A DNA stretch of 60,495 bases from a virus: positions 1 through 60,495 of the IMG/VR virus record IMGVR_UViG_3300042319_001090; one strand, written 5' to 3'. The position numbers were made by a program, and so were the translations under genes. The notes under the pieces are model-generated. The model was not told the origin of the DNA. It did no database searches and was given only the letters and a program-made list of their open reading frames with translations. This document shows, piece after piece, positions 1 through 60,495 of this stretch (position 1 is its first letter; the number at the start of each line of letters is the position of its first letter).

Positions 1-32
1 TGTCAAAATATAGAGAAATCTATCAGACGGCA

Positions 33-38
33 TAAATA
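33..38 (+). promoter_or_regulatory. T4-late-type promoter box
   Basis: TAAATA within CATAAATATA, about 58 bases before the phasin-like gene. It fits the late -10 box used repeatedly in this genome. A small GGGTT/AACCC hairpin lies between box and gene, and a clear ribosome site (AGGAG) precedes the ATG. Confidence 0.45.
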
Positions 39-96
39 TATATGAAGTTACGGGTTCTTCATAAAAACCCACTTTAAACACACACAGGAGAAAATT

Positions 97-384
97 ATGT
101 TTAACACAGCAACTTACGCCTTTATTGACGGCGTTTCAGACTTTAAAAAGAAATTCGTAGAACAAACAGTTCAACACGAAGGCATCAAAACAGCAATGAA
201 TACATTTGTTGATGCACAATCAAAATACACAAAAGCAGCCGCAGATGCAGGAATGCAATCAGCAATGGCTTTGGGTATGATTTTCACAAGCAAAACATTC
301 TATGATGAAATGAGCAGCCAGTTCAAGACAATGGTTCCTGCTTTCAACACTGCTAAAACTGCAAAATCTACAAAGGCTAAGTAA
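97..384 (+). CDS. phasin-like small protein
   Basis: A 95-residue protein, mostly predicted alpha-helical and amphipathic, with an Ala/Lys-rich tail. Its composition and the pattern around residues 45-70 resemble short phasins, which coat polyhydroxyalkanoate granules. I see no catalytic motif. AGGAG sits 8 bases before the ATG. A membrane-signal gene follows two bases after the stop. If it is a phasin, the host probably stores PHA; it could equally be an unrelated helical phage protein. The phasin assignment is an inference from composition. Confidence 0.55.
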   Translation: MFNTATYAFIDGVSDFKKKFVEQTVQHEGIKTAMNTFVDAQSKYTKAAADAGMQSAMALGMIFTSKTFYDEMSSQFKTMVPAFNTAKTAKSTKAK

Positions 385-385
385 T

Positions 386-553
386 ATGAAGAAACTTCTA
401 GGGATGCTATTAGTGTTCCTAGGTTTCTCTACAGATACCTATGGCACTGAGTTAGAAAGATATATTGTTGGCCGAAATCCAAAAGATGCAGGCGACATTG
501 AGCGATTGACCTACGAGTTCCATCGCAAACAATCAGATTGGAGATTTCTATGA
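386..553 (+). CDS. small exported or membrane protein
   Basis: A 55-residue product, MKKLLGMLLVFLGF then a polar tail. The N-terminus is a typical signal peptide (two Lys, then a hydrophobic core), with a plausible cleavage site near TYG-TE around residue 20. No family is recognised. It starts two bases after the preceding stop and its own stop overlaps the next ATG (ATGA), so the three genes look translationally coupled. Confidence 0.6.
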   Translation: MKKLLGMLLVFLGFSTDTYGTELERYIVGRNPKDAGDIERLTYEFHRKQSDWRFL

Positions 554-633
554 ACACACTTAAACAACTATTCAACAGCCTACTAGAGGCAATACAGTCT
601 ATCAAAGACTACAAAGCGAGTAAAATGAAATGA
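550..633 (+). CDS. tiny 27-residue protein
   Basis: Short coding region MNTLKQLFNSLLEAIQSIKD followed by a basic tail. It overlaps the previous gene by ATGA, which suggests coupled translation. The sequence would form a single amphipathic helix. Tiny amphipathic proteins of this kind are common in T4-like phages, but the function is unknown. Its support is position and composition only. Confidence 0.4.
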   Translation: MNTLKQLFNSLLEAIQSIKDYKASKMK

Positions 634-649
634 CATTTTCCCGAAAGAT

Positions 650-678
650 TTGAACAACTTAAAAAAATGTTTTATACT
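650..678 (+). promoter_or_regulatory. sigma70 promoter
   Basis: TTGAAC at 650-655, a 17-base spacer, and TATACT at 673-678. It reads into the 90-residue conserved gene starting at 709, which has AAGGAAA as ribosome site. Confidence 0.6.
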
Positions 679-708
679 ATATAAACATTAACACACTAAG
701 GAAATATA

Positions 709-981
709 ATGTCAGACTATACACCAAAACTACCCGAAGTTAAATTTAATAAAAATGGCTATGAACTGCGTACTGATATTTTAGCTATGGCTAAAGACAT
801 GGTACAACAAGAATACTCAAGTAAATTTGCTGGTTGGGAACTAACAGCAAAACGTGATGAAAAAACGGGTCAACTTGTTTCAACAGTCACAATGCCAGAG
901 TTTCCCGGTCTAGACAAAATCCTTGAAACTGCTGAAAAAATGTACGGTTTTGTTAATCAAAGTACTAATACTAAAAAGTAA
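709..981 (+). CDS. conserved T4-like phage protein, unknown function
   Basis: A 90-residue protein of a type I recognise from marine T4-like phages: the order NKNGYELRTDIL, a WELTAKRDEKTG stretch, then MPEFPGLDKILETAEKMY and FVNQS at the end. No catalytic motif is visible and no function is known to me. It has its own sigma70 promoter and a strong terminator directly behind, so it is a single-gene unit. Confidence 0.75.
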   Translation: MSDYTPKLPEVKFNKNGYELRTDILAMAKDMVQQEYSSKFAGWELTAKRDEKTGQLVSTVTMPEFPGLDKILETAEKMYGFVNQSTNTKK

Positions 982-1001
982 TACTTTTAGTTCTCAAAAA
1001 T

Positions 1002-1023
1002 GCCCCGTTTTTGGGGCTTTTTT
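1002..1023 (+). terminator. rho-independent terminator
   Basis: GCCCC stem (1002-1006), loop, GGGGC (1013-1017), then a run of T to 1023. It ends the single-gene unit at 709-981 and insulates the sigma70 cassette that follows. Confidence 0.85.
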
Positions 1024-1034
1024 ACACCCAAAAT

Positions 1035-1063
1035 TTGACAATAAATGGATCTTCTGCTACAAT
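1035..1063 (+). promoter_or_regulatory. sigma70 cassette promoter
   Basis: TTGACA (1035-1040), 17-base spacer beginning ATAAATGG, TACAAT (1058-1063). The following untranslated leader (AGAATCTTA...ACAGTTA..AAAGGACACGAA) is also shared with the other cassettes in this genome. Confidence 0.9.
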
Positions 1064-1095
1064 AGAATCTTATACAGTTAGATAAAGGACACGAA

Positions 1096-1431
1096 ATGAC
1101 TACATTCATCAAAGGCAACTTCTACGGTACTGAGTACGTTGATTACACAAACCCAGTTGACGGTACTACAAAATTTGTAGCCCGTTTCAAGTATGCTAAA
1201 AGTAGCAAAAATAGTTTCCTTACATTCCTTACAAAGAACTTTACAGTTGAGGAATACTTTGGTCGCTTGGAAAAGAGTGAATCCCCACTTGAAATCTTGA
1301 AATCCAAAGGCTTTATTCAACCCCATATCAAAAAAATGCTCAAAGCACAGGGTTACCCGATTACTCTTGCTGGATTTGAGCAATTAGTACAAGATAATGT
1401 TGCAAAAACGCAACAAAGATTAGCCGCTTAA
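1096..1431 (+). CDS. phage early-type protein, unknown function
   Basis: A 111-residue protein behind a consensus sigma70 cassette, with AAAGGA before the ATG. The first half looks beta-rich (MTTFIKGNFYGTEYVDYT...) and the second half helical. No family is recognised. The promoter arrangement, the same as for the array near 20-22 kb, suggests early expression and a role in host takeover, which is inference. Confidence 0.7.
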   Translation: MTTFIKGNFYGTEYVDYTNPVDGTTKFVARFKYAKSSKNSFLTFLTKNFTVEEYFGRLEKSESPLEILKSKGFIQPHIKKMLKAQGYPITLAGFEQLVQDNVAKTQQRLAA

Positions 1432-1433
1432 AT

Positions 1434-1462
1434 TTGACAATAAATGGCTTTGGGTATATAAT
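1434..1462 (+). promoter_or_regulatory. sigma70 cassette promoter
   Basis: TTGACA (1434-1439), 17-base spacer, TATAAT (1457-1462). A perfect consensus with the shared AATAAATGG extension after the -35. Confidence 0.92.
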
Positions 1463-1495
1463 AGAATCTTAAACAGTTAAACAACGGAGTTAAAC

Positions 1496-1762
1496 ATGAA
1501 AGCATTACAAAAATTCATTGACCAGAAGAATCACTGGAACAGTATTTTCAAAGGTGAGCAGTACGAAATCACCACTCATGCTGGTCGTCAACGTGTTGCA
1601 GATATGATTGATTCGGCTTTGAGTCCAGAGAATCTTACTTGCGATGGTGAACTGCCCCGTGCAGAAGTTAACCGTCGCTACAAAGAATTGATGACTGCCG
1701 CTAAACAACTAAAACAGTTGGATCCATCTGTTAAGTTTTACGAATACGAAACTGAAGTTTAA
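1496..1762 (+). CDS. phage early-type protein, unknown function
   Basis: An 88-residue, mostly helical and charged protein (MKALQKFIDQKNHWNSIFKG...). Its ribosome site is ACGGAG. It follows a perfect sigma70 promoter and lies 10 bases before the next gene, which has its own GGAG, so both are probably co-transcribed. No motif is recognised. Confidence 0.7.
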   Translation: MKALQKFIDQKNHWNSIFKGEQYEITTHAGRQRVADMIDSALSPENLTCDGELPRAEVNRRYKELMTAAKQLKQLDPSVKFYEYETEV

Positions 1763-1772
1763 GGAGAAGAAC

Positions 1773-2513
1773 ATGCACGGATTTGCTAACGTATCAAATA
1801 TGACTAGTCGTCAAATTCAACGTATGGGTCATGCTGATGATTCTACTCCATATCGTGCTAAAACTAGAACGCAAAAGGTTACGGTTAATCACAATGCCGA
1901 TGATGTGTGGAGTGCGGCATGTGCGGCTCAACGTATCAATGGTAGTTATATCAAGTTTACTATGATTAGCGAATCAGATCCTGCAGTGACAAAACTATCC
2001 AATCGTATGATTGTTGAACAATTATTGGCTGATACATTTATTATTACCGATCAGGATCGTGAGCAAGGTAAAAAGGTTCGTGCGTTTTATCAGGCATACA
2101 CATTCAAAATCTTGCAAGGTAAACAACTAAATGATTTTGACAACACCACAATGTTGATTGCTAATCGTGATGTTATTACTAGCACCTATGATATTGCTGT
2201 TATTGCTAGTTTGCCATCATGCTATGAGCGTGGTGTTGTACGTCAATCGGCAGATCAACGTATTAACTTTGCTACAGGTGGTTTTATTGGTAAAGCTAAT
2301 GATAAGGTAACGGCTTCTATTGAAGTATTGAAATCAGTATTTTCAATGAAATGGAATACAAACTATGTTACTGGTATTACTACTGATGACCAAGTAGTGT
2401 TCTTTGCTTATAAAGAAGCATTGGATATTGGTAAAGTGTTAAACATTACAGGTACTGTTAAAGCACATAGAGATAACAGTACCCAACTTAATCGTGTAAA
2501 GGTAATTGCGTGA
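1773..2513 (+). CDS. conserved hypothetical phage protein, 246 residues
   Basis: A soluble protein without signal peptide or membrane segment. The N-terminus is basic and Ser/Thr-rich; the rest looks mixed alpha/beta. No catalytic motif is apparent. It is the second gene behind the sigma70 promoter at 1434-1462 and overlaps the next gene by GTGA, which indicates coupled translation. The function is unknown. Confidence 0.7.
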   Translation: MHGFANVSNMTSRQIQRMGHADDSTPYRAKTRTQKVTVNHNADDVWSAACAAQRINGSYIKFTMISESDPAVTKLSNRMIVEQLLADTFIITDQDREQGKKVRAFYQAYTFKILQGKQLNDFDNTTMLIANRDVITSTYDIAVIASLPSCYERGVVRQSADQRINFATGGFIGKANDKVTASIEVLKSVFSMKWNTNYVTGITTDDQVVFFAYKEALDIGKVLNITGTVKAHRDNSTQLNRVKVIA

Positions 2514-2737
2514 ATACAGAATTGATTCAAAAGTTAAAGGCACAATGTATCTTCCGTGAAATGCGTGGTACTAATGCGTTTGACAATTATATGGTAGATC
2601 GGTTCGATAGTGAGAAGTTTGCAGAACTGATTGTACGTGAGTGTGACCGTTATGCCCGTAGTGTATGGGAACATGGTCCGTTGTTAGGTAGAGACTTGTT
2701 AATACATTTTGGAGTTGAGGAGATGAGTGATGAATAA
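2510..2737 (+). CDS. small FAELIV/HFGV-family phage protein
   Basis: A 75-residue protein with the pattern SEKFAELIVRECDRYA...LLIHFGVEE. This pattern recurs in at least four other short genes of the window (2730, 4246, 5828 and 47254). The start is GTG, overlapping the previous stop (GTGA), with AAGGT eight bases upstream. Such proteins are common in T4-like phages and have no known function. The repetition suggests lineage-specific gene amplification. Confidence 0.65.
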   Translation: MNTELIQKLKAQCIFREMRGTNAFDNYMVDRFDSEKFAELIVRECDRYARSVWEHGPLLGRDLLIHFGVEEMSDE

Positions 2738-2960
2738 AGATATTGAAAAACTTTTTAAAGAAGCCAAAGGTTATGTTGAAGTAGACGGTGAAGGTAATCG
2801 TTCTACATATACATATGATTTTGACCCTGACGCTTTTGCTAGTTTGATTGTAGAAAAGTGTATTCAAACATTAGTCAATCATGGCTATACAGATGCGGCA
2901 ACTGTTTTAAAAACAGAGTATGCTGAAGATTGGCAAAAATTAGAATTTCCGGAAATTTAA
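2730..2960 (+). CDS. small FAELIV-family phage protein, divergent
   Basis: A 76-residue protein beginning MNKDIEKLFKEAKGYVEV, with FASLIVEKCIQTL in the middle in place of FAELIVREC. I chose the ATG at 2730, which has AGGAG at suitable spacing, over a GTG one codon earlier. It overlaps the previous gene by 8 bases. It is a likely paralogue of its neighbour, with a diverged C-terminus. Confidence 0.6.
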   Translation: MNKDIEKLFKEAKGYVEVDGEGNRSTYTYDFDPDAFASLIVEKCIQTLVNHGYTDAATVLKTEYAEDWQKLEFPEI

Positions 2961-2961
2961 A

Positions 2962-3090
2962 ATGACAAATTTATTAATAGGCTTTGTTCTTGGCATTGTA
3001 GTATCAACCGTGGGCTTTAGTGGCATTGCTAAAATAGCTGACAGCGGTGTAGAGAAAGTTAAACAGGTAACTGTTGATCAGGCTAAGTGA
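2962..3090 (+). CDS. small single-pass membrane protein
   Basis: A 42-residue protein with one hydrophobic helix (MTNLLIGFVLGIVVSTVGFS) and a charged tail (SGVEKVKQVTVDQAK). It starts one base after the preceding stop. The length and composition fit a phage inner-membrane peptide, with no recognised function. Confidence 0.55.
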   Translation: MTNLLIGFVLGIVVSTVGFSGIAKIADSGVEKVKQVTVDQAK

Positions 3091-3119
3091 AATATAAACG
3101 TAAAAAAGTGGAGAATATT

Positions 3120-3548
3120 ATGGGACTAGATATGTATGCGTATGTTGCTAAAAAAAGAGGGCAATATAATGACTTCTACGACACCGCAGAGTTGGATGCC
3201 AATGGTGATGAGTTTGTGAGTCAGACGGTCACCAAGCCACATGAACTTGCTTATTGGCGTAAGCATCCTAACTTACATGGTTGGATGGAACAACTTTGGG
3301 TTAGTAAAGGTCGTCCAAGGCAAAGTGTTGGTTGGCCTATATTCAACGGCATTGAGTTAGAACTAACTTGGGATGATTTAGATAACCTTGAACGAGCTAT
3401 TCGTACCGGACAACTTCCGGATACTGAGGGTTTCTTCTTTGGTAGTCCGGCAGACAATCATTACTATGAACAAGACCTTGAGTTTGTCAACAACGCTAAG
3501 GCAGAAGTGTTCTTGGGGTTGAAAGTATTTTATAATAGTAGCTGGTAG
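3120..3548 (+). CDS. conserved phage protein of the MGLDMYAY type
   Basis: A 142-residue protein starting MGLDMYAYVAKKRG, a start seen in many phage proteins. It contains ELAYWRKHPNLHGWMEQLW and an ELTWDDLDNLERAI segment. An upstream in-frame GTG at 3087 is rejected because GGAG precedes the ATG at 3120 and the family begins at MGLDMY. No function is known to me; conserved Trp/His residues suggest a folded enzyme-like domain. Confidence 0.75.
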   Translation: MGLDMYAYVAKKRGQYNDFYDTAELDANGDEFVSQTVTKPHELAYWRKHPNLHGWMEQLWVSKGRPRQSVGWPIFNGIELELTWDDLDNLERAIRTGQLPDTEGFFFGSPADNHYYEQDLEFVNNAKAEVFLGLKVFYNSSW

Positions 3549-3549
3549 C

Positions 3550-3569
3550 TAAATACCCCGTAAGGGGTA
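3550..3569 (+). promoter_or_regulatory. late box plus hairpin covering a ribosome site
   Basis: TAAATA at 3550-3555 overlaps a 6-bp hairpin, TACCCC (3554-3559), GTAA loop, GGGGTA (3564-3569). The 3' arm contains the purine-rich AAGGGG that would act as ribosome site for the ATG at 3575, so the hairpin may mask it. Confidence 0.45.
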
Positions 3570-3574
3570 ACATC

Positions 3575-3757
3575 ATGGACACAATTAAAACAATAATTAT
3601 AACAATACTGGTAGTCGTAGGAATGGTTTGGTTTGTAAGAGAAGGTACAGACGATCCTGATTATGTTGTCATAGAATATCAATGTTCCAAACTAGATACA
3701 TATGAACATGTACCCAATGAAGTAACTGAAGAATGTAATAAACGTAAGGCAAAATAA
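3575..3757 (+). CDS. small single-pass membrane protein
   Basis: A 60-residue protein with an N-terminal hydrophobic helix (TIIITILVVVGMVWFV) followed by an acidic domain with two Cys residues. It overlaps the next gene by one base (TAATG). The two cysteines in the tail could form a disulfide if it is exported. The function is unknown. Confidence 0.65.
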   Translation: MDTIKTIIITILVVVGMVWFVREGTDDPDYVVIEYQCSKLDTYEHVPNEVTEECNKRKAK

Positions 3758-4242
3758 TGGCTATCTTATATCGTATCAAACCCTCTGATAAAAAATCAGT
3801 AGAAGCATACTATGATGTTTTCAGTAAAGATGAACAAGGCAATGTACGTGGTTGGAGTGTAACTGAACTGTATCGTTGGGGTCAAGGGTTTGTTGAAGAT
3901 GAATCTGAGTTACCCTTTAGTGATGATAGGTATCATTGTGTCGATCCTACAATTGGTTGGGGTTGTGAACTTGAGGACCTTTGTGCAGTAGACTTTGAGT
4001 TTGATGATAGTTTTACCGATGAAGAAAAAGAAGAAATTGAACAACTTTGGGCAGACGGTGGCGCGGGTTGGCTCTATGACGGTGAACATAATTGGGAAGT
4101 TGAAGAAGATACTATTACTATTTTGGGTCCGTTTACTGTTGACAAAATTGACGAGGACGTGTATAATGAGAGTATTGAAACAGTAGAACTTAAACCCCGT
4201 CCACCTTTTGTCGCAACAACGGCGTGGCCATTCTCAGGATAA
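3757..4242 (+). CDS. acidic conserved phage protein
   Basis: A 161-residue, strongly acidic, Trp-rich protein. It has the segment VEAYYDVFSKDEQGNVRGWS, typical of phage proteins that handle a small regular domain, and VDPTIGWGCELEDL in the middle. No catalytic residues can be assigned. It is coupled to the preceding gene by overlap. Confidence 0.65.
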   Translation: MAILYRIKPSDKKSVEAYYDVFSKDEQGNVRGWSVTELYRWGQGFVEDESELPFSDDRYHCVDPTIGWGCELEDLCAVDFEFDDSFTDEEKEEIEQLWADGGAGWLYDGEHNWEVEEDTITILGPFTVDKIDEDVYNESIETVELKPRPPFVATTAWPFSG

Positions 4243-4245
4243 AAT

Positions 4246-4464
4246 ATGAACGAACGATTTAAAACATTGTGCAAAGAAGCATTTACTGAAGCACACGAAT
4301 CTAGGATAGGACCCGATGGTCTAATTAGATCCGATGGAAATCCATATATCTTTTATGAAAAGTTAGCCAAGTTGATTGTTCTTAAATGTGCCGAGATTGC
4401 TGATACTGCGGAACCATTCCTTGCTTCGGATTTGATTAAAGAACATTTTGGAGTTGAAGAATGA
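4246..4464 (+). CDS. small FAELIV/HFGV-family phage protein
   Basis: A 72-residue member of the repeated small family: YEKLAKLIVLKCAEIADTAEPF...LIKEHFGVEE. Its stop overlaps the start of DNA ligase (ATGA), so translation is probably coupled. The function is unknown. Confidence 0.7.
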   Translation: MNERFKTLCKEAFTEAHESRIGPDGLIRSDGNPYIFYEKLAKLIVLKCAEIADTAEPFLASDLIKEHFGVEE

Positions 4465-5795
4465 GTGCAAGTTGGATTAATAAACTAAACGAATCAGATA
4501 GCCGCCTGCACAAGGAAGATGTCATTTTACAGGCGCTTGAGGCAAGTGTCCTAGGTAGCACTAATGCTCAGATTTTTCTGGGTTTGACAAAAGCTTGTTA
4601 CAATCCTTATGTGACATTCGGTGTGCGAAAAGTTTCTGATACAGTAGGTATCATTGATGCTGAAAATCCTTGGAGTGATTTTAATACATTACTGACTATG
4701 TTATCACACCGTGATTTGTCAGGTAATGCCGCACTTGATGCTATCAATGAAATGAGTGAACGTTTTGATAGTATAGAATGGAATACATTCTGTGCTCCTG
4801 TTATTCGTAGAGATTTACGTGCAGGTATTTCAGACAAAACAATTAATAAAATCTGTAAGAAAACAGAATATGAAATTCCAATCTTTGGTTGTCAACTAGC
4901 AACTAATAGTGAGGGTCGTCCTGAGATGAAAGGCACTAAACGTCTAGAGCCTAAACTTGATGGTGTACGTGTATTGTTGATGGTTATCCCTGGTGCGAGT
5001 GAGGGTGTAACTACTATATGTTTCAGTCGTAATGGTAAAGTGTTTGATAACTTTACACATATTGAACAACAGGTTAGCGACAACTTTGTTAAGATTGCTA
5101 GAGGACATCAGAACGCATTGATTAACGGATTTGTATTAGATGGAGAAGTGATCGGTAATACATTTCAAGAACTTATGCGACAAGCACGCCGTAAGACTGA
5201 TGTACAAGCAGATGATAGTGTATTCAACATATTTGATATTATTCCATTAAGTGATTTCCGTGAAGGTCATTGGAATGCTCAACTACGTAAACGTATTGCT
5301 ATACTTGAACATATTCGTCATGTAGTTGACACTATGCCTAACGTTGAACTACTACCACATATTATGGTTGATTTAGATACAGCCGCAGGTAAGGATCAAC
5401 TTGAACGTTATGCTAAGGATCAAGTTAATGCAGGATTTGAAGGCATTATGATTAAAGAATTAGAAGCTCCATACATCTGTAAACGTAGTACTGATTGGAT
5501 GAAATGGAAGCCAACGTTAACTGTAGACTTGGAGGTCGTAGGTGTTGAAGAAGGTACTGGTAGAAATTTGGGAAGACTTGGAGCATTGGTTTGTCATGGA
5601 GTTGACGACGGGAAAGAAATTACAGTCAATGTGGGTAGTGGCTTTAGTGATGATGATAGAGATGACTATTGGAATAATCGTAATTTGGTCATTGGTCGTA
5701 CTGCTGAAGTCTTATGTGATGTGATTACACAGAACCAAGATGGTACTTACAGTTTGCGTTTCCCACGCTTTGTTAGATTTAGGGATGACAAATGA
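4461..5795 (+). CDS. ATP-dependent DNA ligase, T4 gp30-like
   Basis: Seals DNA nicks using ATP during phage replication and repair. At 444 residues it is close to the T4 ligase size. The nucleotidyltransferase motifs are in order: the adenylated lysine in EPKLDGVR (about K165), DGEVIG, FNIFDII, EGIMIKE and MKWKP, followed by an OB-fold C-terminus. The N-terminal 130 residues match the helical domain of T4-type ligases. All key residues appear intact. It is flanked on both sides by small FAELIV-family genes with short overlaps, so it belongs to a replication-time transcription unit. Confidence 0.93.
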   Translation: MSASWINKLNESDSRLHKEDVILQALEASVLGSTNAQIFLGLTKACYNPYVTFGVRKVSDTVGIIDAENPWSDFNTLLTMLSHRDLSGNAALDAINEMSERFDSIEWNTFCAPVIRRDLRAGISDKTINKICKKTEYEIPIFGCQLATNSEGRPEMKGTKRLEPKLDGVRVLLMVIPGASEGVTTICFSRNGKVFDNFTHIEQQVSDNFVKIARGHQNALINGFVLDGEVIGNTFQELMRQARRKTDVQADDSVFNIFDIIPLSDFREGHWNAQLRKRIAILEHIRHVVDTMPNVELLPHIMVDLDTAAGKDQLERYAKDQVNAGFEGIMIKELEAPYICKRSTDWMKWKPTLTVDLEVVGVEEGTGRNLGRLGALVCHGVDDGKEITVNVGSGFSDDDRDDYWNNRNLVIGRTAEVLCDVITQNQDGTYSLRFPRFVRFRDDK

Positions 5796-5827
5796 ATGAT
5801 TTAAAATTTACCACCGCAGGTGATTAT

Positions 5828-6025
5828 ATGAACACTAACGAACGAATTAGAGAACTTGCTGAACATGCTGGCTGGGACAATCATCACTCAAAATTTGATA
5901 CTAGGATTAAAAAGTTCGCCGAGTTGATTGTGGCAGAAATGTTGCAGACTTGTGAGGATCATCCAGGATGGTCGGGTCGAATGATTGGTGAGCAGATTAA
6001 ACAACATTTCGGAGTTAAAGAATGA
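5828..6025 (+). CDS. small FAELIV/HFGV-family phage protein
   Basis: A 65-residue protein starting MNTNERIRELAEHAGW, then KKFAELIVAEMLQTCEDH and QHFGVKE. I chose ATG 5828, which has AGGTGA directly upstream. A start at 5792, overlapping the ligase stop, would add 12 residues absent from the paralogues. It overlaps the following gene by ATGA. Confidence 0.7.
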   Translation: MNTNERIRELAEHAGWDNHHSKFDTRIKKFAELIVAEMLQTCEDHPGWSGRMIGEQIKQHFGVKE

Positions 6026-6165
6026 CATTCAATGATTGGGTTTATTTTATTAGTGGTATAATTTGGGGCGGATGGATGGTTCGTCCTCTAGTAGATACAG
6101 TAGTAGATATAGTAAAGAAAATTTACCAGAACGCTAAGGAGGCACAAAATGGTAACAATAGTTAA
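6022..6165 (+). CDS. small membrane protein
   Basis: A 47-residue product with a central hydrophobic stretch (WVYFISGIIWGGWMV), then VDTVVDIVKKIYQNAKEAQ. It starts by ATGA overlap with the preceding gene and its end overlaps the next gene by 17 bases. The next gene's ribosome site (AAGGAGG) lies within it. The function is unknown. Confidence 0.5.
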   Translation: MTFNDWVYFISGIIWGGWMVRPLVDTVVDIVKKIYQNAKEAQNGNNS

Positions 6166-7402
6166 ACACGAATGGCATCAACATGATAGACAATATGCTA
6201 TTGAAATTGATGAAGCATTACTCAGTGAAATCTATCCTGACAAGGAAGAAGATGAGATTAAAGTAATACTAGATGGTATTATTGATGGTACATATGATTA
6301 TGAAGATGTTATCAATGATGCTTATGAGAATGATGTAGAAATTGAATGGGAGTTTCAGTATGATGATTGTTGGACTGACCGCAAAGGTGGTTACGATGTT
6401 ACCTACGAACTAGGCGATGAATCTAGTTGGCATAGTGAACCCGAGCCTCCACCACATACTCATAAATGTACTAAATGTAAATGGACAGGTCAAAGTTATG
6501 ATACTGAATGGTTATGGCCTGAAGATGACGAGACTGGTGAGAAAGAAGCCAAAAAAGTTTGTCCAATGTGTGATAGTGACACTGAATTAACAGAAGCCGG
6601 CGTTAAAGAAGAACAAGAACGTAAAGAGCGTATGGCACGTTGGGATAAAGAAAATATCATTAATGAAGAAGATGAAGAACTAGTTGATGAAAATGAACTA
6701 GAAGAAGCATTGGAAGAACTTAAGGCAGAGTTTGAGACACTTATTGCAGAACCAGATTTATTGCCTAACTATCCAGCTGGCGAATATACAATACGTATCT
6801 GGGGTCGTACACGTGAGATTGGCGTACACAAGATTAAGAAAGCTCAATACGAGTATTGGAGTGATGAGGACCACGAAGATGATTTGAGTGATGCTCTTAA
6901 TGAGAGTTATGACTACGATGAGAATGAAACTCCCAAAGCGGCACGATTTGATTTGCCATACTATGAGTATCAAGGTAAACATTCATTCTGGGGCTTTGAC
7001 CAAGATGATACTCACATGACTATCACCAATAGTGAGGGTGAAGAAATCTATGAAGGTGATTTAGAATCATTTATTGCTGAAGCACACGGAGAAGAAGATA
7101 GTCGTTGGGAAGCTACAGAAGAATTAGAAGAACTATATCCTGAATACTTAGGTAAAGGTTATTGGCTGATGTGGACACAAGGTGGTAAAGGATCATGTAT
7201 TCAAACTACCATTGAGATTGCTGAAGGTGAGGAGTTTGATCCTCGCAAACTTAAAGTATTGAACTGGGATGTTCAAGGTACAAGTGTTGTCACCCGATTA
7301 GTATATGATGGTGAAGAACTTGATGATGAAGGAATGGACAGTGAGCATGATAACTGGCGAGGTCAATGGGCACAGTTTGATGTACACCATAATACAAAAT
7401 GA
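6149..7402 (+). CDS. large acidic protein with a zinc-ribbon
   Basis: A 417-residue, very acidic protein. Around residues 103-150 it has CTKC ... CPMC, a four-cysteine zinc-ribbon with about 35 residues between knuckles. Residues 160-200 look like an acidic coiled coil. The C-terminal part (GKGYWLMWTQGGKGS...) is rich in aromatic residues. No enzyme motif is seen. Strong acidity could indicate DNA mimicry or a protein-binding role, which is speculation. It is preceded by a strong AAGGAGG. Confidence 0.7.
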   Translation: MVTIVKHEWHQHDRQYAIEIDEALLSEIYPDKEEDEIKVILDGIIDGTYDYEDVINDAYENDVEIEWEFQYDDCWTDRKGGYDVTYELGDESSWHSEPEPPPHTHKCTKCKWTGQSYDTEWLWPEDDETGEKEAKKVCPMCDSDTELTEAGVKEEQERKERMARWDKENIINEEDEELVDENELEEALEELKAEFETLIAEPDLLPNYPAGEYTIRIWGRTREIGVHKIKKAQYEYWSDEDHEDDLSDALNESYDYDENETPKAARFDLPYYEYQGKHSFWGFDQDDTHMTITNSEGEEIYEGDLESFIAEAHGEEDSRWEATEELEELYPEYLGKGYWLMWTQGGKGSCIQTTIEIAEGEEFDPRKLKVLNWDVQGTSVVTRLVYDGEELDDEGMDSEHDNWRGQWAQFDVHHNTK

Positions 7403-7611
7403 ACGCATATACCTTAGTAGGACAATCCTATGTATTTGAAGATGGCAATAAGATTGAAATAATACAGGTAAAAAAGACTGATGAGGATCGTGGTGATTAT
7501 TTAGTTACATATCACGTTACTCACGGACCCAGTATACCTCAAAAACTAGTTTTACCTGTAAAAGAATTTCTTAGTTATTATAGTCACTTATTTGATGTAG
7601 ATATAGACTAA
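7399..7611 (+). CDS. small hypothetical protein
   Basis: A 70-residue, probably beta-rich protein (QSYVFEDGNKIEIIQVKKTD...LVTYHVTHG), coupled to the preceding zinc-ribbon gene by ATGA overlap. No family is recognised. Confidence 0.65.
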   Translation: MNAYTLVGQSYVFEDGNKIEIIQVKKTDEDRGDYLVTYHVTHGPSIPQKLVLPVKEFLSYYSHLFDVDID

Positions 7612-7614
7612 ATA
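7609..7614 (+). promoter_or_regulatory. T4-late-type box, 4 bases before ATG
   Basis: TAAATA in GACTAAATATTAGATG. No Shine-Dalgarno is present, so transcription from this box would give a leaderless mRNA for the gene at 7619. Confidence 0.55.
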
Positions 7615-7618
7615 TTAG

Positions 7619-9160
7619 ATGCGCCTTAAATTTTTATCATTCTCAAATCTCACACTATTAGTAGCACTCTGTCTTAGTTCGGTAGCTGCCTGGTATAGTA
7701 TTATTGGCTTAACCGCTATCTTTGCAGGTGCGGTTATTCCTGTTATCATCATGGGTGGTATCCTTGAAATAGGAAAGATTACCACCACTGTTTGGCTACG
7801 TAAGTATTGGCACCGAGCAGGTTGGTTATTAAAACTATATCTTGTGCCTGCTGTGATTGCACTAGCATTACTTACTAGCATGGGTATATTCGGCTTCTTA
7901 AGTAAAGCACACATGGAGCATGGTATCAGTACCGGTGATAGTCAAGCCAAACTGTCATTATACGATGAGAAGATTAAAACACAACGAGACAATATTGAGT
8001 TAGCACGTAAAGCATTAACTCAAATGGACAATCAAGTTGACCAACGTTTAAGTCGTGGTGATAGTGAGAATAGTGCTGAACGTGCTGTTCAAATTCGTAG
8101 GCAACAAGCCGGTGAACGTACTAAACTACAAAAAGATATTGGTAATGCTCAGAAAGAAATTGCTAAACTTAATGAAGAACGAGCACCTATTGCGGCTGAA
8201 AATCGTAAAGTAGAAGCAGAAGTTGGACCTATCAAGTATATTGCCGCATTGATATATGGTGATACTGCTGATAACAATACATTAGAATCTGCCGTTCGCT
8301 GGGTTATTATCTTATTAGTTATTGTATTTGATCCGTTAGCTATTGCATTAGTGTTAGCTGCCAATGCTAGTAGAGAATGGGATAAAGAAAAAGAAGATGA
8401 GGAGGGTGACAGCCCTCTAGGGACCGAAATAGCGGCGACTCCCACTGTCACTGAACCTGCATATGAACCTGATGATGGTCCATTAACTGATGAACAGATT
8501 AACCAGATTATTGCAACTGCTGAATCTCCCAAAGAACCCATTAACTGTTATATGTGTGGTACCGAGTTAGTTAATGCCCCTGGTATAGGTCCTTTCTGCC
8601 CAAACAAATTATGTGATGTTCGTGATGGTCCGTTTGAAGAACCAGAAGAAGAACCAAAATCTTTATTAGAAAAGTATCCATATTTAGCTAAACCATTTGT
8701 TAATTTTGATACTAAACCAATGGTTGCTAAAAAAGAATCTGATGGTACAGAAGTAATAGTTAATACCTTTGAGAAACCTTATAAGGAATTAGATGGCGGT
8801 TATGTAATGTTTGAGGATAAGCATTACAAAGTAGATGCATTAAAGAGTTTGCGTCCAGATGTATTCCTGGCAACGGCAGATAATCAACGTTCTATTAGTA
8901 CAAATTTTGGTAGCAAGTTTCCGGATGAGGCTAATAAAGGTGATGTATTTGTACGTGTAGATTCCTTACCAAACCGTGTCTATAAGTATGATGGACGTAA
9001 ATGGATTGAGGTTCAAAAGGGACAGTCGGATACCTATCTACATAACCAAAATTATATTAAATATTTGGTTGAAAAGATAGAAAAGGGCGAATACGATTTG
9101 GATTTATTGTCCGAAACTGAAAAAGAACAGATAGAATTGTTCCTAAAGAACCAAAAATAA
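7619..9160 (+). CDS. membrane protein with coiled coil and zinc-ribbon
   Basis: A 513-residue protein with about three N-terminal transmembrane helices (residues about 8-50 and 75-100). A coiled coil follows (about 110-205, rich in Glu/Lys/Gln), then another membrane helix (about 222-248, WVIILLVIVFDPLAIALVLA). The cytoplasmic tail carries CYMCGTELVNAPGIGPFC, a four-Cys zinc-ribbon near residues 304-325. The membrane/coil architecture is familiar from T4-like phages of aquatic bacteria, where its function is unknown. It may remodel or sense the host membrane. It probably has its own late-type leaderless start. Confidence 0.75.
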   Translation: MRLKFLSFSNLTLLVALCLSSVAAWYSIIGLTAIFAGAVIPVIIMGGILEIGKITTTVWLRKYWHRAGWLLKLYLVPAVIALALLTSMGIFGFLSKAHMEHGISTGDSQAKLSLYDEKIKTQRDNIELARKALTQMDNQVDQRLSRGDSENSAERAVQIRRQQAGERTKLQKDIGNAQKEIAKLNEERAPIAAENRKVEAEVGPIKYIAALIYGDTADNNTLESAVRWVIILLVIVFDPLAIALVLAANASREWDKEKEDEEGDSPLGTEIAATPTVTEPAYEPDDGPLTDEQINQIIATAESPKEPINCYMCGTELVNAPGIGPFCPNKLCDVRDGPFEEPEEEPKSLLEKYPYLAKPFVNFDTKPMVAKKESDGTEVIVNTFEKPYKELDGGYVMFEDKHYKVDALKSLRPDVFLATADNQRSISTNFGSKFPDEANKGDVFVRVDSLPNRVYKYDGRKWIEVQKGQSDTYLHNQNYIKYLVEKIEKGEYDLDLLSETEKEQIELFLKNQK

Positions 9161-9189
9161 TTGACAATAATTGGATATCGTGTTAATAT
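9161..9189 (+). promoter_or_regulatory. sigma70 cassette promoter
   Basis: TTGACA (9161-9166), 17-base spacer beginning ATAATTGG, TAATAT (9184-9189). It drives the lipoprotein pair, and its presence argues against an in-frame start at 9171. Confidence 0.8.
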
Positions 9190-9218
9190 ACACATATCTT
9201 AACTTATTGGAGATTGAA

Positions 9219-9854
9219 ATGAATTTCAAATTATTAGCTTTAGTAACTGCTCTTTCATTAGCGGGCTGTTCTGGAATGAAACGTGGTGAAGGAGAATTTG
9301 AACAGATTCGTAACCAAAAACTATCTACATCATTTAAACAGGATACAATCCGTATTGAAACTGATTGTTCTTGGTATACATTAGATAAATCAAACTGTGA
9401 TATTACAAGTATTGAATCGGTTGGTACAGCTAGTTCTAATGGCAATAGTGATAACAATCGCCGAACAGCGTTAATTCGTGCAGGTGATCGTGCCCGTGCT
9501 AATGTTCGTCACTTTATTCAGGAAGATGTATCAAGTACACGTGTAACTAATACTCTTGCTAAAAACGTTGAGAAGGCAAGTGACCGAATGAAATCACGTA
9601 CTACAACCGGAGAAGTTGTTGCAATGAGTGACACCGATGCTGAAAAAGATACAAATCATTCGGTACGTGAAAACAGCAATGATACTGCTTATCAATTAAA
9701 TGAAACCATTCGTGTTAATGCCCAAGGCATATTACGTGGATTCAAGGTAATTAAACAAGAGGTAGTTGGACCACAAGAAGTTTCAGTAACGATTCGTTGG
9801 GATAAAGAATCTGCACAAGTTTCTAATCAATTGCGTAAAAAATTCGGTAACTAA
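9219..9854 (+). CDS. lipoprotein, LPP20-like
   Basis: A 211-residue precursor with a lipoprotein signal: MNFKLLALVTALSLAGC, lipobox LAGC with the modified Cys at 17. The mature part has ALIRAGDRARANVRHFIQED and a C-terminal beta segment (VVGPQEVSVTIRWD) like LPP20-type lipoproteins of Gram-negative outer membranes. The start at 9219 has TTGGAGA upstream. It is followed two bases later by a second lipoprotein, so the two probably act together at the host envelope. A role in superinfection exclusion or envelope modification is a guess. Confidence 0.7.
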   Translation: MNFKLLALVTALSLAGCSGMKRGEGEFEQIRNQKLSTSFKQDTIRIETDCSWYTLDKSNCDITSIESVGTASSNGNSDNNRRTALIRAGDRARANVRHFIQEDVSSTRVTNTLAKNVEKASDRMKSRTTTGEVVAMSDTDAEKDTNHSVRENSNDTAYQLNETIRVNAQGILRGFKVIKQEVVGPQEVSVTIRWDKESAQVSNQLRKKFGN

Positions 9855-9856
9855 TT

Positions 9857-10864
9857 ATGCGGTTATTATTACTAGCGGTATGTTTAGTACTTACCGCATG
9901 TGCTTCTACCACTAAACCAGATACTTATTTTCGTTCTACTGGTATAGGTAATACCTACGAAGAGGCTAAACACAATGCTTTTAAAGAAGCTATTGAGTAT
10001 CAAGTAGGTGTAGTGATTGCTAGTGAACGTGAGTCATACAACGAGAAACTAGTAAAGAATGAAATCCTAGCATATAGTTCAGCCTTTGTTGATGAATATA
10101 AAATTATCTCACAACAAAATGTTGGTAATAAGGTTCAGGTGGTAGTAGATGTTAAGTTATCTTTACTTAGATTAAGTGATAGGATCCTATCTAAGGGTAA
10201 GGATAGCAAAAACCTTGACGGTGCTAAACATGATAATCAATATAAATCATTCTTAGAAAATAAACAGAATGGTGATAAGATACTTGCTAGTGTATTAAAT
10301 GATTACCCTAGACGGGCATATGATATTAAACAAAGTGATTATGTTGTTAAGATAGATGCTTACCGAAATTTAACATTGACTATTCCATATGAATTGAGTT
10401 GGAATCCTAACTATATTGCATCATTACATGATGCTATACGATTAGTATCAGACGGGAAACCATCATTGTGGACAAAAGAAAAGGGAATTGCACAACAGTA
10501 TCCTTCTACAGTTAGAGTAGGTACTGAGAAATATTATTTTAATGAATTTATTATTACAAATAAAATACTTGATTCCATCACTGATTGGAATGAGGTTAGA
10601 ATTAATATGGAAATTAAAGATTTATATAATAGGACACATTATAGTGAATGCTTTGTACCTAAACAATTACATCGGAGAGTAGGTGATTATTATGATGTTA
10701 ACTATATAAAAACTATTAATATCGGTATTAATGCAAAAGCCGGTGAGAGAAACACGATTGAGATGAAAATTCAAAACAATAGTAAATTAGCAAACATAAT
10801 GTATAATCTATCTAAAATTGAGTTATCAGTTGTGCCTAAAAAAGTATGTGTGAAAAATAATTAA
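9857..10864 (+). CDS. lipoprotein, LPP20/FlgT-like N-terminal domain
   Basis: A 335-residue precursor, MRLLLLAVCLVLTAC, with lipobox LTAC. Residues 25-110 have the pattern GIGNTYEEAKHNAFKEAIEYQVG...VQVVVDVKLS, as in LPP20 and FlgT N-terminal domains, where a helix packs on a sheet. The C-terminal 200 residues are not recognised. It is transcribed with the preceding lipoprotein from the sigma70 promoter at 9161. FlgT-like and CsgG-linked lipoproteins work at the outer membrane, so I infer envelope targeting. Confidence 0.7.
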   Translation: MRLLLLAVCLVLTACASTTKPDTYFRSTGIGNTYEEAKHNAFKEAIEYQVGVVIASERESYNEKLVKNEILAYSSAFVDEYKIISQQNVGNKVQVVVDVKLSLLRLSDRILSKGKDSKNLDGAKHDNQYKSFLENKQNGDKILASVLNDYPRRAYDIKQSDYVVKIDAYRNLTLTIPYELSWNPNYIASLHDAIRLVSDGKPSLWTKEKGIAQQYPSTVRVGTEKYYFNEFIITNKILDSITDWNEVRINMEIKDLYNRTHYSECFVPKQLHRRVGDYYDVNYIKTINIGINAKAGERNTIEMKIQNNSKLANIMYNLSKIELSVVPKKVCVKNN

Positions 10865-10877
10865 GATAAGTAATAGT

Positions 10878-12083
10878 ATGTCAACAGAAACAAAATTAAG
10901 CCATTGCTCATTCTGCGGTAATCACAAAGATGTAGTAAACAAACTCATTGTAGGGGAAGATGTAGCTATATGTAGCGATTGTATTGAGTTATGTACTCAA
11001 TTAATGCACGATGATAAAAATCTTGAAGAAGAAAAGATTGAAAAAGATTATATTAGATTTGATCCAGAAACTATCAAAGAGTTTTTAGACCAACATATCA
11101 TTGGGCAAGATAATGCAAAAATGGTACTCAGTGTAGCTATTGCTAATCATTACAAACGTATTAATTCTCCTCCTAAGGATCTTGAAATCCAAAAAGGTAA
11201 TGTATTATTAATCGGACCTACAGGATCTGGTAAAACATTACTAGCAAAGACTGTAGCAAAATATTTAGAAGTGCCCTTTATTGTTGCTGATGCTACAAGT
11301 TTAACAGAAGCTGGTTACGTAGGTGATGATGTAGAATCCATGATTAGTATGCTATTAAATGCCGCAGGTGGTGATGTTAAACTAGCAGAACGTGGTATTG
11401 TCTTTGTTGATGAGATTGACAAGATTGCCCGTAAAAGTGAAGGTTCAAGTATCACCCGTGATGTATCAGGTGAAGGTGTTCAACAAGCATTATTAAAAAT
11501 GGTTGAAGGAACTACATGTCGTATTCCAGCCGGCGGAGGACGTAAGCATCCCGGTGGCGATATGTTAGAAGTTAATACTAAAAATATCTTATTCATTGCC
11601 GGTGGTGCGTTTGTTGGATTAAAAGATATTGTTAACAATAGGTTAAACGGTACAAGTATTGGCTTTGGGGCTGATATTAAAGATGCACGTAAAGAGGGTG
11701 ATTTGTCTATGGTTAGTCCAGATGATTTAACACGATTCGGAATGATTCCTGAATTTATTGGACGATTCACTACTACAGTTAGTGTAGAGAATTTGACTAA
11801 AATTGAAATGGTTCAGGTTCTGACAAAAGTTAAAAATAACTATATTGACCAATATAAGTATTTGCTTAGTTTAGATGACATTCAGTTAGAATTTAGTGAA
11901 GATGCTATCTCACAACTAGCTGAAAACACAATGAAATTAAAGACCGGGGCACGTGGATTACATACTGAAATTGAAAAGGCCTTGATGCCACATATGTATA
12001 ACACTAAGAAATACCGTGAAAATAACATTAAAAAGATAAATATTAATCAGGAGCAAATTTTAAAGCCAAAAGCCGCAATATGA
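10878..12083 (+). CDS. clpX: ClpX, ATP-dependent unfoldase
   Basis: The hexameric AAA+ unfoldase that selects and feeds substrates to ClpP. At 401 residues it is only slightly shorter than bacterial ClpX. Cys10, Cys13, Cys32 and Cys35 form the N-terminal zinc-binding domain. Walker A is GPTGSGKT, Walker B is IVFVDEIDK, and the IGF loop used to dock ClpP is present (SIGFGADIKD). Sensor 2 is in TGARGLHTEIE. All key features look intact, so this should be an active unfoldase able to bind ClpP. ClpP and ClpS are encoded 3-7 kb downstream. Its stop overlaps the bS21 start (ATGA). Confidence 0.96.
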   Translation: MSTETKLSHCSFCGNHKDVVNKLIVGEDVAICSDCIELCTQLMHDDKNLEEEKIEKDYIRFDPETIKEFLDQHIIGQDNAKMVLSVAIANHYKRINSPPKDLEIQKGNVLLIGPTGSGKTLLAKTVAKYLEVPFIVADATSLTEAGYVGDDVESMISMLLNAAGGDVKLAERGIVFVDEIDKIARKSEGSSITRDVSGEGVQQALLKMVEGTTCRIPAGGGRKHPGGDMLEVNTKNILFIAGGAFVGLKDIVNNRLNGTSIGFGADIKDARKEGDLSMVSPDDLTRFGMIPEFIGRFTTTVSVENLTKIEMVQVLTKVKNNYIDQYKYLLSLDDIQLEFSEDAISQLAENTMKLKTGARGLHTEIEKALMPHMYNTKKYRENNIKKININQEQILKPKAAI

Positions 12084-12298
12084 TTAGAGGACGTAAAGTT
12101 TTAGTTAATGACGGAAATACAGAAAAGGCCCTACGTAAATTTAAAAAATTGATTACGGATTATGGTACTTTACAAGAAGTCCGTGACCGACAAGAATTTG
12201 TGAAACCTACTGTTAAACGTAAACTAGCTAAAAGTCAGGCCAAAAGACGTTGGGACAAACATTTGCGTGAACAAACTTTACCTAAAAAGTTGTTCTAA
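12080..12298 (+). CDS. rpsU: ribosomal protein bS21
   Basis: A small-subunit protein lying near the anti-Shine-Dalgarno end of 16S rRNA and needed for efficient initiation in E. coli. At 72 residues it is family-sized. It carries the hallmark pattern: EKALRKFKK, an EVRDRQEFVKPTVKRK segment, and a Lys/Arg-rich tail (AKSQAKRRWDKHLREQ). Phage-encoded bS21 is known from aquatic phages. It could replace host bS21 and bias ribosomes towards phage mRNAs. It is coupled to clpX by ATGA overlap. Confidence 0.9.
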   Translation: MIRGRKVLVNDGNTEKALRKFKKLITDYGTLQEVRDRQEFVKPTVKRKLAKSQAKRRWDKHLREQTLPKKLF

Positions 12299-12324
12299 AA
12301 TACTAGGATTTGTCTTAGGTATAC

Positions 12325-12330
12325 TAAATA
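12325..12330 (+). promoter_or_regulatory. T4-late-type box, 5 bases before ATG
   Basis: TAAATA in ACTAAATAGAAGTATG, directly before the HNH endonuclease gene. No good Shine-Dalgarno lies between. Confidence 0.5.
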
Positions 12331-12335
12331 GAAGT

Positions 12336-13079
12336 ATGCTTAAAATTAATTCATCATTTAATACCTACCAAAATTGTGCTAGTTGTAATAATATTATTAC
12401 AGTAAAAACATATGCTCATCCAAATAATCCTAATTACGGCAAACCAATTGTTGCCCACAAAACAAAAATAACATGTAGTCGTAAATGCCATAAAGAATGG
12501 CAAAAAACAATTTCTTGGGAAGAACGAATAGGATTAGAAAGAGCCAATCAAATTAGAGAAGAACGACGGGAACAACTGTTGTCCAATAACCCTAGTACTG
12601 ATCCTGAGGTGGCTAAAAAAATAGGTACCAGCTTGTCAGACTATCTAACAAAAAATCCAGAAGTTAGGCAAGGGAAAAATAATCCATTCTTCGGTCATTC
12701 ACACGATCCTGCCCAAATTGAAAAATGGAAAAACGATAAATCAGGTAAGTGGTCGTACTCACCTGAACAAAAAGAAAAACAAACTAAGAATACCCCAAAG
12801 AAAGAATCTCATCCAAATTGGAAAGGCGGAATTTCAAATGGCGAATATGGTCCGGAATTTAATAAAGAACTTAAAGAAAGTATTAAAAAAGATTACAGAT
12901 ATGTTTGTCAGATGTGCAATGCACCTAAGGTTAAATTAGATGTACATCATATTGATTACAATAAGAAAAACAATGCCAATAACAATCTTATTCCGTTATG
13001 TAAACATTGTCACGCAAAAACAAATTTCAAGAGAGAAGAATGGGAAACTCTTTTTAAGAATAGGTTGAATAAAAATTAA
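12336..13079 (+). CDS. HNH homing endonuclease with NUMOD3-like motifs
   Basis: A 247-residue free-standing homing endonuclease. The N-terminal part has zinc-type cysteines (CASC ... CSRKCH). The middle has a NUMOD3-like DNA-binding motif (NNPFFGHSHDPAQIEKW). The C-terminal HNH domain has CQMC, LDVHHIDYNKKN and LCKHCHAKTN, with the catalytic HH and zinc cysteines present. I prefer ATG 12336; an earlier start at 12267 lies inside bS21. It sits between bS21 and dnaK, so it was probably inserted into a conserved pair or operon. Confidence 0.88.
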   Translation: MLKINSSFNTYQNCASCNNIITVKTYAHPNNPNYGKPIVAHKTKITCSRKCHKEWQKTISWEERIGLERANQIREERREQLLSNNPSTDPEVAKKIGTSLSDYLTKNPEVRQGKNNPFFGHSHDPAQIEKWKNDKSGKWSYSPEQKEKQTKNTPKKESHPNWKGGISNGEYGPEFNKELKESIKKDYRYVCQMCNAPKVKLDVHHIDYNKKNNANNNLIPLCKHCHAKTNFKREEWETLFKNRLNKN

Positions 13080-13093
13080 AAATAAAGTATAAT
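13065..13093 (+). promoter_or_regulatory. sigma70 promoter of dnaK
   Basis: TTGAAT (13065-13070), 17-base spacer, TATAAT (13088-13093). A late box TAAATA follows at 13098-13103, so dnaK may be expressed both early and late. Confidence 0.7.
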
Positions 13094-13105
13094 ATGATAA
13101 ATAAA

Positions 13106-13146
13106 GATGTAAGTGCTGAATGAGTCAGGCTTACTAATTATACATC
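13106..13146 (+). promoter_or_regulatory. dnaK leader hairpin
   Basis: GATGTA (13106-13111) pairs with TACATC (13141-13146), with an inner CTGA/TCAG stem (13116-13119 and 13125-13128). It lies before CTTGCTTATTAAAGGAG and does not cover the ribosome site. A similar two-part hairpin precedes hsp20. Confidence 0.5.
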
Positions 13147-13168
13147 TTGCTTATTAAAGGAGAAAAAT

Positions 13169-15067
13169 ATGTCAAAGCATGTTATTGGCGTGGACTTAGG
13201 AACAACTAATTCCTGTGTAGCCATTATTGAAAACGGAATCCCCAAAATAATTGAAAATTCAGAAGGTGCTAGAACTACACCCTCAATCGTTGCCTATGCC
13301 AATGATGAGATATTAGTAGGTGCTAGTGCTAAACGTCAATCAGTTACAAATCCAAAGAATACAATCTATGCTGCCAAGCGATTAATTGGACGTAAGTTTA
13401 CAGAACAAGCTGTACAAAAAGATATTGACCTTATGCCTTATTCTATTGTCAAAGCTGATAATGGTGATGCATGGGTAGAAGTAAATGGACAAAAGCTAGC
13501 CCCACCTCAGATTAGTGCTGAGGTATTACGTAAAATGAAAAAGACTGCGGAAGACTATTTGGGTACTTCAGTTACTCAGGCAGTTATCACAGTACCAGCT
13601 TACTTCAATGACAGTCAACGTCAAGCTACTAAAGATGCAGGACGCATTGCTGGTCTAGAAGTATTACGTATTATCAACGAACCAACAGCGGCTGCTCTAG
13701 CTTATGGTGTAGATAAACAAGATAAGAAGGATCGTAAGATTGCGGTATATGACTTGGGTGGTGGTACATTTGACGTATCTATCATTGAACTAGCAGACGT
13801 TGAAGGTGAAACTCAAATTGAAGTACTATCAACAAATGGTGATACATTCTTGGGCGGTGAAGACTTTGACCAACGTATTATGGATTTCTTAGTTGATGAG
13901 TTTAAGAAAGACAATGCGGTTGATCTTAAGAAAGATATGTTAGCATTGCAACGCTTGAAAGAAGCGGCTGAGAAAGCTAAGATTGAATTGTCCAGTTCAG
14001 CACAAACAGATGTTAACTTACCATATATTACTGCTGATGCTAATGGTCCTAAACATTTGAACGTTAAGTTAAGTCGTGCTAAATTAGAATCATTAGTTGA
14101 TGAATTAATTCAACGTAGTATCAAACCATGTAAACAAGCCATGACAGATGCAGGTGTTTCAACATCTGATATTGATGAGGTTATACTTGTTGGTGGTATG
14201 ACACGTATGCCTAAAGTACAGGAAACTGTTGAAGCATTGTTTGGCAAAGCACCACGTAAAGATGTTAATCCAGATGAAGCAGTGGCAGCAGGTGCCGCAC
14301 TTCAAGGTAGCGTATTAGCCGGTGAACGTACTGATGTATTGTTATTAGATGTAACACCATTAAGTTTAGGTATTGAAACATCCGGTGGTGTATTTACTAA
14401 GTTGATTAAGAAGAATACAACTATTCCAACTAAACATAGTCAAGTGTTCAGTACAGCAGATGATAATCAACCGGCAGTAACTATTAAAGTTGCACAAGGT
14501 GAGCGTGATTTGTTTACATATAACAAGTTATTAGGTGAGTTTAATTTAGAAGGAATTCCGCCAGCAATGCGTGGAGTACCACAAATTGAAGTTACATTAG
14601 ATGTTGATGCTAATGGTATTCTTAATGTAAGTGCCAAAGACAAAGGTACAGGCAAAGAGAATAAGATTACTATTAAATCTGATTCAGGATTGACTGAACG
14701 TGAAATTCAACAGATGGTTAATGATGCTGAAGAAAATGCAGAAGCTGATGCTAAACAAGTTAAATTCATTCAAGCAAAAAATACTGGTGAATCAACATTA
14801 AACAGTTTCCGTAAAGATTATGAGAAGTACGGTGACAAAGTAACAGCAGAAGAAAAAGAAAAAGTATCAAATGCTATTGATGCATTAGAAGTTGCGTTAG
14901 CCGGAACTGAAGTTGAAGAAATTGACAACAAAGTTAAAGAACTATATGAAGCTATTGGTCCTATTACTAAACTCAAGTATGAAGAGGAACAAAAAGCCAA
15001 AGAAACATCTCAATCACAAAAGTCTGATGACAATGTGGTAGATGCAGAGGTTAAGGAAGCACCTTAA
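13169..15067 (+). CDS. dnaK: DnaK (Hsp70) chaperone
   Basis: An ATP-dependent chaperone for nascent and misfolded proteins. At 632 residues it is essentially full length. The ATPase domain has [24 protein letters not shown] and [11 protein letters not shown]. The linker [14 protein letters not shown] is intact, the substrate domain follows, and the C-terminal tail ends in VVDAEVKE, like bacterial DnaK. Nothing is truncated. A J-domain protein is encoded at 59364, Hsp20 directly downstream; no GrpE is seen in the window. It has a strong AAAGGAG and its own promoter and leader hairpin. It looks acquired from a bacterium and kept functional. Confidence 0.97.
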
Positions 15068-15077
15068 TCTAAACAAA

Positions 15078-15105
15078 ATCGGGTGCCGCATTCGGCGGGC
15101 CCGAT
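15078..15105 (+). promoter_or_regulatory. hsp20 leader hairpin
   Basis: ATCGGG (15078-15083) pairs with CCCGAT (15100-15105), with an inner GCCG/CGGC stem and a CATT loop. It is GC-rich against an AT-rich background. The bases after it (ACTTGCTTATTAGGAGAAAAA) are nearly the same as before dnaK, suggesting a shared control element. Confidence 0.5.
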
Positions 15106-15137
15106 ATCGTCATAAACTTGCTTATTAGGAGAAAAAC

Positions 15138-15587
15138 ATGACAACAAAAACATTAACCCTTCGTGCCATTGATATTCCATCAATACACAAATTCGGAATC
15201 GGATTTGATTCTATGTTAGATGAATTAATGCGTCTAACAGCTGGACAAACAAACACCAACTATCCACCTCACAATGTTATTAAAACAGGTGATGAGACTG
15301 TAACTATAGAGGTTGCTGTAGCTGGTTTCGGAGAAAATGATTTAGATATAAAATTAGATAACAATGCTTTAATTATATCCGGGTCCAAAGCACGTGAAGA
15401 AATGCTTAACTATGAATATTTACATAGAGGATTAAGCAGTAGAGATTTCACACAAACATTCCCATTAGCTGAACATGTTGAAGTAATACATGCTGAAGTA
15501 AAGAACGGAATTCTTTCTGTTTATTTAGAACGTAAAGTTCCAGAAGAAAAGAAACCAAAATCTATTGCAATTACTTATACTAAGTGA
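15138..15587 (+). CDS. small heat-shock protein Hsp20/IbpA
   Basis: A 149-residue alpha-crystallin-type holdase that binds unfolding proteins. The alpha-crystallin domain spans about residues 48-135: VIKTGDETVTIEVAVAGF, DLDIKLDNNALIISG, then LEHRGLSS-like YLHRGLSSRDF and VKNGILSVYLER. The C-terminal I-x-I motif (SIAIT) is present. It lies 70 bases after dnaK with its own AGGAG and leader hairpin. Confidence 0.93.
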   Translation: MTTKTLTLRAIDIPSIHKFGIGFDSMLDELMRLTAGQTNTNYPPHNVIKTGDETVTIEVAVAGFGENDLDIKLDNNALIISGSKAREEMLNYEYLHRGLSSRDFTQTFPLAEHVEVIHAEVKNGILSVYLERKVPEEKKPKSIAITYTK

Positions 15588-15603
15588 TATAATAAATTTT
15601 ATA

Positions 15604-15632
15604 TAAATAAGTGTGCGGGGTAACTCGCACAC
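15604..15632 (+). promoter_or_regulatory. late box and leader hairpin before clpS
   Basis: TAAATA at 15604-15609, then a 7-bp hairpin, GTGTGCG (15611-15617) with CGCACAC (15626-15632). There is no T-run, so it is a leader structure and not a terminator. Confidence 0.5.
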
Positions 15633-15649
15633 ATAACTAAACTAAAACA

Positions 15650-15958
15650 ATGTCTAAAACAGAAATTAAAACTACCATTAAACCTAACTTGAGTTTAACA
15701 GAGCCTCCGTTATTTAAAATCATTTATTTAAATGATGAGGTAACGAGCATGGAATTTGTCGTAGGTAGTTTAATTGAATATTTCAATTACACTGATGACA
15801 CAGCGGCACATATTACAGAAAATATTCATAGTCAAGGTAGTGCAGTTGTTGCTGTGTTACCATATGAAATTGCTGAACAAAAAGGTATTGAAGTAACAGT
15901 ATCGGCACGTAGTCAAGGCTATCCTCTACAAGTTAAAGTAGAGTCTGAAGCTAATTAA
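15650..15958 (+). CDS. clpS: ClpS, adaptor of Clp protease
   Basis: A 102-residue adaptor that delivers N-degron substrates to a Clp unfoldase (ClpA in E. coli). The core is recognisable: KIIYLNDEVTSMEFVV carries the Asn-Asp and Met of the N-degron pocket, and ENIHSQGSAVV carries the pocket His. An N-terminal extension of about 20 residues precedes the core. No ClpA is seen in the window, only ClpX, so it may hijack host ClpA or work differently. It converges with the next, minus-strand gene with a 4-base overlap. Confidence 0.9.
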   Translation: MSKTEIKTTIKPNLSLTEPPLFKIIYLNDEVTSMEFVVGSLIEYFNYTDDTAAHITENIHSQGSAVVAVLPYEIAEQKGIEVTVSARSQGYPLQVKVESEAN

Positions 15959-16647
15959 ACTTCTATTCTTTTAGCCCAATATGGGTTTCTTTTATAATAA
16001 CTGTTGTTGATATAGTTAATACCATCTAACACAATATCAACACTTTTATTATATTGACCATACACCCAATGAGTTACTTTACCCTCTGAATCTTTAATCA
16101 AGGATAATTTTAACGGTGGTATGGAATATATGTCATCTGGTTCTTCTCCGAATAATAATTCATGTCCGGGAGCAGAATGACTAACAATTAAGATTTTTGT
16201 TACATCTAAATGAAGCTGTAGTTTTTCAATAGAATTACCTAAATAACCTATATCTTCATATCGTTCATTTTCTATGTGTACAGGACTTAGTAAAGGATAT
16301 GCATATTCATTATGAAACCAACCATTGGTTCCTACAATAGCAATACCATCTATGATAACTACATGGTTATGTAAATATGCTACATTGCGTATACTTTTAG
16401 ATATAGTAACCAGTTCATTAGTACGTACAGTTATATTAGCTACACCTTCATACTCTAATGATCCTGCGGTGTAGAACACGCCTTGATAAAAATGTGATAA
16501 ATGTAATAGGATTTGATGTATAGTACGTAAATCATTACTGATGTTACCTGCTATAATACAATAGAGACTTGTTGCTTTTCCTTCCCAATCAAATTGTTCG
16601 GTCGGGCCAAGATTTAGGTCACTTATTACATCAAATCCTATTTTCAT
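15955..16647 (-). CDS. degenerate calcineurin-like phosphoesterase
   Basis: A 230-residue protein with the metallophosphoesterase layout but altered metal ligands. The usual D-x-H is DLN (VISDLNLG), the GD motif is IAGNISN, the GNHE motif is AGSLEYEG, and the last GH-x-H is GQYN. Only a SHSAPG segment keeps its His. The intact paralogue at 22625 shows how each motif should look. I infer loss of catalysis and a binding or regulatory role. It is transcribed leftwards. Confidence 0.7.
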   Translation of the reverse strand: MKIGFDVISDLNLGPTEQFDWEGKATSLYCIIAGNISNDLRTIHQILLHLSHFYQGVFYTAGSLEYEGVANITVRTNELVTISKSIRNVAYLHNHVVIIDGIAIVGTNGWFHNEYAYPLLSPVHIENERYEDIGYLGNSIEKLQLHLDVTKILIVSHSAPGHELLFGEEPDDIYSIPPLKLSLIKDSEGKVTHWVYGQYNKSVDIVLDGINYINNSYYKRNPYWAKRIEV

Positions 16648-16658
16648 TAATCGGGTAG

Positions 16659-16973
16659 TTACTTAGCTACTGTAACTTTTGGCTTGGCTGTTTTTGCAGG
16701 TGCTTTAGCTTTAGCCGGGGCTTTAGCGGCTGTTTTTGCCGGCGCCTTTGGCTTTGCTGGGGCTCTAGCTTTTTTAACAGGTGCTACAATTGATGAAGCT
16801 TCTGTTCCGGCAGGTAGTGCTTCTACGTTAGGTGCCTCAACCTTAACTGGCTCTGCTACCGGAGCAGATGCTTCTACCTTATAAGGTGCCGCTACTTCTG
16901 TTGTTTTATCATTACGCATGAAAAAGAACCAAGCTATACCAGCCAAAATAACCAATCCTATAATAATTTCCAT
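16659..16973 (-). CDS. membrane-anchored protein with Lys-Ala-Pro repeats
   Basis: A 104-residue protein: an N-terminal membrane helix (MEIIIGLVILAGIAWFFFM), a Glu/Val/Ala-rich linker, and a C-terminal basic tail of repeated KAPAK/AKAPA units, as in histone-H1-like and AlgP-type bacterial proteins. The tail would bind DNA or other polyanions while anchored at the membrane. It lies 11 bases upstream of the degenerate phosphoesterase, probably in one operon. The ribosome site is AGGAG. Confidence 0.7.
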   Translation of the reverse strand: MEIIIGLVILAGIAWFFFMRNDKTTEVAAPYKVEASAPVAEPVKVEAPNVEALPAGTEASSIVAPVKKARAPAKPKAPAKTAAKAPAKAKAPAKTAKPKVTVAK

Positions 16974-17035
16974 TTAATTTCTCCTAAACATATATTTACT
17001 CTAGGACGTTAAATTGGTTATTTTTTCCTAATATA

Positions 17036-17068
17036 TTGCTAGATTGCAGGGTCCTGCTACAATAAATA
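17036..17068 (+). promoter_or_regulatory. overlapping sigma70 and late promoter
   Basis: TTGCTA (17036-17041), 16-base spacer, TACAAT (17058-17063) overlaps the late box TAAATA (17063-17068). ATG follows after four bases with no Shine-Dalgarno. Confidence 0.5.
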
Positions 17069-17072
17069 CAGT

Positions 17073-17564
17073 ATGACAAAAAAATCCGAACTTTCCAAAT
17101 TAATGCGTGAACCGCTACCAAGTATCGGTTACCAAAAACGTCTAAGCTACCGAACGAATAACGCTGAAGTAGTAGAACTATATAAACTAATCAATCAGGC
17201 ATGCTTTAACAATAAGTTGAACATGCCTGAAATTGAGGTTACAGCCCGTTGTAGAAAATACTGGGGTATGTGTTTTGGCAGTTTTGAGATTGTTAAATAT
17301 CGCAAAACCTATTGTAAAATCCGTCTCATGGACAAGTGGTTCTGTAAACAGTGGTTAATCACTACTTTAGCACATGAAATGGTGCATCAATATCAATGGG
17401 ATATTGACGGAGCTAAACGTGAACGTGAAGGTAAAGATAGAATAATGAGTCATGGTCCTAGCTTCTATGCTCATAGAGAAAGACTAGCTAAACATGGGAT
17501 TTCATTAAAAGTAGGCCATGGTCAAAAGCGTTGGCTTAAACATCAAAGCTTTGCTAAATGTTAA
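17073..17564 (+). CDS. SprT-like zinc metallopeptidase
   Basis: A 163-residue protein with the zinc-binding HEMVHQYQWD (HExxH) near residue 103 and a downstream HGPSFYAHRERLAKHG that supplies a third ligand. SprT/Spartan-type proteins cleave DNA-protein crosslinks in eukaryotes; the role of phage members is unsettled. It lacks a C-terminal zinc-ribbon. It begins near a late-type box without a leader and converges with the next minus-strand gene with a 4-base overlap. Confidence 0.85.
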   Translation: MTKKSELSKLMREPLPSIGYQKRLSYRTNNAEVVELYKLINQACFNNKLNMPEIEVTARCRKYWGMCFGSFEIVKYRKTYCKIRLMDKWFCKQWLITTLAHEMVHQYQWDIDGAKREREGKDRIMSHGPSFYAHRERLAKHGISLKVGHGQKRWLKHQSFAKC

Positions 17565-18718
17565 GCTCGTCCGACTGCCCTAGCCCCTACATAATCTTTG
17601 TATGATTTTGAGATAGACTTATCGTGCTGTGCTTGATCCACTGCTTTTTGATTAGGATTATCTATAACGTTACCGTGTTGATCCACTAAGATAACATCCT
17701 TATTACCCTTTTTACCTATGCCACGAGTTAATGTAACTCCTAAGGGACGAATACCTGCAACACCCAAACTACCACCATTACGTGTACTATCATTACGCAA
17801 CAACCAAACCATTAAATGGCTTTCTGGTATGTCGGCTGCACTAGTAATAACAGCATGTGCATCAACTGTTACAGTAGCACCATCTTGTACAAAATGCTCT
17901 GGCTTGAATGTCTGTATAACAATTCCACCTTTAGGATTTAAATCACTTCCAAAGATAGCATTCAATGCTTCTTCTTCAGTAGGCTCCATAACAATTTCTT
18001 TACTTAATTCGTATACAGGAACAGTACCTGTCTTTAATTTACGTTCGCCAATTTGGTTAAGTTTGACATAACCCTTTTTGACTAACTTATCTAATATTTT
18101 TCGTGCCCGCTCACCAAACAAATTATCAGCACTTTCCCACATATCGGCATCTAATTTCTTAATACTAATTGGTAAAAATCCTTTAGGACTTTGTAATACA
18201 ACATCTGCTTTCTTACGGTTACCCGTATCACGTCCTGCAACGTCAACATTAATGCAGTTCTTAATGGTCATCTTCTTACCACGTGGATCAACAAACGTTA
18301 CATTGGCTGAACCATATGTCTCAACTACTGATTGAATAATACTAGCTAACTCTAGTTCATTAGCTACACCTGCACTTTTCTCACCCTGTTTACCGCTATC
18401 TTTTACAACAACTTGCACTGCACTATTAGCAAATATTACACCGCCCAAACTACTTATACCAGGATCACGTGAATATTCAACCCCATCCTGAGGGTATGCT
18501 TTTTTCAATACAGCCAATACTTCTCGTAAGATATCATTACGGAATTCAGCTTTTTTAGCACCATCGGGTATCTGTACCAAAACATTGATTTTGTTCCCGT
18601 TAATTTTGAAATCTTCATACCCAGCTTTACGCAGAGTCTGTTCCACATCATGTTTGGTAACAGTCTTTAATTGGTCAACAGCTTCAACCAAAGTTCTTGT
18701 AAATTCAGTATATCTCAT
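17561..18718 (-). CDS. possible capsid-internal protein with nuclease-like core
   Basis: A 385-residue protein. It begins MRYTEFTRTLVEA, resembling the T4 capsid-targeting sequence, with a possible L-V-E cleavage site of the prohead protease type. The core has NELELASII, then RKKADVVLQ...FLPISIKK, which resembles a PD-(D/E)XK nuclease active site (E...D...x-K). The C-terminal half is unrecognised. Packaging and ejection with DNA is an inference from the leader. Promoter candidates lie at 18742-18770. Confidence 0.6.
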   Translation of the reverse strand: MRYTEFTRTLVEAVDQLKTVTKHDVEQTLRKAGYEDFKINGNKINVLVQIPDGAKKAEFRNDILREVLAVLKKAYPQDGVEYSRDPGISSLGGVIFANSAVQVVVKDSGKQGEKSAGVANELELASIIQSVVETYGSANVTFVDPRGKKMTIKNCINVDVAGRDTGNRKKADVVLQSPKGFLPISIKKLDADMWESADNLFGERARKILDKLVKKGYVKLNQIGERKLKTGTVPVYELSKEIVMEPTEEEALNAIFGSDLNPKGGIVIQTFKPEHFVQDGATVTVDAHAVITSAADIPESHLMVWLLRNDSTRNGGSLGVAGIRPLGVTLTRGIGKKGNKDVILVDQHGNVIDNPNQKAVDQAQHDKSISKSYKDYVGARAVGRA

Positions 18719-18760
18719 GTATAATATCTCAAATAATATGCTAATTATAGCACCATTAAG

Positions 18761-18766
18761 TATTTA
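18761..18766 (-). promoter_or_regulatory. T4-late-type box, minus strand
   Basis: GCGATAAATACTTA read on the minus strand, upstream of the nuclease-like gene that starts at 18718. A sigma70-like pair, TTGCGA with TATAAT at 17 bases, overlaps it. Confidence 0.45.
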
Positions 18767-18796
18767 TCGCAAAACATTTTTAAACAAGGAAACAAT

Positions 18797-19390
18797 ATGA
18801 GCTTAGTCCCAATGGTATTAGAACAAACAAGTAAAGGCGAACGTAGTTATGACATTTATAGTCGTTTACTACGTGACCGTGTTATTTTACTTGAAGGTGA
18901 GGTACATGACCAAATGGCAAATCTAATCGTTGCACAACTACTATATTTGGAAAGTGAAAATTCAGATAAGGACATCAGTCTATATGTCAATAGCCCGGGC
19001 GGATCAGTTACTGCTGGTATGGCAATATATGATTGTATGCAGTTTATCAGACCTGACGTACAAACTATTGTTATGGGTCAAGCTTGTTCAATGGGTAGTT
19101 TGTTAGGTCAAGCTGGTGCAAAAGGTAAACGAATGATTCTTCCTAACGCACGACATATGATTCATCAACCAAGTGGTGGAGCACGTGGTCAGGCCACTGA
19201 TATGGAAATTCAAGTTAAAGAGATTTTGGCTATGAAAAAGTCTCTAACACAAATCTATGTTGACCACAATAGTGCTGGAAAGTCGTTTGAGGAACTTGCA
19301 AAAGACATGGAACGTGACTTTTTTATGAGTGCTAACGAGGCCGTAGCGTATGGCCTAGCTGATAGTGTGTTGCAAAAACGCAACAGTTAA
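18797..19390 (+). CDS. clpP: ClpP, protease subunit
   Basis: The tetradecameric serine peptidase of the Clp system. At 197 residues it is family-sized. The catalytic triad is Ser98 (GQACSMGS; Cys where Ala is usual before Ser), His123 ([15 protein letters not shown]) and Asp174 (MERDFFMSA). The Gly-rich substrate strand [10 protein letters not shown] is present. It should assemble with phage or host ClpX. The ribosome site is AAGGA. The phage therefore encodes ClpX, ClpP and ClpS, although not in one operon. Confidence 0.96.
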
Positions 19391-19396
19391 TAATTT

Positions 19397-19425
19397 GACA
19401 ATAAATGGAATTCCTGTTAAACTTA
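19397..19425 (+). promoter_or_regulatory. sigma70 cassette promoter
   Basis: TTGACA (19397-19402), 17-base spacer starting ATAAATGG, TAAACT (19420-19425). It opens the rightward array of early-type single genes. Confidence 0.8.
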
Positions 19426-19457
19426 CATCTTGTTTGTAACTTTAATAGGAATTTTTT

Positions 19458-19985
19458 ATGTCTAAAAATGCAGTATTGTTCCGTGAAGTAATTTTCAAAT
19501 ATCACCCTGCATTCAAACGCAGTCAGGACTTGTGTAATTGGGCTTACAAGAATCCTGATATGTTTAACGTTACTAGGTTAATAGAGGAAAGTTTTGCGGC
19601 AGTAGGATCTTATAAATTTATTGATGGTAGCCATTGTGATTTTTCAGATGGTACCGATAGTAAAACAGCTAGTATTGGTGTTAATTCGTCAGGTGCATCA
19701 AACACTAGTTTTACAGGGGCAGTACATAGTGTAGTCACATCTGCCGGTACACTTAAAGAAGGTGGGTTAAGAGTTATAGTTTACAACCCACACACTGATT
19801 CTTTAATGTATTATTTCTTACCCAAAAGCTTTTGGAGTAAACATATCACAATGCATAATAAAAAGAATTGTGGATTAATTACATATTCTTACAATATTAA
19901 AAAAGACAATATTAAAAAATTTGAAAACTTTAGATTTCGGTCTTTTCGTCAACTAGCGTTATGTCCCTATAATTGGGAAATTTGA
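19458..19985 (+). CDS. early-type protein, unknown function
   Basis: A 175-residue soluble protein, with a Ser/Thr/Gly-rich middle (SSGASNTSFTGAVHS) and a basic C-terminus. No family is recognised. It is the first gene of the cassette array between 19.4 and 22.3 kb. Its stop overlaps the next cassette's -35 box (the TTGAC of TTGACAATAAATGG). Confidence 0.65.
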   Translation: MSKNAVLFREVIFKYHPAFKRSQDLCNWAYKNPDMFNVTRLIEESFAAVGSYKFIDGSHCDFSDGTDSKTASIGVNSSGASNTSFTGAVHSVVTSAGTLKEGGLRVIVYNPHTDSLMYYFLPKSFWSKHITMHNKKNCGLITYSYNIKKDNIKKFENFRFRSFRQLALCPYNWEI

Positions 19986-20010
19986 CAATAAATGGGCTTT
20001 CTGCTACAAT
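19982..20010 (+). promoter_or_regulatory. sigma70 cassette promoter
   Basis: TTGACA (19982-19987), 17-base spacer, TACAAT (20005-20010), followed by the shared leader AGAATCTTAGACAGTTAACT and AAAGGA. Confidence 0.92.
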
Positions 20011-20043
20011 AGAATCTTAGACAGTTAACTAAAGGACTACGAA

Positions 20044-20310
20044 ATGGCAAAGAAAATCTCTATCAAAGTATTCGGTGACCCAGGACACGCTTGGGCACGT
20101 TTCCCTAAAGCTAAGTTGGTTAGTCTTGGTATTGCCGACAAGATTACTCCCTACAGCTATCAAAATGGTACTAATGCTTTCCTTGAGGAAGATTGTGACC
20201 TGTCAACATTGTTGACGGCTCTTAAAGCCAAGGGTTATGAAATAAAATTCAACGAAAGCTTTACCAATAAACAAAGCAAAATCCGTGGTTATTGCACATA
20301 CCAAATTTGA
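20044..20310 (+). CDS. early-type protein, unknown function
   Basis: An 88-residue, basic alpha/beta protein (MAKKISIKVFGDPGHAWARF...). A conserved-looking start, GDPGHAWARFPKAKL, suggests a phage family, but no function is known to me. It is a single gene between two cassette promoters and its 3' end enters the next -35 region. Confidence 0.7.
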   Translation: MAKKISIKVFGDPGHAWARFPKAKLVSLGIADKITPYSYQNGTNAFLEEDCDLSTLLTALKAKGYEIKFNESFTNKQSKIRGYCTYQI

Positions 20311-20335
20311 CAATAAATGGGTTTGGGTCTATAAT
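20307..20335 (+). promoter_or_regulatory. sigma70 cassette promoter
   Basis: TTGACA (20307-20312), 17-base spacer, TATAAT (20330-20335). The leader ends AAAAGGAG. Confidence 0.92.
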
Positions 20336-20365
20336 AGAGTCTTATTCAGTCAAAAGGAGTTAGCA

Positions 20366-20653
20366 ATGAGTTTACGATACGATACAGTGGGCGAGATGAT
20401 TACCATGAACGAAAGCCAAAAACGTGACATTCGTATGTATGGATGCACCGAGGCGCAAATGCGTGAGGCTGTAGAACAAAGTATTACTTTTCGTCATTCT
20501 GGTCCTGCTATGATGGCCGCTAGTCTTATGTCCGATGCCCAAGAGATGATTAATACCGAGTACGGTGACATTGACTATATGCGAGCCGAAGACGCCCGTC
20601 AAGCCCTCAATCGTGCAAAATGGATCCTTTTTGAGTATTGCGACAAACGTTAA
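20366..20653 (+). CDS. early-type protein, unknown function
   Basis: A 95-residue, helical protein with many Met residues (MSLRYDTVGEMITMNESQKR...). I chose ATG 20366, which has AAAGGAG; an in-frame earlier start would read through the promoter. The function is unknown. Confidence 0.7.
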   Translation: MSLRYDTVGEMITMNESQKRDIRMYGCTEAQMREAVEQSITFRHSGPAMMAASLMSDAQEMINTEYGDIDYMRAEDARQALNRAKWILFEYCDKR

Positions 20654-20656
20654 AAT

Positions 20657-20685
20657 TTGACAATAAATGGATTTGGGTATATAAT
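20657..20685 (+). promoter_or_regulatory. sigma70 cassette promoter
   Basis: TTGACA (20657-20662), 17-base spacer, TATAAT (20680-20685), shared leader and AAAGGACACGAA before ATG. Confidence 0.92.
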
Positions 20686-20717
20686 AGAATCTTAGACAGT
20701 CAACTAAAGGACACGAA

Positions 20718-20978
20718 ATGAAAGAAGTTACAGCAATCAAAGTTATCCAAAAAGATGCAGAGTTTTTGGGCATGAGTTTTATATCAATGGTTAAGTTTAT
20801 TGAAACTAACCCTTTGGCACAAACCAGTAAGACTTTGGAAGCTTTCAAGGTTCTTAATCCCGGATTCGTATTCCCCAAGAAAACAGTCACTAATTTAATG
20901 ACCGGCAAGAAAATAGAGATTGATGCTGATACCCCACACTGTTGTAATCCTGCAACAGAGACTTATTGGTCAATGTAA
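20718..20978 (+). CDS. early-type protein, unknown function
   Basis: An 86-residue protein, MKEVTAIKVIQKDAEFLGMS, with a C-terminal HCCNPATETYW. No motif is recognised. It forms a single-gene unit in the cassette array. Confidence 0.68.
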   Translation: MKEVTAIKVIQKDAEFLGMSFISMVKFIETNPLAQTSKTLEAFKVLNPGFVFPKKTVTNLMTGKKIEIDADTPHCCNPATETYWSM

Positions 20979-20982
20979 AAAT

Positions 20983-21011
20983 TTGACAATAAATGAGTTT
21001 GGGTATATAAT
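20983..21011 (+). promoter_or_regulatory. sigma70 cassette promoter
   Basis: TTGACA (20983-20988), 17-base spacer, TATAAT (21006-21011). Confidence 0.92.
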
Positions 21012-21040
21012 AGAGTCTTATTCAGTCAAAAGGAAACAAA

Positions 21041-21388
21041 ATGTTGTTAGTTAACAAATCTCTCAAAACTTCAGGTAACGGTCTCTGGTCAATTGCAGTT
21101 AAAAGTGTTAAGGTTACAGGTTTGGACCTCTCTTATATAAATGACGAAGGTGAATTCGGTGAGTTGCGTGTGTACTTTGATACTACATCTTGGAACGTTG
21201 ACAAAGACGGATTGATCTATACTGACAAACAATTCATTAAGGAAGTGAAAAAATTGTTGGCCGAACAACATCTCGGTACTGACGTTTCATATTCCGAGCA
21301 AGGTATGCAAGGTGATACTTTTGTATCACTGGATTGCGGATCCGAATTCATCAAATCTTTCCAAAATTTGCTTGTTGTAGAACTATAA
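21041..21388 (+). CDS. early-type protein, unknown function
   Basis: A 115-residue, beta-rich protein (WSIAVKSVKVTGLDLSYI...ELRVYFDTTSW). No catalytic motif is seen. AAAGGA precedes the ATG. It is a single gene between two cassettes. Confidence 0.68.
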   Translation: MLLVNKSLKTSGNGLWSIAVKSVKVTGLDLSYINDEGEFGELRVYFDTTSWNVDKDGLIYTDKQFIKEVKKLLAEQHLGTDVSYSEQGMQGDTFVSLDCGSEFIKSFQNLLVVEL

Positions 21389-21401
21389 AAATAGCCAAAA
21401 T

Positions 21402-21430
21402 TTGACAATAAATGGCTTTGGGTATATAAT
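21402..21430 (+). promoter_or_regulatory. sigma70 cassette promoter
   Basis: TTGACA (21402-21407), 17-base spacer, TATAAT (21425-21430). Confidence 0.92.
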
Positions 21431-21463
21431 AGAATCTTAGACAGTAAAGAAAAGGACTAAAAA

Positions 21464-21736
21464 ATGCGTACAAAAACTATCATTGACGGCTTCAAAAATT
21501 CACAAAAATTCCGTGTAATTTTCAAGGGTGACGGATCCGAAAACGATATCGGTATGTATATGACAATCCAGCAAATGACGGAAATGTTTGCTACCGTTAA
21601 CGCCCGTGCTACTTGCTGGGATGCATTGATTAAATTGTCTTATTTGCGTTATGAAGCTAACCGCACAAATCAACCGATTCCGACAGGTCTCGGTCACACA
21701 ATCCGGGGCAAACAAGTCCAAGTAGACTTGGTGTAA
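21464..21736 (+). CDS. early-type protein, unknown function
   Basis: A 90-residue protein (MRTKTIIDGFKNSQKFRVIF...). The middle is helical and the C-terminus basic (GHTIRGKQVQVDLV). It could bind nucleic acid, but no family is recognised. Confidence 0.68.
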   Translation: MRTKTIIDGFKNSQKFRVIFKGDGSENDIGMYMTIQQMTEMFATVNARATCWDALIKLSYLRYEANRTNQPIPTGLGHTIRGKQVQVDLV

Positions 21737-21739
21737 AAT

Positions 21740-21768
21740 TTGACATTAAATGGCATTTGTGCTATAAT
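21740..21768 (+). promoter_or_regulatory. sigma70 cassette promoter
   Basis: TTGACA (21740-21745), 17-base spacer beginning TTAAATGG, TATAAT (21763-21768). It drives the two-gene unit 21803-22628 and probably the genes behind it. Confidence 0.92.
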
Positions 21769-21802
21769 ATATTCTTAGACAGTTAAATAAAGGACTTACA
21801 AA

Positions 21803-22294
21803 ATGGCTACTCGCTCTACAATTGCATTAGAATTCGCTGATGGTACTATCGGTCAGGTGTACAGTCACTGGGATGGTTATTTGGCTCACAACGGTAAAAT
21901 GTTGATGGAGTATTATTCTAATCCCTTTATCTTGCGTGACTTGATTGACCTCGGTGACTTGTCTAGTTTGCGTCCACAAATTGGTACAAAGCATCCCTTC
22001 AGTCACTATGATGTGGAAGACATGACATTGGTTGAATATTCTCATTTGTATAAAGACATGACTACATTCTATGGTCGTGATCGTGGTGAAGTAGGTTCCG
22101 AGGCTCGCTATTACAATGATATCAATGATTATTTTAATAAGTGCGAACATCAGGAATATGATTATATCCTGCGCAACATTGATGGCAAAGCTGTTTGGTT
22201 TGTTTGTGACCACGACGGAGCCTTTGTTACATTAGAGTCTGCAATTAAAGACGAACAAGACCGTATTGCACAAGAAGAAACAGAGGTAGCTTAA
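21803..22294 (+). CDS. conserved phage protein of the MATRSTIALEF type
   Basis: A 163-residue protein starting MATRSTIALEFADGTIGQVY, with HWDGYLAHNGKML and YILRNIDGKAVWFV. This family is widespread in T4-like and other tailed phages but has no assigned function. It is one base away from the SWIM-protein gene, so the two are co-transcribed. Confidence 0.8.
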   Translation: MATRSTIALEFADGTIGQVYSHWDGYLAHNGKMLMEYYSNPFILRDLIDLGDLSSLRPQIGTKHPFSHYDVEDMTLVEYSHLYKDMTTFYGRDRGEVGSEARYYNDINDYFNKCEHQEYDYILRNIDGKAVWFVCDHDGAFVTLESAIKDEQDRIAQEETEVA

Positions 22295-22295
22295 T

Positions 22296-22628
22296 ATGGA
22301 AGCAGTAGTAGAAACAACAGTTTGGAATGATAGTAACAATGCTAATCATACTTACTTACTTGACGGATCCAAAATGGTTGCGTACATCAAGGTTGGTTCT
22401 ACTACTCCTCATTACTTTAAAAACCCGATCACAATAGATAAACGTGGTCGTAAGTTTGTAACAGCAAAGCCAAATCCTTTCAAAGAAGTAAAAGAAAAGA
22501 GTACAATCATCAAAGTGTCAGGTAGTAAAGGCAATGTCTATTCTATTGATACTGATGAAAAAACTTGTACGTGCCCGGGATGGACATATCGTGGTACGTG
22601 TAAACATATAACAGAATTGGTTAAATGA
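22296..22628 (+). CDS. SWIM zinc-finger protein
   Basis: A 110-residue protein. The C-terminal CTCPGWTYRGTCKHI fits the SWIM zinc-finger pattern C-x-C-x(n)-C-x-H. SWIM domains mediate DNA or protein binding. The N-terminal 60 residues look beta-rich. It overlaps the phosphoesterase start by ATGA. Confidence 0.82.
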   Translation: MEAVVETTVWNDSNNANHTYLLDGSKMVAYIKVGSTTPHYFKNPITIDKRGRKFVTAKPNPFKEVKEKSTIIKVSGSKGNVYSIDTDEKTCTCPGWTYRGTCKHITELVK

Positions 22629-23473
22629 AAATCGCATTGTGCAGTGACCTGCATTTAGAGTTTGAAGATATTGACCTCAAGAATAGTGAAGATGCTGAGG
22701 TCCTTATCCTATCGGGCGATATTATGTTAGCAGAAGATTTACATAATCATCCCCCAACTGTAATTAGTCCATATGAATCTTATACTGAATTAGGCACAAG
22801 ACAAAAAGCCGCACAAAGGTTTCGTGCTTTCCTTACTAGAGTAAGCAATGAATTCCCTCATGTTGTTTATATTGCAGGTAATCATGAATTCTATCACGGA
22901 CGCTGGAGTGCTAGCTTAGATCACCTGCGTGAAGCATGTGCGGCTTATCCTAATGTTTACTTCCTTGAAAACGACATTAAGGTTATCAATGAAGTGTCCT
23001 TTATTGGTGCTACGTTGTGGACTGATTGTAATAAAGGTGATCCATTAACACTACATTCGTTAAGTGATATGATGAATGATTATAGGGTAATTCGTAATGA
23101 TGAGCATGGATATACTAAGTTACGTCCAGCACATACTGTACACCGTCATCAACAAACACTAAGTTACTTGAAACAAGTGTTAGCTGATATGAAGGATAAG
23201 AAAGTTGTATTTGTAGGACATCATGCACCTAGTGCAATGAGTACCCATGACAGATATAAACATAATGTTCATTATGTAATGAATGGTGGTTATCATAGTG
23301 AATTGAGTGAATTCATGTTAGATCATCCACAAATTACCCTATGGACTCATGGACACATGCATGACCCATTTGATTATAATATTGGCACTACCAGAGTGGT
23401 ATGTAATCCTCGTGGTTACAAGGGTGCTGATCCTCAAGCCGATGTGTTTGAGTTAAAGTTTTTGGACATCTAA
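22625..23473 (+). CDS. calcineurin-like metallophosphoesterase
   Basis: A 282-residue enzyme with every metal motif intact: SDLHLEF (D-x-H), LSGDIM (GD), AGNHEFY (GNHE), VGHHAPS (GH) and THGHMHD (GH-x-H). Members hydrolyse phosphomonoesters, diesters or nucleotides; the substrate here is unknown. It is coupled to the SWIM protein. It is a natural reference for the inactive-looking relative at 15955. Confidence 0.92.
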   Translation: MKIALCSDLHLEFEDIDLKNSEDAEVLILSGDIMLAEDLHNHPPTVISPYESYTELGTRQKAAQRFRAFLTRVSNEFPHVVYIAGNHEFYHGRWSASLDHLREACAAYPNVYFLENDIKVINEVSFIGATLWTDCNKGDPLTLHSLSDMMNDYRVIRNDEHGYTKLRPAHTVHRHQQTLSYLKQVLADMKDKKVVFVGHHAPSAMSTHDRYKHNVHYVMNGGYHSELSEFMLDHPQITLWTHGHMHDPFDYNIGTTRVVCNPRGYKGADPQADVFELKFLDI

Positions 23474-23497
23474 ATTAAACTAGGTGACCAAAAGATA

Positions 23498-23526
23498 TTG
23501 TATATAACTACTAGTTGTTATACAAT
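23498..23526 (+). promoter_or_regulatory. sigma70 promoter with internal palindrome
   Basis: TTGTAT (23498-23503), 17-base spacer, TACAAT (23521-23526). The spacer region forms an imperfect palindrome (GTATA...AACTACTAGTT...TATAC, about 23500-23522) that could be an operator, possibly for the HTH protein it precedes. Confidence 0.6.
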
Positions 23527-23570
23527 AGTAACACGTTGTGAGAACAGCGAAATTTTTAAAGGAAAATAAA

Positions 23571-23831
23571 ATGACATTAACTAAACAAGCACGCCTTATT
23601 CAGGCATTTGAGCAAGGTGCAGAATTGACTGCAAAGCAAATTACCCAACGTTTTGGATTTGCTAACCCAACAGCTACAGTAAGCGATTTGCGCTTGCGTG
23701 GCGGTTTGGCAATCTACGCTAACAAGCGTACAAACAAACTTGGTGGTACTTACACTAAGTATCGTTTGGGTACACCAAGTCGTGAAGTTGTAGCCGCTGG
23801 TTACAAGGCCATGGCAATGGGCCTTGTTTAA
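23571..23831 (+). CDS. small winged-helix/HTH DNA-binding protein
   Basis: An 86-residue basic protein. Residues 4-50 read as a winged helix: QARLIQAFEQGAELTAKQIT, then QRFGFANPTATVSDLRLRG as recognition helix, and a short wing. The start at 23571 has AAAGGAAAA; an upstream in-frame start lacks a ribosome site. It may autoregulate through the palindrome in its promoter. A strong terminator follows. Confidence 0.75.
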   Translation: MTLTKQARLIQAFEQGAELTAKQITQRFGFANPTATVSDLRLRGGLAIYANKRTNKLGGTYTKYRLGTPSREVVAAGYKAMAMGLV

Positions 23832-23852
23832 TCTCAAATTTGAGATGTGAAT

Positions 23853-23874
23853 AAAGGGTGATTCGTCACCCTTT
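23853..23874 (+). terminator. rho-independent terminator
   Basis: AAAGGGTGA (23853-23861), TTCG tetraloop, TCACCCTTT (23866-23874) and further T. A very stable 9-bp stem that ends the HTH gene. Confidence 0.9.
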
Positions 23875-23888
23875 TTCTGCCTTTAGCC

Positions 23889-23917
23889 TTGTGTTTAATT
23901 CAATTGTATGTTATAAT
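23889..23917 (+). promoter_or_regulatory. sigma70 promoter
   Basis: TTGTGT (23889-23894), 17-base spacer, TATAAT (23912-23917). It starts the operon from 23941 to 27167; AGGAGA precedes the first ATG. Confidence 0.75.
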
Positions 23918-23940
23918 AGTCTATCAGATAGGAGATAGTA

Positions 23941-24456
23941 ATGAGTTTATTTCACAAAATTATGAATAAGTTAGGTCGTTATCGTTTGATCCCTGATCGT
24001 AGGACAGGACTAGATTACATGCATAGGTATTATTTGTTTCTTAAAGACCGTAATTGGTTCCCCTTCAACATTACATTACATAAGATTGTTCGTAGTGATG
24101 ATCCTATATTTCATGACCATCCATGGTCTTATATGACTATCGTTCTTAAGGGTGGTTATTGGGAGCATACCCCAGTGTTTGATGATAACGGTAAAATGCT
24201 TACAGAATTTCAAACGTGGCGTGGTCCAGGTAGTATTATCAAACGTGGCGCAGGCGAATATCATTGGCTTGAACTAGATGGTGAAGAACCAGCAACAACA
24301 TTATTTTTCATGGGAAAACAACAACGTGAATGGGGCTTTCTAGTACAAGCAAAGAAGGGCATACATCGTTGGATTAAACATGAACATTACTTGACTGATT
24401 GGAAACCCTATCACGAAAAATACGTAATGAGTAAGGCAAATAGGAAACAACAATGA
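23941..24456 (+). CDS. cupin-like conserved phage protein
   Basis: A 171-residue protein with a cupin-type segment: DPIFHDHPWSYMTIVLKGGY followed by GPGSIIKRGAGEYHWLEL. The His residues of HDHPW and YHW could bind a metal. Related proteins occur in aquatic phages, with no proven activity. It heads a tightly overlapping operon. Confidence 0.72.
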   Translation: MSLFHKIMNKLGRYRLIPDRRTGLDYMHRYYLFLKDRNWFPFNITLHKIVRSDDPIFHDHPWSYMTIVLKGGYWEHTPVFDDNGKMLTEFQTWRGPGSIIKRGAGEYHWLELDGEEPATTLFFMGKQQREWGFLVQAKKGIHRWIKHEHYLTDWKPYHEKYVMSKANRKQQ

Positions 24457-24611
24457 TAATTAATGTTTTTGCAACACTGTTCTTTGCTTACCTACTTGTA
24501 ACTAAAGATTATACTAATAGTCCTAAATGGATGTATTACATGGATGGGTTAGTTTTTGCAGTTAATTTTGCAATAGTTTTTTTATATATAACTAATATGA
24601 TTGGATTTTAA
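24453..24611 (+). CDS. small membrane protein with two helices
   Basis: A 52-residue protein. Two hydrophobic segments (INVFATLFFAYLLV and GLVFAVNFAIVFLYI) are separated by a short polar loop. It starts by ATGA overlap with the cupin-like gene. The function is unknown. Confidence 0.6.
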   Translation: MIINVFATLFFAYLLVTKDYTNSPKWMYYMDGLVFAVNFAIVFLYITNMIGF

Positions 24612-24613
24612 TA

Positions 24614-24844
24614 ATGTTTATCTCTCTTACAAATGCCAGTGATGCACACAAAGGCAATAAAATTGCAATCAATATTGATTTGATTGCAACAGTGTATAAT
24701 ACTCCCAATCTTGCTAAAAAAGAAGATGGGATAATTGAAAATATTACTTATGTTTTCTGTCCTCCCCATGGTATTTGGGAAGTACAAGAATCATTAGATG
24801 AAGTGGTAGCAGAATTAAATAACTACAGATGGAATAACAAATGA
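24614..24844 (+). CDS. conserved small phage protein
   Basis: A 76-residue, beta-rich protein starting MFISLTNASDAHKGNKIAIN, a pattern I know from T4-like phages of marine bacteria. The function is unknown. Its stop overlaps the start of the MazG-like gene (ATGA). Confidence 0.7.
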   Translation: MFISLTNASDAHKGNKIAINIDLIATVYNTPNLAKKEDGIIENITYVFCPPHGIWEVQESLDEVVAELNNYRWNNK

Positions 24845-25122
24845 ACGAAGATACAAGAGAAATTCTTTTAATCTTACAGGAAGAATGTGCTGAAGTTACA
24901 CAGGCTGTAAGCAAGTGTTTTAGATTTGGACCAGATCAAATAAAACCAAATAAACCAATGACTAATATCCAAATGCTTGAAGAAGAATTGGGTGATCTAT
25001 TGGCTATGGTTGAGTTGATTACAGATAACAATGTGGGTATTACAGTTCAAGGTTTAGAGACGGCCAAAAAGAATAAATTTAAGAAATTAAAGAAGTGGTC
25101 TAACTTAACTATTAATAAATAA
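24841..25122 (+). CDS. MazG-like nucleotide pyrophosphohydrolase
   Basis: A 93-residue, all-helical NTP pyrophosphatase of the MazG superfamily. It has the metal motif QEECAEVTQAVSK (E-E-x-x-E) and LEEELGDLLAMVE (E-x-x-D). Phage MazG proteins hydrolyse dNTPs or affect host nucleotide alarmones; the substrate is not settled. It is in the same operon as dCMP deaminase, consistent with nucleotide management. Confidence 0.85.
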   Translation: MNEDTREILLILQEECAEVTQAVSKCFRFGPDQIKPNKPMTNIQMLEEELGDLLAMVELITDNNVGITVQGLETAKKNKFKKLKKWSNLTINK

Positions 25123-25126
25123 CATT

Positions 25127-25453
25127 ATGACATTACTTGATATCATTCTTATTTTAGCCTTAGGTTGGGTTATGGGCGAGTTCTATACCATGTATAAATT
25201 ACGCAAAAACATTCGTTCATATCTTATCATACAAGAAGAAACTAGACCCACTGTTTTTAAATTAGAGACAGAACTAGTGGACAATACAATATTGTTATAT
25301 GACCGTGACACAAATGATTTTATTTGTCAAGGAAATTCACTAGAGCAACTAGCACAACTAAGTAGAGAATACAAGAAAATTGAATATGCTACAGTAAAGC
25401 ACGGAGATTATTTTGTTGCATTTATTGAAGGCAAGGTAACTGAAAAAGTATGA
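25127..25453 (+). CDS. small membrane-anchored protein
   Basis: A 108-residue protein with one N-terminal helix (IILILALGWVMGEFY) and a mixed cytoplasmic domain ending in YFVAFIEGKVTEKV. Comparable anchored proteins occur in T4-like phages without known function. It overlaps the next gene by ATGA. Confidence 0.7.
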   Translation: MTLLDIILILALGWVMGEFYTMYKLRKNIRSYLIIQEETRPTVFKLETELVDNTILLYDRDTNDFICQGNSLEQLAQLSREYKKIEYATVKHGDYFVAFIEGKVTEKV

Positions 25454-25986
25454 AAATAAATATTGGCAAGTATCCTAAAAAAGGAACTCGCAGAAAAATC
25501 AATGTACAAGTTGATAGATTTGATACATGGGGACTAGACCACACTCTAGCTACTATTATCTATCCAGCATTGATTCAATTGAAACAAACCAAACAGGGTA
25601 TCCCTCATGATTTCGTAGATGTTGGTGGCGAGGAATATAGTACACAACAAAGCTTTGATTTCTATATTGAATCACACGATGAAGCATGGAATGACGGTGC
25701 TAAACGTTGGGATGAAACATTAGATAAAATGATTTGGAGTTTTCAACAAATAGCATTTGAAGATTATGGTGACAAATATCATCATGGTAAAAGTGACTAT
25801 GATTGGGTCAAAAGTGATAAAACATACCCTAATCCTATGACAGGTAAAGTAGAAGATACATGGCAAATGGTTGATAAAAATCCCGATGACCACTTCTATG
25901 ATGCTGAAGGTCATCAACTACATGAGGAACGTATCCAAGAAGGTTTGGATTTATTTGGAAAATACTTTAGAGCTTTATGGGATTAA
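25450..25986 (+). CDS. conserved phage protein, unknown function
   Basis: A 178-residue protein with a recognisable start (MKINIGKYPKKGTRRKINVQ), then FDTWGLDHTLATIIYPALIQL. It is Asp/Trp/His-rich. I have seen this pattern in aquatic phages but know of no function. It overlaps the preceding gene by 4 bases. Confidence 0.72.
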   Translation: MKINIGKYPKKGTRRKINVQVDRFDTWGLDHTLATIIYPALIQLKQTKQGIPHDFVDVGGEEYSTQQSFDFYIESHDEAWNDGAKRWDETLDKMIWSFQQIAFEDYGDKYHHGKSDYDWVKSDKTYPNPMTGKVEDTWQMVDKNPDDHFYDAEGHQLHEERIQEGLDLFGKYFRALWD

Positions 25987-25989
25987 TTG

Positions 25990-26229
25990 ATGTTTGATAA
26001 AATGGCGCAACAACTAGACTTACAAACTTTAGGTAAAGGACAAAAAGAGTTTAAAATTACAAAGGAAGAATTTGACGATTTTTGCAAAGAGTTTCTATTT
26101 GAACAACTCAAAGGTGAGTACAGATTAGGTGAAGTTTTTTGCAAAAAATATAATGAATCAAATTATGTACTAAGTATCTTACCCGATAGTAGTGCAAAAA
26201 TACATATTAAGAAATTCTACGTTAAATGA
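25990..26229 (+). CDS. small hypothetical protein
   Basis: A 79-residue protein, MFDKMAQQLDLQTLGKGQKE, then KITKEEFDDFCKEFLFEQL. It is probably helical with a beta C-terminus. I chose the ATG at 25990 over a TTG one codon earlier. It overlaps the dCMP deaminase start by ATGA. Confidence 0.65.
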   Translation: MFDKMAQQLDLQTLGKGQKEFKITKEEFDDFCKEFLFEQLKGEYRLGEVFCKKYNESNYVLSILPDSSAKIHIKKFYVK

Positions 26230-26726
26230 AATCTAAGTTTATAGACTATTACATGGATATAGCTGAACTGACAAGTAAATTAAGTTCAGCAATCAGATTA
26301 AATGTTGGTGCAGTTATCGTTAAAGGTAATAAGATTCTAGGTACAGGATATAATGGCATGCCAACTGGATGGACTAACGAATGTGAATATAAAGAATATA
26401 TGCCCGGTGATGTTTGGGATGGACAACTATATCCACATGAAGAATATGACAGTACCGTTGAGAGTAATCGTAGATATCGGTTAGTTACTAAGGATGAGGT
26501 CCTTCACGCTGAGATGAACGTAATTTCAAAAGTGTCCGCAAGTACAGAATCTAGTGAGGGTGCTACATTATTTGTTACACATGCTCCTTGCATACATTGT
26601 GCTAAAGCCATTTATCAATCTGGTATCAAACAAGTTTATTACCGAGATGCATATAGAGATGCAAGAGGATTAGAATTTTTAGAACAAGGTGGTGTGAATG
26701 TCACCCGATACCCAATACAAAACTGA
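26226..26726 (+). CDS. dCMP deaminase
   Basis: Converts dCMP to dUMP, feeding dTMP synthesis for phage DNA. At 166 residues it resembles T4 Cd. Zinc and catalytic motifs are HAEMNVISK and PCIHCAKAI, with VGAVIVKGNKILGTGYNGMP upstream. All are intact. It is in an operon with MazG; its 3' end overlaps the next gene by 29 bases. Confidence 0.93.
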   Translation: MKSKFIDYYMDIAELTSKLSSAIRLNVGAVIVKGNKILGTGYNGMPTGWTNECEYKEYMPGDVWDGQLYPHEEYDSTVESNRRYRLVTKDEVLHAEMNVISKVSASTESSEGATLFVTHAPCIHCAKAIYQSGIKQVYYRDAYRDARGLEFLEQGGVNVTRYPIQN

Positions 26727-26901
26727 AATATCAATCGGCTACGGAGAATTAAAACCTGTCATTGAATGGTGTCAGAGAAACTGCGCCAATGATTGGGGAT
26801 ATAATTGCCTAGAATTTGCAGGCGGCAGTGATGGTGGATTATATGATTTCTATTTTGAAACAGAATCCGATTACATAAACTTTATACTTTGGAAAAAATG
26901 A
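26698..26901 (+). CDS. small conserved phage protein
   Basis: A 67-residue acidic, aromatic-rich protein (GYGELKPVIEWCQRNCAND...YDFYFETESDYINFILWKK). It begins inside the deaminase 3' end; AAGGTGG precedes the ATG. It overlaps the next gene by ATGA. The function is unknown. Confidence 0.62.
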   Translation: MSPDTQYKTEISIGYGELKPVIEWCQRNCANDWGYNCLEFAGGSDGGLYDFYFETESDYINFILWKK

Positions 26902-27167
26902 AATACTATACTTTTTACCGTGAAAACAATAACTTCACAGATATACTAACAGACAACAACATTAAGAAAGTGGTTGATATGAAAATATCATGGCATAGAC
27001 ATTTAATGATTGGGATGCAAGCAACTACTAATAGCGGCACGTTTAGCTATATTACATTGAAGTATGGTGATGAGATGATACCTAGTTTAACAAAAGACTA
27101 TAGTCCAGTACCCGGGGTTGATTATGTACCTAAGAAAGATATCACTAAGTTTGAAAATAAAGATTAA
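26898..27167 (+). CDS. small hypothetical protein
   Basis: An 89-residue protein, MKYYTFYRENNNFTDILTDN, alpha/beta. The ATG at 26898 overlaps the previous stop (ATGA). It ends the rightward operon and overlaps the end of the convergent peptidase gene by 4 bases. Confidence 0.65.
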   Translation: MKYYTFYRENNNFTDILTDNNIKKVVDMKISWHRHLMIGMQATTNSGTFSYITLKYGDEMIPSLTKDYSPVPGVDYVPKKDITKFENKD

Positions 27168-27895
27168 TAAAGCATAGATAGCATCTTAGCTTCTGGGATA
27201 CGAGTTTTAGTATTCTTTGAACCCAACAGGACTACGGTCCTGATTCCATTTACAGTATTAATCATCATAACAATACATCCACCTGATTTAGTAATCCATC
27301 CTGTCTTGCTTACTATAAACGAATTGTTTGGTCCTACTAGTGTATTAGTATTTCTAAACTCTATATTTTTCTTCTTATTGATACTCCAACGTACTGCGTC
27401 CATATTACTAGCTTCTACTATCAATGGATACTTGCTGGCTGCGAATACAAGTTTAATTAAATCTTGTGCTGTACTAACGTTTGTAGCTAACAATCCAGTA
27501 GGGTCGGTAAAGGTACTGTTAATCATTTGTAATGACGTTGCTTTAGTGTTCATTGCACTGATACAGTTATCATATCCTCCCGGATAGTAATCGCATAATA
27601 GTTTGGCAGCGGAATTATCTGATTTAACGATTGCCAAATCAATAAGTATTTCTCTAGTAAGTTGTTTGTTGTAGAGTTTTTTTGGAATGATTTCTGTAAG
27701 TGATTGACCACTATCTAGCACAACCATTGCAGTCATTAGTTTAGTGATACTAGCTATGCTACGTATTTCGGACATATTAGAAGCTTCAAATATTCTACCA
27801 TTACTATCAGCGACTATCCAAGCTTGTGCAGTTAATGGTGTAGCGTATGCAGATGAAGCTGTTAGTGCCAGTACTGTAATTAATTTTTTAATCAT
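27164..27895 (-). CDS. S11-family DD-peptidase (PBP7-like), exported
   Basis: A 243-residue precursor. The signal peptide is MIKKLITVLALTASSAYATP. Active-site motifs of low-molecular-mass penicillin-binding proteins are SITKL (S-x-x-K), SDN in VKSDNSAAKLL, and KTG in VSKTGWITKSG. These enzymes trim or cleave peptidoglycan peptides in the periplasm. The catalytic domain alone is present, as in PBP7/PbpG endopeptidases. In a phage it could weaken or remodel the wall; use in lysis is inference. It overlaps the upstream exported protein by ATGA. Confidence 0.88.
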   Translation of the reverse strand: MIKKLITVLALTASSAYATPLTAQAWIVADSNGRIFEASNMSEIRSIASITKLMTAMVVLDSGQSLTEIIPKKLYNKQLTREILIDLAIVKSDNSAAKLLCDYYPGGYDNCISAMNTKATSLQMINSTFTDPTGLLATNVSTAQDLIKLVFAASKYPLIVEASNMDAVRWSINKKKNIEFRNTNTLVGPNNSFIVSKTGWITKSGGCIVMMINTVNGIRTVVLLGSKNTKTRIPEAKMLSMLY

Positions 27896-28209
27896 ATTGA
27901 TGTTCCTGTCTTATAATTAATTAATTTAATATCAGTACCCATTCCAACGATACAGCTTATATCTTTTGAAGTAGCAACGATTGTCCAATTCTTATCAGTG
28001 GGGTTCATCCAAACACTGAGAGTTGATTTAGCTATATCTGTTACCTTGCCTGTTAGTAGAGGCAGTTCTTTATATTTTTCTCTAAGATTTTTAAATAGGT
28101 CTGTTGTGTTGTAGCAGGGTAGTTCTGCTTCTATGGTTTCTTTTAGTTCTTGTGAATAGGAGCAGGTTGATATTCCTAAAGTTAGTAGTATTAGATAAAG
28201 TGATTTCAA
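27892..28209 (-). CDS. small exported protein
   Basis: A 105-residue precursor with a signal peptide (about 18 residues ending TCSYS-QE). The mature part has LSVWMNPTDKNWTIVATS and DISCIVGMGTD, as in exported proteins of T4-like phages from aquatic bacteria. The start is TTG at 28209, supported by GGAGAA seven bases upstream. It is co-transcribed with the DD-peptidase. Confidence 0.65.
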   Translation of the reverse strand: MKSLYLILLTLGISTCSYSQELKETIEAELPCYNTTDLFKNLREKYKELPLLTGKVTDIAKSTLSVWMNPTDKNWTIVATSKDISCIVGMGTDIKLINYKTGTSI

Positions 28210-28271
28210 TATATTCTCCTATTCGTTATAGTATATCATACAACTAGAGAATATACTAATCAGATTTACCC

Positions 28272-29261
28272 TTAGAAGGTGATTGAACCACTAGTGGTCC
28301 AGGTATATACTCTATATCCGCCTGCTACAGTTATTGTTGGACTACCAGTTGTACTTGTTGCCGCGGGATAACTATCTGCATAACGAATTATTACTATACC
28401 GGAACCACCTGGGCCGCCATAAGAAGTTGGTCCACCGTTGCCGCCCCCTCCACCCCCTCCACCACCAGAGTTTGCTCCGCCTGCACCCCCACCGCCAGAA
28501 GAAACATTGGCTGCACTGCCACCGTTTGAACCACCAGTACCGGCAGTATGTGATCCAGAACTATTTAAGTAAAGACCACCGCCACCGCCACCGCCAGCAC
28601 CACCATTACCGCCAGAATCGCTACCTGAACTATCTGCACCGCCGGCGCCTCCACCGCCTCCGGAATAGTAAAGAGAAGTTCCGGAAATACTGTATTGACG
28701 ACCAATACCGCCAGCACCGCCTGCCCCTAACACGGATGTTGTTGATCCATTTGTTCCTACTGCACCTGCACCCCCGCCACCACCTGACGCAAACGCTCCG
28801 GTTTGATTGATTCCGTTACCTCCGGCAAACCCATACCCAGTTGCCCCGCCGGTATTCCCTTGTGTAGCCGCAGCACCTGCTCTCACTCCAATTGGCAAAT
28901 ACGCACCGCCGCCTCCAGAACCACCGGAAAAAGCACTAATTACTGTGCCGCAGCCACCACCACCACCATTAGATGTAATAGTATCAAGGACGCTATTGCT
29001 TCCAGACACACCATTGGTGACCTCGGCGCTATTCCCACCAGGGCCGCCGGCGCCTACTGTTACCGTATATGGAGTGCCTCCAGTAACCGATCTAGCGGCT
29101 TGATAACTTAATCCACCAGCGCCACCACCGCCAGCAATAAACACACCACCGCCACCGCCACCTGCAACTACAAGACATTCTACTGTGGGTGTAACTGCTG
29201 GATCATCACTTCCAGTAATACTAAGTCCACTAGTAAAAACTATTCCACTACCTATTTGCAT
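28272..29261 (-). CDS. glycine-rich tail-fibre/adhesin protein
   Basis: A 329-residue protein. Residues 30-280 are dominated by Gly-rich, PPII-like repeats (GGGGGAGG). The C-terminal GSGIVIIRYADSYPAA and VAGGYRVYTWTTSGSITF close the glycine-rich domain. Such domains occur in phage receptor-binding tips and bacterial adhesins. AAAGGA precedes the ATG. It is a clear paralogue of the gene just upstream, sharing both ends. Confidence 0.8.
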   Translation of the reverse strand: MQIGSGIVFTSGLSITGSDDPAVTPTVECLVVAGGGGGGVFIAGGGGAGGLSYQAARSVTGGTPYTVTVGAGGPGGNSAEVTNGVSGSNSVLDTITSNGGGGGCGTVISAFSGGSGGGGAYLPIGVRAGAAATQGNTGGATGYGFAGGNGINQTGAFASGGGGGAGAVGTNGSTTSVLGAGGAGGIGRQYSISGTSLYYSGGGGGAGGADSSGSDSGGNGGAGGGGGGGLYLNSSGSHTAGTGGSNGGSAANVSSGGGGAGGANSGGGGGGGGGNGGPTSYGGPGGSGIVIIRYADSYPAATSTTGSPTITVAGGYRVYTWTTSGSITF

Positions 29262-29271
29262 TGTATTTCCT

Positions 29272-30171
29272 TTAGAACGTTATTGAACCAGAACTAGTCC
29301 ATTGATATACTCTATATCCACCCGCAACAGTTATTGTTGGAGATCCGGTTGAACTTGTTGCGGCTGCGTATGTGTCTGCATAACGAATAATTACGATTCC
29401 GGATCCTCCAGAACCAACCGTTGTGCCTTGTGAAGCACCACCACCGCCACCGCCTGTGTTGGTGGTGCCGTTTGTAGGGTTATTGCTTGGGTATGCACCG
29501 TTACCACCTCCACCTGAACCGCCTGAACCGCCTGTACCGGGGCCAACATTAAGGCCACCGCCACCACCGCCGGCGTATGTAACCGATGAACCAGAAATAG
29601 ATGAAATAGTGCCCGCGCCTCCGTTACCCCCCGCATTAGGGCTGAGAGTTGCTGTCCCTCCAACAGCAGACGCACCACCACCACCACCGCCTGCTCCATT
29701 AACACCAGAAACATGAGCACTAGTACCACCATTATTTCCTTGCGATGGAGTTGTTGCTGGAGTATTACCTGATCCGCCCGGAGCAGTTAATGGACCTATC
29801 CAAATGCCGCCACCGCCACCAGAACCACCATTTCCGCCAGTCGCATTTGTATAAGTTGATCCATCATATCTACCGCCACGACCACCACCATTAGAAATGA
29901 TATTGTCAAATACAGAATTAGTCCCTGCAGTATAACTTCCACCACCACCACCGACGGTAACTGTGATTGGCGTGCCAGCTGTTACTGAATAACCAGAGTC
30001 TGTTCTAAATCCGCCTGCGCCGCCGCCGCCACCTGAACCTGATCCAACTGCATCATTTCCTCCGCCACCTCCACCAGCGACTACTAGATATTCTACCGTG
30101 GGAGTAACTGCAGGAGCACCGCCACCTAAAACTGTCATTCCGCCTGAAATTGTTAATCCACCAAAATTCAT
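29272..30171 (-). CDS. glycine-rich tail-fibre/adhesin protein, paralogue
   Basis: A 299-residue protein with the same layout: NFGGLTISGGMTVLGGGAPA, VEYLVVAGGGGGG, a Gly-rich middle, then GSGIVIIRYADTY and VAGGYRVYQWTSSGSITF. The pair arose by tandem duplication, with different Gly-rich middles. They may offer alternative receptor tips. A late box lies at 30196-30201. Confidence 0.8.
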   Translation of the reverse strand: MNFGGLTISGGMTVLGGGAPAVTPTVEYLVVAGGGGGGNDAVGSGSGGGGGAGGFRTDSGYSVTAGTPITVTVGGGGGSYTAGTNSVFDNIISNGGGRGGRYDGSTYTNATGGNGGSGGGGGIWIGPLTAPGGSGNTPATTPSQGNNGGTSAHVSGVNGAGGGGGGASAVGGTATLSPNAGGNGGAGTISSISGSSVTYAGGGGGGLNVGPGTGGSGGSGGGGNGAYPSNNPTNGTTNTGGGGGGASQGTTVGSGGSGIVIIRYADTYAAATSSTGSPTITVAGGYRVYQWTSSGSITF

Positions 30172-30195
30172 AATGTTAAACCTATAATATAGTAG

Positions 30196-30201
30196 TATTT
30201 A
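30196..30201 (-). promoter_or_regulatory. T4-late-type box, minus strand
   Basis: GCTAAATACT on the minus strand, 24 bases before the ATG of the glycine-rich fibre gene, with a normal ribosome site in between. Consistent with late structural expression. Confidence 0.55.
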
Positions 30202-30210
30202 GCAAAAAAT

Positions 30211-30384
30211 CTACTTATTATTTTTTACAAACCAATAATGTTTTTGTAACTCTCTAAGTACTTCACTTTCTGGTTGCTTAAACTGTCTTGCTGCCATCTC
30301 AACAAAGTCTAACCAACGAAAATCATAATTTTCATTTCCCTGACACCATTGTTGGTACATTAATTGTAGTTCTCTACTAGTCAT
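30211..30384 (-). CDS. small hypothetical protein
   Basis: A 57-residue, aromatic-rich helical protein (MTSRELQLMYQQWCQGNENY...). It starts by ATGA overlap with the upstream small gene. Its position before the fibre genes suggests late expression. The function is unknown. Confidence 0.6.
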   Translation of the reverse strand: MTSRELQLMYQQWCQGNENYDFRWLDFVEMAARQFKQPESEVLRELQKHYWFVKNNK

Positions 30385-30536
30385 TTCTTCTTTTTTTCTT
30401 GTTCTGATAACTTAGCTTTTACACCAGTAACTTCAAGTTTTATCTCTTTTAATATCTTTTCTGCTATAGGGCTTGAATGATGTGCATGTAATTTTGGGGG
30501 TGTTTTTGTTCTGGGTTTATGTTTGAACCAACTCAT
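30381..30536 (-). CDS. small basic conserved phage protein
   Basis: A 51-residue protein starting MSWFKHKPRTKTPPKLHAHH, with SSPIAEKILKEIK. This basic, Pro/His-containing start is familiar from T4-like aquatic phages. AAGGAG precedes ATG 30536. The function is unknown. Confidence 0.65.
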   Translation of the reverse strand: MSWFKHKPRTKTPPKLHAHHSSPIAEKILKEIKLEVTGVKAKLSEQEKKKK

Positions 30537-30622
30537 CGGCGTTCTCCTTCTGATTGGGTATAAATATATATTTAATTGATTAAACTCAATAAAATAGCAT
30601 AAGTCATAACAAAGGAAATAAC

Positions 30623-31159
30623 ATGACAGAAGTAAAAACATTATCACGTAGTGAACGTGAAGCACAAATTAAAGATAGAGCGGGCTGGGTAATCACCGTC
30701 ATCGCACTACTATTAGCAATAACAACATACATGGCTAGTGGATTCAGTAGTAAAATACTAACCAATACAATCAAAGCAAACGATACTTGGAACTTCTATC
30801 AAGCTAAAAGTATCAAGCAAAGTATTGCTGAAGGACAATTAGAAGCTACCACCGATACAAAACGTAAAGAAATATTACAAGCTAAGATTGACCGTTATGA
30901 AAGTGATCCAGGTAAGGGTGAAGGTAAGAAAGAGTTAATGGCTAAAGCATTACAGATTGAAGCAGAACGTGATGAAGCTAAGAAACATACACCATGGTTG
31001 ACGTTTGCCGCAATGGCATTTCAGTTAGCAATTGTGTTACTATCCGCTAGTATTTTAGCGGTAGATAAACGTATGTTTTGGGGAAGTATTGGTGTAAGTA
31101 TTTTTGGAACAATGTTATTAACCCAAGGCATTTGGCTTGTCATACCATTGGTGATATAA
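30623..31159 (+). CDS. DUF4337-like membrane protein
   Basis: A 178-residue protein. It has one N-terminal helix (GWVITVIALLLAITTYMA), a cytoplasmic-type coiled segment with AKSIKQSIAEGQLEA, and two C-terminal helices (WLTFAAMAFQLAIVLLSA and a second). The arrangement matches the DUF4337 family, common in Proteobacteria and some phages, with unknown function. AAGGAA precedes the ATG. Confidence 0.78.
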   Translation: MTEVKTLSRSEREAQIKDRAGWVITVIALLLAITTYMASGFSSKILTNTIKANDTWNFYQAKSIKQSIAEGQLEATTDTKRKEILQAKIDRYESDPGKGEGKKELMAKALQIEAERDEAKKHTPWLTFAAMAFQLAIVLLSASILAVDKRMFWGSIGVSIFGTMLLTQGIWLVIPLVI

Positions 31160-31166
31160 TAGCTAA

Positions 31167-31721
31167 ATGAAACTTAAGGAATTAATGGAAGATACAAACA
31201 AAAAGATGCCACATCTATACTTAGATATGGATGGGGTACAAGCTGATTTCTTTGGGGCATGGGCCAGAAAACATAATGTTGGTAATTACAAAGAGATTCC
31301 TGATACTGAAACATCAATAAATGAGTTAGCCTCAAGTAGCCCTGAAGAAGTGTATAGGTTTTTTAGAGAACTAAAACCTCTTCAAGGCGGAGGTAAAGTT
31401 GTACAATGGTTAAATCAACATAATATCCCATACAGTGTACTAAGTGCTCCATTACGTGGACCATATGCTAGTGCTAGTGTAGAAGCCAAAAAAGATTGGT
31501 TAGATGAACATAATCCAAATGCTACACAAAATGCTATCTTTACACAACATAAACACAAATACGCATTGAGTAATGGTGAACCAAATGTCTTAGTAGATGA
31601 TTATGGTAAGTATTTAAATCTGTGGAGTAATGCCGGTGGTATTGCTGTGAAGCATGAAGATGAGAACACTGACCATACTATTAAGGAACTAGAAAAAATC
31701 TATTCCCCCTACTTGTCCTGA
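31167..31721 (+). CDS. HAD-type 5'-nucleotidase-like with short leader
   Basis: A 184-residue protein. After a 15-residue leader (MKLKELMEDTNKKMP) comes HLYLDMDGVQADFF, the D-x-D nucleophile motif of HAD phosphatases. SVLSAPL, an AKKDW lysine and LVDDYGKYL supply the other HAD motifs. It resembles 5'(3')-deoxyribonucleotidases. The leader, with L-M-E, resembles a T4 capsid-targeting sequence, so it may be packaged; alternatively it acts in nucleotide salvage. A TATAAT lies 6 bases before the ATG. Confidence 0.72.
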   Translation: MKLKELMEDTNKKMPHLYLDMDGVQADFFGAWARKHNVGNYKEIPDTETSINELASSSPEEVYRFFRELKPLQGGGKVVQWLNQHNIPYSVLSAPLRGPYASASVEAKKDWLDEHNPNATQNAIFTQHKHKYALSNGEPNVLVDDYGKYLNLWSNAGGIAVKHEDENTDHTIKELEKIYSPYLS

Positions 31722-31727
31722 TAAGTA
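31722..31727 (+). promoter_or_regulatory. variant late box (TAAGTA), 4 bases before ATG
   Basis: GATAAGTATAGTATG has the same spacing as the TAAATA boxes, with one base changed. No Shine-Dalgarno is present. Confidence 0.35.
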
Positions 31728-31731
31728 TAGT

Positions 31732-31917
31732 ATGACTAAGCCTGGCAAAAATTTAATACGTTATGAAGTAATTACCCATGAAGATCCAGAGACAGGTGAT
31801 TTAATGTTACCTATACCACAGAAATTATTAGATGAATTGGGTTGGCGTGAAGGTGATGAGATTGAATTTGCTATAGATGAAAAGGGCAAGTACATCTTAA
31901 AACGAGCAAACAAATGA
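31732..31917 (+). CDS. AbrB/MazE-like small DNA-binding protein
   Basis: A 61-residue protein with the swapped-hairpin pattern LMLPIPQKLLDELGWREGDE then IEFAIDEKGKYILKR, as in SpoVT/AbrB and MazE domains. Such proteins bind DNA as dimers, or are antitoxins. No toxin gene is adjacent, so a phage transcription regulator is more likely. It overlaps the next gene by ATGA. Confidence 0.72.
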   Translation: MTKPGKNLIRYEVITHEDPETGDLMLPIPQKLLDELGWREGDEIEFAIDEKGKYILKRANK

Positions 31918-32351
31918 GTTATCCAACTTACACTACCACTATGATAGGTGATTCTTTAAATGCGGGTACCCCCAGTACAGTTACTATACCCAATAATACT
32001 TCAAGTGGAAGTTTATATTGGGGATTAAACGGGACGAGTGCTAACCCTGGACAAGTATTAACTTCAACTACAACTGGTACTAATTGGGGTAATATATCAA
32101 TATCAGAACCTAACATAAAAGGTGCTACCCTTAAGGTTAACGGTGATGCTGATTTTGAAGGTGAAGTAACTATTAAGGGCAAAAGCCTTACTGGTATGAT
32201 TGAAAAGATTGAAGAACGATTAGCTATCCTTCACCCAAATCCTGAACTAGAGGATAAATGGGATGAATTAAAAGAATTGAGTAAACGCTATAAAGAACTA
32301 GAGCAAGAACTCATAGAAAAAGAGAAAGTTTGGGCAATCTTAAAGAAGTAA
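31914..32351 (+). CDS. conserved virion-associated protein (probable)
   Basis: A 145-residue protein. The N-terminal half is fibre-like (TIPNNTSSGSLYWGLNGTS, LKVNGDADFEGEVTIKG). The C-terminal part is a coiled coil with AILHPNPELEDKWDELKELS, a segment I recognise from T4-like phages of cyanobacteria and other aquatic hosts. It probably forms a small fibre or neck-associated structure. Confidence 0.72.
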   Translation: MSYPTYTTTMIGDSLNAGTPSTVTIPNNTSSGSLYWGLNGTSANPGQVLTSTTTGTNWGNISISEPNIKGATLKVNGDADFEGEVTIKGKSLTGMIEKIEERLAILHPNPELEDKWDELKELSKRYKELEQELIEKEKVWAILKK

Positions 32352-32354
32352 GAT

Positions 32355-32383
32355 TTGACAAATAATCCATATTTTGCTATAAT
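32355..32383 (+). promoter_or_regulatory. sigma70 promoter
   Basis: TTGACA (32355-32360), 17-base spacer, TATAAT (32378-32383). It drives the gene at 32416 and IF-1, so IF-1 can be made before late transcription. Confidence 0.88.
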
Positions 32384-32415
32384 AGAAACTGTTTAATAAC
32401 TATGACCCATACATT

Positions 32416-32808
32416 ATGACTATGCACTTAGCACATCCCGCACTATCTATAGGCGGTAAACGTAAAGGCAAGATTAAGTTTCGTAATAGCGCAGAGGCAC
32501 AAAAAGCCCGTCAACTTGATGCCGACTGGAAAGAATTGCAGAAAAAATGGGAGGTAGATGCTGATGACAAAAAGCGCAAACGTGCATTATCGGCTGAACC
32601 ATTACAATATACTTTGTCCGCACCAGCCGGACGTGAGACAAAACGTATTGCTAGTTTAGATACTGGTCATTCAGGAGCTGTTCGCACCAAAGATATTCCA
32701 CAATATACAGGTACTAATATTGTTGGGATTTCTACATTACATAAAAGTAATGCGGTTCCAGTGTTTAGTAGAGAAGAAGCGATTGATATATCAAAAATGA
32801 GAAGGTAG
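32416..32808 (+). CDS. conserved phage protein, unknown function
   Basis: A 130-residue, basic protein ([20 protein letters not shown], then [16 protein letters not shown]). The start pattern, with [16 protein letters not shown], is familiar from T4-like phages. No function is known to me. It lies one base before IF-1 in the same unit. Confidence 0.72.
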
Positions 32809-32809
32809 A

Positions 32810-33022
32810 ATGGCAAAAGAAGAAGGTTTACGAATGGATGGTACGGTAACAGATGTGTTACCTAACGCCACGTTTCGTGTTAAAGTAAATAACACAAATG
32901 TAATAGGTTATATCTCTGGCAAGATGCGCCAGCATGATATTAAAGTTCTACTCGGAGATATAGTAGAATTAGAATTTAGTCCATACGACTTATCAAAAGG
33001 CCGAATCGTGCGCCGACGTTAA
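32810..33022 (+). CDS. infA: translation initiation factor IF-1
   Basis: A 70-residue S1/OB-fold protein. It matches bacterial IF-1 along its length: [46 protein letters not shown] and [15 protein letters not shown]-1 binds the ribosomal A site and helps fix the initiator tRNA. It is rarely seen in phages; with bS21 and an initiator-type tRNA here, it points to phage control of initiation. It is expressed from a consensus sigma70 promoter. Confidence 0.92.
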
Positions 33023-33044
33023 TCTACAATAGTCTTTCATACGA

Positions 33045-33050
33045 TAAATA
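33045..33050 (+). promoter_or_regulatory. T4-late-type box, 5 bases before ATG
   Basis: ACGATAAATACATGTATG; no Shine-Dalgarno lies between box and ATG of the SOD-like gene. Confidence 0.55.
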
Positions 33051-33055
33051 CATGT

Positions 33056-33610
33056 ATGAGAGATATAATTCAATTACTTGAGGATAAGGCTAAACCTCAA
33101 GATATAGAAATCATACCACTAAACTTCACTGCGAGTGAAGTTAAACCTGTATTAAGCCAGGATACATTAGACTTACATTATGGTAAACTTGCCAAAGGTT
33201 ATGCTGAACGTTATAACAAGGGTGAGGGTGATAAAGATTTCAACTATGCAGGGGCCTTCTTGCATAACACATTATTCCCACAATTTCGTGAAGTTAGAAA
33301 TAACAACAAGCCAAACGGCCCTATGATGGGCTTTATCAATAAACATTATAAAACGTATGATGATATGAAATCTAAGTTTGAAGAAGAAGCAATGAAGATT
33401 CAAGGGTCAGGATGGGTTTATCTAGCATATGATGGTAGTGTAAAAACAATAAAAAACCATGAAGTACGTAATGATATTCTACTATTAATTGATTGGTGGG
33501 AACATGCGTTTTTATTAGATTACGGAAGCGATAAGAAAAAGTATCTAAAAGAGCAATGGAAAATCATTAATTGGAATGTAATTAACACAAGATGGGGTAA
33601 GAGTTTATGA
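33056..33610 (+). CDS. Fe/Mn superoxide-dismutase-like with short leader
   Basis: A 184-residue protein with the four metal ligands of Fe/Mn SOD. They are His in TLDLHYGKL, His in [10 protein letters not shown], and Asp plus His in [27 protein letters not shown] and [11 protein letters not shown] also match. The glycine-rich QGP loop is shortened. Residues 1-15 ([15 protein letters not shown]) precede the fold and resemble a capsid-targeting leader with L-L-E. It is coupled to an IscA-type gene by ATGA overlap. Enzymatic activity is likely but unproven. Confidence 0.82.
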
Positions 33611-33933
33611 TAGAAATAACAGAGAATGCTACTATAAAGATAGCTGATATTTTAGCTGAGGAGAATAATCCAAAAGCTAGAATACGTGTGTTTGTACAAG
33701 GTGGCGGATGTAGTGGAATGCAGTATGGTTTTACTATAGATGAAGAACAAAATGAAGATGATTTTGAGATACCTGCAGGATCGTTAAGTATGTTGGTTGA
33801 TAGTATATCAGCACAATATTTACAGAATGCCAGCATAGATTATGTTGAAGATTTGAATGGTTCACAGTTCAAAATCAGTAATCCTAATGCGGCAACAACA
33901 TGCGGATGCGGGTCAAGTTTTAGTCCGTCCTGA
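33607..33933 (+). CDS. IscA/ErpA-type Fe-S cluster protein
   Basis: A 108-residue A-type carrier that delivers Fe-S clusters. The three conserved cysteines are in [11 protein letters not shown] and at the end in TCGCGSSF. It also has [19 protein letters not shown]. It is full length. HesB/IscA-like genes are known in cyanophages. Coupling with the SOD-like gene suggests protection or repair of Fe-S or iron enzymes under oxidative stress. Confidence 0.92.
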
Positions 33934-33958
33934 CGATATTACATTTAGTCCTTATTGA

Positions 33959-33964
33959 TAAATA
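33959..33964 (+). promoter_or_regulatory. T4-late-type box
   Basis: TTGATAAATACATAATAAGGA: late box followed by a normal ribosome site 18 bases before the fibre ATG. It is a leadered late promoter, in contrast to the leaderless ones. Confidence 0.6.
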
Positions 33965-33982
33965 CATAATAAGGATTAAATT

Positions 33983-34600
33983 ATGGCAATTTCAGGACTA
34001 CAAGTAATTAATATTGGATTACAAAACGAATCTACCGGTAGCGACAGCCTATACACAGCATTTAACAAGACAAAAGATAACTTTGCAACGTTATTTACAA
34101 ATGCTAGCCCATACAATACATTTACTGGAAATACCGGAATTACAGTAACTGCTAATAGTACTGCAGGCACAATAGATATAATTAACACTGGTGTAACTAA
34201 TGTAGCATTAACTAGTAATACGTTATCTATTACAGGAAGCCCATTAACTACTACAGGTACATTAACTGTAAATTTACCCGCAAATGTTGTTGTTGCTGGA
34301 CAATTAATATTAAATGGTAGTGAGAGTTTAGCTAACGCGGCAGCGGCTAATTTAGCAGTAACCGCTAGTTATTTTACAACACTCACCGCAAGTACTGCTA
34401 CATTAGCTACAGGTACGGCGGGACAGATTAAAACATTTATGATGCTTAGTTCAGGTGGAAATATGGTTATAACAGTAGCCAATCCAGGATGGGCAGGTTC
34501 AGGAACGATTACGTTTAGCGATAACGGTGATGCATGTACATTGCAATATATAGCAAGCAAGTGGTTCTGTGTCGGTAACAATGGAGCAGTATTTGCTTAA
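33983..34600 (+). CDS. tail-fibre-associated protein
   Basis: A 205-residue, Thr/Asn/Gly-rich, beta-structured protein (TGNTGITVTANSTAGTIDII). The C-terminus (FSDNGDACTLQYIASKWFCV) resembles a fibre tip domain. It is the first of a run of fibre genes under one late promoter. Confidence 0.72.
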   Translation: MAISGLQVINIGLQNESTGSDSLYTAFNKTKDNFATLFTNASPYNTFTGNTGITVTANSTAGTIDIINTGVTNVALTSNTLSITGSPLTTTGTLTVNLPANVVVAGQLILNGSESLANAAAANLAVTASYFTTLTASTATLATGTAGQIKTFMMLSSGGNMVITVANPGWAGSGTITFSDNGDACTLQYIASKWFCVGNNGAVFA

Positions 34601-34618
34601 AGATATTAGGATATAAAA

Positions 34619-37141
34619 ATGACAACAATTAAAATCACAGAATTAACCAATATTGGTGCAAACTTAGCAACTTCTACTGTTATACCAGTAGTTAACATGG
34701 CGGGTACACCTACTACAGAAAAAACAGTATTAGGAAATATTGCCAATGTAGTATTAGCGGGCGCAGGTGGAAACTATGTTGCGGCAGCTAGAGCCACAAC
34801 AGCAAACACTGTGTTAACTAATGCACAACCAAATATAACCAGTACTGGAAATTTAATTGGGTTGACTGTAAGTAATGCAAACGGTGTGGTTAACTTTACC
34901 ACTACAGCTAATGTTACTTTAGGAGCTGTTGGTAATTTACATATTGCAGGCGGTACTACGGATCAATTATTAACTACTGATGGTGCTGGTAATTTAAGTT
35001 GGACGACAGTTTCTGGTGGAAACGGTGCACCGAGTGGTTCTAATACACAAATTCAATTTAATGATGCAGGGGCATTTGGTGGTAATACAGGATTTACATT
35101 TGACAAAACAACCGGCGTATTGGCTGCACCGTTCGCCGATGTTTCCGGAGTAGCTAACATTGTGGGTGGCGGTGCAACTGTAGCCGCAAAATCAGTTCTT
35201 AACGTTGCTTCTACATTTGGTAGTAATTCATCAGCAGAGCCAGCTAGCGCACAGGCAGTACGTGGTCGTGTAACTGGTGCTAACTTAACTAAAACACGCA
35301 ACTATGTTACCGGTGTTACTGGTCAGTACTTAGTAACCGGTACTAATGCCAGTGAGTTTATTAAAGCGGGCGTACTTGGTGTCGTAGGAGATCAAACAAC
35401 TACAGCAGATGGTGCTGTTGTTGCATATTTAGATGGTGATGGTGGATTAACTACTGCAAATGCAGCCTATGCTGTAAGTATGAAAAACTCAACCCCTAAT
35501 TCAGGATTTAATTACGGATTAGACCTGCAATTTATTAGTTTAAATTTGGGAGGAGTTACTACTTCTACATTCAAACAAGCAGATATTCGCTTTAATAACG
35601 GTGTGAAACTTGTTGCTAATACGGCTGGAAATATTTCTATCGATGGTAATTTAATGACCAGCGCCGAAGTTGTTGCTAGTGGTGTAATACAATCTGGTAC
35701 TGGACTCACAACCGGTGGCTATCTAAGTGTAAATGGTACTGCTGATTTACACGACACCACAGTGGATGGCAACTTGTCAGCGACGGGCAACATTACTGCT
35801 ACTAACATAGGCAACATTGCTAACATTAACTTAACTGGTAGCAATAGCAATGTATTATACGGTAATGGTGTATTTGCGGCAGTAGCAGGCGGTGGTAACG
35901 GTACACCAGGTGGTTCTAATACACAAATACAGTTTAATGACAGTGGTAATTTTGGTGCTAATTCCGGTTTTACATTTGACAGTACTACCGGCAATATTAG
36001 CATCCCCGGCACTATTATTAGTGGGAATACAATTACTATTGATAACCGTGCTTCTGGTAACGGTGCAGATATTAATCTATATTCAGCCGATGACATTTTG
36101 ATACAAGCCCGTGATCGTGATGCGGGATCCACTAGTGAAGGTGGTGACATTAATATCTATGCAGGTGATAGTGCTGAAGATAGTGATACATCAGCAGGTG
36201 ACATTGTTATTGAAGCCGGTCGTGGTGGCGCATCAAATCTTGACTTTGGTGGTGATGGTGGATTTGTTCGCATTGAAGCCGGTGCTGGCGGTAATGCCGT
36301 AGGTGCTAATATCTCTGCACGAAGCGGCGGTTCTCTTACACTTAATGCAGGCAATGCCGGTACAAACAATGGTAATATTGACCTAGGTAATTCAGGCGGT
36401 GACGTAACCATAAATGCCGGTGATAGTACTGGTAATGGTGATCCTGGTGGCAGTATCATTCTGAGATCAGGCGACGCCGGTGCAAACGCATTAGCAGGAC
36501 AAATACAACTAATCATATCTGGTGGAGATGTTGGACCCGGTGGCACTTGGATATTCGACGGTGAAGGCATAATTCAATTACCTAATAGCGGAACTATTGG
36601 TAATGACGGAAACAACATTGATATTGGTAGCTCTAATGCTATCAGTCTTGAAGCATCTAGTGCAGTAAACATCTATACTGATACAGGTACTAACGCTTGG
36701 CAATGGCAATTTCAGGATGACGGTAATCTAAGATTGCCAACTATTGAATTGGATGTAGGTAACACTATCAACGAGCAGACAGTAATTCAAAGTCAGCGCA
36801 AGATTATCCCAGGGCTTAGATACAGTGCTGAAATTACTGGTAGTACACCGACTACTGTTTACACTGCTACCAGTGTTGACACAACTTCAATGAAAGTTAC
36901 AATGCAAATTCAGCATACTGGTTTAGGATTTGAATTTTTTGATGTGTCTGCTACATCTACAGGTGGTAATACTTACTACACAGTAAGCAACAGAGTTCAA
37001 CCACCAACAATCAGTAACAGTACAGTAGTAGTTGACCTGAACGGCTCTAACATAATGGAAATTACAGTAACAATTAACTCAGGCGCAGCCAATAGTTGGG
37101 TTACATATGATGCTACCGAATTTGGTATTGCAGTAGATTAA
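34619..37141 (+). CDS. tail-fibre protein, 840 residues
   Basis: A long fibre protein. Residues 1-170 have LHIAGGTTDQLLTTDGAGNL fibre repeats. About 180-345 is a globular module with PASAQAVRGRVTGANLTKTR, shared with the fibre at 40220. Residues 440-700 are Gly/Asn/Asp-rich beta-helix-like repeats (GGDINIYAGD, GGDVTINAGD). The C-terminal 110 residues form a distinct domain. There is no chaperone or cleavage motif. It probably binds host surface sugars. Confidence 0.82.
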   Translation: MTTIKITELTNIGANLATSTVIPVVNMAGTPTTEKTVLGNIANVVLAGAGGNYVAAARATTANTVLTNAQPNITSTGNLIGLTVSNANGVVNFTTTANVTLGAVGNLHIAGGTTDQLLTTDGAGNLSWTTVSGGNGAPSGSNTQIQFNDAGAFGGNTGFTFDKTTGVLAAPFADVSGVANIVGGGATVAAKSVLNVASTFGSNSSAEPASAQAVRGRVTGANLTKTRNYVTGVTGQYLVTGTNASEFIKAGVLGVVGDQTTTADGAVVAYLDGDGGLTTANAAYAVSMKNSTPNSGFNYGLDLQFISLNLGGVTTSTFKQADIRFNNGVKLVANTAGNISIDGNLMTSAEVVASGVIQSGTGLTTGGYLSVNGTADLHDTTVDGNLSATGNITATNIGNIANINLTGSNSNVLYGNGVFAAVAGGGNGTPGGSNTQIQFNDSGNFGANSGFTFDSTTGNISIPGTIISGNTITIDNRASGNGADINLYSADDILIQARDRDAGSTSEGGDINIYAGDSAEDSDTSAGDIVIEAGRGGASNLDFGGDGGFVRIEAGAGGNAVGANISARSGGSLTLNAGNAGTNNGNIDLGNSGGDVTINAGDSTGNGDPGGSIILRSGDAGANALAGQIQLIISGGDVGPGGTWIFDGEGIIQLPNSGTIGNDGNNIDIGSSNAISLEASSAVNIYTDTGTNAWQWQFQDDGNLRLPTIELDVGNTINEQTVIQSQRKIIPGLRYSAEITGSTPTTVYTATSVDTTSMKVTMQIQHTGLGFEFFDVSATSTGGNTYYTVSNRVQPPTISNSTVVVDLNGSNIMEITVTINSGAANSWVTYDATEFGIAVD

Positions 37142-37161
37142 TAAGAATAAGGAAAAATAAA

Positions 37162-39297
37162 ATGGCAGCAAACTTACTACCAATCTCATCAGACGGTGGA
37201 TTCACATCTGGTGGAAATATCAACCTAAATGGTAACTTAAACTTGCCATTGAATAGTGTTGTTTATGAAACCAACATTCCGGACGGCGCACTTAGTGGTA
37301 GTGCCATTGCTTTAAAACCAGCAGGTGGAACTACTGCTAATCAACAGTTATTAATATATCCAACAGCGGCTGACGGTGATCACATTCACTTGACAAGTGG
37401 AAACTTGTATGCAACCGAGTTGTTCTTAGGTAGTGATAACTTATATGTTAAGTTAGCAAACACAGGTAATGTTGTTATCAACAGTAATGATGGTAATAGC
37501 AATACTGCTATGTGGACATTTGACACTGCCGGTAACCTAACACTACCAGGTAATACTTTTGCTGTTAACTACGCTAACGGTACACAAGTATCAATTGGTG
37601 GCGGTGGTGCTAACACAGGTAACGTCACATTTGACGATAATATTGTTATTGGCACAGGCGATGAATTTGGCAGTACCGGATTGTTTTTGGCCCCTGGAAA
37701 TGGCAGCATTGCCAATAGCGCAGTACAATACTTGAGAGTGCGTGGCGGTGATGCTCCCACACACATACACCTTGACACTGGCAACAATGCTTATTATGAC
37801 CAATACTTTGGGGCTGACAGTAGGTTTGTAAAATTAGAAGCCAACGGTAATGTAGTAATCAACGCTGATGATTATGCTGGCAACGGCGCTTCTTGGACAT
37901 TTGACACAACTGGTAACTTAACATTACCCGGTGATATTGTTGGAACAGCAAATGCTAACTTTACAATCTATTCTAATGCAGCCGCACATGAATTTATATT
38001 TGGTGATGATGGTACATTCTACGCACCAGATAATGTTGTATTAGGTGGTACAAGTATTTACATTGGTCCAGGCGCTAATACATTGACTGGCATTGAGCAT
38101 GAGGTTTTTATAGCAAGTAGTAATAATTTTGCATATGTTCAAGCTGTTGTTAATAATGTATCAGATAATGGTAGTGCTGACTGGGTGGCACTTGGTGCAA
38201 AAGGTGATGACACTGGTGGACAAGCATCTCTGGGCTTTACTAGTTCAGGATTTGGAGATGCAAATTATAGTATAACCGGCAACGGTGACGGATATGTATT
38301 TGTGCAATCATATGGTCCTGGCCAAACACTATTAGGTGGCGGTGGAAATCTAGTATTAACAACCGGTAGTCAGGGTACAACAAAAGATATTATATTTGGT
38401 ACTGGTGGTTTCTTATCAAGTAATATATTTGGTAGAATATCTCATGCTAATAATTCGCTTGAATTATCACGTACTGGTGCAACAATCACATTCCCCGATG
38501 CAACTGAACAAAATACAGCTTGGACTGGAAGTGTAACAACTATTGCTAATGGTAATAGCAATGTTAATATCGCAACTAGTAATGGCAATATAGTTATAAC
38601 TAGTGCTGGTACTAACGGATGGAACTTTGATAGTACTGGTAATTTAACAATACCAGGTTCATCGGGCGGATTCATTAAGACAGTAGCAAATGCGTCAATC
38701 GGTATTGTGGCAGTAGACAACGGTACAAACAATCCAGCACAATTGTTGTCCATGACTAATGCAGGTGCCGCAACTAGTATTATATCAGCATATGCTACTA
38801 ATGCTACTATTCAAACAAACGCTACTGGTACACTCAATACTTGGCAATTTGACAATACAGGTAACTTGACGGCACCAGGTACAGTGTCAGCTACTACCTT
38901 TACTGGTAACGGTGGTGGATTATCTAATGTTGCTACTAAAGTTGCAGGTAGTTGGACACTTGCGTCCGGCAATAATACAGTAAACATTAGTGTACCATTG
39001 AATGGAACTTACTCAATCTGGGTTAACGGTAATATTCCAAACGGTATTATAACATATACTGCGACTGCTGTTGTTACAAATACAAATGTACCGGTACTAG
39101 GCAGTCAGTATGCTTGGTATTACTCAGTTGGAAATGCATTAGTGTTTACAACAATACCCGATCAGTTTACTGGCACAGTAGGTTCAATCAGCAATGTTAA
39201 TACTTATTTAGGTAACACGGCTAATGTGTTTACATTTGGTATCACTAACAATAGCGGTGCTAACGCAGTTGTTAATTATGGTTATACTAAACTGTAA
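37162..39297 (+). CDS. tail-fibre protein, 711 residues
   Basis: A fibre protein with at least four copies of a W-x-FD-x-x-GNLT-x-PG motif (for example MWTFDTAGNLTLPG, NGWNFDSTGNLTIPG and WQFDNTGNLTAPG). These are typical beta-structured repeats. The C-terminal part (GSWTLASGNNTVNISVPLNG to the end) looks like a knob. It follows the previous fibre gene by 20 bases with AAGGAA. Confidence 0.82.
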   Translation: MAANLLPISSDGGFTSGGNINLNGNLNLPLNSVVYETNIPDGALSGSAIALKPAGGTTANQQLLIYPTAADGDHIHLTSGNLYATELFLGSDNLYVKLANTGNVVINSNDGNSNTAMWTFDTAGNLTLPGNTFAVNYANGTQVSIGGGGANTGNVTFDDNIVIGTGDEFGSTGLFLAPGNGSIANSAVQYLRVRGGDAPTHIHLDTGNNAYYDQYFGADSRFVKLEANGNVVINADDYAGNGASWTFDTTGNLTLPGDIVGTANANFTIYSNAAAHEFIFGDDGTFYAPDNVVLGGTSIYIGPGANTLTGIEHEVFIASSNNFAYVQAVVNNVSDNGSADWVALGAKGDDTGGQASLGFTSSGFGDANYSITGNGDGYVFVQSYGPGQTLLGGGGNLVLTTGSQGTTKDIIFGTGGFLSSNIFGRISHANNSLELSRTGATITFPDATEQNTAWTGSVTTIANGNSNVNIATSNGNIVITSAGTNGWNFDSTGNLTIPGSSGGFIKTVANASIGIVAVDNGTNNPAQLLSMTNAGAATSIISAYATNATIQTNATGTLNTWQFDNTGNLTAPGTVSATTFTGNGGGLSNVATKVAGSWTLASGNNTVNISVPLNGTYSIWVNGNIPNGIITYTATAVVTNTNVPVLGSQYAWYYSVGNALVFTTIPDQFTGTVGSISNVNTYLGNTANVFTFGITNNSGANAVVNYGYTKL

Positions 39298-39330
39298 AAC
39301 TACCCTTTCACATTCAGTTAAGGAATTATT

Positions 39331-40170
39331 ATGAAACAAGATCCTCGCACAATAATAAACACAAATGAGGATCATACCTTCAATCCCCCTGCCGACAAAA
39401 AAGTCATACCTAGGACACTTGACGACAAATTTAATTTAATATGGAAAACTGATAAAATAGATACAAGAGATTACAAATATCAAGTAACATCTAAAGTAAG
39501 TCCTAATGTTGTAGATTTAAGAAGTTATTGCAGTCCAATTGAAAATCAAGGTAATCTTGGAAGTTGTACCGGTCAGGCAATAGCAGGTGCAATAGAACTA
39601 TTAAACAAACGTAATGGCAAACACAAAGATATTAGTAGATTATTCATTTACTATTATGAACGTTTACTACTTGGTACAGTTAATTATGATAGTGGGGCAT
39701 ATATTCGTGATGGGATTAAAGCAACAAATCACTATGGTGCAAGTTTAGAATCATTGTGGCCGCATGATATTAGAAAGTTTAGACAAGAACCAATTACTGA
39801 AGCAAAAAATGATGCGTTGAATCGTAAAGTAACACGATACGAAAGAGTAAATGATTTTAATGGATGTATAGACGCATTAACAAATGGTTATCCTATTGTA
39901 ATGGGATTTCATGTATATACTAGTTTTATGTCTGCTAGTGTAGCACGAACTGGTAATATGCCTTATCCAAACACAAGGCGTGAACGATTGTTAGGTGGTC
40001 ATGCTGTATTACTAGTTGGATATGATAAGCGTAAGAAGGTTTTTATTGCAAGAAACAGTTGGGGTACAAATTGGGGTGCTAAGGGATACTTCTATATGCC
40101 ATTTAATGTTGTTACTAATTCAAGTATGAGCAGTGATTATTGGATAATTAAGTCAGTTAACAACCCGTAA
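39331..40170 (+). CDS. papain-like (C1A) cysteine peptidase
   Basis: A 279-residue protein with all C1A catalytic parts. They are Gln and Cys in IENQGNLGSCTGQA, His in GGHAVLLVGYD, and Asn in IARNSWGTNWGAKGYF. About 65 N-terminal residues precede the domain, as a short pro-region or virion anchor. No signal peptide is seen. It sits between two fibre genes, so it may be carried on the virion to cut host surface proteins, or process fibre proteins. Both are inference. Confidence 0.88.
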   Translation: MKQDPRTIINTNEDHTFNPPADKKVIPRTLDDKFNLIWKTDKIDTRDYKYQVTSKVSPNVVDLRSYCSPIENQGNLGSCTGQAIAGAIELLNKRNGKHKDISRLFIYYYERLLLGTVNYDSGAYIRDGIKATNHYGASLESLWPHDIRKFRQEPITEAKNDALNRKVTRYERVNDFNGCIDALTNGYPIVMGFHVYTSFMSASVARTGNMPYPNTRRERLLGGHAVLLVGYDKRKKVFIARNSWGTNWGAKGYFYMPFNVVTNSSMSSDYWIIKSVNNP

Positions 40171-40185
40171 TTAGATATTTTAGAC

Positions 40186-40191
40186 TAAATA
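40186..40191 (+). promoter_or_regulatory. T4-late-type box
   Basis: GACTAAATAGTAATA, 28 bases before the ATG of the fibre gene at 40220, with AAAGGA between. A leadered late promoter. Confidence 0.6.
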
Positions 40192-40219
40192 GTAATATAA
40201 CAACTAAAGGACCATTATA

Positions 40220-42487
40220 ATGGCAACATCACCACCAATGATCGGCGGATCCGATCCTTCTGTATTAAGATCACTAGAAACACCAACTCCGTCAGTAGCA
40301 AGAACAAGTCCTCCGACAGTTTCTGCTAGTACAGGTTCAGCTACATCAGGCGGAACAGCAGTAGCCAGAGGTATTGCACCACAAGTATCTGGTGCTACAA
40401 CAACCTATAATCAAGCTACTCAAACAGCTTCAGGAACATCGTTAACTATTACATCAGCAACTAGCAATGAGCCAGCTGATGTTGTAACTGTATATAACAC
40501 TAATAAAGCTATCTCTGTTAGCGCAGTTAATCAAACAGTAAATTCATATAAAGTTAATAACTATGCAGGTAATGAATATACTGACAGCAACGTTGCCGCA
40601 TATCTGCCAACATTTACAGGTAATGTTGGAGCTGGCAATGTTAATGTAACAGGTACAGTATACACTAGTGGTATAAGTTCTACTGGATCAGCATCACTAA
40701 CTATATTAAATGTTTCTACTACAGCTAATCTTGGTGCTGTAGGTAATATAATAATTACCGGTGGTACCGCAGGTCAAGTATTATCTACTAACGGCAGTGG
40801 CGTATTAAGTTGGGCAAGTGACGCAACTACATACGGTAATAGCAATGTAGTAACTTTAATGAGTGCGTTTGGTAGCAATACAATTAGCACAACAGGTAAT
40901 ATTACTGGCGGTAACATTATTGGTATTATTGCTGCCGGTAGTAACACAATTACAACAACAGGTAATATCACTGGTGGTAACATTAATATTCCAAATGGTA
41001 ATGCAAATGTAACCGGTACTGCTAATACAGTCGGTGGTGGTGCAACAGTTGGAGTACGTAGTATATTAGCAATTGATTCAGCATTTGGTAGCAATGACGC
41101 AAATGATCCGGCTAGCGCACAAGCAGTGCGTGGTCGTGTAACAGGTAGCAATCTAACTAAAACACGCAATTATGTAGCCGGTGTAACCGGTCAATACTTA
41201 GTTACCGGTACTAATGCAAGCGAATTTATTAACACTGGTTTACTTGGTGTTGTGGGAGATCAAACAACTACAGCAAATGCGGCTGTTGTTGCTTACTTAG
41301 ACGGTGACGGTGGATTGACTACCGCTGGTTCAGCATATGGTGTTAGTATGAAAAACTCAACTCCTGGCTCAGGATTTGATTACGGTCTTGACTTGCAATT
41401 CATTAATTTAAATGTAGCGGGGACGACCACTCCATTCAAGCAAGCAGATATTCGTTTTAATAACGGTGTAGAAATTGTTGCTAATACAGCTGGCAATATT
41501 TCTATCAATGCTAATGTTAACTTAGGTAATGCAGTAACAGCAAATTACTTCATCGGTAGTGGTGGTAATATTGCATATCAACAAACTAATACATTTTATG
41601 TTGATCCAAGTAGATCAGATACTTATACTGCAATTGGTACACCAATACAACCTTTTAAAACAGTTACGGCGGCTATATCAGCGGCCGTAACTGCAGGATA
41701 TACTGATAGTAACCCTGCATTTGTTCTATTATTAAATAACATTACTGAAAACATTACAATGCAACCCGGAATTTGGTTGACTAGTTTTGGTACGGGTACA
41801 CACGGTAGTCCAACTATTACAGGTACAATTACAGTATCTTCAAGCACTGGTTCTATATCAAGTAATCACTACTCAATAAGCAATCTAAGACTTGTTGCAC
41901 CAACTAACGGAACTTGTATTGATTTCACTGGTAGTGCGGCACAGAGACTATTCATTCGTGATGTTTGGTTAGATACAAACGGATCCGGAACTTGTATCTT
42001 TATGGATAATTCAAATGTAACCTCCGTGTTACATTTGAATATTGGACACTTAGCACATAGTGGTACCGGCGATGTTTATTGTATTGACGTTACAACAGGT
42101 AACTGTTATATAACTGATATTGAAACTTCCGGTAATGTTCAAGTTGCCGCTGTCCGTACCGGTACAGTTATGACTATTGATAGTTCAGAAATTGATGCAA
42201 ACAACGCGGCCGCAATTGAAGTATATGGTGGAACATTAACTGTAACTAACAGTATTATTACTAATACTGCTACCAATAGTAACGGTGTTGCATTAAATAC
42301 AACTGGCTCTGTTTGCACATTACTAAATGTATTATTCAGTATCCCAACTGGTACAGGTAACGCAGTATTTGGTACAACTACTTCATTGTTGTTCTATCTA
42401 AATGTTGCATTTGCTCCAAGCACTAATACAAGTAAAACTGCAAGTCCGGCATTGATTGCGACACAGTTATCAACTACATGGACCTAA
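40220..42487 (+). CDS. tail-fibre/tailspike protein, 755 residues
   Basis: A Ser/Thr/Pro-rich N-terminus is followed by fibre repeats. The module at about 270-435 is nearly the same as in the fibre at 34619 (PASAQAVRGRVTGSNLTKTR). From about 455 (FYVDPSRSDTYTAIGTPIQP) to the end it has a right-handed beta-helix pattern as in tailspikes (ISNLRLVAPTNG, FIRDVWLDTNG, ITDIETSG). It could bind or cleave polysaccharide. A strong terminator follows. Confidence 0.82.
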   Translation: MATSPPMIGGSDPSVLRSLETPTPSVARTSPPTVSASTGSATSGGTAVARGIAPQVSGATTTYNQATQTASGTSLTITSATSNEPADVVTVYNTNKAISVSAVNQTVNSYKVNNYAGNEYTDSNVAAYLPTFTGNVGAGNVNVTGTVYTSGISSTGSASLTILNVSTTANLGAVGNIIITGGTAGQVLSTNGSGVLSWASDATTYGNSNVVTLMSAFGSNTISTTGNITGGNIIGIIAAGSNTITTTGNITGGNINIPNGNANVTGTANTVGGGATVGVRSILAIDSAFGSNDANDPASAQAVRGRVTGSNLTKTRNYVAGVTGQYLVTGTNASEFINTGLLGVVGDQTTTANAAVVAYLDGDGGLTTAGSAYGVSMKNSTPGSGFDYGLDLQFINLNVAGTTTPFKQADIRFNNGVEIVANTAGNISINANVNLGNAVTANYFIGSGGNIAYQQTNTFYVDPSRSDTYTAIGTPIQPFKTVTAAISAAVTAGYTDSNPAFVLLLNNITENITMQPGIWLTSFGTGTHGSPTITGTITVSSSTGSISSNHYSISNLRLVAPTNGTCIDFTGSAAQRLFIRDVWLDTNGSGTCIFMDNSNVTSVLHLNIGHLAHSGTGDVYCIDVTTGNCYITDIETSGNVQVAAVRTGTVMTIDSSEIDANNAAAIEVYGGTLTVTNSIITNTATNSNGVALNTTGSVCTLLNVLFSIPTGTGNAVFGTTTSLLFYLNVAFAPSTNTSKTASPALIATQLSTTWT
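42009..42040. repeat. perfect inverted repeat inside fibre gene
   Basis: ATTCAAATGTAAC (42009-42021) and GTTACATTTGAAT (42028-42040), 13 bp, with a CTCCGT loop. It is unusual within a coding region and would form a stable hairpin in the mRNA. Confidence 0.8.
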
Positions 42488-42500
42488 TATTATAACCCAC

Positions 42501-42530
42501 AAAAAAGCCCCAATTAAGGGGCTTTTTTTT
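42501..42530. terminator. bidirectional terminator
   Basis: A-run 42501-42506, GCCCC (42507-42511), AATTAA loop, GGGGC (42518-42522), T-run to 42530. It closes the rightward fibre operon and the leftward genes from 48.7 kb. Confidence 0.92.
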
Positions 42531-42732
42531 ACATCTTCGTTAGCATGTAGTTAGTGAATTTACTTTCACACATTGCCGGAATCTCAACAAATGGATCCTC
42601 TAAATAGAATGGACAACCAGTTTTCCATTTGCCTTTCTGTTTAAAGTATTTAAATTCTAGCAAATCTTTTTTATCTGCCGGATTAAATTCTCTACGAGGG
42701 TTAAACGAACGACGGAATGTAGATAGATTCAT
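42529..42732 (-). CDS. small hypothetical phage protein
   Basis: A 67-residue, basic, aromatic protein (MNLSTFRRSFNPRREFNPAD...). It has two Cys residues (TGCPFY and AMCESK). It is the last gene of the leftward array, ending in the bidirectional terminator. The function is unknown. Confidence 0.65.
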   Translation of the reverse strand: MNLSTFRRSFNPRREFNPADKKDLLEFKYFKQKGKWKTGCPFYLEDPFVEIPAMCESKFTNYMLTKM

Positions 42733-42759
42733 AATTTAATAGGGCCGAAGCCCTGTTTT

Positions 42760-43149
42760 TTAGAGTGGAGCATCTTCAACTGCCGCAAGAATATCTTCTG
42801 CGGACACTTTTGCTTTTTTAGCACGTGCTTTAATAGCATCAATGCTAGGCTTTGTTTTGGAAGCTTTTACTTTAACTTCACCTTTACTTGCTTCTTTAGT
42901 TTTATCTTCAAGTGTATCAGCAATAGTTGCCTGATCTGATGCACTAGCAAACTCAGATAGAGTAGCAAGATATTTTAATGCTTCTACCTTTGTCATTTCT
43001 GACGGCAACTCAACAAAGTCTACACGACTAGCACCACCTTTAGTGAATTGCTTGATACGTCGGACCATGTCATCTGTAAAACGAACTTTAGCGTTACCAT
43101 TGTGAATAGTAATACCAGCGACTTTGAAAGTTTGATTAGAATTAGCCAT
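42760..43149 (-). CDS. conserved phage protein with basic tail
   Basis: A 129-residue protein. The N-terminal domain (FKVAGITIHNGNAKVRFTDD, then MVRRIKQFTKGG and VDFVELP) is conserved in T4-like aquatic phages. The C-terminal 45 residues are Lys/Ala-rich and probably flexible. A sigma70 promoter lies just upstream. The function is unknown; nucleic-acid binding is possible. Confidence 0.72.
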   Translation of the reverse strand: MANSNQTFKVAGITIHNGNAKVRFTDDMVRRIKQFTKGGASRVDFVELPSEMTKVEALKYLATLSEFASASDQATIADTLEDKTKEASKGEVKVKASKTKPSIDAIKARAKKAKVSAEDILAAVEDAPL

Positions 43150-43211
43150 TATGTTTCCTTTAAAAAAAGCTAAGTTTAAAAAATGTACTGATATTACTCA
43201 GCACTGTTATA

Positions 43212-43240
43212 ATGATAACACAATCGGACATTATTGTCAA
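43212..43240 (-). promoter_or_regulatory. sigma70 promoter, minus strand
   Basis: Read leftwards: TTGACA (43240-43235), 17-base spacer, TATCAT (43217-43212). It drives the gene at 43149. Confidence 0.75.
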
Positions 43241-43264
43241 CCATTGTGTTACCCATTATTTGAT

Positions 43265-43678
43265 TTATTGAACAATGTATGGACTGTTCCATTTGCCAAT
43301 GTTAACATCAACATAGTATGCCGTGTTAAAATAATCTGTCATTGCATCCGATTCGTCATACCAATCGGCAGCTTTTAATGCTTGAAAAGCCTCGGTCAAG
43401 AATTCCTTAGCAACACCATCATAGTGATCCTGGAACCAGTAAGGATTCACCTGATCGTAACCACTTGTAGTAGGTTTGAACCCACGAGCCACTTGATAGA
43501 AATCATTACCACAAACCTTGTTGCTATTACCAATAAAGTCAATAGCACCCGATTTGAGGGTCAATACAATAGTCATATGGTTGCGAACTGACAAAGATCC
43601 TTTAACCTTATACTTAGCCAAGATAGGCTTAAGTGCTTGTGTAATCTTTGCTTTGCGTTCTTGATTCATGTAAGCCAT
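43265..43678 (-). CDS. conserved phage protein of the MAYMNQE type
   Basis: A 137-residue protein: MAYMNQERKAKITQALKPIL, GSLSVRNHMTIVLTLKSGAI, an NPYWFQDHYDG segment and YFNTAYYVDVNIGKWNSPY. This family is widespread in phages and prophages, without known function. AAAGGA precedes ATG; the cassette promoter is at 43712-43740. Confidence 0.8.
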   Translation of the reverse strand: MAYMNQERKAKITQALKPILAKYKVKGSLSVRNHMTIVLTLKSGAIDFIGNSNKVCGNDFYQVARGFKPTTSGYDQVNPYWFQDHYDGVAKEFLTEAFQALKAADWYDESDAMTDYFNTAYYVDVNIGKWNSPYIVQ

Positions 43679-43711
43679 TTGTTAGTCCTTTGTTTAACTG
43701 TTTAAGATTCT

Positions 43712-43740
43712 ATTATAGCACCAAATCCATTTATTGTCAA
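43712..43740 (-). promoter_or_regulatory. sigma70 cassette promoter, minus strand
   Basis: TTGACA (43740-43735) with AATAAATGG extension, 17-base spacer, TATAAT (43717-43712), then the shared leader into AAAGGAC. Confidence 0.92.
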
Positions 43741-43742
43741 AT

Positions 43743-43904
43743 TTAGGAGTTGACTGTTTTGTATGGGCTAAACACTTCCTTACCCTTCAAGGAATCGGAC
43801 ACCTCATAAACCCAAGTTACGGGCACTTCCAATACAGCGGAGATAGTTGCAGGGTGTGTACCTTGCCCCAACATTTCAACGATATCAATTTCTAATTCAC
43901 TCAT
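43743..43904 (-). CDS. small HTH-like protein
   Basis: A 53-residue protein, MSELEIDIVEMLGQGTHPAT, then ISAVLEVPVTWVYEV. This reads as a minimal helix-turn-helix (Q-G-x-x-x-x-x-I-S-x-x-L-x-V-P). It overlaps the membrane-protein gene upstream by ATGA. It may be a small DNA-binding regulator. Confidence 0.6.
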   Translation of the reverse strand: MSELEIDIVEMLGQGTHPATISAVLEVPVTWVYEVSDSLKGKEVFSPYKTVNS

Positions 43905-44074
43905 TTTGGTTTTCCTACTTTAAACAATCCACCTAAAATCACTACAGCTAGCCAGGACTCTAATGAGTACTTAATAGCTAACATTGGGAACAACACATTC
44001 AATGACCAAATAGTCAGTAACGGGCCAATTGCAACGAGGGCAATGACAATCACGATTCCGACAAAATAACTCAT
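43901..44074 (-). CDS. small membrane protein
   Basis: A 57-residue protein with two hydrophobic helices (VGIVIVIALVAIGPLLTIWS and WLAVVILGGLF), separated by NVLFPMLAIKYSLES. Similar small membrane proteins are common in tailed phages. ATGA overlaps link it to both neighbours. Confidence 0.65.
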   Translation of the reverse strand: MSYFVGIVIVIALVAIGPLLTIWSLNVLFPMLAIKYSLESWLAVVILGGLFKVGKPK

Positions 44075-44346
44075 AACACCTCCAACATGTTAGCGGGCAC
44101 TCTCCAACTACGGAACTGACCCGGTTGATCTACAATTACAAATTTACGATTGATTTTCTTTACAACACCGGAGATAGTACCACGGGTTGAACTAGTAAAT
44201 TTAACATTAGATCCGATCGTCAATGCCGATTTGTTACGCACCACTAGTTGGGCACGGGCAAAACGAATTGCATCACCGATGCTATTCAATTCTTCATTAG
44301 TAAGATCACCCTGCATGATAGCAGTATTAATTTGCTTAATGTTCAT
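44071..44346 (-). CDS. conserved small phage protein with KOW-like end
   Basis: A 91-residue protein. The N-terminal helices (MNIKQINTAIMQGDLTNEEL) are followed by a small beta barrel (LTIGSNVKFTSSTRGTISGV, KINRKFVIVDQPG), like KOW or SH3-type domains. The family is seen in T4-like phages with unknown function. It heads a three-gene coupled unit behind the cassette promoter at 44376-44404. Confidence 0.72.
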   Translation of the reverse strand: MNIKQINTAIMQGDLTNEELNSIGDAIRFARAQLVVRNKSALTIGSNVKFTSSTRGTISGVVKKINRKFVIVDQPGQFRSWRVPANMLEVL

Positions 44347-44375
44347 AATAACTCCTTTTGACTGAATAAGACTCT

Positions 44376-44404
44376 ATTGTAGCACCAAAACCATTTATTG
44401 TCAA
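44376..44404 (-). promoter_or_regulatory. sigma70 cassette promoter, minus strand
   Basis: TTGACA (44404-44399) with AATAAATGG, 17-base spacer, TACAAT (44381-44376). Confidence 0.92.
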
Positions 44405-44625
44405 ATTTTGGATGACAATTTATCCAAAGTTTCCTTAGACTCTAGCCTGTTTAAAACAAGCCCATATATGGAATAGAACAAGAATCCGAACAATGCAGAA
44501 CCGGTAATATATACCAATGTGTCTCTGCTAATTACAGAAATTAGATATGTAAGTACTACTGATCCGAATGATACTCCGACAACAATGCCTGCTGTCTGGA
44601 GTAATGCTTTTTGTTTAAGTGTCAT
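44401..44625 (-). CDS. small membrane protein with two helices
   Basis: A 74-residue protein with helices at about 8-30 (LLQTAGIVVGVSFGSVVLTY) and 36-58 (LVYITGSALFGFLFYSIYGL). The C-terminal tail is charged. Its stop lies in the next cassette's -35 box. The function is unknown. Confidence 0.68.
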   Translation of the reverse strand: MTLKQKALLQTAGIVVGVSFGSVVLTYLISVISRDTLVYITGSALFGFLFYSIYGLVLNRLESKETLDKLSSKI

Positions 44626-44656
44626 TTTTGTTTCCTTTTAATGATTCAATACAAGT

Positions 44657-44685
44657 ATTGTAGCACCAAACTGATTTATTGTCAA
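44657..44685 (-). promoter_or_regulatory. sigma70 cassette promoter, minus strand
   Basis: TTGACA (44685-44680), 17-base spacer, TACAAT (44662-44657); AAAGGAAA precedes the ATG at 44625. Confidence 0.9.
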
Positions 44686-44840
44686 ATTTCGGTGCGATTT
44701 GGATGCTTAGGTTTACGTATGTACTCACCCTTTTTAGATGTTACAACCTTAGGTTTGAACGGAGTGTTGCAAGAAAACAACACTCTATGAGCCCGATGTT
44801 TGGGCTGTTCAATAGTAAAGGATAAGATTTTTCGTTTCAT
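44682..44840 (-). CDS. small basic protein
   Basis: A 52-residue, strongly basic protein (MKRKILSFTIEQPKHRAHRV ... KKGEYIRKPKHPNRTEI). Its stop falls inside the next promoter's -35 box, the same packing seen in the other cassettes. It may bind nucleic acid. No family is recognised. Confidence 0.6.
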   Translation of the reverse strand: MKRKILSFTIEQPKHRAHRVLFSCNTPFKPKVVTSKKGEYIRKPKHPNRTEI

Positions 44841-44847
44841 AATGCAT

Positions 44848-44877
44848 ATTATAGCATGGGAAACGTATTTATGTCAA
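44848..44877 (-). promoter_or_regulatory. sigma70 promoter, minus strand
   Basis: TTGACA (44877-44872), 18-base spacer, TATAAT (44853-44848). It lies directly before the basic protein at 44840 and overlaps the end of the DUF805 gene; the ATG is only 7 bases from the -10, so the mRNA would be almost leaderless. Confidence 0.75.
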
Positions 44878-45248
44878 CCTTTATCAGAATCTGGTTTTAA
44901 GCATCCAAATACAATGACAGGAATAGTGCCGAATGGCGGAGGTAATAGTATGGTAATAGAAAACCAAGGATTGATTCCGGCATCGTTGCAACGTCTAATT
45001 GTGGTTGCAATCCATAACCAACATGACAATATACTACCTGCACATAATATTGCAAGAGAAGTAATCCAACCAAGTATTCCTATTACCACGATAGTAAAGG
45101 GTAAACTTAATACAAATAATATAAAAGCTAATGAACTAGTAAGACCTAGTAGGAACCAACTAATTAAGTATACTCCCCAGTATTCGCTACGTGAAGCTGT
45201 ACCTTTAAAACTAAAGTATTTTTTATATTGTTCTAATTTGTTTATCAC
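44874..45248 (-). CDS. DUF805 membrane protein
   Basis: A 124-residue protein with the DUF805 pattern: YKKYFSFKGTASRSEYWGVY, three or four membrane helices, and TIRRCNDAGINPWF. The family is common in bacteria, with unknown function. The start is GTG, overlapping the previous stop (GTGA). Confidence 0.85.
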   Translation of the reverse strand: MINKLEQYKKYFSFKGTASRSEYWGVYLISWFLLGLTSSLAFILFVLSLPFTIVVIGILGWITSLAILCAGSILSCWLWIATTIRRCNDAGINPWFSITILLPPPFGTIPVIVFGCLKPDSDKG

Positions 45249-45532
45249 ATTAACATCCTTATTAATCCTACACTATCAATTGTTACAAGTAGCAAGTAGT
45301 TAGCCAACATGCCAAAAGATTTCCTAGTAAAACTAGCCCAAGCATAGAGACCACAACCGATGATCCAAAGAGGGTACAAAGCAAGTAAAGGCGGATTGGG
45401 GACGGTGAGTGCCATTGCGATTGAACAGCCAATGCTAATACCCCAAGCAAGCAACTCAATGATAAACCTAAAAGGATTAGTACGGTAGTCATCTTTGATC
45501 CAATTGAAAATTCCATAAAAAATATCGTTCAT
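45245..45532 (-). CDS. membrane protein with about three helices
   Basis: A 95-residue protein starting MNDIFYGIFNWIKDDYRTNP, with three hydrophobic segments. The exact start is uncertain; an ATG two codons earlier (45538) touches the -10-like TACAAT at 45544-45539. A perfect 10-bp inverted repeat surrounds this start. It is coupled to the DUF805 gene. Confidence 0.62.
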   Translation of the reverse strand: MNDIFYGIFNWIKDDYRTNPFRFIIELLAWGISIGCSIAMALTVPNPPLLALYPLWIIGCGLYAWASFTRKSFGMLANYLLLVTIDSVGLIRMLM

Positions 45533-45560
45533 ATGCATATTGTAACATATTGAACGATAT
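45522..45560. repeat. perfect 10-bp inverted repeat at a gene start
   Basis: ATATCGTTCA (45522-45531) and TGAACGATAT (45551-45560), 19 bases apart, flanking the -10-like TACAAT and the start codon of the membrane gene. It may be an operator or an mRNA hairpin. Confidence 0.75.
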
Positions 45561-45577
45561 TGCACAAGTGATTTTGG

Positions 45578-45877
45578 TTACTGATTACAGGTTCGTTCTC
45601 TATATATTTTACCATCAGAAGTGTGTACCTCTTTCCATTCGGTACATGTTATGCTAGGAGGAATAGATTGTTGTTGAATAACTATTGGTTGTTGTTGAAC
45701 AATAACCTGTTGACGACCTAATTCATAACCTATCGCCCCTACAACCACAGGGGCTACCCACCAACCCATACTTGGACCACGATGATGGCCATGATGACGG
45801 AAACCGTGCCCGTGATGTTGTGCCATTGCTGTTCCGGTTACAGCTAATAATGATAATGCTACTAGAATCTTTTTCAT
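45578..45877 (-). CDS. small exported His-rich protein
   Basis: A 99-residue precursor. The signal peptide is MKKILVALSLLAVTGTAMAQ. A His-rich stretch follows (HHGHGFRHHGHHRG), then a hydrophobic VVVGAIGYELGR segment, Gln-rich region, and TCTEWKEVHTSDGKIYRERTC with two Cys. The His-rich part could bind metal ions in the periplasm. The function is unknown. A late-box variant TAAGTA lies at 45890-45895. Confidence 0.7.
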   Translation of the reverse strand: MKKILVALSLLAVTGTAMAQHHGHGFRHHGHHRGPSMGWWVAPVVVGAIGYELGRQQVIVQQQPIVIQQQSIPPSITCTEWKEVHTSDGKIYRERTCNQ

Positions 45878-45889
45878 AACTATCTCCTA

Positions 45890-45895
45890 TACTTA
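45890..45895 (-). promoter_or_regulatory. variant late box (TAAGTA), minus strand
   Basis: TATATAAGTATAGGAGATAG on the minus strand: TATAAGTA is one base from the T4 late consensus and lies just before the exported His-rich gene. Confidence 0.4.
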
Positions 45896-45904
45896 TATAA
45901 CGTA

Positions 45905-46069
45905 TTAGGCAAGTGTTCCGTTGACTGTATGTTTGTCAATTACTTCCTGTAAAATACCCTCTATCATCTTATTTAGTGTAATATCACGTTTGTGGGCTTC
46001 CATAGCCAACAAATACACCTCATGTTCATTCAAATCTAATTCAATTTCAACCCTATTATCTTTTTCCAT
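45905..46069 (-). CDS. small ribbon-helix-helix-like protein
   Basis: A 54-residue protein starting MEKDNRVEIELDLNEHEVYL, then LLAMEAHKRDITLNKMIEGI. A beta strand followed by two helices fits ribbon-helix-helix DNA-binding proteins. I chose ATG 46069, with GGAGAAAAAG upstream. It overlaps the upstream gene by 14 bases. Confidence 0.6.
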   Translation of the reverse strand: MEKDNRVEIELDLNEHEVYLLAMEAHKRDITLNKMIEGILQEVIDKHTVNGTLA

Positions 46070-46349
46070 TCTTTTTCTCCAAATAAAACATTCCAACACG
46101 TACCATTGCTTCAGCATGGTCTTTGTCTTTAGGTAGAATAACACTATTACCTTCTTGTAAATCTTTATACTGATTCACCATTGGTTCAATATTATTTTCA
46201 TAGATTTGCTTCATTGTATTGTACAAACCCTTACGTTCATCAAATGTCATTCCTGCAACCCATGATGGATCATTAGGATCTTTATCTAATCCATAATCAT
46301 GCCGATATGTATAGCACATATCAGTGATAATTTCTTCTTTACTTTTCAT
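46056..46349 (-). CDS. hypothetical phage protein
   Basis: A 97-residue helical protein (MKSKEEIITDMCYTYRHDYG, LDKDPNDPSWVAGMTFDERK). No catalytic motif is recognised. The start lies inside the end of the small gene upstream. Confidence 0.65.
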   Translation of the reverse strand: MKSKEEIITDMCYTYRHDYGLDKDPNDPSWVAGMTFDERKGLYNTMKQIYENNIEPMVNQYKDLQEGNSVILPKDKDHAEAMVRVGMFYLEKKNGKR

Positions 46350-46461
46350 ATTCCTCTATCCGATATTTACTGAAGGGATAATTTTCATGTAACCATTCAA
46401 TCATACCTTCTTCATATGGAAGAAACACTGTACGGTCTTTATTAGTTATATAAAGTATCAT
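46339..46461 (-). CDS. small 40-residue protein
   Basis: MILYITNKDRTVFLPYEEGM then IEWLHENYPFSKYRIEEYEK. It fits between two coupled genes, overlapping both by a few bases, which supports it being translated. The function is unknown. Confidence 0.5.
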   Translation of the reverse strand: MILYITNKDRTVFLPYEEGMIEWLHENYPFSKYRIEEYEK

Positions 46462-46694
46462 TTTAATTTAACATTCATTTTTTTCAAAATAGTTTCAGCA
46501 TAGGTGCCACCACCCTGTTTATACACATTGTTAACTTCTTTAGCACATTCACGTACAACCAGTTCATAAAATTTTTCTAGTTCTTTATCATAGGAACTAG
46601 ACCAATCAATATTACCTTTACCTGGACCATGTGGTTCATTAGCCCAAGTAACAAATCCAGCCTCTTTGGCAATTTCTTTAATTTTTTTATTCAT
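46458..46694 (-). CDS. small FAELIV-family phage protein, divergent
   Basis: A 78-residue protein starting MNKKIKEIAKEAGFVTWANE, with LEKFYELVVRECAKEVNNVY and ILKKMNVKLK. It matches the repeated small family, with an altered C-terminus in place of HFGV. The function is unknown. Confidence 0.65.
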   Translation of the reverse strand: MNKKIKEIAKEAGFVTWANEPHGPGKGNIDWSSSYDKELEKFYELVVRECAKEVNNVYKQGGGTYAETILKKMNVKLK

Positions 46695-46719
46695 TAATCA
46701 GCCCCCAATAATATATTAC

Positions 46720-47028
46720 TTATGCCGTAAACCAATCTGCATCATCTTTCAATTCAATAGATTCGTCGCCGTCATATTCGTTTATTCTAAACATTGCACC
46801 TTCAGGTATCCATGCTACCTTCAATTCCCACATACCACCGTCATATATGTTGGGATACTTTAATGTAACATATGTTTTCAATTCATCAAACTTTTCTTCC
46901 TCTACCAATTGAACGATAGCAGGATCAAATAATAATTCAGGATGGTTCGTATTCCATGTATACCATCCTGAACCATAGTCAGGGCTATATAATACAGCAA
47001 CCATTCCATCTCTAACTAATTTGTTCAT
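46720..47028 (-). CDS. conserved hypothetical protein
   Basis: A 102-residue acidic protein (MNKLVRDGMVAVLYSPDYGS, then GWYTWNTNHPELLFDP). Similar GSGWYTWN-type proteins occur in tailed phages. I chose ATG 47028 because it has GGAGATAAG. The function is unknown. Confidence 0.7.
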   Translation of the reverse strand: MNKLVRDGMVAVLYSPDYGSGWYTWNTNHPELLFDPAIVQLVEEEKFDELKTYVTLKYPNIYDGGMWELKVAWIPEGAMFRINEYDGDESIELKDDADWFTA

Positions 47029-47029
47029 C

Positions 47030-47257
47030 TTATCTCCAAGCGTTAACCAAACCAATTAAACAAGTAACCATTGACACTACATTGACTACTATTTGTGGAC
47101 TATTTTTTACACGACTAGCCCAAGACAAAAACGCAACAGTACCTAATGTAAATGCTACAATGTTGTAGGGATAAACACTAGGACCTATTGAGTTAAAAAC
47201 ATGCCCGATAATTACAAAGAATGCGCCTGACCATTGTAGGATATCGTTTAATTTCAT
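47030..47257 (-). CDS. small membrane protein
   Basis: A 75-residue protein with two or three hydrophobic helices (WSGAFFVIIGHVFNSIG, YNIVAFTLGTVAFLSWAS). I chose ATG 47257, which overlaps the previous stop (ATGA). An earlier in-frame start would run through the upstream gene. Confidence 0.65.
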   Translation of the reverse strand: MKLNDILQWSGAFFVIIGHVFNSIGPSVYPYNIVAFTLGTVAFLSWASRVKNSPQIVVNVVSMVTCLIGLVNAWR

Positions 47258-47466
47258 TTTATTCCAAAATGTTCTGACAACCACTGTCTTGTGTGGAAAC
47301 GTGCTATCAATTGATGGCCGCCCGGATCTAAAACATTCATACATTCCTTTACAATCAATTCGGCAAACTTTTCTATAGCCTGTTTATCATACTCATCCAT
47401 TTCATCCCAGCATCCTTGTGCGGTTAGTCCTGCATGATACATCAAATCTTCAATTTTTTGATTCAT
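47254..47466 (-). CDS. small FAELIV/HFGV-family phage protein
   Basis: A 70-residue protein: MNQKIEDLMYHAGLTAQGCW, AIEKFAELIVKECMNVLDPG, ending WLSEHFGIK. A clear paralogue of the 4246 and 5828 genes, on the opposite strand and 41 kb away. It overlaps the endonuclease stop by one base. Confidence 0.7.
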   Translation of the reverse strand: MNQKIEDLMYHAGLTAQGCWDEMDEYDKQAIEKFAELIVKECMNVLDPGGHQLIARFHTRQWLSEHFGIK

Positions 47467-47804
47467 TACTTTACTCCAAATGTGTTTAATGCTGGTTGCA
47501 ATGTGTTAATCAATTCTGTCTCACGTGCATGAGCAGGACGCTTACCACGTACAACTTCCAATGTTCCAAATACAAAACGCTCGGCGCCACGCTCACGTAA
47601 TGCACGGCTTAAACCCCAATCTTTGTTCTCAGTCATGGCCCGTTGCATATGTTTTTGCATACGACGGGTCAGTGTCTTGCGAACATTACCATTGAAGCAA
47701 AGTGCGGTCAAACCGACATAGTACTCAAGTGTTACTGTATCACGGATATAGTATATCACTTGATTGCGATCTGTTCTACGTTTGCGGACGATTTTTGAGT
47801 TCAT
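47466..47804 (-). CDS. GIY-YIG endonuclease
   Basis: A 112-residue protein. VIYYIRDTVTLEYYVGLT is a GIY-YIG-type signature (YYI ... YVG), followed by conserved Arg (LTRRMQKHMQRA) and Glu in ARETELINTLQP. It is of minimal size, so it lacks a separate DNA-binding module. ATG 47804 is chosen; a longer frame reads through the cassette promoter. Confidence 0.8.
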   Translation of the reverse strand: MNSKIVRKRRTDRNQVIYYIRDTVTLEYYVGLTALCFNGNVRKTLTRRMQKHMQRAMTENKDWGLSRALRERGAERFVFGTLEVVRGKRPAHARETELINTLQPALNTFGVK

Positions 47805-47810
47805 AGATGA

Positions 47811-47839
47811 ATTGTACACGAAAACCCATTTATTGTCAA
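47811..47839 (-). promoter_or_regulatory. sigma70 cassette promoter, minus strand
   Basis: TTGACA (47839-47834) with AATAAATGG, 17-base spacer, TACAAT (47816-47811). The ATG at 47804 is only 7 bases away, so this mRNA too would be nearly leaderless. Confidence 0.9.
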
Positions 47840-47853
47840 ATATTGGCAAAAAC

Positions 47854-47917
47854 CGCTAGAAGTGTATCAGAGTGCGTTCCTGAGTATTCTAGCGATTTTG
47901 AAGCCCCTCAGGGGGCT
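47854..47917 (-). terminator. tandem hairpins, probable terminator
   Basis: AGCCCC (47902-47907) with GGGGCT (47912-47917), then an 8-bp inverted repeat CGCTAGAA (47854-47861) / TTCTAGCG (47887-47894) with partial inner pairing. They separate the upstream gene pair from the endonuclease promoter. The T-run is weak. Confidence 0.5.
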
Positions 47918-47958
47918 AAATGAGTACTTTTGTTTGTTAAAAATGTAATACTTAAGTA

Positions 47959-48252
47959 TTAGTGAACTACTTGTCCTACACTTGTATTAAGCCAAGTCTT
48001 AATTTCCTTACGCAATTCTTTTTCGGTATATCCCATTTCACCTAAACGTGCTACTAATGAAATAAATAATCCATGACTTGCAATACCATATATATATTGG
48101 TCATCATCATTATCATGTTCAAATTTATCTAATTGTTCCAATAATACATCATTAATAAATTCCGATGCTATAATGGCACTATGTTCATATTGCCACATTT
48201 CCGGATCTTCATCTTCTACTTCATTAACTATTAATAGATTCTCTTTGCTCAT
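47959..48252 (-). CDS. hypothetical acidic protein
   Basis: A 97-residue, acidic, helical protein (MSKENLLIVNEVEDEDPEMW). The C-terminus has LVARLGEMGYTEKELRKEIK, like a small helical binding domain. It begins within the 3' end of the acetyltransferase-like gene (29-base overlap). The function is unknown. Confidence 0.65.
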   Translation of the reverse strand: MSKENLLIVNEVEDEDPEMWQYEHSAIIASEFINDVLLEQLDKFEHDNDDDQYIYGIASHGLFISLVARLGEMGYTEKELRKEIKTWLNTSVGQVVH

Positions 48253-48721
48253 TATTATTCTCCAAGTTATCTGTATTTACTATTGGGGTATATTCATAAT
48301 TAATTGTTTCTATATTCTCTCTAAAAACAATAGCTCCATTACGCAAATGGAATCTCCTTGCCATATTAGTTTTAGGACTTAATGTTACAAATCTAGTAAC
48401 ACTTGGATATTGTTCCTGAATACCCTTAACCGCTCTATATAATAATTCAGCACCTTTACCGGCTTTATAACTCCATATTGTATAAAATACTGCAGTTGTT
48501 GGTACTTGAGTAGTATTATCTAAATCTTTTACATTTTCTGGAATAAAATTATGGAAACTAACACATACCATAGCATCCGGATTATCTTCAGATTCATCAG
48601 TTAATGCTGCCACTAATCGTCCATTACTAACTCTAAAATCGGTTGAGATTTCAGGTCTTACTGGATCGTCTTTAATAAATTCTAATAGTTTGTGTGTGAT
48701 GTCTTTAATGAAGTGTAGCAT
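48224..48721 (-). CDS. GNAT-like acetyltransferase family protein
   Basis: A 165-residue protein resembling conserved phage proteins with a GNAT fold: TDFRVSNGRLVAALTDES, VCVSFHNFIPENVKDLD, VFYTIWSYKAGKGAELL (in place of the usual Q/R-x-x-G-x-G/A) and FHLRNGAIVFRENIETINYEY. Substrate unknown. The late box at 48747-48752 and a GAGGT ribosome site precede it. Confidence 0.72.
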   Translation of the reverse strand: MLHFIKDITHKLLEFIKDDPVRPEISTDFRVSNGRLVAALTDESEDNPDAMVCVSFHNFIPENVKDLDNTTQVPTTAVFYTIWSYKAGKGAELLYRAVKGIQEQYPSVTRFVTLSPKTNMARRFHLRNGAIVFRENIETINYEYTPIVNTDNLENNNEQRESINS

Positions 48722-48746
48722 TTTAACCTCGGTGTAGTGTTATTCG

Positions 48747-48780
48747 TATTTAGCATAAATTCAAAATATGCTATTATTTA
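48747..48780 (-). promoter_or_regulatory. two late-type boxes, minus strand
   Basis: TAAATA on the minus strand at 48752-48747 and 48780-48775, back to back with the plus-strand box at 48799-48804. The intergenic region is a divergent late promoter. Confidence 0.5.
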
Positions 48781-48798
48781 GCGACATTTTTTAACTAC

Positions 48799-48804
48799 TA
48801 AATA
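48799..48804 (+). promoter_or_regulatory. T4-late-type box, 5 bases before ATG
   Basis: CTACTAAATATTGTTATG with no Shine-Dalgarno, before the PP-loop ATPase gene. Confidence 0.55.
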
Positions 48805-48809
48805 TTGTT

Positions 48810-49715
48810 ATGGAAAATGTTATTGAATGGAATGTTGGATTAAGTGGGTTTAAGAAATGTACCCTAGAATTAGGGGAAAATTCTCATAAATTTACCACAG
48901 AATTATTAGATGTTCCATACGAAAATAACCGTAATATTACTGACATATTCAATGACCATTTATCAAACAGACAGACCAAATATGTAGAAGTATTATATAG
49001 CGGTGGATTAGATAGTGAGTTAGTATTGTTATCCTGTATAAAAAACAATATACCAGTCATAGCAATCACATTAGTTATTAAAATAGAAGGGTTAATCATT
49101 AATACCCATGATTTGTATTATGCAGAAAAGTTTTGTAGAGAAAATAATATAACTCATAAATTGGTTGATTTGGATGCAGATAAATTTTTTCAGAATGGTG
49201 AACATTTAAAATATCTGACCCCTTATTATATCATAGAACCGCATGTAGCGACACATTTATGGTTAATTGAACAATGTAATTATTTCCCTATTATAGGAGG
49301 AGATTGGCCATGGGCACAAACACATATTCCAAATAAAGTCTTATCACCTTTTAGATTAGAATATGCTAGTTACGAACGGTTTATGACTGATAAAGGTATA
49401 CATGGAATTGGCAATATGATAAGCTACAGTTTAGACTCCAGTGTTAAACTAATAGACATACATTTAAATAATCATATACTCGGTGAGAATATATCTAATT
49501 TTAAATCACGTATGTATCAAATTATGTACCCAGAGTTGAAATCTAGAATAAAAAATCATGGTTGGGAACACCATAAAACAAAATCATTTAACCTAATAAA
49601 TTATAAAATAGAGTTAATTAAACAATTAAAACTGACTAATTCTCATATTAAATGGAATAACACCATCAAAACATTATTAAATACGCAAGCCAATGAAAAT
49701 GACAAATTCAGATAA
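48810..49715 (+). CDS. PP-loop ATPase (adenine nucleotide alpha hydrolase fold)
   Basis: A 301-residue protein with the PP-loop VLYSGGLDSELVLL (S-G-G-x-D-S) near residue 70. LIINTHDLYYAEKFCREN and IIGGDWPWAQTHIP follow. PP-loop enzymes adenylate carboxyl, amide or other groups, as in asparagine synthetase, QueC or tRNA thiolation. The substrate is unknown. The 3' end overlaps a methyltransferase-like gene, so the two may act in one pathway. Confidence 0.78.
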   Translation: MENVIEWNVGLSGFKKCTLELGENSHKFTTELLDVPYENNRNITDIFNDHLSNRQTKYVEVLYSGGLDSELVLLSCIKNNIPVIAITLVIKIEGLIINTHDLYYAEKFCRENNITHKLVDLDADKFFQNGEHLKYLTPYYIIEPHVATHLWLIEQCNYFPIIGGDWPWAQTHIPNKVLSPFRLEYASYERFMTDKGIHGIGNMISYSLDSSVKLIDIHLNNHILGENISNFKSRMYQIMYPELKSRIKNHGWEHHKTKSFNLINYKIELIKQLKLTNSHIKWNNTIKTLLNTQANENDKFR

Positions 49716-50289
49716 ATTTGATACACATGAATCTTTCTATCATGGATTGATTAAAAGCAAACTATGGTTATGTGAGGAACTAGAAACAGCTATATACCGT
49801 GAATGTCTTACAAAACCCACATTACATATTCTAGGCTGTTGGGATAATCTTTTAGCATTTATGTTACTTACTCGCAAACCTACATTCTATAATACTGTAC
49901 ATGGATATGACATTAATCCAGAAGCAATAAATAATGCTAATAAAGTGTGTGACATGTGGAAATACGAATCCCCCAAAGTTTACAATCATGTACAAGATGT
50001 GAACGAATATGATTACAGTCTACATGCTAACAGTATTTTCATTAATTGTAGCATAGACCAAATGGATAACAATAACTGGTATGATTCAGTTTCAAATGGT
50101 AGTTTAGTATGTATTCAGACTACTAATATGAAAGATCCAGAATTTCCCTGGTTTATTAAACAAACTACTGATAGTTTAGATGAGTTAGTTAATAAGTTTA
50201 ACCTGAGTAATTTGTTATATTCCGGAGTAAAAAACATACCATATGCTACTAATGGATATAAACGCTATATGATTATTGGAACCAAATGA
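49693..50289 (+). CDS. SAM-methyltransferase-like protein
   Basis: A 198-residue protein with a Rossmann-type layout: LHILGCWDNLLAFMLL in place of motif I, VHGYDINPEAINNANKV (acidic residue after beta-2), and IFINCSIDQMD as motif IV. The glycine-rich loop is poor, so SAM binding is likely but not certain. It overlaps the PP-loop gene by 23 bases; an alternative start lies two codons later. Confidence 0.65.
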   Translation: MKMTNSDKFDTHESFYHGLIKSKLWLCEELETAIYRECLTKPTLHILGCWDNLLAFMLLTRKPTFYNTVHGYDINPEAINNANKVCDMWKYESPKVYNHVQDVNEYDYSLHANSIFINCSIDQMDNNNWYDSVSNGSLVCIQTTNMKDPEFPWFIKQTTDSLDELVNKFNLSNLLYSGVKNIPYATNGYKRYMIIGTK

Positions 50290-50300
50290 TTATAAAAGAA

Positions 50301-50306
50301 TAAATA
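50301..50306 (+). promoter_or_regulatory. T4-late-type box, 5 bases before ATG
   Basis: AGAATAAATACATATATG, without Shine-Dalgarno, before the gene at 50312. Confidence 0.55.
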
Positions 50307-50311
50307 CATAT

Positions 50312-51217
50312 ATGGATAATTATAAGTATTTTTCGCAATTATGCGAAAGCATAGTGTCAGAAGCCAGCACAGCTATGGCTCAGTTTACTGGGCCGGGCGC
50401 ACAGGAAGTATTAAAACAACTACATTCTAAAGAAGCTTTAGGACATGATGTTCAACCTGAACCTGCAATCAGACCTAAATGGACTGATCTCAAAGACAAG
50501 CCCGGTACATGGTTGCTAATAGCAGGTAATAAAGGATTTGGTGCAGTAAGATATATAGGTTCCGATACTTATCGTAGCAGGGCATCAAGGTCTGGATCCT
50601 ATCAAATATTTACTAGTAACGGTAGACCTGATCCAGATGAAGGCAATATGATATATTCTACCTTTGCAGACAATGTTACTGATGCTAATGGTTTGTTAAA
50701 AAGTATTATAGGTGATGCTAGAAAATTTTACTTTGTAGATAGTGAATACTCCAAAGAATTAAACCAAAATCGTGGTAAGAATAAACCTATATCAGACTTT
50801 AACACTGTTAATGTAACTACCTTGACCAAACGATTCAAACCACTTTTTAGAAAAATATTAGTTGCTTCCAAAGCTGATATCAATGGTGTTATTGCTAGTA
50901 TGGCAAAAAATGATGCTCATCATAAAGTAGATAAAAAAATTGACCAAGTAAAATTAATTGACCAAGCAATCCAAGGTTTAGATAACAATGAGATAAGTGA
51001 CGTCCTTGGCAATGCGGTGAGTGCTAGTGTAATATTAGCAGCCAGATATTACTATCCACAACTTACTGGTAATGTAACTAGTGGTTATAGGTATCGTGAT
51101 AATGGTTTAACAACAGAAAAAACTGAAGGTATGGTAAAGGTATTATCAGATATAGCTAACGGAGATAGAGATAAATTAAGTGCTGTTCTCGCATATCTAA
51201 AGAGGAGTTTAGTATAA
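50312..51217 (+). CDS. possible capsid-internal protein
   Basis: A 301-residue protein starting MDNYKYFSQLCESIVSEAST, which resembles a T4 capsid-targeting leader with two possible cleavage sites (L-C-E and V-S-E). The rest includes PGTWLLIAGNKGFGAVRYIG (beta-rich) and a helical C-terminus. No enzyme motif is seen. The longer frame from a TTG at 50276 is rejected; the late box lies 5 bases before ATG 50312. It is coupled to the next gene by TAATG. Confidence 0.6.
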   Translation: MDNYKYFSQLCESIVSEASTAMAQFTGPGAQEVLKQLHSKEALGHDVQPEPAIRPKWTDLKDKPGTWLLIAGNKGFGAVRYIGSDTYRSRASRSGSYQIFTSNGRPDPDEGNMIYSTFADNVTDANGLLKSIIGDARKFYFVDSEYSKELNQNRGKNKPISDFNTVNVTTLTKRFKPLFRKILVASKADINGVIASMAKNDAHHKVDKKIDQVKLIDQAIQGLDNNEISDVLGNAVSASVILAARYYYPQLTGNVTSGYRYRDNGLTTEKTEGMVKVLSDIANGDRDKLSAVLAYLKRSLV

Positions 51218-52452
51218 TGAGAGCAACACACTTTTTAACAGAAGCCGATATCAGTACTAATATAATGAAAGACCCCAAGCTAGCAAAAATGTTAGCTATT
51301 GCTGTTAGACACGATAGAACATTCCCAAAAAATGAAATAGCAGATATGGGTCCAAGACCTACAGTTGCTGATTATGTTCAAGCTTGGAGTAAATTAGTTA
51401 ATCAAACACTGGCTAAAAATGAGTATGGTGATTTAAGTAAAGAAGGTAAATTTGATAGTTGGTTATTAAAATTATATAATAATCACGCTATAGATTATGA
51501 AGATTTGAATGGTGAGGGCGGTGACGCACTGGGTGCTTGGCAAGCATTAAGCACACGTGGTTTATTAAAGAAGCCAGACCAAGATTTTAATAAATTTCCT
51601 AGTATACGGGCGTTACAACAGGCAATGGAAAAAGATGAGTATCGTAATACTTTAAGAAGAATTAAAGACGCCGAAGCATTAGAAAAACATAAACGCAATA
51701 GAAAAGAAATAGTACTATTAGATAATGACAGATTTCATGTTATAATGCCATTAAACTATGGTGCTTGTTATACATTTAACAATCAAACAGGACACATGAG
51801 TAATTTCTGTACCGGTGGTTCTAGTGGATTGAATTGGTTTAATAATTATGCACCTGACGGTCCTATCATTAGTATTATTGATAAACAAAATATTGATAAT
51901 AAAAATGGCAAGTGGCAATTACATGCTCCTACTAGTCAATTAGTAAACAGCACACAGGATCAACGATATAATAGAACTGGTGCTGATCTTGAGTTTTCTA
52001 AAAGATTCCCTGGTTTAATGAAAGAAATTGTTAAAGCTATGCTTACAAAAGCAGGTGAAGTAAAAACCGGCAGTAAAGAAATTAGCCCACCTGAAGGGTA
52101 TGATGTTAGAGAAGCTGCCAAGCAGATAGTAGCAAAGTTCCCTCAAAGTTATAAATCAGTTCCCGGTGCACCAGGAAAAAATCTACCACCTGATGATGAA
52201 TTTGTAAATCAACCAGCTGAGCCGGCACCAACTCAAGCTACTCAAGCTACACAAGCAACTCAACCCACTGAACCAGAAGGGCCACGTATAAGTGATTGGC
52301 GAATTTATAATGCAGGAAGGCAAGTTGCTACAGCAGTAAATAAAACTCAACAACAAGCCATGCAAGAATTAGAAAAATATGCCATAAAGAATAGAATACC
52401 TAGAGGTCGTATGTATTTACAAGATTATTCTAACAATCAAATAGTCAGATGA
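51217..52452 (+). CDS. possible capsid-internal protein, multidomain
   Basis: A 411-residue protein starting MRATHFLTEADIS, close to the T4 internal-protein leader (M-K-T-Y-Q-E-F-I-A-E-A), with L-T-E as possible cleavage site. The middle has VIMPLNYGACYTFNN and GGSSGLNWFNNYAPDGPIIS, an unusual conserved-looking domain. A Thr/Gln/Pro linker (TQATQATQATQ) leads to a small C-terminal domain. The function is unknown; ejection with DNA is inferred. A bidirectional terminator follows. Confidence 0.62.
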   Translation: MRATHFLTEADISTNIMKDPKLAKMLAIAVRHDRTFPKNEIADMGPRPTVADYVQAWSKLVNQTLAKNEYGDLSKEGKFDSWLLKLYNNHAIDYEDLNGEGGDALGAWQALSTRGLLKKPDQDFNKFPSIRALQQAMEKDEYRNTLRRIKDAEALEKHKRNRKEIVLLDNDRFHVIMPLNYGACYTFNNQTGHMSNFCTGGSSGLNWFNNYAPDGPIISIIDKQNIDNKNGKWQLHAPTSQLVNSTQDQRYNRTGADLEFSKRFPGLMKEIVKAMLTKAGEVKTGSKEISPPEGYDVREAAKQIVAKFPQSYKSVPGAPGKNLPPDDEFVNQPAEPAPTQATQATQATQPTEPEGPRISDWRIYNAGRQVATAVNKTQQQAMQELEKYAIKNRIPRGRMYLQDYSNNQIVR

Positions 52453-52460
52453 TAGCCAAA

Positions 52461-52487
52461 AAAATAGACCCCGAAGGGTCTATTTTT
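52461..52487. terminator. bidirectional terminator
   Basis: TAGACCC (52465-52471), CGAA tetraloop, GGGTCTA (52476-52482), flanked by A-run and T-run. It ends both the rightward internal-protein gene and the leftward lyase gene. Confidence 0.9.
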
Positions 52488-53379
52488 ATTTAATTGACTT
52501 AGTGATACTATCATAATAGATTACTTGTGTATTATACGGCTCTCTTGTCTTTGACTTAGATCCATTATATAAACCTAACCGCAACATTACTCGCAAATCT
52601 TTATCTAACACATTTGGCCCAGTAGTGTTTAGTATAGTATTTCCGTTAATTTTAACACGACTGTACCCGTCACTATACATAGATGTTTTTATTTCATAAC
52701 GTATATTAATCCACTGATTGTACGGATTGTCAATGGCATTGATATCAACTGTAGGATACGTATCAGCGGCTGATGTAAATGAAAATTCATTTAGAGGGCG
52801 AACAGCTAATTTATTTTCACTAGAAATTAGTATCTGTGCAAATCCAAAATAGTTTAAACAGCATCTAGTAGTTGACATTGTTAATAGCTGTGATACAAAT
52901 AAATGTCCTGATCCTACTGGTTTAAATCTAGGTTGTTCCGGAATGTACATCCAAAAGTCCCATACTATTTCTTTATTATATACATTAATTCCACCGGTAT
53001 CATCTTCAATTTCAGTCCTACTTCTATCATTAATACAATCATTGTGACTTGTATTCCAAGTACAATCCTCAGGACGCAACTCAAATCTATAAGCATAATC
53101 ACCAGATTTTGTAGGATGTCCATCTGATTTATGTGCCTGTAAACAATGATAGGACTGTATGTTGCCTAATTGAAAAAGTTTAAATTTTGCAACATCAGAA
53201 ATATCACTATTGAACAAATCACATGATACTCCCCTAACCGATTGGCGAGACAGATCGGTTGTAACAATGTTACCATTAATTATAGGTGGTTCAATAATTG
53301 TAGGGGAAGCAGATGAGCCACCCCCGCATCCTGCAAGCAATGTTATTGAAAAAAGGGCAAGAGTAATATGCTTTTTCAT
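52486..53379 (-). CDS. polysaccharide-lyase-like lipoprotein
   Basis: A 297-residue precursor with a lipoprotein signal, MKKHITLALFSITLLAGC. The mature part matches the heparin-lyase-I-type fold: YRFELRPEDC, DRSRTEIEDD, EIVWDFWMYIPE and VSQLLTMS, with further jelly-roll strands. It would be anchored at the host envelope, not on the virion. It could trim surface polysaccharide to aid release or block reinfection. It has its own perfect sigma70 promoter and a terminator, typical of a moron gene. Confidence 0.75.
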   Translation of the reverse strand: MKKHITLALFSITLLAGCGGGSSASPTIIEPPIINGNIVTTDLSRQSVRGVSCDLFNSDISDVAKFKLFQLGNIQSYHCLQAHKSDGHPTKSGDYAYRFELRPEDCTWNTSHNDCINDRSRTEIEDDTGGINVYNKEIVWDFWMYIPEQPRFKPVGSGHLFVSQLLTMSTTRCCLNYFGFAQILISSENKLAVRPLNEFSFTSAADTYPTVDINAIDNPYNQWINIRYEIKTSMYSDGYSRVKINGNTILNTTGPNVLDKDLRVMLRLGLYNGSKSKTREPYNTQVIYYDSITKSIK

Positions 53380-53407
53380 AAAACTTAATAAGTATTGATT
53401 AAAACTT

Positions 53408-53436
53408 ATTATAATACATTACGGTATTATTGTCAA
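53408..53436 (-). promoter_or_regulatory. sigma70 promoter, minus strand
   Basis: TTGACA (53436-53431) followed by ATAATACC, 17-base spacer, TATAAT (53413-53408). Dedicated promoter of the lyase-like lipoprotein. Confidence 0.92.
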
Positions 53437-53444
53437 CCTTTAAT

Positions 53445-54044
53445 TTACATTGTAGGTCCATTACCGTTTTTAAATCCAACACTACCACCTTCACTTTCAA
53501 TACGTTTTATAACATCTTCAAACAGTATGGGTCTATAATCTGTATGCTCAACACATACGCAATGATAACGTACATCAATGTAATGTCTACTACCACGAAC
53601 GCCAAACTCATGTAATGTTTCAACTTCTTTCTTTACACGATTAGCATGTAAGTGACCGTGAATGTTAGTACCAAATCTTCCTAACGATTCAGTATGAATT
53701 GGTATATGGCTTAATATCATTCCGTTCATCACGTGATAAGCACGTAATTCACGGAAGTATAATCTATATTCATCGTCACGGAAGATATCATGGTTACCAC
53801 GAATCAACACTTTGTCACCGTTTAAGCGACTCATAATCTTCAATGCTTTGCGGTTAATGACAACATCACCCAAGTGATAAACTTTGTCGTTAGGTCGTAC
53901 TGTTTCATTCCAACGCTTAACCATTTCTTCATCCATCTCATCTGGATCAGTCCATGGTCGCATCTTTGAACCATCACTGTTTGTGAATCTACAAACTCCG
54001 GTATGCCCGAAGTGTGTGTCACTTGTTAAAAATACTGCGGGCAT
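53445..54044 (-). CDS. calcineurin-like metallophosphoesterase
   Basis: A 199-residue enzyme with intact motifs: TSDTHFGH (D-x-H), HLGDVVI (GD), RGNHDIF (GNHD), LSHIPI and HGHLHAN (GH-x-H). It resembles the small phage phosphoesterases that follow SDTHFGH. Substrate unknown. It is the second intact phosphoesterase of the window, plus one degenerate relative. It adjoins the tRNA array. Confidence 0.92.
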   Translation of the reverse strand: MPAVFLTSDTHFGHTGVCRFTNSDGSKMRPWTDPDEMDEEMVKRWNETVRPNDKVYHLGDVVINRKALKIMSRLNGDKVLIRGNHDIFRDDEYRLYFRELRAYHVMNGMILSHIPIHTESLGRFGTNIHGHLHANRVKKEVETLHEFGVRGSRHYIDVRYHCVCVEHTDYRPILFEDVIKRIESEGGSVGFKNGNGPTM

Positions 54045-54058
54045 ATTATTCCTTTATT

Positions 54059-54132
54059 TGGCATCCCTCCAAGGATTCGAACCTTGACTAACGGTTTTGG
54101 AGACCGGTATGCTGCCATTACACTAGAGAGAT
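54059..54132 (-). tRNA. tRNA-Trp (CCA)
   Basis: Acceptor ATCTCTC/GAGGGAT, anticodon loop CTCCAAA, T-loop TTCGAAT, encoded CCA end. The last tRNA of the array in the direction of transcription. Confidence 0.92.
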
Positions 54133-54137
54133 ATTGT

Positions 54138-54359
54138 TTACAAATTCTTTCTAATACGTTTTAGATATTCTCTACCAACAAGTCCTTGTTCAATTTCTTC
54201 TAATGCAGTAACCATTGGTCCTGATTTAGTAGTAAGCATTGAACGATGTCCTCGCTTTAATTCTCTTACACGCTGTGAGGCGATAAGAACTAAATCAAAA
54301 CGATTACCGACCATGTTTGCGGCTTCTTCACTTGTATATCTTGCTCTGCTTTGTGACAT
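54138..54359 (-). CDS. rpoZ: RNA polymerase omega subunit
   Basis: A 73-residue protein with the omega signature: SEEAANMVGNRFDLVLIASQ, RVRELKRGH, and MVTALEEIEQGL. The omega subunit wraps the C-terminus of beta-prime and helps assembly and ppGpp response. E. coli omega is 91 residues; this copy lacks part of the C-terminal tail. AAAGGA precedes ATG. It lies between tRNA-Trp and tRNA-Val. A phage omega could replace the host subunit, altering promoter choice or ppGpp control; that is inference. Confidence 0.88.
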   Translation of the reverse strand: MSQSRARYTSEEAANMVGNRFDLVLIASQRVRELKRGHRSMLTTKSGPMVTALEEIEQGLVGREYLKRIRKNL

Positions 54360-54373
54360 ATTTTTCCTTTGTT

Positions 54374-54448
54374 TGGTGCATCGTGAGAGGGTCGAACTCC
54401 CGACATTCGCCGTGTAAAGGCGCTACTCTACCACTGAGTTAACGATGC
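54374..54448 (-). tRNA. tRNA-Val (UAC)
   Basis: Acceptor GCATCGT/ACGATGC, anticodon loop TTTACAC, T-loop TTCGACC, encoded CCA. Confidence 0.93.
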
Positions 54449-54458
54449 GTTATTCTAT

Positions 54459-54638
54459 TTAACCACCCTGGTTACTATCTTTTACTTCTGTTTGTTTAAC
54501 AATATTGTCAAACGCTTCATCTTCATTCTTTTGATCCTCAAGTATTCTTGGATCAGGCTTACGAAAGATATTATCCCAGTTGTTATTAAACGTTTTTAAA
54601 TCAACACTATAGGGTCTTGGTAAGCTACCTTTAGTCAT
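54459..54638 (-). CDS. small conserved phage protein
   Basis: A 59-residue acidic protein starting MTKGSLPRPYSVDLKTFNNN, then WDNIFRKPDPRILEDQKN. The start pattern is familiar from T4-like aquatic phages; it is probably disordered at the C-terminus. It overlaps the upstream gene by ATGA. The function is unknown. Confidence 0.65.
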   Translation of the reverse strand: MTKGSLPRPYSVDLKTFNNNWDNIFRKPDPRILEDQKNEDEAFDNIVKQTEVKDSNQGG

Positions 54639-54802
54639 TTACTATTATCCTTACGAGAACTTGTGCGTGAATTGCTTTTTTCAATCTCAACATAACTACG
54701 AATAAAATCCCCACGCACATGTGCATCACGAATTAGCGTTGCCGCACGTTTAACTGCTTTAGGGATTTTAACTGCCCTTGAATCATAACCTCTACATGTC
54801 AT
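54635..54802 (-). CDS. small basic phage protein
   Basis: A 55-residue basic protein, MTCRGYDSRAVKIPKAVKRA, then IRDAHVRGDFIRSYVEIEKS. The start MTCRGYD is seen in T4-like phages. I chose ATG 54802 with AGAGGAAA; the longer frame reads through tRNA-Pro. The function is unknown. Confidence 0.62.
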   Translation of the reverse strand: MTCRGYDSRAVKIPKAVKRAATLIRDAHVRGDFIRSYVEIEKSNSRTSSRKDNSK

Positions 54803-54827
54803 ACTATTTCCTCTTTTAAAAAATGAT

Positions 54828-54904
54828 TGGTCGGAGTACAAGGATTCGAACCTTGGACCCCCTGGTCCCAAACCAGGTGCGCTACCAGACTGCGCCACAC
54901 TCCG
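54828..54904 (-). tRNA. tRNA-Pro (UGG)
   Basis: Acceptor CGGAGTG/TACTCCG, anticodon loop TTTGGGA between CCTGG and CCAGG, T-loop TTCGAAT, encoded CCA. Confidence 0.94.
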
Positions 54905-54906
54905 AA

Positions 54907-55056
54907 TTAACTTGGTATTATATGCGGTATGAATGGAACATTTCGTGGACCATATGTTTGTTCAAAAAGCTTTTTAGCTTCTTGTACATTAGGCGCAAAG
55001 ACTTTTTCTTTCTTTTCACCTTGTGGTGTTCTTACTGTTGTTTCATACATTGGCAT
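54907..55056 (-). CDS. small conserved phage protein
   Basis: A 49-residue protein, MPMYETTVRTPQGEKKEKVF, then APNVQEAKKLFEQTYGPRNV. I recognise this as a conserved small protein of T4-like phages of aquatic bacteria. AGGAG precedes the ATG. It lies between tRNA-Met(i) and tRNA-Pro. The function is unknown. Confidence 0.68.
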   Translation of the reverse strand: MPMYETTVRTPQGEKKEKVFAPNVQEAKKLFEQTYGPRNVPFIPHIIPS

Positions 55057-55070
55057 ATAATTCTCCTATT

Positions 55071-55145
55071 TGGATGCGGGGGACGGATTCGCACCGCCGA
55101 TCTTCAGGTTATGAGCCTGATGAGTTACTACTTCTCCACCCCGCG
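55071..55145 (-). tRNA. initiator-type tRNA-Met (CAU)
   Basis: Resembles bacterial tRNA-fMet: CGCGGGGTGGAG start, C1:A72 mismatch at the top of the acceptor, loop CTCATAA, and AAGATCGGCGG after the anticodon stem. It differs in three ways. One of the three G:C pairs of the anticodon stem is A:U. The T-loop reads TGCGAAT, with G in place of U55. The discriminator is U. CCA is encoded. It is probably an initiator or a derived variant. Confidence 0.82.
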
Positions 55146-55198
55146 TAATTCGTTTACACACTACTTATCATAGTATACACCGTGTGTAATGGTGATCT

Positions 55199-55274
55199 TG
55201 GTGGAGGAGACAGGGATCGAACCTGCGACCTACTGGTTGCAAACCAGCCGCTCTCCCAACTGAGCTACACCCCC
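55199..55274 (-). tRNA. tRNA-Ala (UGC)
   Basis: Acceptor GGGGGTG/CTCCTCC with the G3:U70 alanine identity pair and a U6:U67 mismatch. Anticodon loop TTTGCAA, T-loop TTCGATC, encoded CCA. Confidence 0.92.
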
Positions 55275-55284
55275 AATATTCTTT

Positions 55285-55369
55285 TGGTGCGTCTGGTCAG
55301 ACTCGAACTGACACGCCTTTCGGCACGGGCTTCTAAGACCCGCATGGCTACCAATTACATCACAAACGC
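55285..55369 (-). tRNA. tRNA-Leu (UAG)
   Basis: Class II tRNA with long variable arm (GTGCCGAAAGGCGT). Acceptor GCGTTTG/CAGACGC, anticodon loop CTTAGAA, T-loop TTCGAGT, encoded CCA. Confidence 0.93.
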
Positions 55370-55439
55370 ATTAACCTTTTAAAGAACAAATGTTATTATA
55401 ACAGAGAATTATTTATCTGTCAATACTTGTTTTCCCGAA

Positions 55440-55445
55440 TAAATA
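55440..55445 (+). promoter_or_regulatory. T4-late-type box, 5 bases before ATG
   Basis: CCGAATAAATATTTTCATG, without Shine-Dalgarno, before the HNH gene. Confidence 0.5.
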
Positions 55446-55450
55446 TTTTC

Positions 55451-55729
55451 ATGTTTAAAAAGAAACAACACATCCCTCTTAACCTACGCCGTAGAGTTAT
55501 TGAAAGGGACGGCAAATGGTGTGTCTATTGTGATGAAGACTTGTCCGATAAAGAAATACACATGGATCATGTTATTGCTGAATCTAAAGGTGGAGAAACC
55601 ACTTATAACAATCTTCAAGTAACTTGTAGAAAATGTAATCTTGCTAAGGGTACTTTAACTGAATCAGAATTTACTGAACAGTTAAGAACCAGAGCAATGA
55701 ACATTTTAAATAGAATTGGAGCGGGATAG
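55451..55729 (+). CDS. HNH endonuclease
   Basis: A 92-residue minimal HNH nuclease: CVYCDEDL, IHMDHVIAESKGGETTYNNL and CRKCNLAKG. All zinc cysteines and catalytic residues are present. It is encoded opposite to the tRNAs, and its last 13 bases overlap tRNA-Gly. The start at 55451 is chosen over an upstream in-frame TTG. A homing-type insertion is likely. Confidence 0.88.
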   Translation: MFKKKQHIPLNLRRRVIERDGKWCVYCDEDLSDKEIHMDHVIAESKGGETTYNNLQVTCRKCNLAKGTLTESEFTEQLRTRAMNILNRIGAG

Positions 55730-55791
55730 CGGATTCGAACCGCTGACGAACAGCTTGGAAGGCTGACACTCTACCCCTGAGTTAATCCCGC
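55717..55791 (-). tRNA. tRNA-Gly (UCC)
   Basis: Acceptor GCGGGAT/ATCCCGC, anticodon loop CTTCCAA, T-loop TTCGAAT, U discriminator, encoded CCA. Confidence 0.93.
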
Positions 55792-55796
55792 AACTT

Positions 55797-55874
55797 TGGA
55801 GCACAGAGTGAGATTTGAACTCACGGTTTTACGGATTTGCAATCCGTCGCATTTGACCACTCTGCCACCTGTGC
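55797..55874 (-). tRNA. tRNA-Cys (GCA)
   Basis: Acceptor GCACAGG/TCTGTGC, anticodon loop TTGCAAA, U73 as in tRNA-Cys, T-loop TTCAAAT, encoded CCA. Confidence 0.93.
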
Positions 55875-55877
55875 ATA

Positions 55878-55883
55878 TAAATA
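55878..55883 (+). promoter_or_regulatory. T4-late-type box, 4 bases before ATG
   Basis: ATATAAATACATTATG: the full TATAAATA consensus, no Shine-Dalgarno, before the first 2OG-like gene. Confidence 0.6.
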
Positions 55884-55887
55884 CATT

Positions 55888-56433
55888 ATGAAATATTATT
55901 CACCTATCTATTTAGAAAATATTAAAATCATTCAAGAAAAGATTTTTGATGTATTTCCTAAAACTGAATTATCAAGTAAAGAAAACTTATTCTATATACC
56001 TGATAATCTAAAATTATTTTTTGATATACCAGAATTAAAATCTGAATTAGATAATATGAACTGGTCACAATATGTTCATTCGTTTGGTTTTTATGTAATT
56101 AACAAAACATACGGCACACCTATACATATTGATAGTGGTAATAGTCTTTATAGTTTTAATATACCAATACTAAATTGTAAAAATACTTTTGTTAATTTTT
56201 ACAAAACAGATAAAGAACCTGTAAAGAAATCATATGTTGCATATAACAAGATTATAGACTATTATAGTTTTAATCCTACTGAATGTGTATTACAAGATAA
56301 ATTAGAAATGACCACTCCACATGTCATAAAAGTCAAAGAGGTACATAATGTAACTAACATTAACGATTTACCACGCATTACATTATTAATCAGATTAAAA
56401 AAAGAAATTAACTTGGATTACTTATTTCAATGA
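55888..56433 (+). CDS. 2OG-Fe(II) oxygenase-like protein
   Basis: A 181-residue protein with a double-stranded beta-helix pattern. PIHIDSGNSLYSFNIPI holds H-x-D, PHVIKVKEVHNVTN the distal His, and LPRITLLIRLK the 2-oxoglutarate-binding Arg. It may hydroxylate a protein or small molecule. I chose ATG 55888 because an earlier frame lies in tRNA-Cys. It is coupled to a related gene by ATGA. Confidence 0.7.
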   Translation: MKYYSPIYLENIKIIQEKIFDVFPKTELSSKENLFYIPDNLKLFFDIPELKSELDNMNWSQYVHSFGFYVINKTYGTPIHIDSGNSLYSFNIPILNCKNTFVNFYKTDKEPVKKSYVAYNKIIDYYSFNPTECVLQDKLEMTTPHVIKVKEVHNVTNINDLPRITLLIRLKKEINLDYLFQ

Positions 56434-56867
56434 AATATATAGAATACTTAGATTTACCACCGGTACCCGAAAACTTAATTGAATCTATTACGGATATCAT
56501 TAATAAGCCACCTAAAGCTTATAGTACAGTACCGGCTGAATATAACTTTTTCAAAACTAGAAATGTTAATGATGATTTGGCAGAATGGTTACAATCTATA
56601 GTTGAATATAAAATATATCCACAATATCAATTAATATATAACGGTTTACCTATACATGTAGATAACGGTAACAGAATTAATGCCTATAACTATTTGTTAG
56701 ATACAGGAGGAAAAAATGTTAAAACTATCGTATATAATGAAAACTACAAACCATTGCAAATTGAACAGCTTGAACTAAAAAGATGGCATCGTATTAATAC
56801 GGGCATGTTACACGGTGTTCATGGAATTGAACCTGATAAAGTTAGAGTTGCTATTAGCATAACATAA
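56430..56867 (+). CDS. 2OG-Fe(II) oxygenase-like protein
   Basis: A 145-residue protein. LPIHVDNGNRINAYNYLLDT has H-x-D, RINTGMLHGVHGI the distal His, and KVRVAISIT the Arg. It is shorter than its upstream neighbour, keeping mainly the catalytic core. The two overlap by 4 bases, so they are translated together and probably arose by duplication. The substrate is unknown. Confidence 0.68.
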   Translation: MKYIEYLDLPPVPENLIESITDIINKPPKAYSTVPAEYNFFKTRNVNDDLAEWLQSIVEYKIYPQYQLIYNGLPIHVDNGNRINAYNYLLDTGGKNVKTIVYNENYKPLQIEQLELKRWHRINTGMLHGVHGIEPDKVRVAISIT

Positions 56868-56887
56868 TCATTTATTTGTGCATAAAA

Positions 56888-57169
56888 AAGCATATTGAAA
56901 CACACTAACATCCTCGGTATGTACTAAAGTTCAATGAACCGCTACGACCAAATATCAATATGCTTCAATCTGCTCTGCATCCCCCGGCGGTAATTATAGA
57001 GTATCAAGATATGACGCTATCATACCCATCACACACTCCTTCCACCCGCTTCCCGACAGGGACCGTTCTCGCATTGCTAGCGGCCTTTGGGTTTAAAGAC
57101 TACCACCCGTACTTGTCACAGTACTTCTCATCCTGCGGGTCACAGTATCCGGAGACACCCGGAACGTTC
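56888..57169 (-). ncRNA. structured RNA candidate behind tRNA-Ser
   Basis: No convincing gene lies here. On the minus strand the segment follows tRNA-Ser and is GC-rich, then ends in a perfect 11-bp stem, AAGCATATTGA (56965-56955) with TCAATATGCTT (56898-56888), followed by a T-run. Inside are GTTCA/TGAAC and ACAT/ATGT hairpins. TACTGTGAC occurs twice further upstream. It may be a processed non-coding RNA with a terminator-like 3' end. Confidence 0.5.
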
Positions 57170-57261
57170 TGGTGGAGACGGTGAGATTCGAACTCACGGT
57201 ACGTGTTACCACATACGACAGGTTAGCAACCTGCTGCCTTAGGCCACTCGGCCACGTCTCC
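57170..57261 (-). tRNA. tRNA-Ser (GCU)
   Basis: Class II, acceptor GGAGACG/CGTCTCC, anticodon loop TTGCTAA, long variable arm, T-loop TTCGAAT, encoded CCA. Confidence 0.94.
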
Positions 57262-57269
57262 TATTTAGA

Positions 57270-57347
57270 TGGTGCCTCCACCTGGACTCGAACCAGGAAC
57301 CTAGCGATTATGAGTCGCTTGCAACTAACCAATTGTGCTATAGAGGC
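57270..57347 (-). tRNA. tRNA-Met elongator, or Ile2 (CAU)
   Basis: Acceptor GCCTCTA/TGGAGGC, anticodon loop CTCATAA in AGCGA/TCGCT, T-loop TTCGAGT, encoded CCA. A normal G1:C72 pair separates it from the initiator type. If C34 is modified to lysidine it would read AUA (Ile); this cannot be told from sequence. Confidence 0.92.
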
Positions 57348-57352
57348 AATAA

Positions 57353-57967
57353 TTAAATAATCAACTCAAAGTTATTTCGTTGAATATTTATTATATCTTG
57401 TTTTTGAACTACTAATAACTGTTCTGGGAATTGTCCCCACTTTGCTGTATCTCGTTCAGTTTTATATCCTTTGACTTCTACATATACCTTTTTTTCAGGT
57501 AAATAGAAATCAGGAAAATATGTTCTAGTGCCATTCCACTCATACGGAAATCCTTTTGTATTTCTAATACAAGGAATATTATTAGCAAGACACCATTTAT
57601 AAAAATTAAGTTCCCAGTTCCCTTGAAACTTCATCCCATTAAAAATAATCTGTTTTACTCTTCCTCTATTAGAAGATGAGTATGCTTCTGGATTATTTTC
57701 AACTGCTTGTTTCATACTTAATGACAGTTTGTTTTTGGATTCATCAGACCAAACTCTATTACGATTTGAATTACGAATGATATCTCTACCTGTTTCCGTC
57801 ATAGGAGTAGCAGTACCTTTAATAAACTGATTACTACCTTGTTTCCCTAACATCCCCATTGATGCTTTTTTAACTTTAGCATCAGGATTAGATTTACAAT
57901 ACAGTTCGTGTTGAGCCTTACTGTTGGGTGATTTTTTATCACGGTTACAAAAATTACATTTTAACAT
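57353..57967 (-). CDS. homing endonuclease, zinc finger plus nuclease core
   Basis: A 204-residue protein. An N-terminal C2HC-like finger (CNFCNRDKKSPNSKAQHELYC) is followed by NUMOD-type segments (SNRNRVWSDESKNKLSLSMK). The C-terminal core has FQGNWELNFYKWC, then YFPDFYLPEKKVYVEVKGY, fitting a PD-(D/E)XK/Vsr-like site. The late box is 5 bases before ATG on the minus strand. It is inserted between tRNA-Leu and tRNA-Met. Confidence 0.82.
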   Translation of the reverse strand: MLKCNFCNRDKKSPNSKAQHELYCKSNPDAKVKKASMGMLGKQGSNQFIKGTATPMTETGRDIIRNSNRNRVWSDESKNKLSLSMKQAVENNPEAYSSSNRGRVKQIIFNGMKFQGNWELNFYKWCLANNIPCIRNTKGFPYEWNGTRTYFPDFYLPEKKVYVEVKGYKTERDTAKWGQFPEQLLVVQKQDIINIQRNNFELII

Positions 57968-57972
57968 AAATG

Positions 57973-57978
57973 TATTTA
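57973..57978 (-). promoter_or_regulatory. T4-late-type box, 5 bases before ATG, minus strand
   Basis: ACTAAATACATTTATG on the minus strand, without Shine-Dalgarno, before the homing endonuclease gene. Confidence 0.55.
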
Positions 57979-58010
57979 GTCCTAAAGTTCATTGCTCTAA
58001 CCTTCTATTT

Positions 58011-58095
58011 TGGTGCGAGTGGGCGGGGTCGAACCGCCATGCCTTGCGACGCCAGATTTTAAGTCTGGAGAGTATACCGATTTCTCCACACTCGC
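58011..58095 (-). tRNA. tRNA-Leu (UAA)
   Basis: Class II, acceptor GCGAGTG/CACTCGC, anticodon loop CTTAAAA, long variable arm, T-loop TTCGACC, encoded CCA. Confidence 0.94.
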
Positions 58096-58155
58096 ATTAT
58101 TGTTATCATTATATATCATACAATTATTGTAGTCAAATAATATGGTCAACTAACT

Positions 58156-58230
58156 TGGCGGTCCCAGCGGGTAACGATCCCGCTCCTCATGCGTGACAGG
58201 CATGTATGCGTCCGTGAACACTTTGAGACC
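58156..58230 (-). tRNA. tRNA-Asp (GUC)
   Basis: Acceptor GGTCTCA/TGGGACC, G73, anticodon loop CTGTCAC in CATGC/GCATG, encoded CCA. The T-loop reads ATCGTTA and the D-arm is unusual, so it is a divergent copy that standard tools may score low. Confidence 0.82.
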
Positions 58231-58303
58231 TGATACAGAATAGGACACCCCTTTGGCCTAGGTAGTTTAAGAGTACGCCTGCCCAGCGACTCTCCTATAT
58301 TTT

Positions 58304-58389
58304 TGGTGGAGACGGTTGGAGTTGAACCAACAGTGCCATAAGGCGGAAGATTTACAGTCTCCTGGGGTTACCAATTTTCCTACATCTCC
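58304..58389 (-). tRNA. tRNA-Tyr (GUA)
   Basis: Class II, acceptor GGAGATG/CGTCTCC, anticodon loop CTGTAAA, long variable arm, T-loop TTCAACT, encoded CCA. Confidence 0.92.
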
Positions 58390-58654
58390 AAGATGAGTTA
58401 CGGTTGCAAGACCTAGTGTCTCATTACTGAGAGAAGTATCAGGGCGATGTAACTCAAAAATTAGTATAAGCTACTTGTTTCCACACAAGCCCTTAATTGA
58501 GCGGTTACTCTGTCCATCTCTTTTATTCTAACGTCTGTGTGCAGAGAGATACTGCCTATCAGATTCAGAGGATTTCCCTCGCTAACGGTCTTCTGCCACC
58601 GGAACTCTATCGCTATTCAAACGCTATTTTAACGAAAATAGTAACGGGATTCTT
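58390..58654 (-). ncRNA. structured RNA candidate between tRNA-Glu and tRNA-Tyr
   Basis: Holds no gene. Stems include TGAGTTAC (58394-58401) with GTAACTCA (58449-58456), an inner TCTCA/TGAGA hairpin with GTAA loop, CTTGT/ACAAG (58474-58489) and CTATTTT/AAAATAG. Read leftwards it would be continuous with the RNA segment upstream of tRNA-Glu. Confidence 0.5.
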
Positions 58655-58729
58655 TGGAAGAGCATAGGAGAATCGAACTCCTCTTCTTAGGATGAAAACC
58701 TAATGTCCTAACCGATAGACGAATGCTCC
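58655..58729 (-). tRNA. tRNA-Glu (UUC)
   Basis: Acceptor GGAGCAT/ATGCTCT with G1:U72, anticodon loop TTTTCAT in TTAGG/CCTAA, T-loop TTCGATT, U73, encoded CCA. It is embedded between two structured non-coding segments. Confidence 0.9.
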
Positions 58730-58733
58730 ATGC

Positions 58734-59157
58734 TATTAGTTTTGCTGACGCACTATTTGCTATGCTCAACGGAATTGCCAGCTGGACGTACCGTTTATAT
58801 ACATAGTTAGTTAGAGTTGACGTTTACTCAGGCGCTTACATCAGCAAAACTAATAACACACTATATGAAAAAACATTAAGGAACGTAAACTGTATCCACC
58901 AGTACCGTCTACTGGATCGTTGTTTCTGTCATTACTGCCTAACTTCCCGTCACGTTAAACAATATTGCTATTGTAGATACGCTTCTTGCACCCTATGCGA
59001 CCCGGCGTCGTCCACCGGCTGACCTCATAGACCTGCCTAACGGATTAGGTGACCTTAATGTATTTTCATATAGTCCCTGTAACTTAAACAGGGCTATATG
59101 ATAACTCAGAATTTTAAAGAACTCTGTTGATTAGTACGATGACTTTCTCAACTCATG
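58734..59157 (-). ncRNA. large structured non-coding RNA candidate
   Basis: About 420 bases without coding sequence, starting at the expected start site of a consensus sigma70 promoter. Closing stems: 22 positions, 21 paired, ACTATATGAAAA...AAGG (58860-58881) with its complement at 59053-59074, and a perfect 15 bp at 58734-58748 and 58841-58855. A hairpin at 59067-59100 (CATATAG, CCCTGT, loop, ACAGGG, CTATATG) competes for the same CATATAG used by the 22-base stem. It resembles in size and setting the large ornate phage RNAs found with tRNAs (GOLLD, ROOL), but I cannot assign a class. Confidence 0.65.
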
Positions 59158-59162
59158 CTATG

Positions 59163-59191
59163 ATTGTATCATAACTACCATTTATTGTCAA
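59163..59191 (-). promoter_or_regulatory. sigma70 cassette promoter, minus strand
   Basis: TTGACA (59191-59186) with AATAAATGG, 17-base spacer, TACAAT (59168-59163). Transcription would start near 59157, at the beginning of the structured RNA. Confidence 0.9.
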
Positions 59192-59243
59192 ATTCTTTTG
59201 TTTCACTGTTTCCCAAGAACTTGTTCAATCAATCTATAACTAG

Positions 59244-59272
59244 AGTATAGCAGATTGAGGATTTATTGTCAA
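59244..59272 (-). promoter_or_regulatory. second sigma70 promoter, minus strand
   Basis: TTGACA (59272-59267), 17-base spacer, TATACT (59249-59244), directly behind tRNA-Arg. In tandem with the promoter at 59163-59191. Confidence 0.85.
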
Positions 59273-59276
59273 ATTT

Positions 59277-59351
59277 TGGTCCGGGGTGCAGGAATCGAAC
59301 CCACATTCATCGGGTAGAAGCCGATTGTATTATCCATTATACTAACCCCAG
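59277..59351 (-). tRNA. tRNA-Arg (UCU), copy 1
   Basis: Acceptor CTGGGGT/ACCCCGG, anticodon loop CTTCTAC in ATCGG/CCGAT, T-loop TTCGATT, encoded CCA. The 5' half (GTTAGTATAATGGAT) is shared with copy 2, on the other side of dnaJ. Confidence 0.92.
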
Positions 59352-59352
59352 A

Positions 59353-59358
59353 TAAATA
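59353..59358 (+). promoter_or_regulatory. T4-late-type box, 5 bases before ATG
   Basis: CAGATAAATAAGCTTATG, no Shine-Dalgarno, before dnaJ. The box touches the end of tRNA-Arg. Confidence 0.55.
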
Positions 59359-59363
59359 AGCTT

Positions 59364-59960
59364 ATGGAAAACACCTTATATGATGACCTAGAATTACCTA
59401 AAAATTGTACTTCCGAAGAAATCAAACAAAAATACAGAATACTAGCACAAATACATCATCCCGATAAAGGAGGTGATTCTGAAAAATTTCAACGAATTAA
59501 ATATGCATATGACACATTGGGTGATCCCGAAAAACGTGCCCATTATGATTCAACTGGTCAACCGTACGATAGTAATGGTATTGATAATGAAGTGTATAAC
59601 AGACTGGCTGTTATGGTGTCACACTTTAGTAATATTATAAATCCAGAATTTGATGACTTGATTTTAAAAATGAAGGTTGATATTTATCAAGCACAGCAAC
59701 AAACCAATATGGCTATTGAAGAATGTCATGTTGCTATAAAAAAATTTACCACTATTAGTAAAAAAATTAAATTAAAAAAAGATGGTGAAAATTTTTTAAA
59801 ATCTTTTGTTGAAGAAAAAATCAAACATAAACAATCTGAGGTAATTATGTATGATAGAGCCTTACTAGTGTTTAATAAAATGTTAGATGTATTAGAAAAC
59901 TATCATTATAGCAATGATGAATGGCGATTACTACTAGAAAATGTTGATGGTCCGGCGTAG
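59364..59960 (+). CDS. DnaJ-like J-domain protein
   Basis: A 198-residue co-chaperone. The J domain spans residues 1-70, with HHPDKGGD carrying the HPD that stimulates DnaK ATPase, and YAYDTLGDPEKRAHYDSTG. Unlike full DnaJ, there is no Gly/Phe-rich or zinc region; the C-terminal half is helical and Lys-rich. It may direct phage DnaK (13169) to particular clients. It lies between two tRNA-Arg genes on the opposite strand, overlapping one by 13 bases. Confidence 0.88.
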   Translation: MENTLYDDLELPKNCTSEEIKQKYRILAQIHHPDKGGDSEKFQRIKYAYDTLGDPEKRAHYDSTGQPYDSNGIDNEVYNRLAVMVSHFSNIINPEFDDLILKMKVDIYQAQQQTNMAIEECHVAIKKFTTISKKIKLKKDGENFLKSFVEEKIKHKQSEVIMYDRALLVFNKMLDVLENYHYSNDEWRLLLENVDGPA

Positions 59961-60022
59961 AGGAATCGAACCTCTATTGATAGCTTAGAAGGCTACTGTA
60001 TGATCCATTATACTAACGCCAG
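59948..60022 (-). tRNA. tRNA-Arg (UCU), copy 2
   Basis: Acceptor CTGGCGT/ACGCCGG, anticodon loop CTTCTAA in GTAGC/GCTAT, T-loop TTCGATT, encoded CCA. It has the same anticodon as copy 1 but a different anticodon stem. Confidence 0.92.
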
Positions 60023-60025
60023 ATA

Positions 60026-60495
60026 TTAAGATAGCTTAGTTCTTTCTTCTATGAATTTTTTCACTTCAATATCATTTTTTTGATTTTTTGTAGGTGCAAA
60101 TAATGCACGTTGTCTTGGATCAACATTTACACTAGGATTAGTCATATAATACATGGCTAGGCTTTTTCTGTATACATTTTCTGGGCAACGCAACGGTTCA
60201 GGTAACCCATGCCAAGAATTTTGTGTGGTGTCAAAAAGTACAGCACGATTATAAACACATTCTACTTCTTTTACTTTTTCTTTTGGTTGATTGTTTTTAG
60301 TATCATGTGACCATAATTCTAAGCCACCACCCCATAAGTTATCCCAATCTTTAGAAAGATATACAATAAGATTTAACTTGCGTTCTAATCCTAATTTAGG
60401 GTGTACAGAATAATCTCTATGTATATTAAGTTTGCCGTTTCTACCATGCATATGACAGCCACCACCATGCAATCCATAATCAGGATACAATTTTT
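60026..60495 (-). CDS. 2OG-Fe(II) oxygenase, partial (cut by window edge)
   Basis: At least 154 residues; the frame stays open to the right edge, so the start lies outside. LNIHRDYSVHPKLG gives H-x-D, SWHGLPEPL the distal His, and RKSLAMYYMT the 2-oxoglutarate-binding Arg. WGGGLELWSHD is typical of prolyl-4-hydroxylase-like phage proteins. It is distinct from the two short 2OG-like proteins at 55888 and 56430. The substrate is unknown. Confidence 0.85.
   Translation of the reverse strand, partial: KLYPDYGLHGGGCHMHGRNGKLNIHRDYSVHPKLGLERKLNLIVYLSKDWDNLWGGGLELWSHDTKNNQPKEKVKEVECVYNRAVLFDTTQNSWHGLPEPLRCPENVYRKSLAMYYMTNPSVNVDPRQRALFAPTKNQKNDIEVKKFIEERTKLS

Follow-up and report, generated by a model that had tools for sequence, protein, structure and literature searches.

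Initiation-related translation genes and a predicted class of leaderless mRNAs in a distantly T4-like phage group

Introduction

Both phage bS21 and phage IF-1 are already in the published record. Al-Shayeb et al. (2020; PMC7162821) described huge phages with IF1, IF3, S21, tRNAs and other translation components, and proposed that host initiation is redirected; the words "initiator," "fMet" and "leaderless" are absent from the main text, and promoter classes are not treated in the sections considered here. The Bacteroidetes phages of Chen et al. (2022; PMC9723584), of 293–331 kb and with 5–25 tRNAs, express bS21 late, and the terms "initiation factor," "IF1" and "IF-1" do not occur in that text. 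The bS21 of phage HTVC008M is incorporated into E. coli ribosomes (PMC9976891; PMC9723584), and bS21 in general touches the Shine–Dalgarno helix, its loss perturbing initiation (PMC9723584). The Sinorhizobium jumbo phage AP-J-162 codes for S21, IF-3, L7/L12 and a deformylase, together with ClpX (PMC11242549). As for the signals, T4 late promoters consist of an 8-bp TATA box with no conservation at -35 (Geiduschek and Kassavetis, 2010; PMC2988020). Leaderless mRNAs have a 5'-terminal AUG and no Shine–Dalgarno sequence and obey an AUG-only rule; their initiation needs IF2 and is antagonized by IF3, and neither IF-1 nor bS21 is named in the relevant part of the review (PMC4611024). That phage transcripts are often leaderless is remarked in passing in a paper on phage AR9 (PMC5312081).

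Here we analyse a 60,495-nt stretch of viral DNA (the window; IMG/VR record IMGVR_UViG_3300042319_001090), which, judging by its sequence, comes from a large phage distantly related to T4 and covers part of its genome. The group is abundant: IMG/VR holds no fewer than 600 relatives of its terminase.

Results

The first-pass annotation had placed bS21, IF-1 and a tRNA with a C1:A72 mismatch in one phage, and profile scores and the tRNA fold confirm that all three are present. The gene for bS21 (12080–12298, plus strand; 72 aa), whose start codon overlaps the clpX stop, matches PF01165 with 57.5 bits (cut-off 27; profile positions 2–53 of 55). That for IF-1 (32810–33022, plus strand; 70 aa) matches PF01176 with 70.9 bits (cut-off 30.2; positions 3–64 of 64) and solved IF-1 structures with E about 1e-19, residues 1–69 being aligned with the best chains. 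A distance of 20.5 kb separates the two genes; the tRNA lies 22 kb past IF-1, beyond the span first annotated. IF3 was found in none of the 31 records searched. The bS21 alignment comprises 60 distinct proteins of 71–73 aa, the window copy among them; in IF-1 the GkMR and YDl.kGRI stretches are conserved across 57 distinct proteins, and we take their residues to fit the predicted 30S binding and initiation activity. Median dN/dS is 0.126 for bS21 orthologues (17 usable pairs out of 59) and 0.146 for IF-1 orthologues (17 out of 56), the other pairs falling outside the dS limits; by these ratios both genes are under purifying selection.

The 30 related contigs were found via IF-1 (25) or bS21 (5), so each holds one or the other by construction; the two genes occur together in 25 of them (bS21 in 26, IF-1 in 29). 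Among nine further contigs recruited by terminase, all fragments (62–264 kb), bS21 was found in one and IF-1 in none. The low dN/dS and the joint occurrence in 25/30 contigs argue that bS21 and IF-1 are not there by chance. IMG/VR holds 370 bS21-related loci and 104 IF-1 loci, and a phage collection adds 35 IF-1 records, some of which resemble bacterial fragments; phage IF-1 is thus less rare than the first-pass annotation held. Such bacterial-looking matches are what would be expected if the two genes were bacterial contamination or assembly artefacts. This we regard as exceedingly improbable, since in most contigs with both genes (G015 is the exception) they lie 7–26 kb apart on one strand, since they have phage promoters, and since relatives of 58–100% identity are found among the 160 IMG/VR loci kept.

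The tRNA (55071–55145, minus strand; anticodon CAU) scores 57.1 bits against the Rfam tRNA model, and C1:A72 is the sole pair flagged as non-standard. An A11:U24 pair in the D stem is the rule for initiator tRNA, and it is present here (D arm GAGA...ACUC). The run of three G:C pairs that marks the anticodon stem of initiator tRNAs is incomplete in the window tRNA: two of the three basal pairs are G:C, the third is replaced by A29:U41, and we therefore call the molecule initiator-type rather than a proven initiator; one G:C pair short, it may act as a weak initiator. Position 55 in the T loop is G. The counterpart in the related contig G007 has a single anticodon-stem G:C pair, with A29:U41 and U31:G39. 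It is unlikely that the three parts are counter-defence spares, variants that withstand host toxins or nucleases by which initiator tRNA is cleaved or initiation is blocked; the unusual anticodon stem and T loop of the tRNA would then be resistance changes. That G007, at 85% identity, shares these changes with the window would fit such a role, as would the suggestion that phage bS21 may aid defence evasion (PMC9723584); the divergent initiator-type tRNAs of G002 and G009, however, have a normal T loop. A tRNA of 84–100% identity occurs in 7/30 related contigs, one of the matches covering positions 25–75 only. The window gene belongs to a 16-gene tRNA array (54059–60022, minus strand) near the contig end, and five large relatives, of which G001 is the closest, carry 25 (G001), 35 (G002), 33 (G007), 46 (G009) and 18 (G010) tRNAs, the counts for G002 and G009 including one CUA tRNA each and that for G009 one unresolved tRNA as well. 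A tmRNA is present in G001, G002, G009 and G031. No initiator tRNA was detected among the 18 tRNAs of G010, and no tRNA at all in G031, contigs that may be fragments.

The promoters predict different times of expression for these genes. A TAAATA box (12037–12042, plus strand) within the 3' end of clpX is a predicted T4-type late promoter of bS21, with a predicted leader of about 32 nt. TAAATA occurs within 60 nt upstream of bS21 in 59/59 distinct-protein loci (2.7 expected), with 47 sites at 37 nt and every site at 31–40 nt. Where the clpX frame can be read (57 loci), the Ile codon at the box is ATA in 37/37 cases, against 63/463 Ile codons just upstream, and the Asn codon is AAT in 57/57, against 204/377. 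Within 60 nt upstream of IF-1, TAAATA is found at only 2/55 loci (2.0 expected); a sigma70-type promoter with at most one mismatch stands within 1 kb upstream at 32/52 loci (expected 0.08 per kb). In the window, perfect TTGACA-N17-TATAAT promoters precede ORF 32416 and IF-1 (32355–32383, plus strand) and, on the minus strand (55395–55423), tRNA-Leu, tRNA-Ala and the initiator-type tRNA. IF-1 and the tRNA would thus be early and bS21 late. A TATAAATA box at 30559 lies upstream on the IF-1 side, and the bS21 side has a weaker sigma70-type box upstream, at 9161; readthrough from either could blur this early/late split.

The predicted late boxes are of the T4 type, TATAAATA-like and without a -35 element, and some of them lie against start codons. 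With k as the number of nucleotides between promoter box and start codon, ORFs with TAAATA at k=4–5 number 34 in G001, 33 in G002, 30 in G007, 26 in G009 and 30 in G010, over backgrounds of 1.1–1.7; about one tenth of the phage's genes look leaderless. A Shine–Dalgarno core precedes 10/153 of these ORFs, compared with 116/175 of those with the box at k=17–23, and among 170 ATG, GTG, TTG or CTG starts of the class ATG accounts for 164, GTG for three, TTG for two and CTG for one; the class as a whole therefore has the AUG start and the lack of Shine–Dalgarno sequence that mark leaderless mRNAs, and its 164/170 ATG starts match the AUG-only rule (PMC4611024). A box 4–5 nt before ATG would set +1 at the AUG, and leaderless mRNAs are therefore predicted; we infer that transcripts of this class begin at AUG and are translated without a leader. 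T at -1, which a start at the AUG would predict, is weakly enriched in the pooled set (83/153, against 74/175 at k=17–23; p=0.035) and strongly in G001 alone (25/34 against 95/281). In orthologue comparisons the box is kept at k=3–7 in 50/65 and missing in 15/65, and upstream of the terminase gene it stands at k=4–7 in 43/45 distinct regions.

TATAAT boxes peak at k=6, one base past the TAAATA class, as expected from the different register of the two promoters, and the start codons there are ATG in 39, GTG in five and TTG in two. A -35 box with at most two mismatches accompanies 25/39 of the TATAAT sites at k=6 (12 of them perfect), compared with 14/59 at other spacings; at TAAATA sites with k=4–5 it is found in 26/153, none perfect. 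No match to T4 gp55 or gp45 was obtained by tblastn in G001 or the window; one G001 protein, of 317 aa, contains Sigma70 region 4. That TAAATA beside ATG might be an A/U-rich ribosome-binding aid on leadered mRNAs, and no promoter, would agree with the scarcity of Shine–Dalgarno motifs at these sites. We consider it very unlikely: the box is also found at k=17–23 with a Shine–Dalgarno core in between, it stands 37 nt before bS21, inside clpX and against codon preference, and the TATAAT peak falls at k=6, not 4–5, together with a -35 box.

In the window the predicted leaderless starts lie on the plus strand, with one exception. TAAATA-N4-ATG is found at a 513-aa ORF (7619–9160; motif at 7609–7621, also in G001, G002 and G009), at ORF 17073–17564 (17063–17075; also in G001, G002 and G007) and at ORF 55888–56433 (55878–55890). 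The ORF at 7619–9160 opens a run of plus-strand ORFs that extends to clpX and bS21. TAAATA-N5-ATG begins two HNH endonuclease genes, 12336–13079 (12325–12338) and 55451–55729 (55440–55453; also in G001), as well as ORFs 25127–25453 (25116–25129; also in G001, G002, G009 and G010), 48810–49715 (48799–48812; also in G001 and G002, not seen in G009) and 50312–51217 (50301–50314; also in G001). It is likewise found at a superoxide dismutase gene immediately 3' of IF-1 (33056–33610; 33045–33058; also in G001, G007 and G010, absent from G009), at a J-domain protein gene (59364–59960; 59353–59366; also in G001 and G007, not seen in G002, G009 or G010) and, on the minus strand, at an endonuclease gene (57353–57967; 57965–57978). 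ORF 31167–31721 has a sigma70-type promoter with two mismatches (31132–31169) whose TATAAT is 6 nt from the ATG, so it too is predicted to be leaderless; the arrangement is repeated at G001:224619 (185-aa ORF).

Discussion

A staged, phage-supplied replacement of host parts, alongside a separate leaderless class, is the reading that we find moderately probable. IF-1 and tRNAs, made early, would sustain initiation and elongation while host supplies fail, and late bS21 would take the place of the host copy when virion proteins are needed. The three factors apparently form part of a broader supply of translation components, and we see no evidence that they serve the leaderless class.

The first-pass annotation had proposed that a single initiation kit re-programs start selection, possibly in favour of the phage's own leaderless or weak-Shine–Dalgarno late mRNAs. 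What stands is the reality and conservation of the genes and the existence of a class with leaderless anatomy; one kit and its purpose do not find support. By their promoters the parts differ in predicted timing, sigma70-type ones preceding IF-1 and the tRNA and a late one bS21 (59/59), and the initiator-type tRNA is one of a large set (18–46 per large relative). As to purpose, 39–48% of the ORFs of the window and of G001 are preceded by a Shine–Dalgarno core, compared with 10–12% in shuffled controls, and the factors named for leaderless initiation in the review are IF2 and IF3 (PMC4611024). Moreover, Phosso and LR756508 carry both bS21 and IF-1 and lack the leaderless peak.

Two related proposals have to be set against this. 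In the first, bS21, IF-1 and the initiator tRNA jointly steer host ribosomes to AUG-first leaderless phage mRNAs. The class does exist here, in eight records (the window, G001, G002, G007, G009, G010, G031 and LR756511), all with bS21 and seven with IF-1, although six of the eight were found via IF-1; it is absent from all seven comparison phages that lack IF-1 (Atu_ph07, P-SSM2, RaK2, T4 and the megaphages LR756502, LR756501 and LR745206). The megaphage LR756511 has IF-1, bS21 (27.1 bits, cut-off 27) and the peak, given which some association of the factors with the class is conceivable. However, the nine comparison phages without the peak include Phosso and the megaphage LR756508, which have both proteins, and four others that carry bS21; the promoter classes of bS21 and IF-1 differ; contact of bS21 with the Shine–Dalgarno helix (PMC9723584) is no push to leaderless mRNAs; no IF3 was found in 31 records; and G010 has the class with no initiator tRNA detected. 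We therefore hold joint steering to be quite unlikely. Equally doubtful is a second, leaderless channel in which start codons (of terminase, structural, sigma-factor and other mRNAs) have been joined to late promoters and, in some cases, to early ones, with initiator tRNA, IF-1 and late bS21 tuning the host ribosome to prefer it over host messages. The fusion of promoter and start codon separates two questions that had been merged, why phages carry initiation factors and which type of mRNA these serve.

Taken by themselves, the three translation genes add to a theme already on record. Phosso (PV764938), a Sinorhizobium jumbo phage, likewise combines IF-1 with bS21; it differs in that a TAAATA-N4/5-ATG class is absent from the 400 kb analysed. 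In the phages of Chen et al., structural genes are the described neighbours of bS21 (PMC9723584), whereas here the neighbour is clpX, with the late promoter inside it. The late promoters share with those of T4 the 8-bp TATA box (with A at -13 in nine sites) and the lack of -35 conservation (PMC2988020), but in the 100 kb of T4 compared the box lies mostly 21–29 nt from the ATG, with one ORF at k=4–5. No description of a whole late-gene leaderless class in a T4-like phage was found in the literature searched. The class predicted here from sequence would share with bacterial and phage leaderless mRNAs the 5'-terminal AUG, and like them it mostly has no Shine–Dalgarno sequence; it is this fusion of promoter and start codon that is the more informative result, a genome-wide prediction of leaderless mRNAs, that of the terminase included, in an abundant T4-like group.

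Translation genes and their promoters

The window (60,495 bases, 36.8% GC) encodes bS21 (12080-12298, plus strand) and IF-1 (32810-33022, plus strand), each with a Pfam match well above the curated cut-off and with solved-structure matches, and an initiator-type tRNA (55071-55145, minus strand) with anticodon CAU, C1:A72 and A11:U24; the three initiation parts named in the first-pass annotation are thus all present. The tRNA has two, not three, G:C pairs in its anticodon stem and G at T-loop position 55; the Rfam model aligns it as a cloverleaf, and the minimum-energy fold of the tRNA alone has none. It lies in an array of 16 tRNAs extending almost to the contig end, and the window's second CAU tRNA (57270-57347) lacks the C1:A72 mark. 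The phage collection has 34 records with DNA similar to the initiator tRNA; some of these resemble bacterial fragments. The median dN/dS against the window is 0.146 for IF-1 and 0.126 for bS21 (17 usable pairs each). A single "kit" operon is ruled out, because the three genes are far apart and each has a separate promoter. A proteostasis set is also encoded, comprising ClpX with a zinc finger (10878-12083), DnaK (13169-15067; 858.6 bits), ClpS (15650-15958; 80.1 bits) and a J-domain protein (59364-59960), and IF-1 is directly followed (33056-33933) by genes for an Fe/Mn superoxide dismutase and for iron-sulphur cluster biosynthesis.

The promoters differ in class. In relatives, a sigma70-type promoter lies within 1 kb upstream of IF-1 at 32 of 52 loci, as against 0 of 57 for bS21. 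Conversely, TAAATA, the box of the predicted T4-type late promoter, is found at most 60 nt upstream of bS21 at 59 of 59 loci (2.7 expected), but of IF-1 at only 2 of 55 (2.0 expected). In the window, one early-type box, at 32355 (plus strand), precedes ORF 32416 and IF-1, and another, at 55423 (minus strand), precedes tRNA-Leu, tRNA-Ala and the initiator tRNA. The bS21 box falls within clpX, and there all 57 readable loci use the codons ATA or CTA followed by AAT, against a usage in the 300 nt of clpX preceding the box of 63/463 Ile codons for ATA, 120/641 Leu codons for CTA and 204/377 Asn codons for AAT; this is a constraint at the DNA level, by which bS21 is predicted to be a late gene. In the sections of PMC9723584 consulted, metatranscriptomes from other phages with bS21 agree with this. 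A TATAAATA box at 30559-30566, before ORF 30623, could provide a late feed to IF-1, and a weaker sigma70-type promoter with two mismatches at 9161-9189, before ORF 9171, an early feed to bS21, both of which would go against a clean early/late split.

In G001 (348,701 bases), the closest large relative, 52 TTGACA-N17-TATAAT sites occur with at most one mismatch; at the 36 with an ORF near, the ATG is mostly 26-37 nt past TATAAT, and leaders at early-type promoters would therefore measure about 20-30 nt. The window examples inspected have a Shine-Dalgarno motif. A cassette with an early promoter, some 70 nt long and made up of TTGACAATAAATGG followed by TATAAT (or a near match) and a Shine-Dalgarno sequence, is repeated before small ORFs at 1035, 1434, 19982, 20307, 20657, 20983, 21402 and 21740, and on the minus strand at 43740 and 44404.

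Relatives of the phage

The patterns used retrieved 104 IF-1 and 370 bS21 relatives from IMG/VR, of which 80 of each were kept. Among 30 contigs chosen from these, 26 have bS21, 29 have IF-1 and 25 have both, absences possibly reflecting fragments; among nine contigs reached through the terminase (pieces of 62-264 kb), bS21 is found in one and IF-1 in none. The exception, G031, carries bS21 7 kb from the contig end, and no tRNA genes were found in it. G001 is about 78-92% identical to the window over the longer aligned blocks, and since 13 of the 39 T4 proteins tried match it (gp4, gp17, gp18, gp20, gp21, gp23, gp41, gp43, gp44, gp46, gp47, UvsX and UvsW), the group is distantly T4-like. It has a tmRNA and 25 tRNAs covering 19 amino acids; the related contigs G002, G007, G009 and G010 have 35, 33, 46 and 18 tRNAs, counting a CUA tRNA in G002 and G009 and an unresolved one in G009. 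An initiator-type tRNA (first base C, A72 at the end) is present in G001, G002, G007 and G009; none was seen among the 18 of G010. ARAGORN places tmRNA genes in G001 (38319-38707, minus strand), G002 (83288-83696), G009 (361980-362523) and G031 (101488-101860), marked with an asterisk that we take to denote the permuted form, and a CUA (amber) tRNA adjoins the tmRNA in G002 and G009. Contig IMGVR_UViG_3300027749_002876 (524,565 bases) has bS21 and IF-1 twice each, with the copies oppositely oriented, and is either the product of a duplication or a chimera formed from two phages that are related. A scan of genome contigs with bS21 found 26 loci at 36-47% identity, in Bacteriovoracaceae, Bacteroidia, Margulisiibacteriota and others; these were not usable for host assignment.

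A predicted leaderless class

In the part of PMC2988020 consulted, the T4 late promoter is a TATA box of 8 bp whose far edge is at -13; it therefore ends near -6, leaving five bases before +1. Eleven window ORFs of at least 50 aa have TAAATA 3-7 nt before the ATG, eight at a spacing (k) of five nt and three at four. Over all ATGs of the window, TAAATA-N5-ATG occurs 9 times against 2.29 expected, a count reached in 0 of 100 shuffles, and TAAATA-N4-ATG is within chance (5 against 2.27; 10 of 100 shuffles); our claim is based on the ORF-filtered counts and the relatives, not on these all-ATG counts. At k=4-5, TAAATA precedes 34 ORFs in G001 (376 called ORFs of at least 60 aa), 33 in G002, 30 in G007, 26 in G009 and 30 in G010, over backgrounds of 1.1-1.7, and 17 in G031. 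ORF calling followed a simple rule (longest ORF or half-frame). Because orthologues enter the counts of more than one genome, pooled P values are not independent.

The start codons at k=4-5 are ATG (164), GTG (3), TTG (2) and CTG (1), and the non-start control ATA occurs 15 times with no peak. A Shine-Dalgarno core is found in 10 of 153 cases of the 4-5 nt class, as against 116 of 175 in a second TAAATA hump at 17-23 nt. TATAAT, whose register is -12 to -7, peaks at k=6 (39 ATG, 5 GTG, 2 TTG), and a -35 box within two mismatches accompanies 25 of the 39 ATG sites versus 14 of 59 at control spacings. Thus, both promoter types stand at the spacing for a start on the A of the AUG. T at -1 was too weak in the pooled data to serve as proof of the start site, and a leaderless-only phage is ruled out by Shine-Dalgarno cores at 39-48% of ORFs.

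TAAATA at 3-7 nt is kept in 50 of 65 orthologue comparisons (33-84% protein identity), some of the 15 absences arising from poor start calls or paralogues. Of 45 distinct regions upstream of the terminase, 43 carry the box 4-7 nt before the start (5 or 6 in most), and a Shine-Dalgarno core occurs in one. Among the G001 genes of the class (k=4-5) are those for a sigma-factor-like protein, for a virion protein and for a fatty acid desaturase; the genes for the terminase and for a further virion protein have k=6, and that for a radical SAM protein has k=7. In the window, class members include three endonucleases, a superoxide dismutase and a J-domain protein. Endonucleases often have the TAAATA-ATG start (window 12336-13079, 55451-55729 and 57353-57967; G001 101625, 193374, 39314 and 178766, the latter four identified by eye from their first residues), as if a portable late start moved with them.

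Relation between the factors and the class

The first-pass annotation had the phage re-programming start-site selection, possibly in favour of its own leaderless or weak-Shine-Dalgarno late mRNAs. A class with leaderless-type anatomy exists in these phages, and 17 records were compared for it. LR756511 (400 kb) has 18 ORFs at k=4-5 against a background of 2.3; there is no significant excess in T4 (100 kb), P-SSM2, RaK2, LR756508 and LR756502 (200 kb each), Atu_ph07 and Phosso (400 kb each), or LR756501 and LR745206 (150 kb each), P-SSM2 coming nearest (3 against 0.9, P 0.06). Three T4 matches at k=5 (ORFs of at least 50 aa) lie inside annotated genes and were taken as chance. Profile searches find IF-1 in Phosso, LR756511 and LR756508, and bS21 in these three and in Atu_ph07, LR756502, LR756501 and LR745206. 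Since Phosso and LR756508 carry both factors and show no peak, the presence of bS21 and IF-1 does not entail the class. Whether, conversely, the class implies the factors is harder to say: all eight records that show the class have bS21 and seven have IF-1, six of the eight having been reached through IF-1. A review, in the portion consulted, gives AUG as the sole start of leaderless mRNAs, IF2 as required and IF3 as an antagonist (PMC4611024); neither IF3 nor peptide deformylase was found across 31 records.

A union of the three factors with the leaderless class may exist, but counter-examples stand against it. The best-supported account is one of supply: IF-1 and the tRNAs would be made early in infection, and bS21 late, to replace or top up the host's parts. 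What the sequence shows is the identity, conservation and promoter class of these parts; the timing in infection, the entry into ribosomes and the need are inferred. The leaderless class is a feature of its own in these phages; its anatomy and conservation are seen in the sequence, with predicted 5' ends at the AUG and a presumptive leaderless mode of translation.

Comparison with known systems

In the full-text literature searched, which takes in few subscription journals, we recognised no description of T4-like phages with a late class of leaderless genes, and no paper on this phage clade. Word searches of the available text of two jumbo-phage reviews gave no mention of "S21" or "IF1" (PMC13282480, PMC7824862). 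The AR9 paper, in the part consulted, notes that leaderless transcripts are frequent among phages (PMC5312081). The moraphages are aquatic jumbo phages that carry DnaK, described in the accessible text without mention of "S21" or "initiation factor" (PMC12619734). From the excerpts consulted, S21, IF-3 and L7/L12 are published for AP-J-162 (PMC11242549), and IF1 and S21, together with a redirection model, are already in print for huge phages (PMC7162821).
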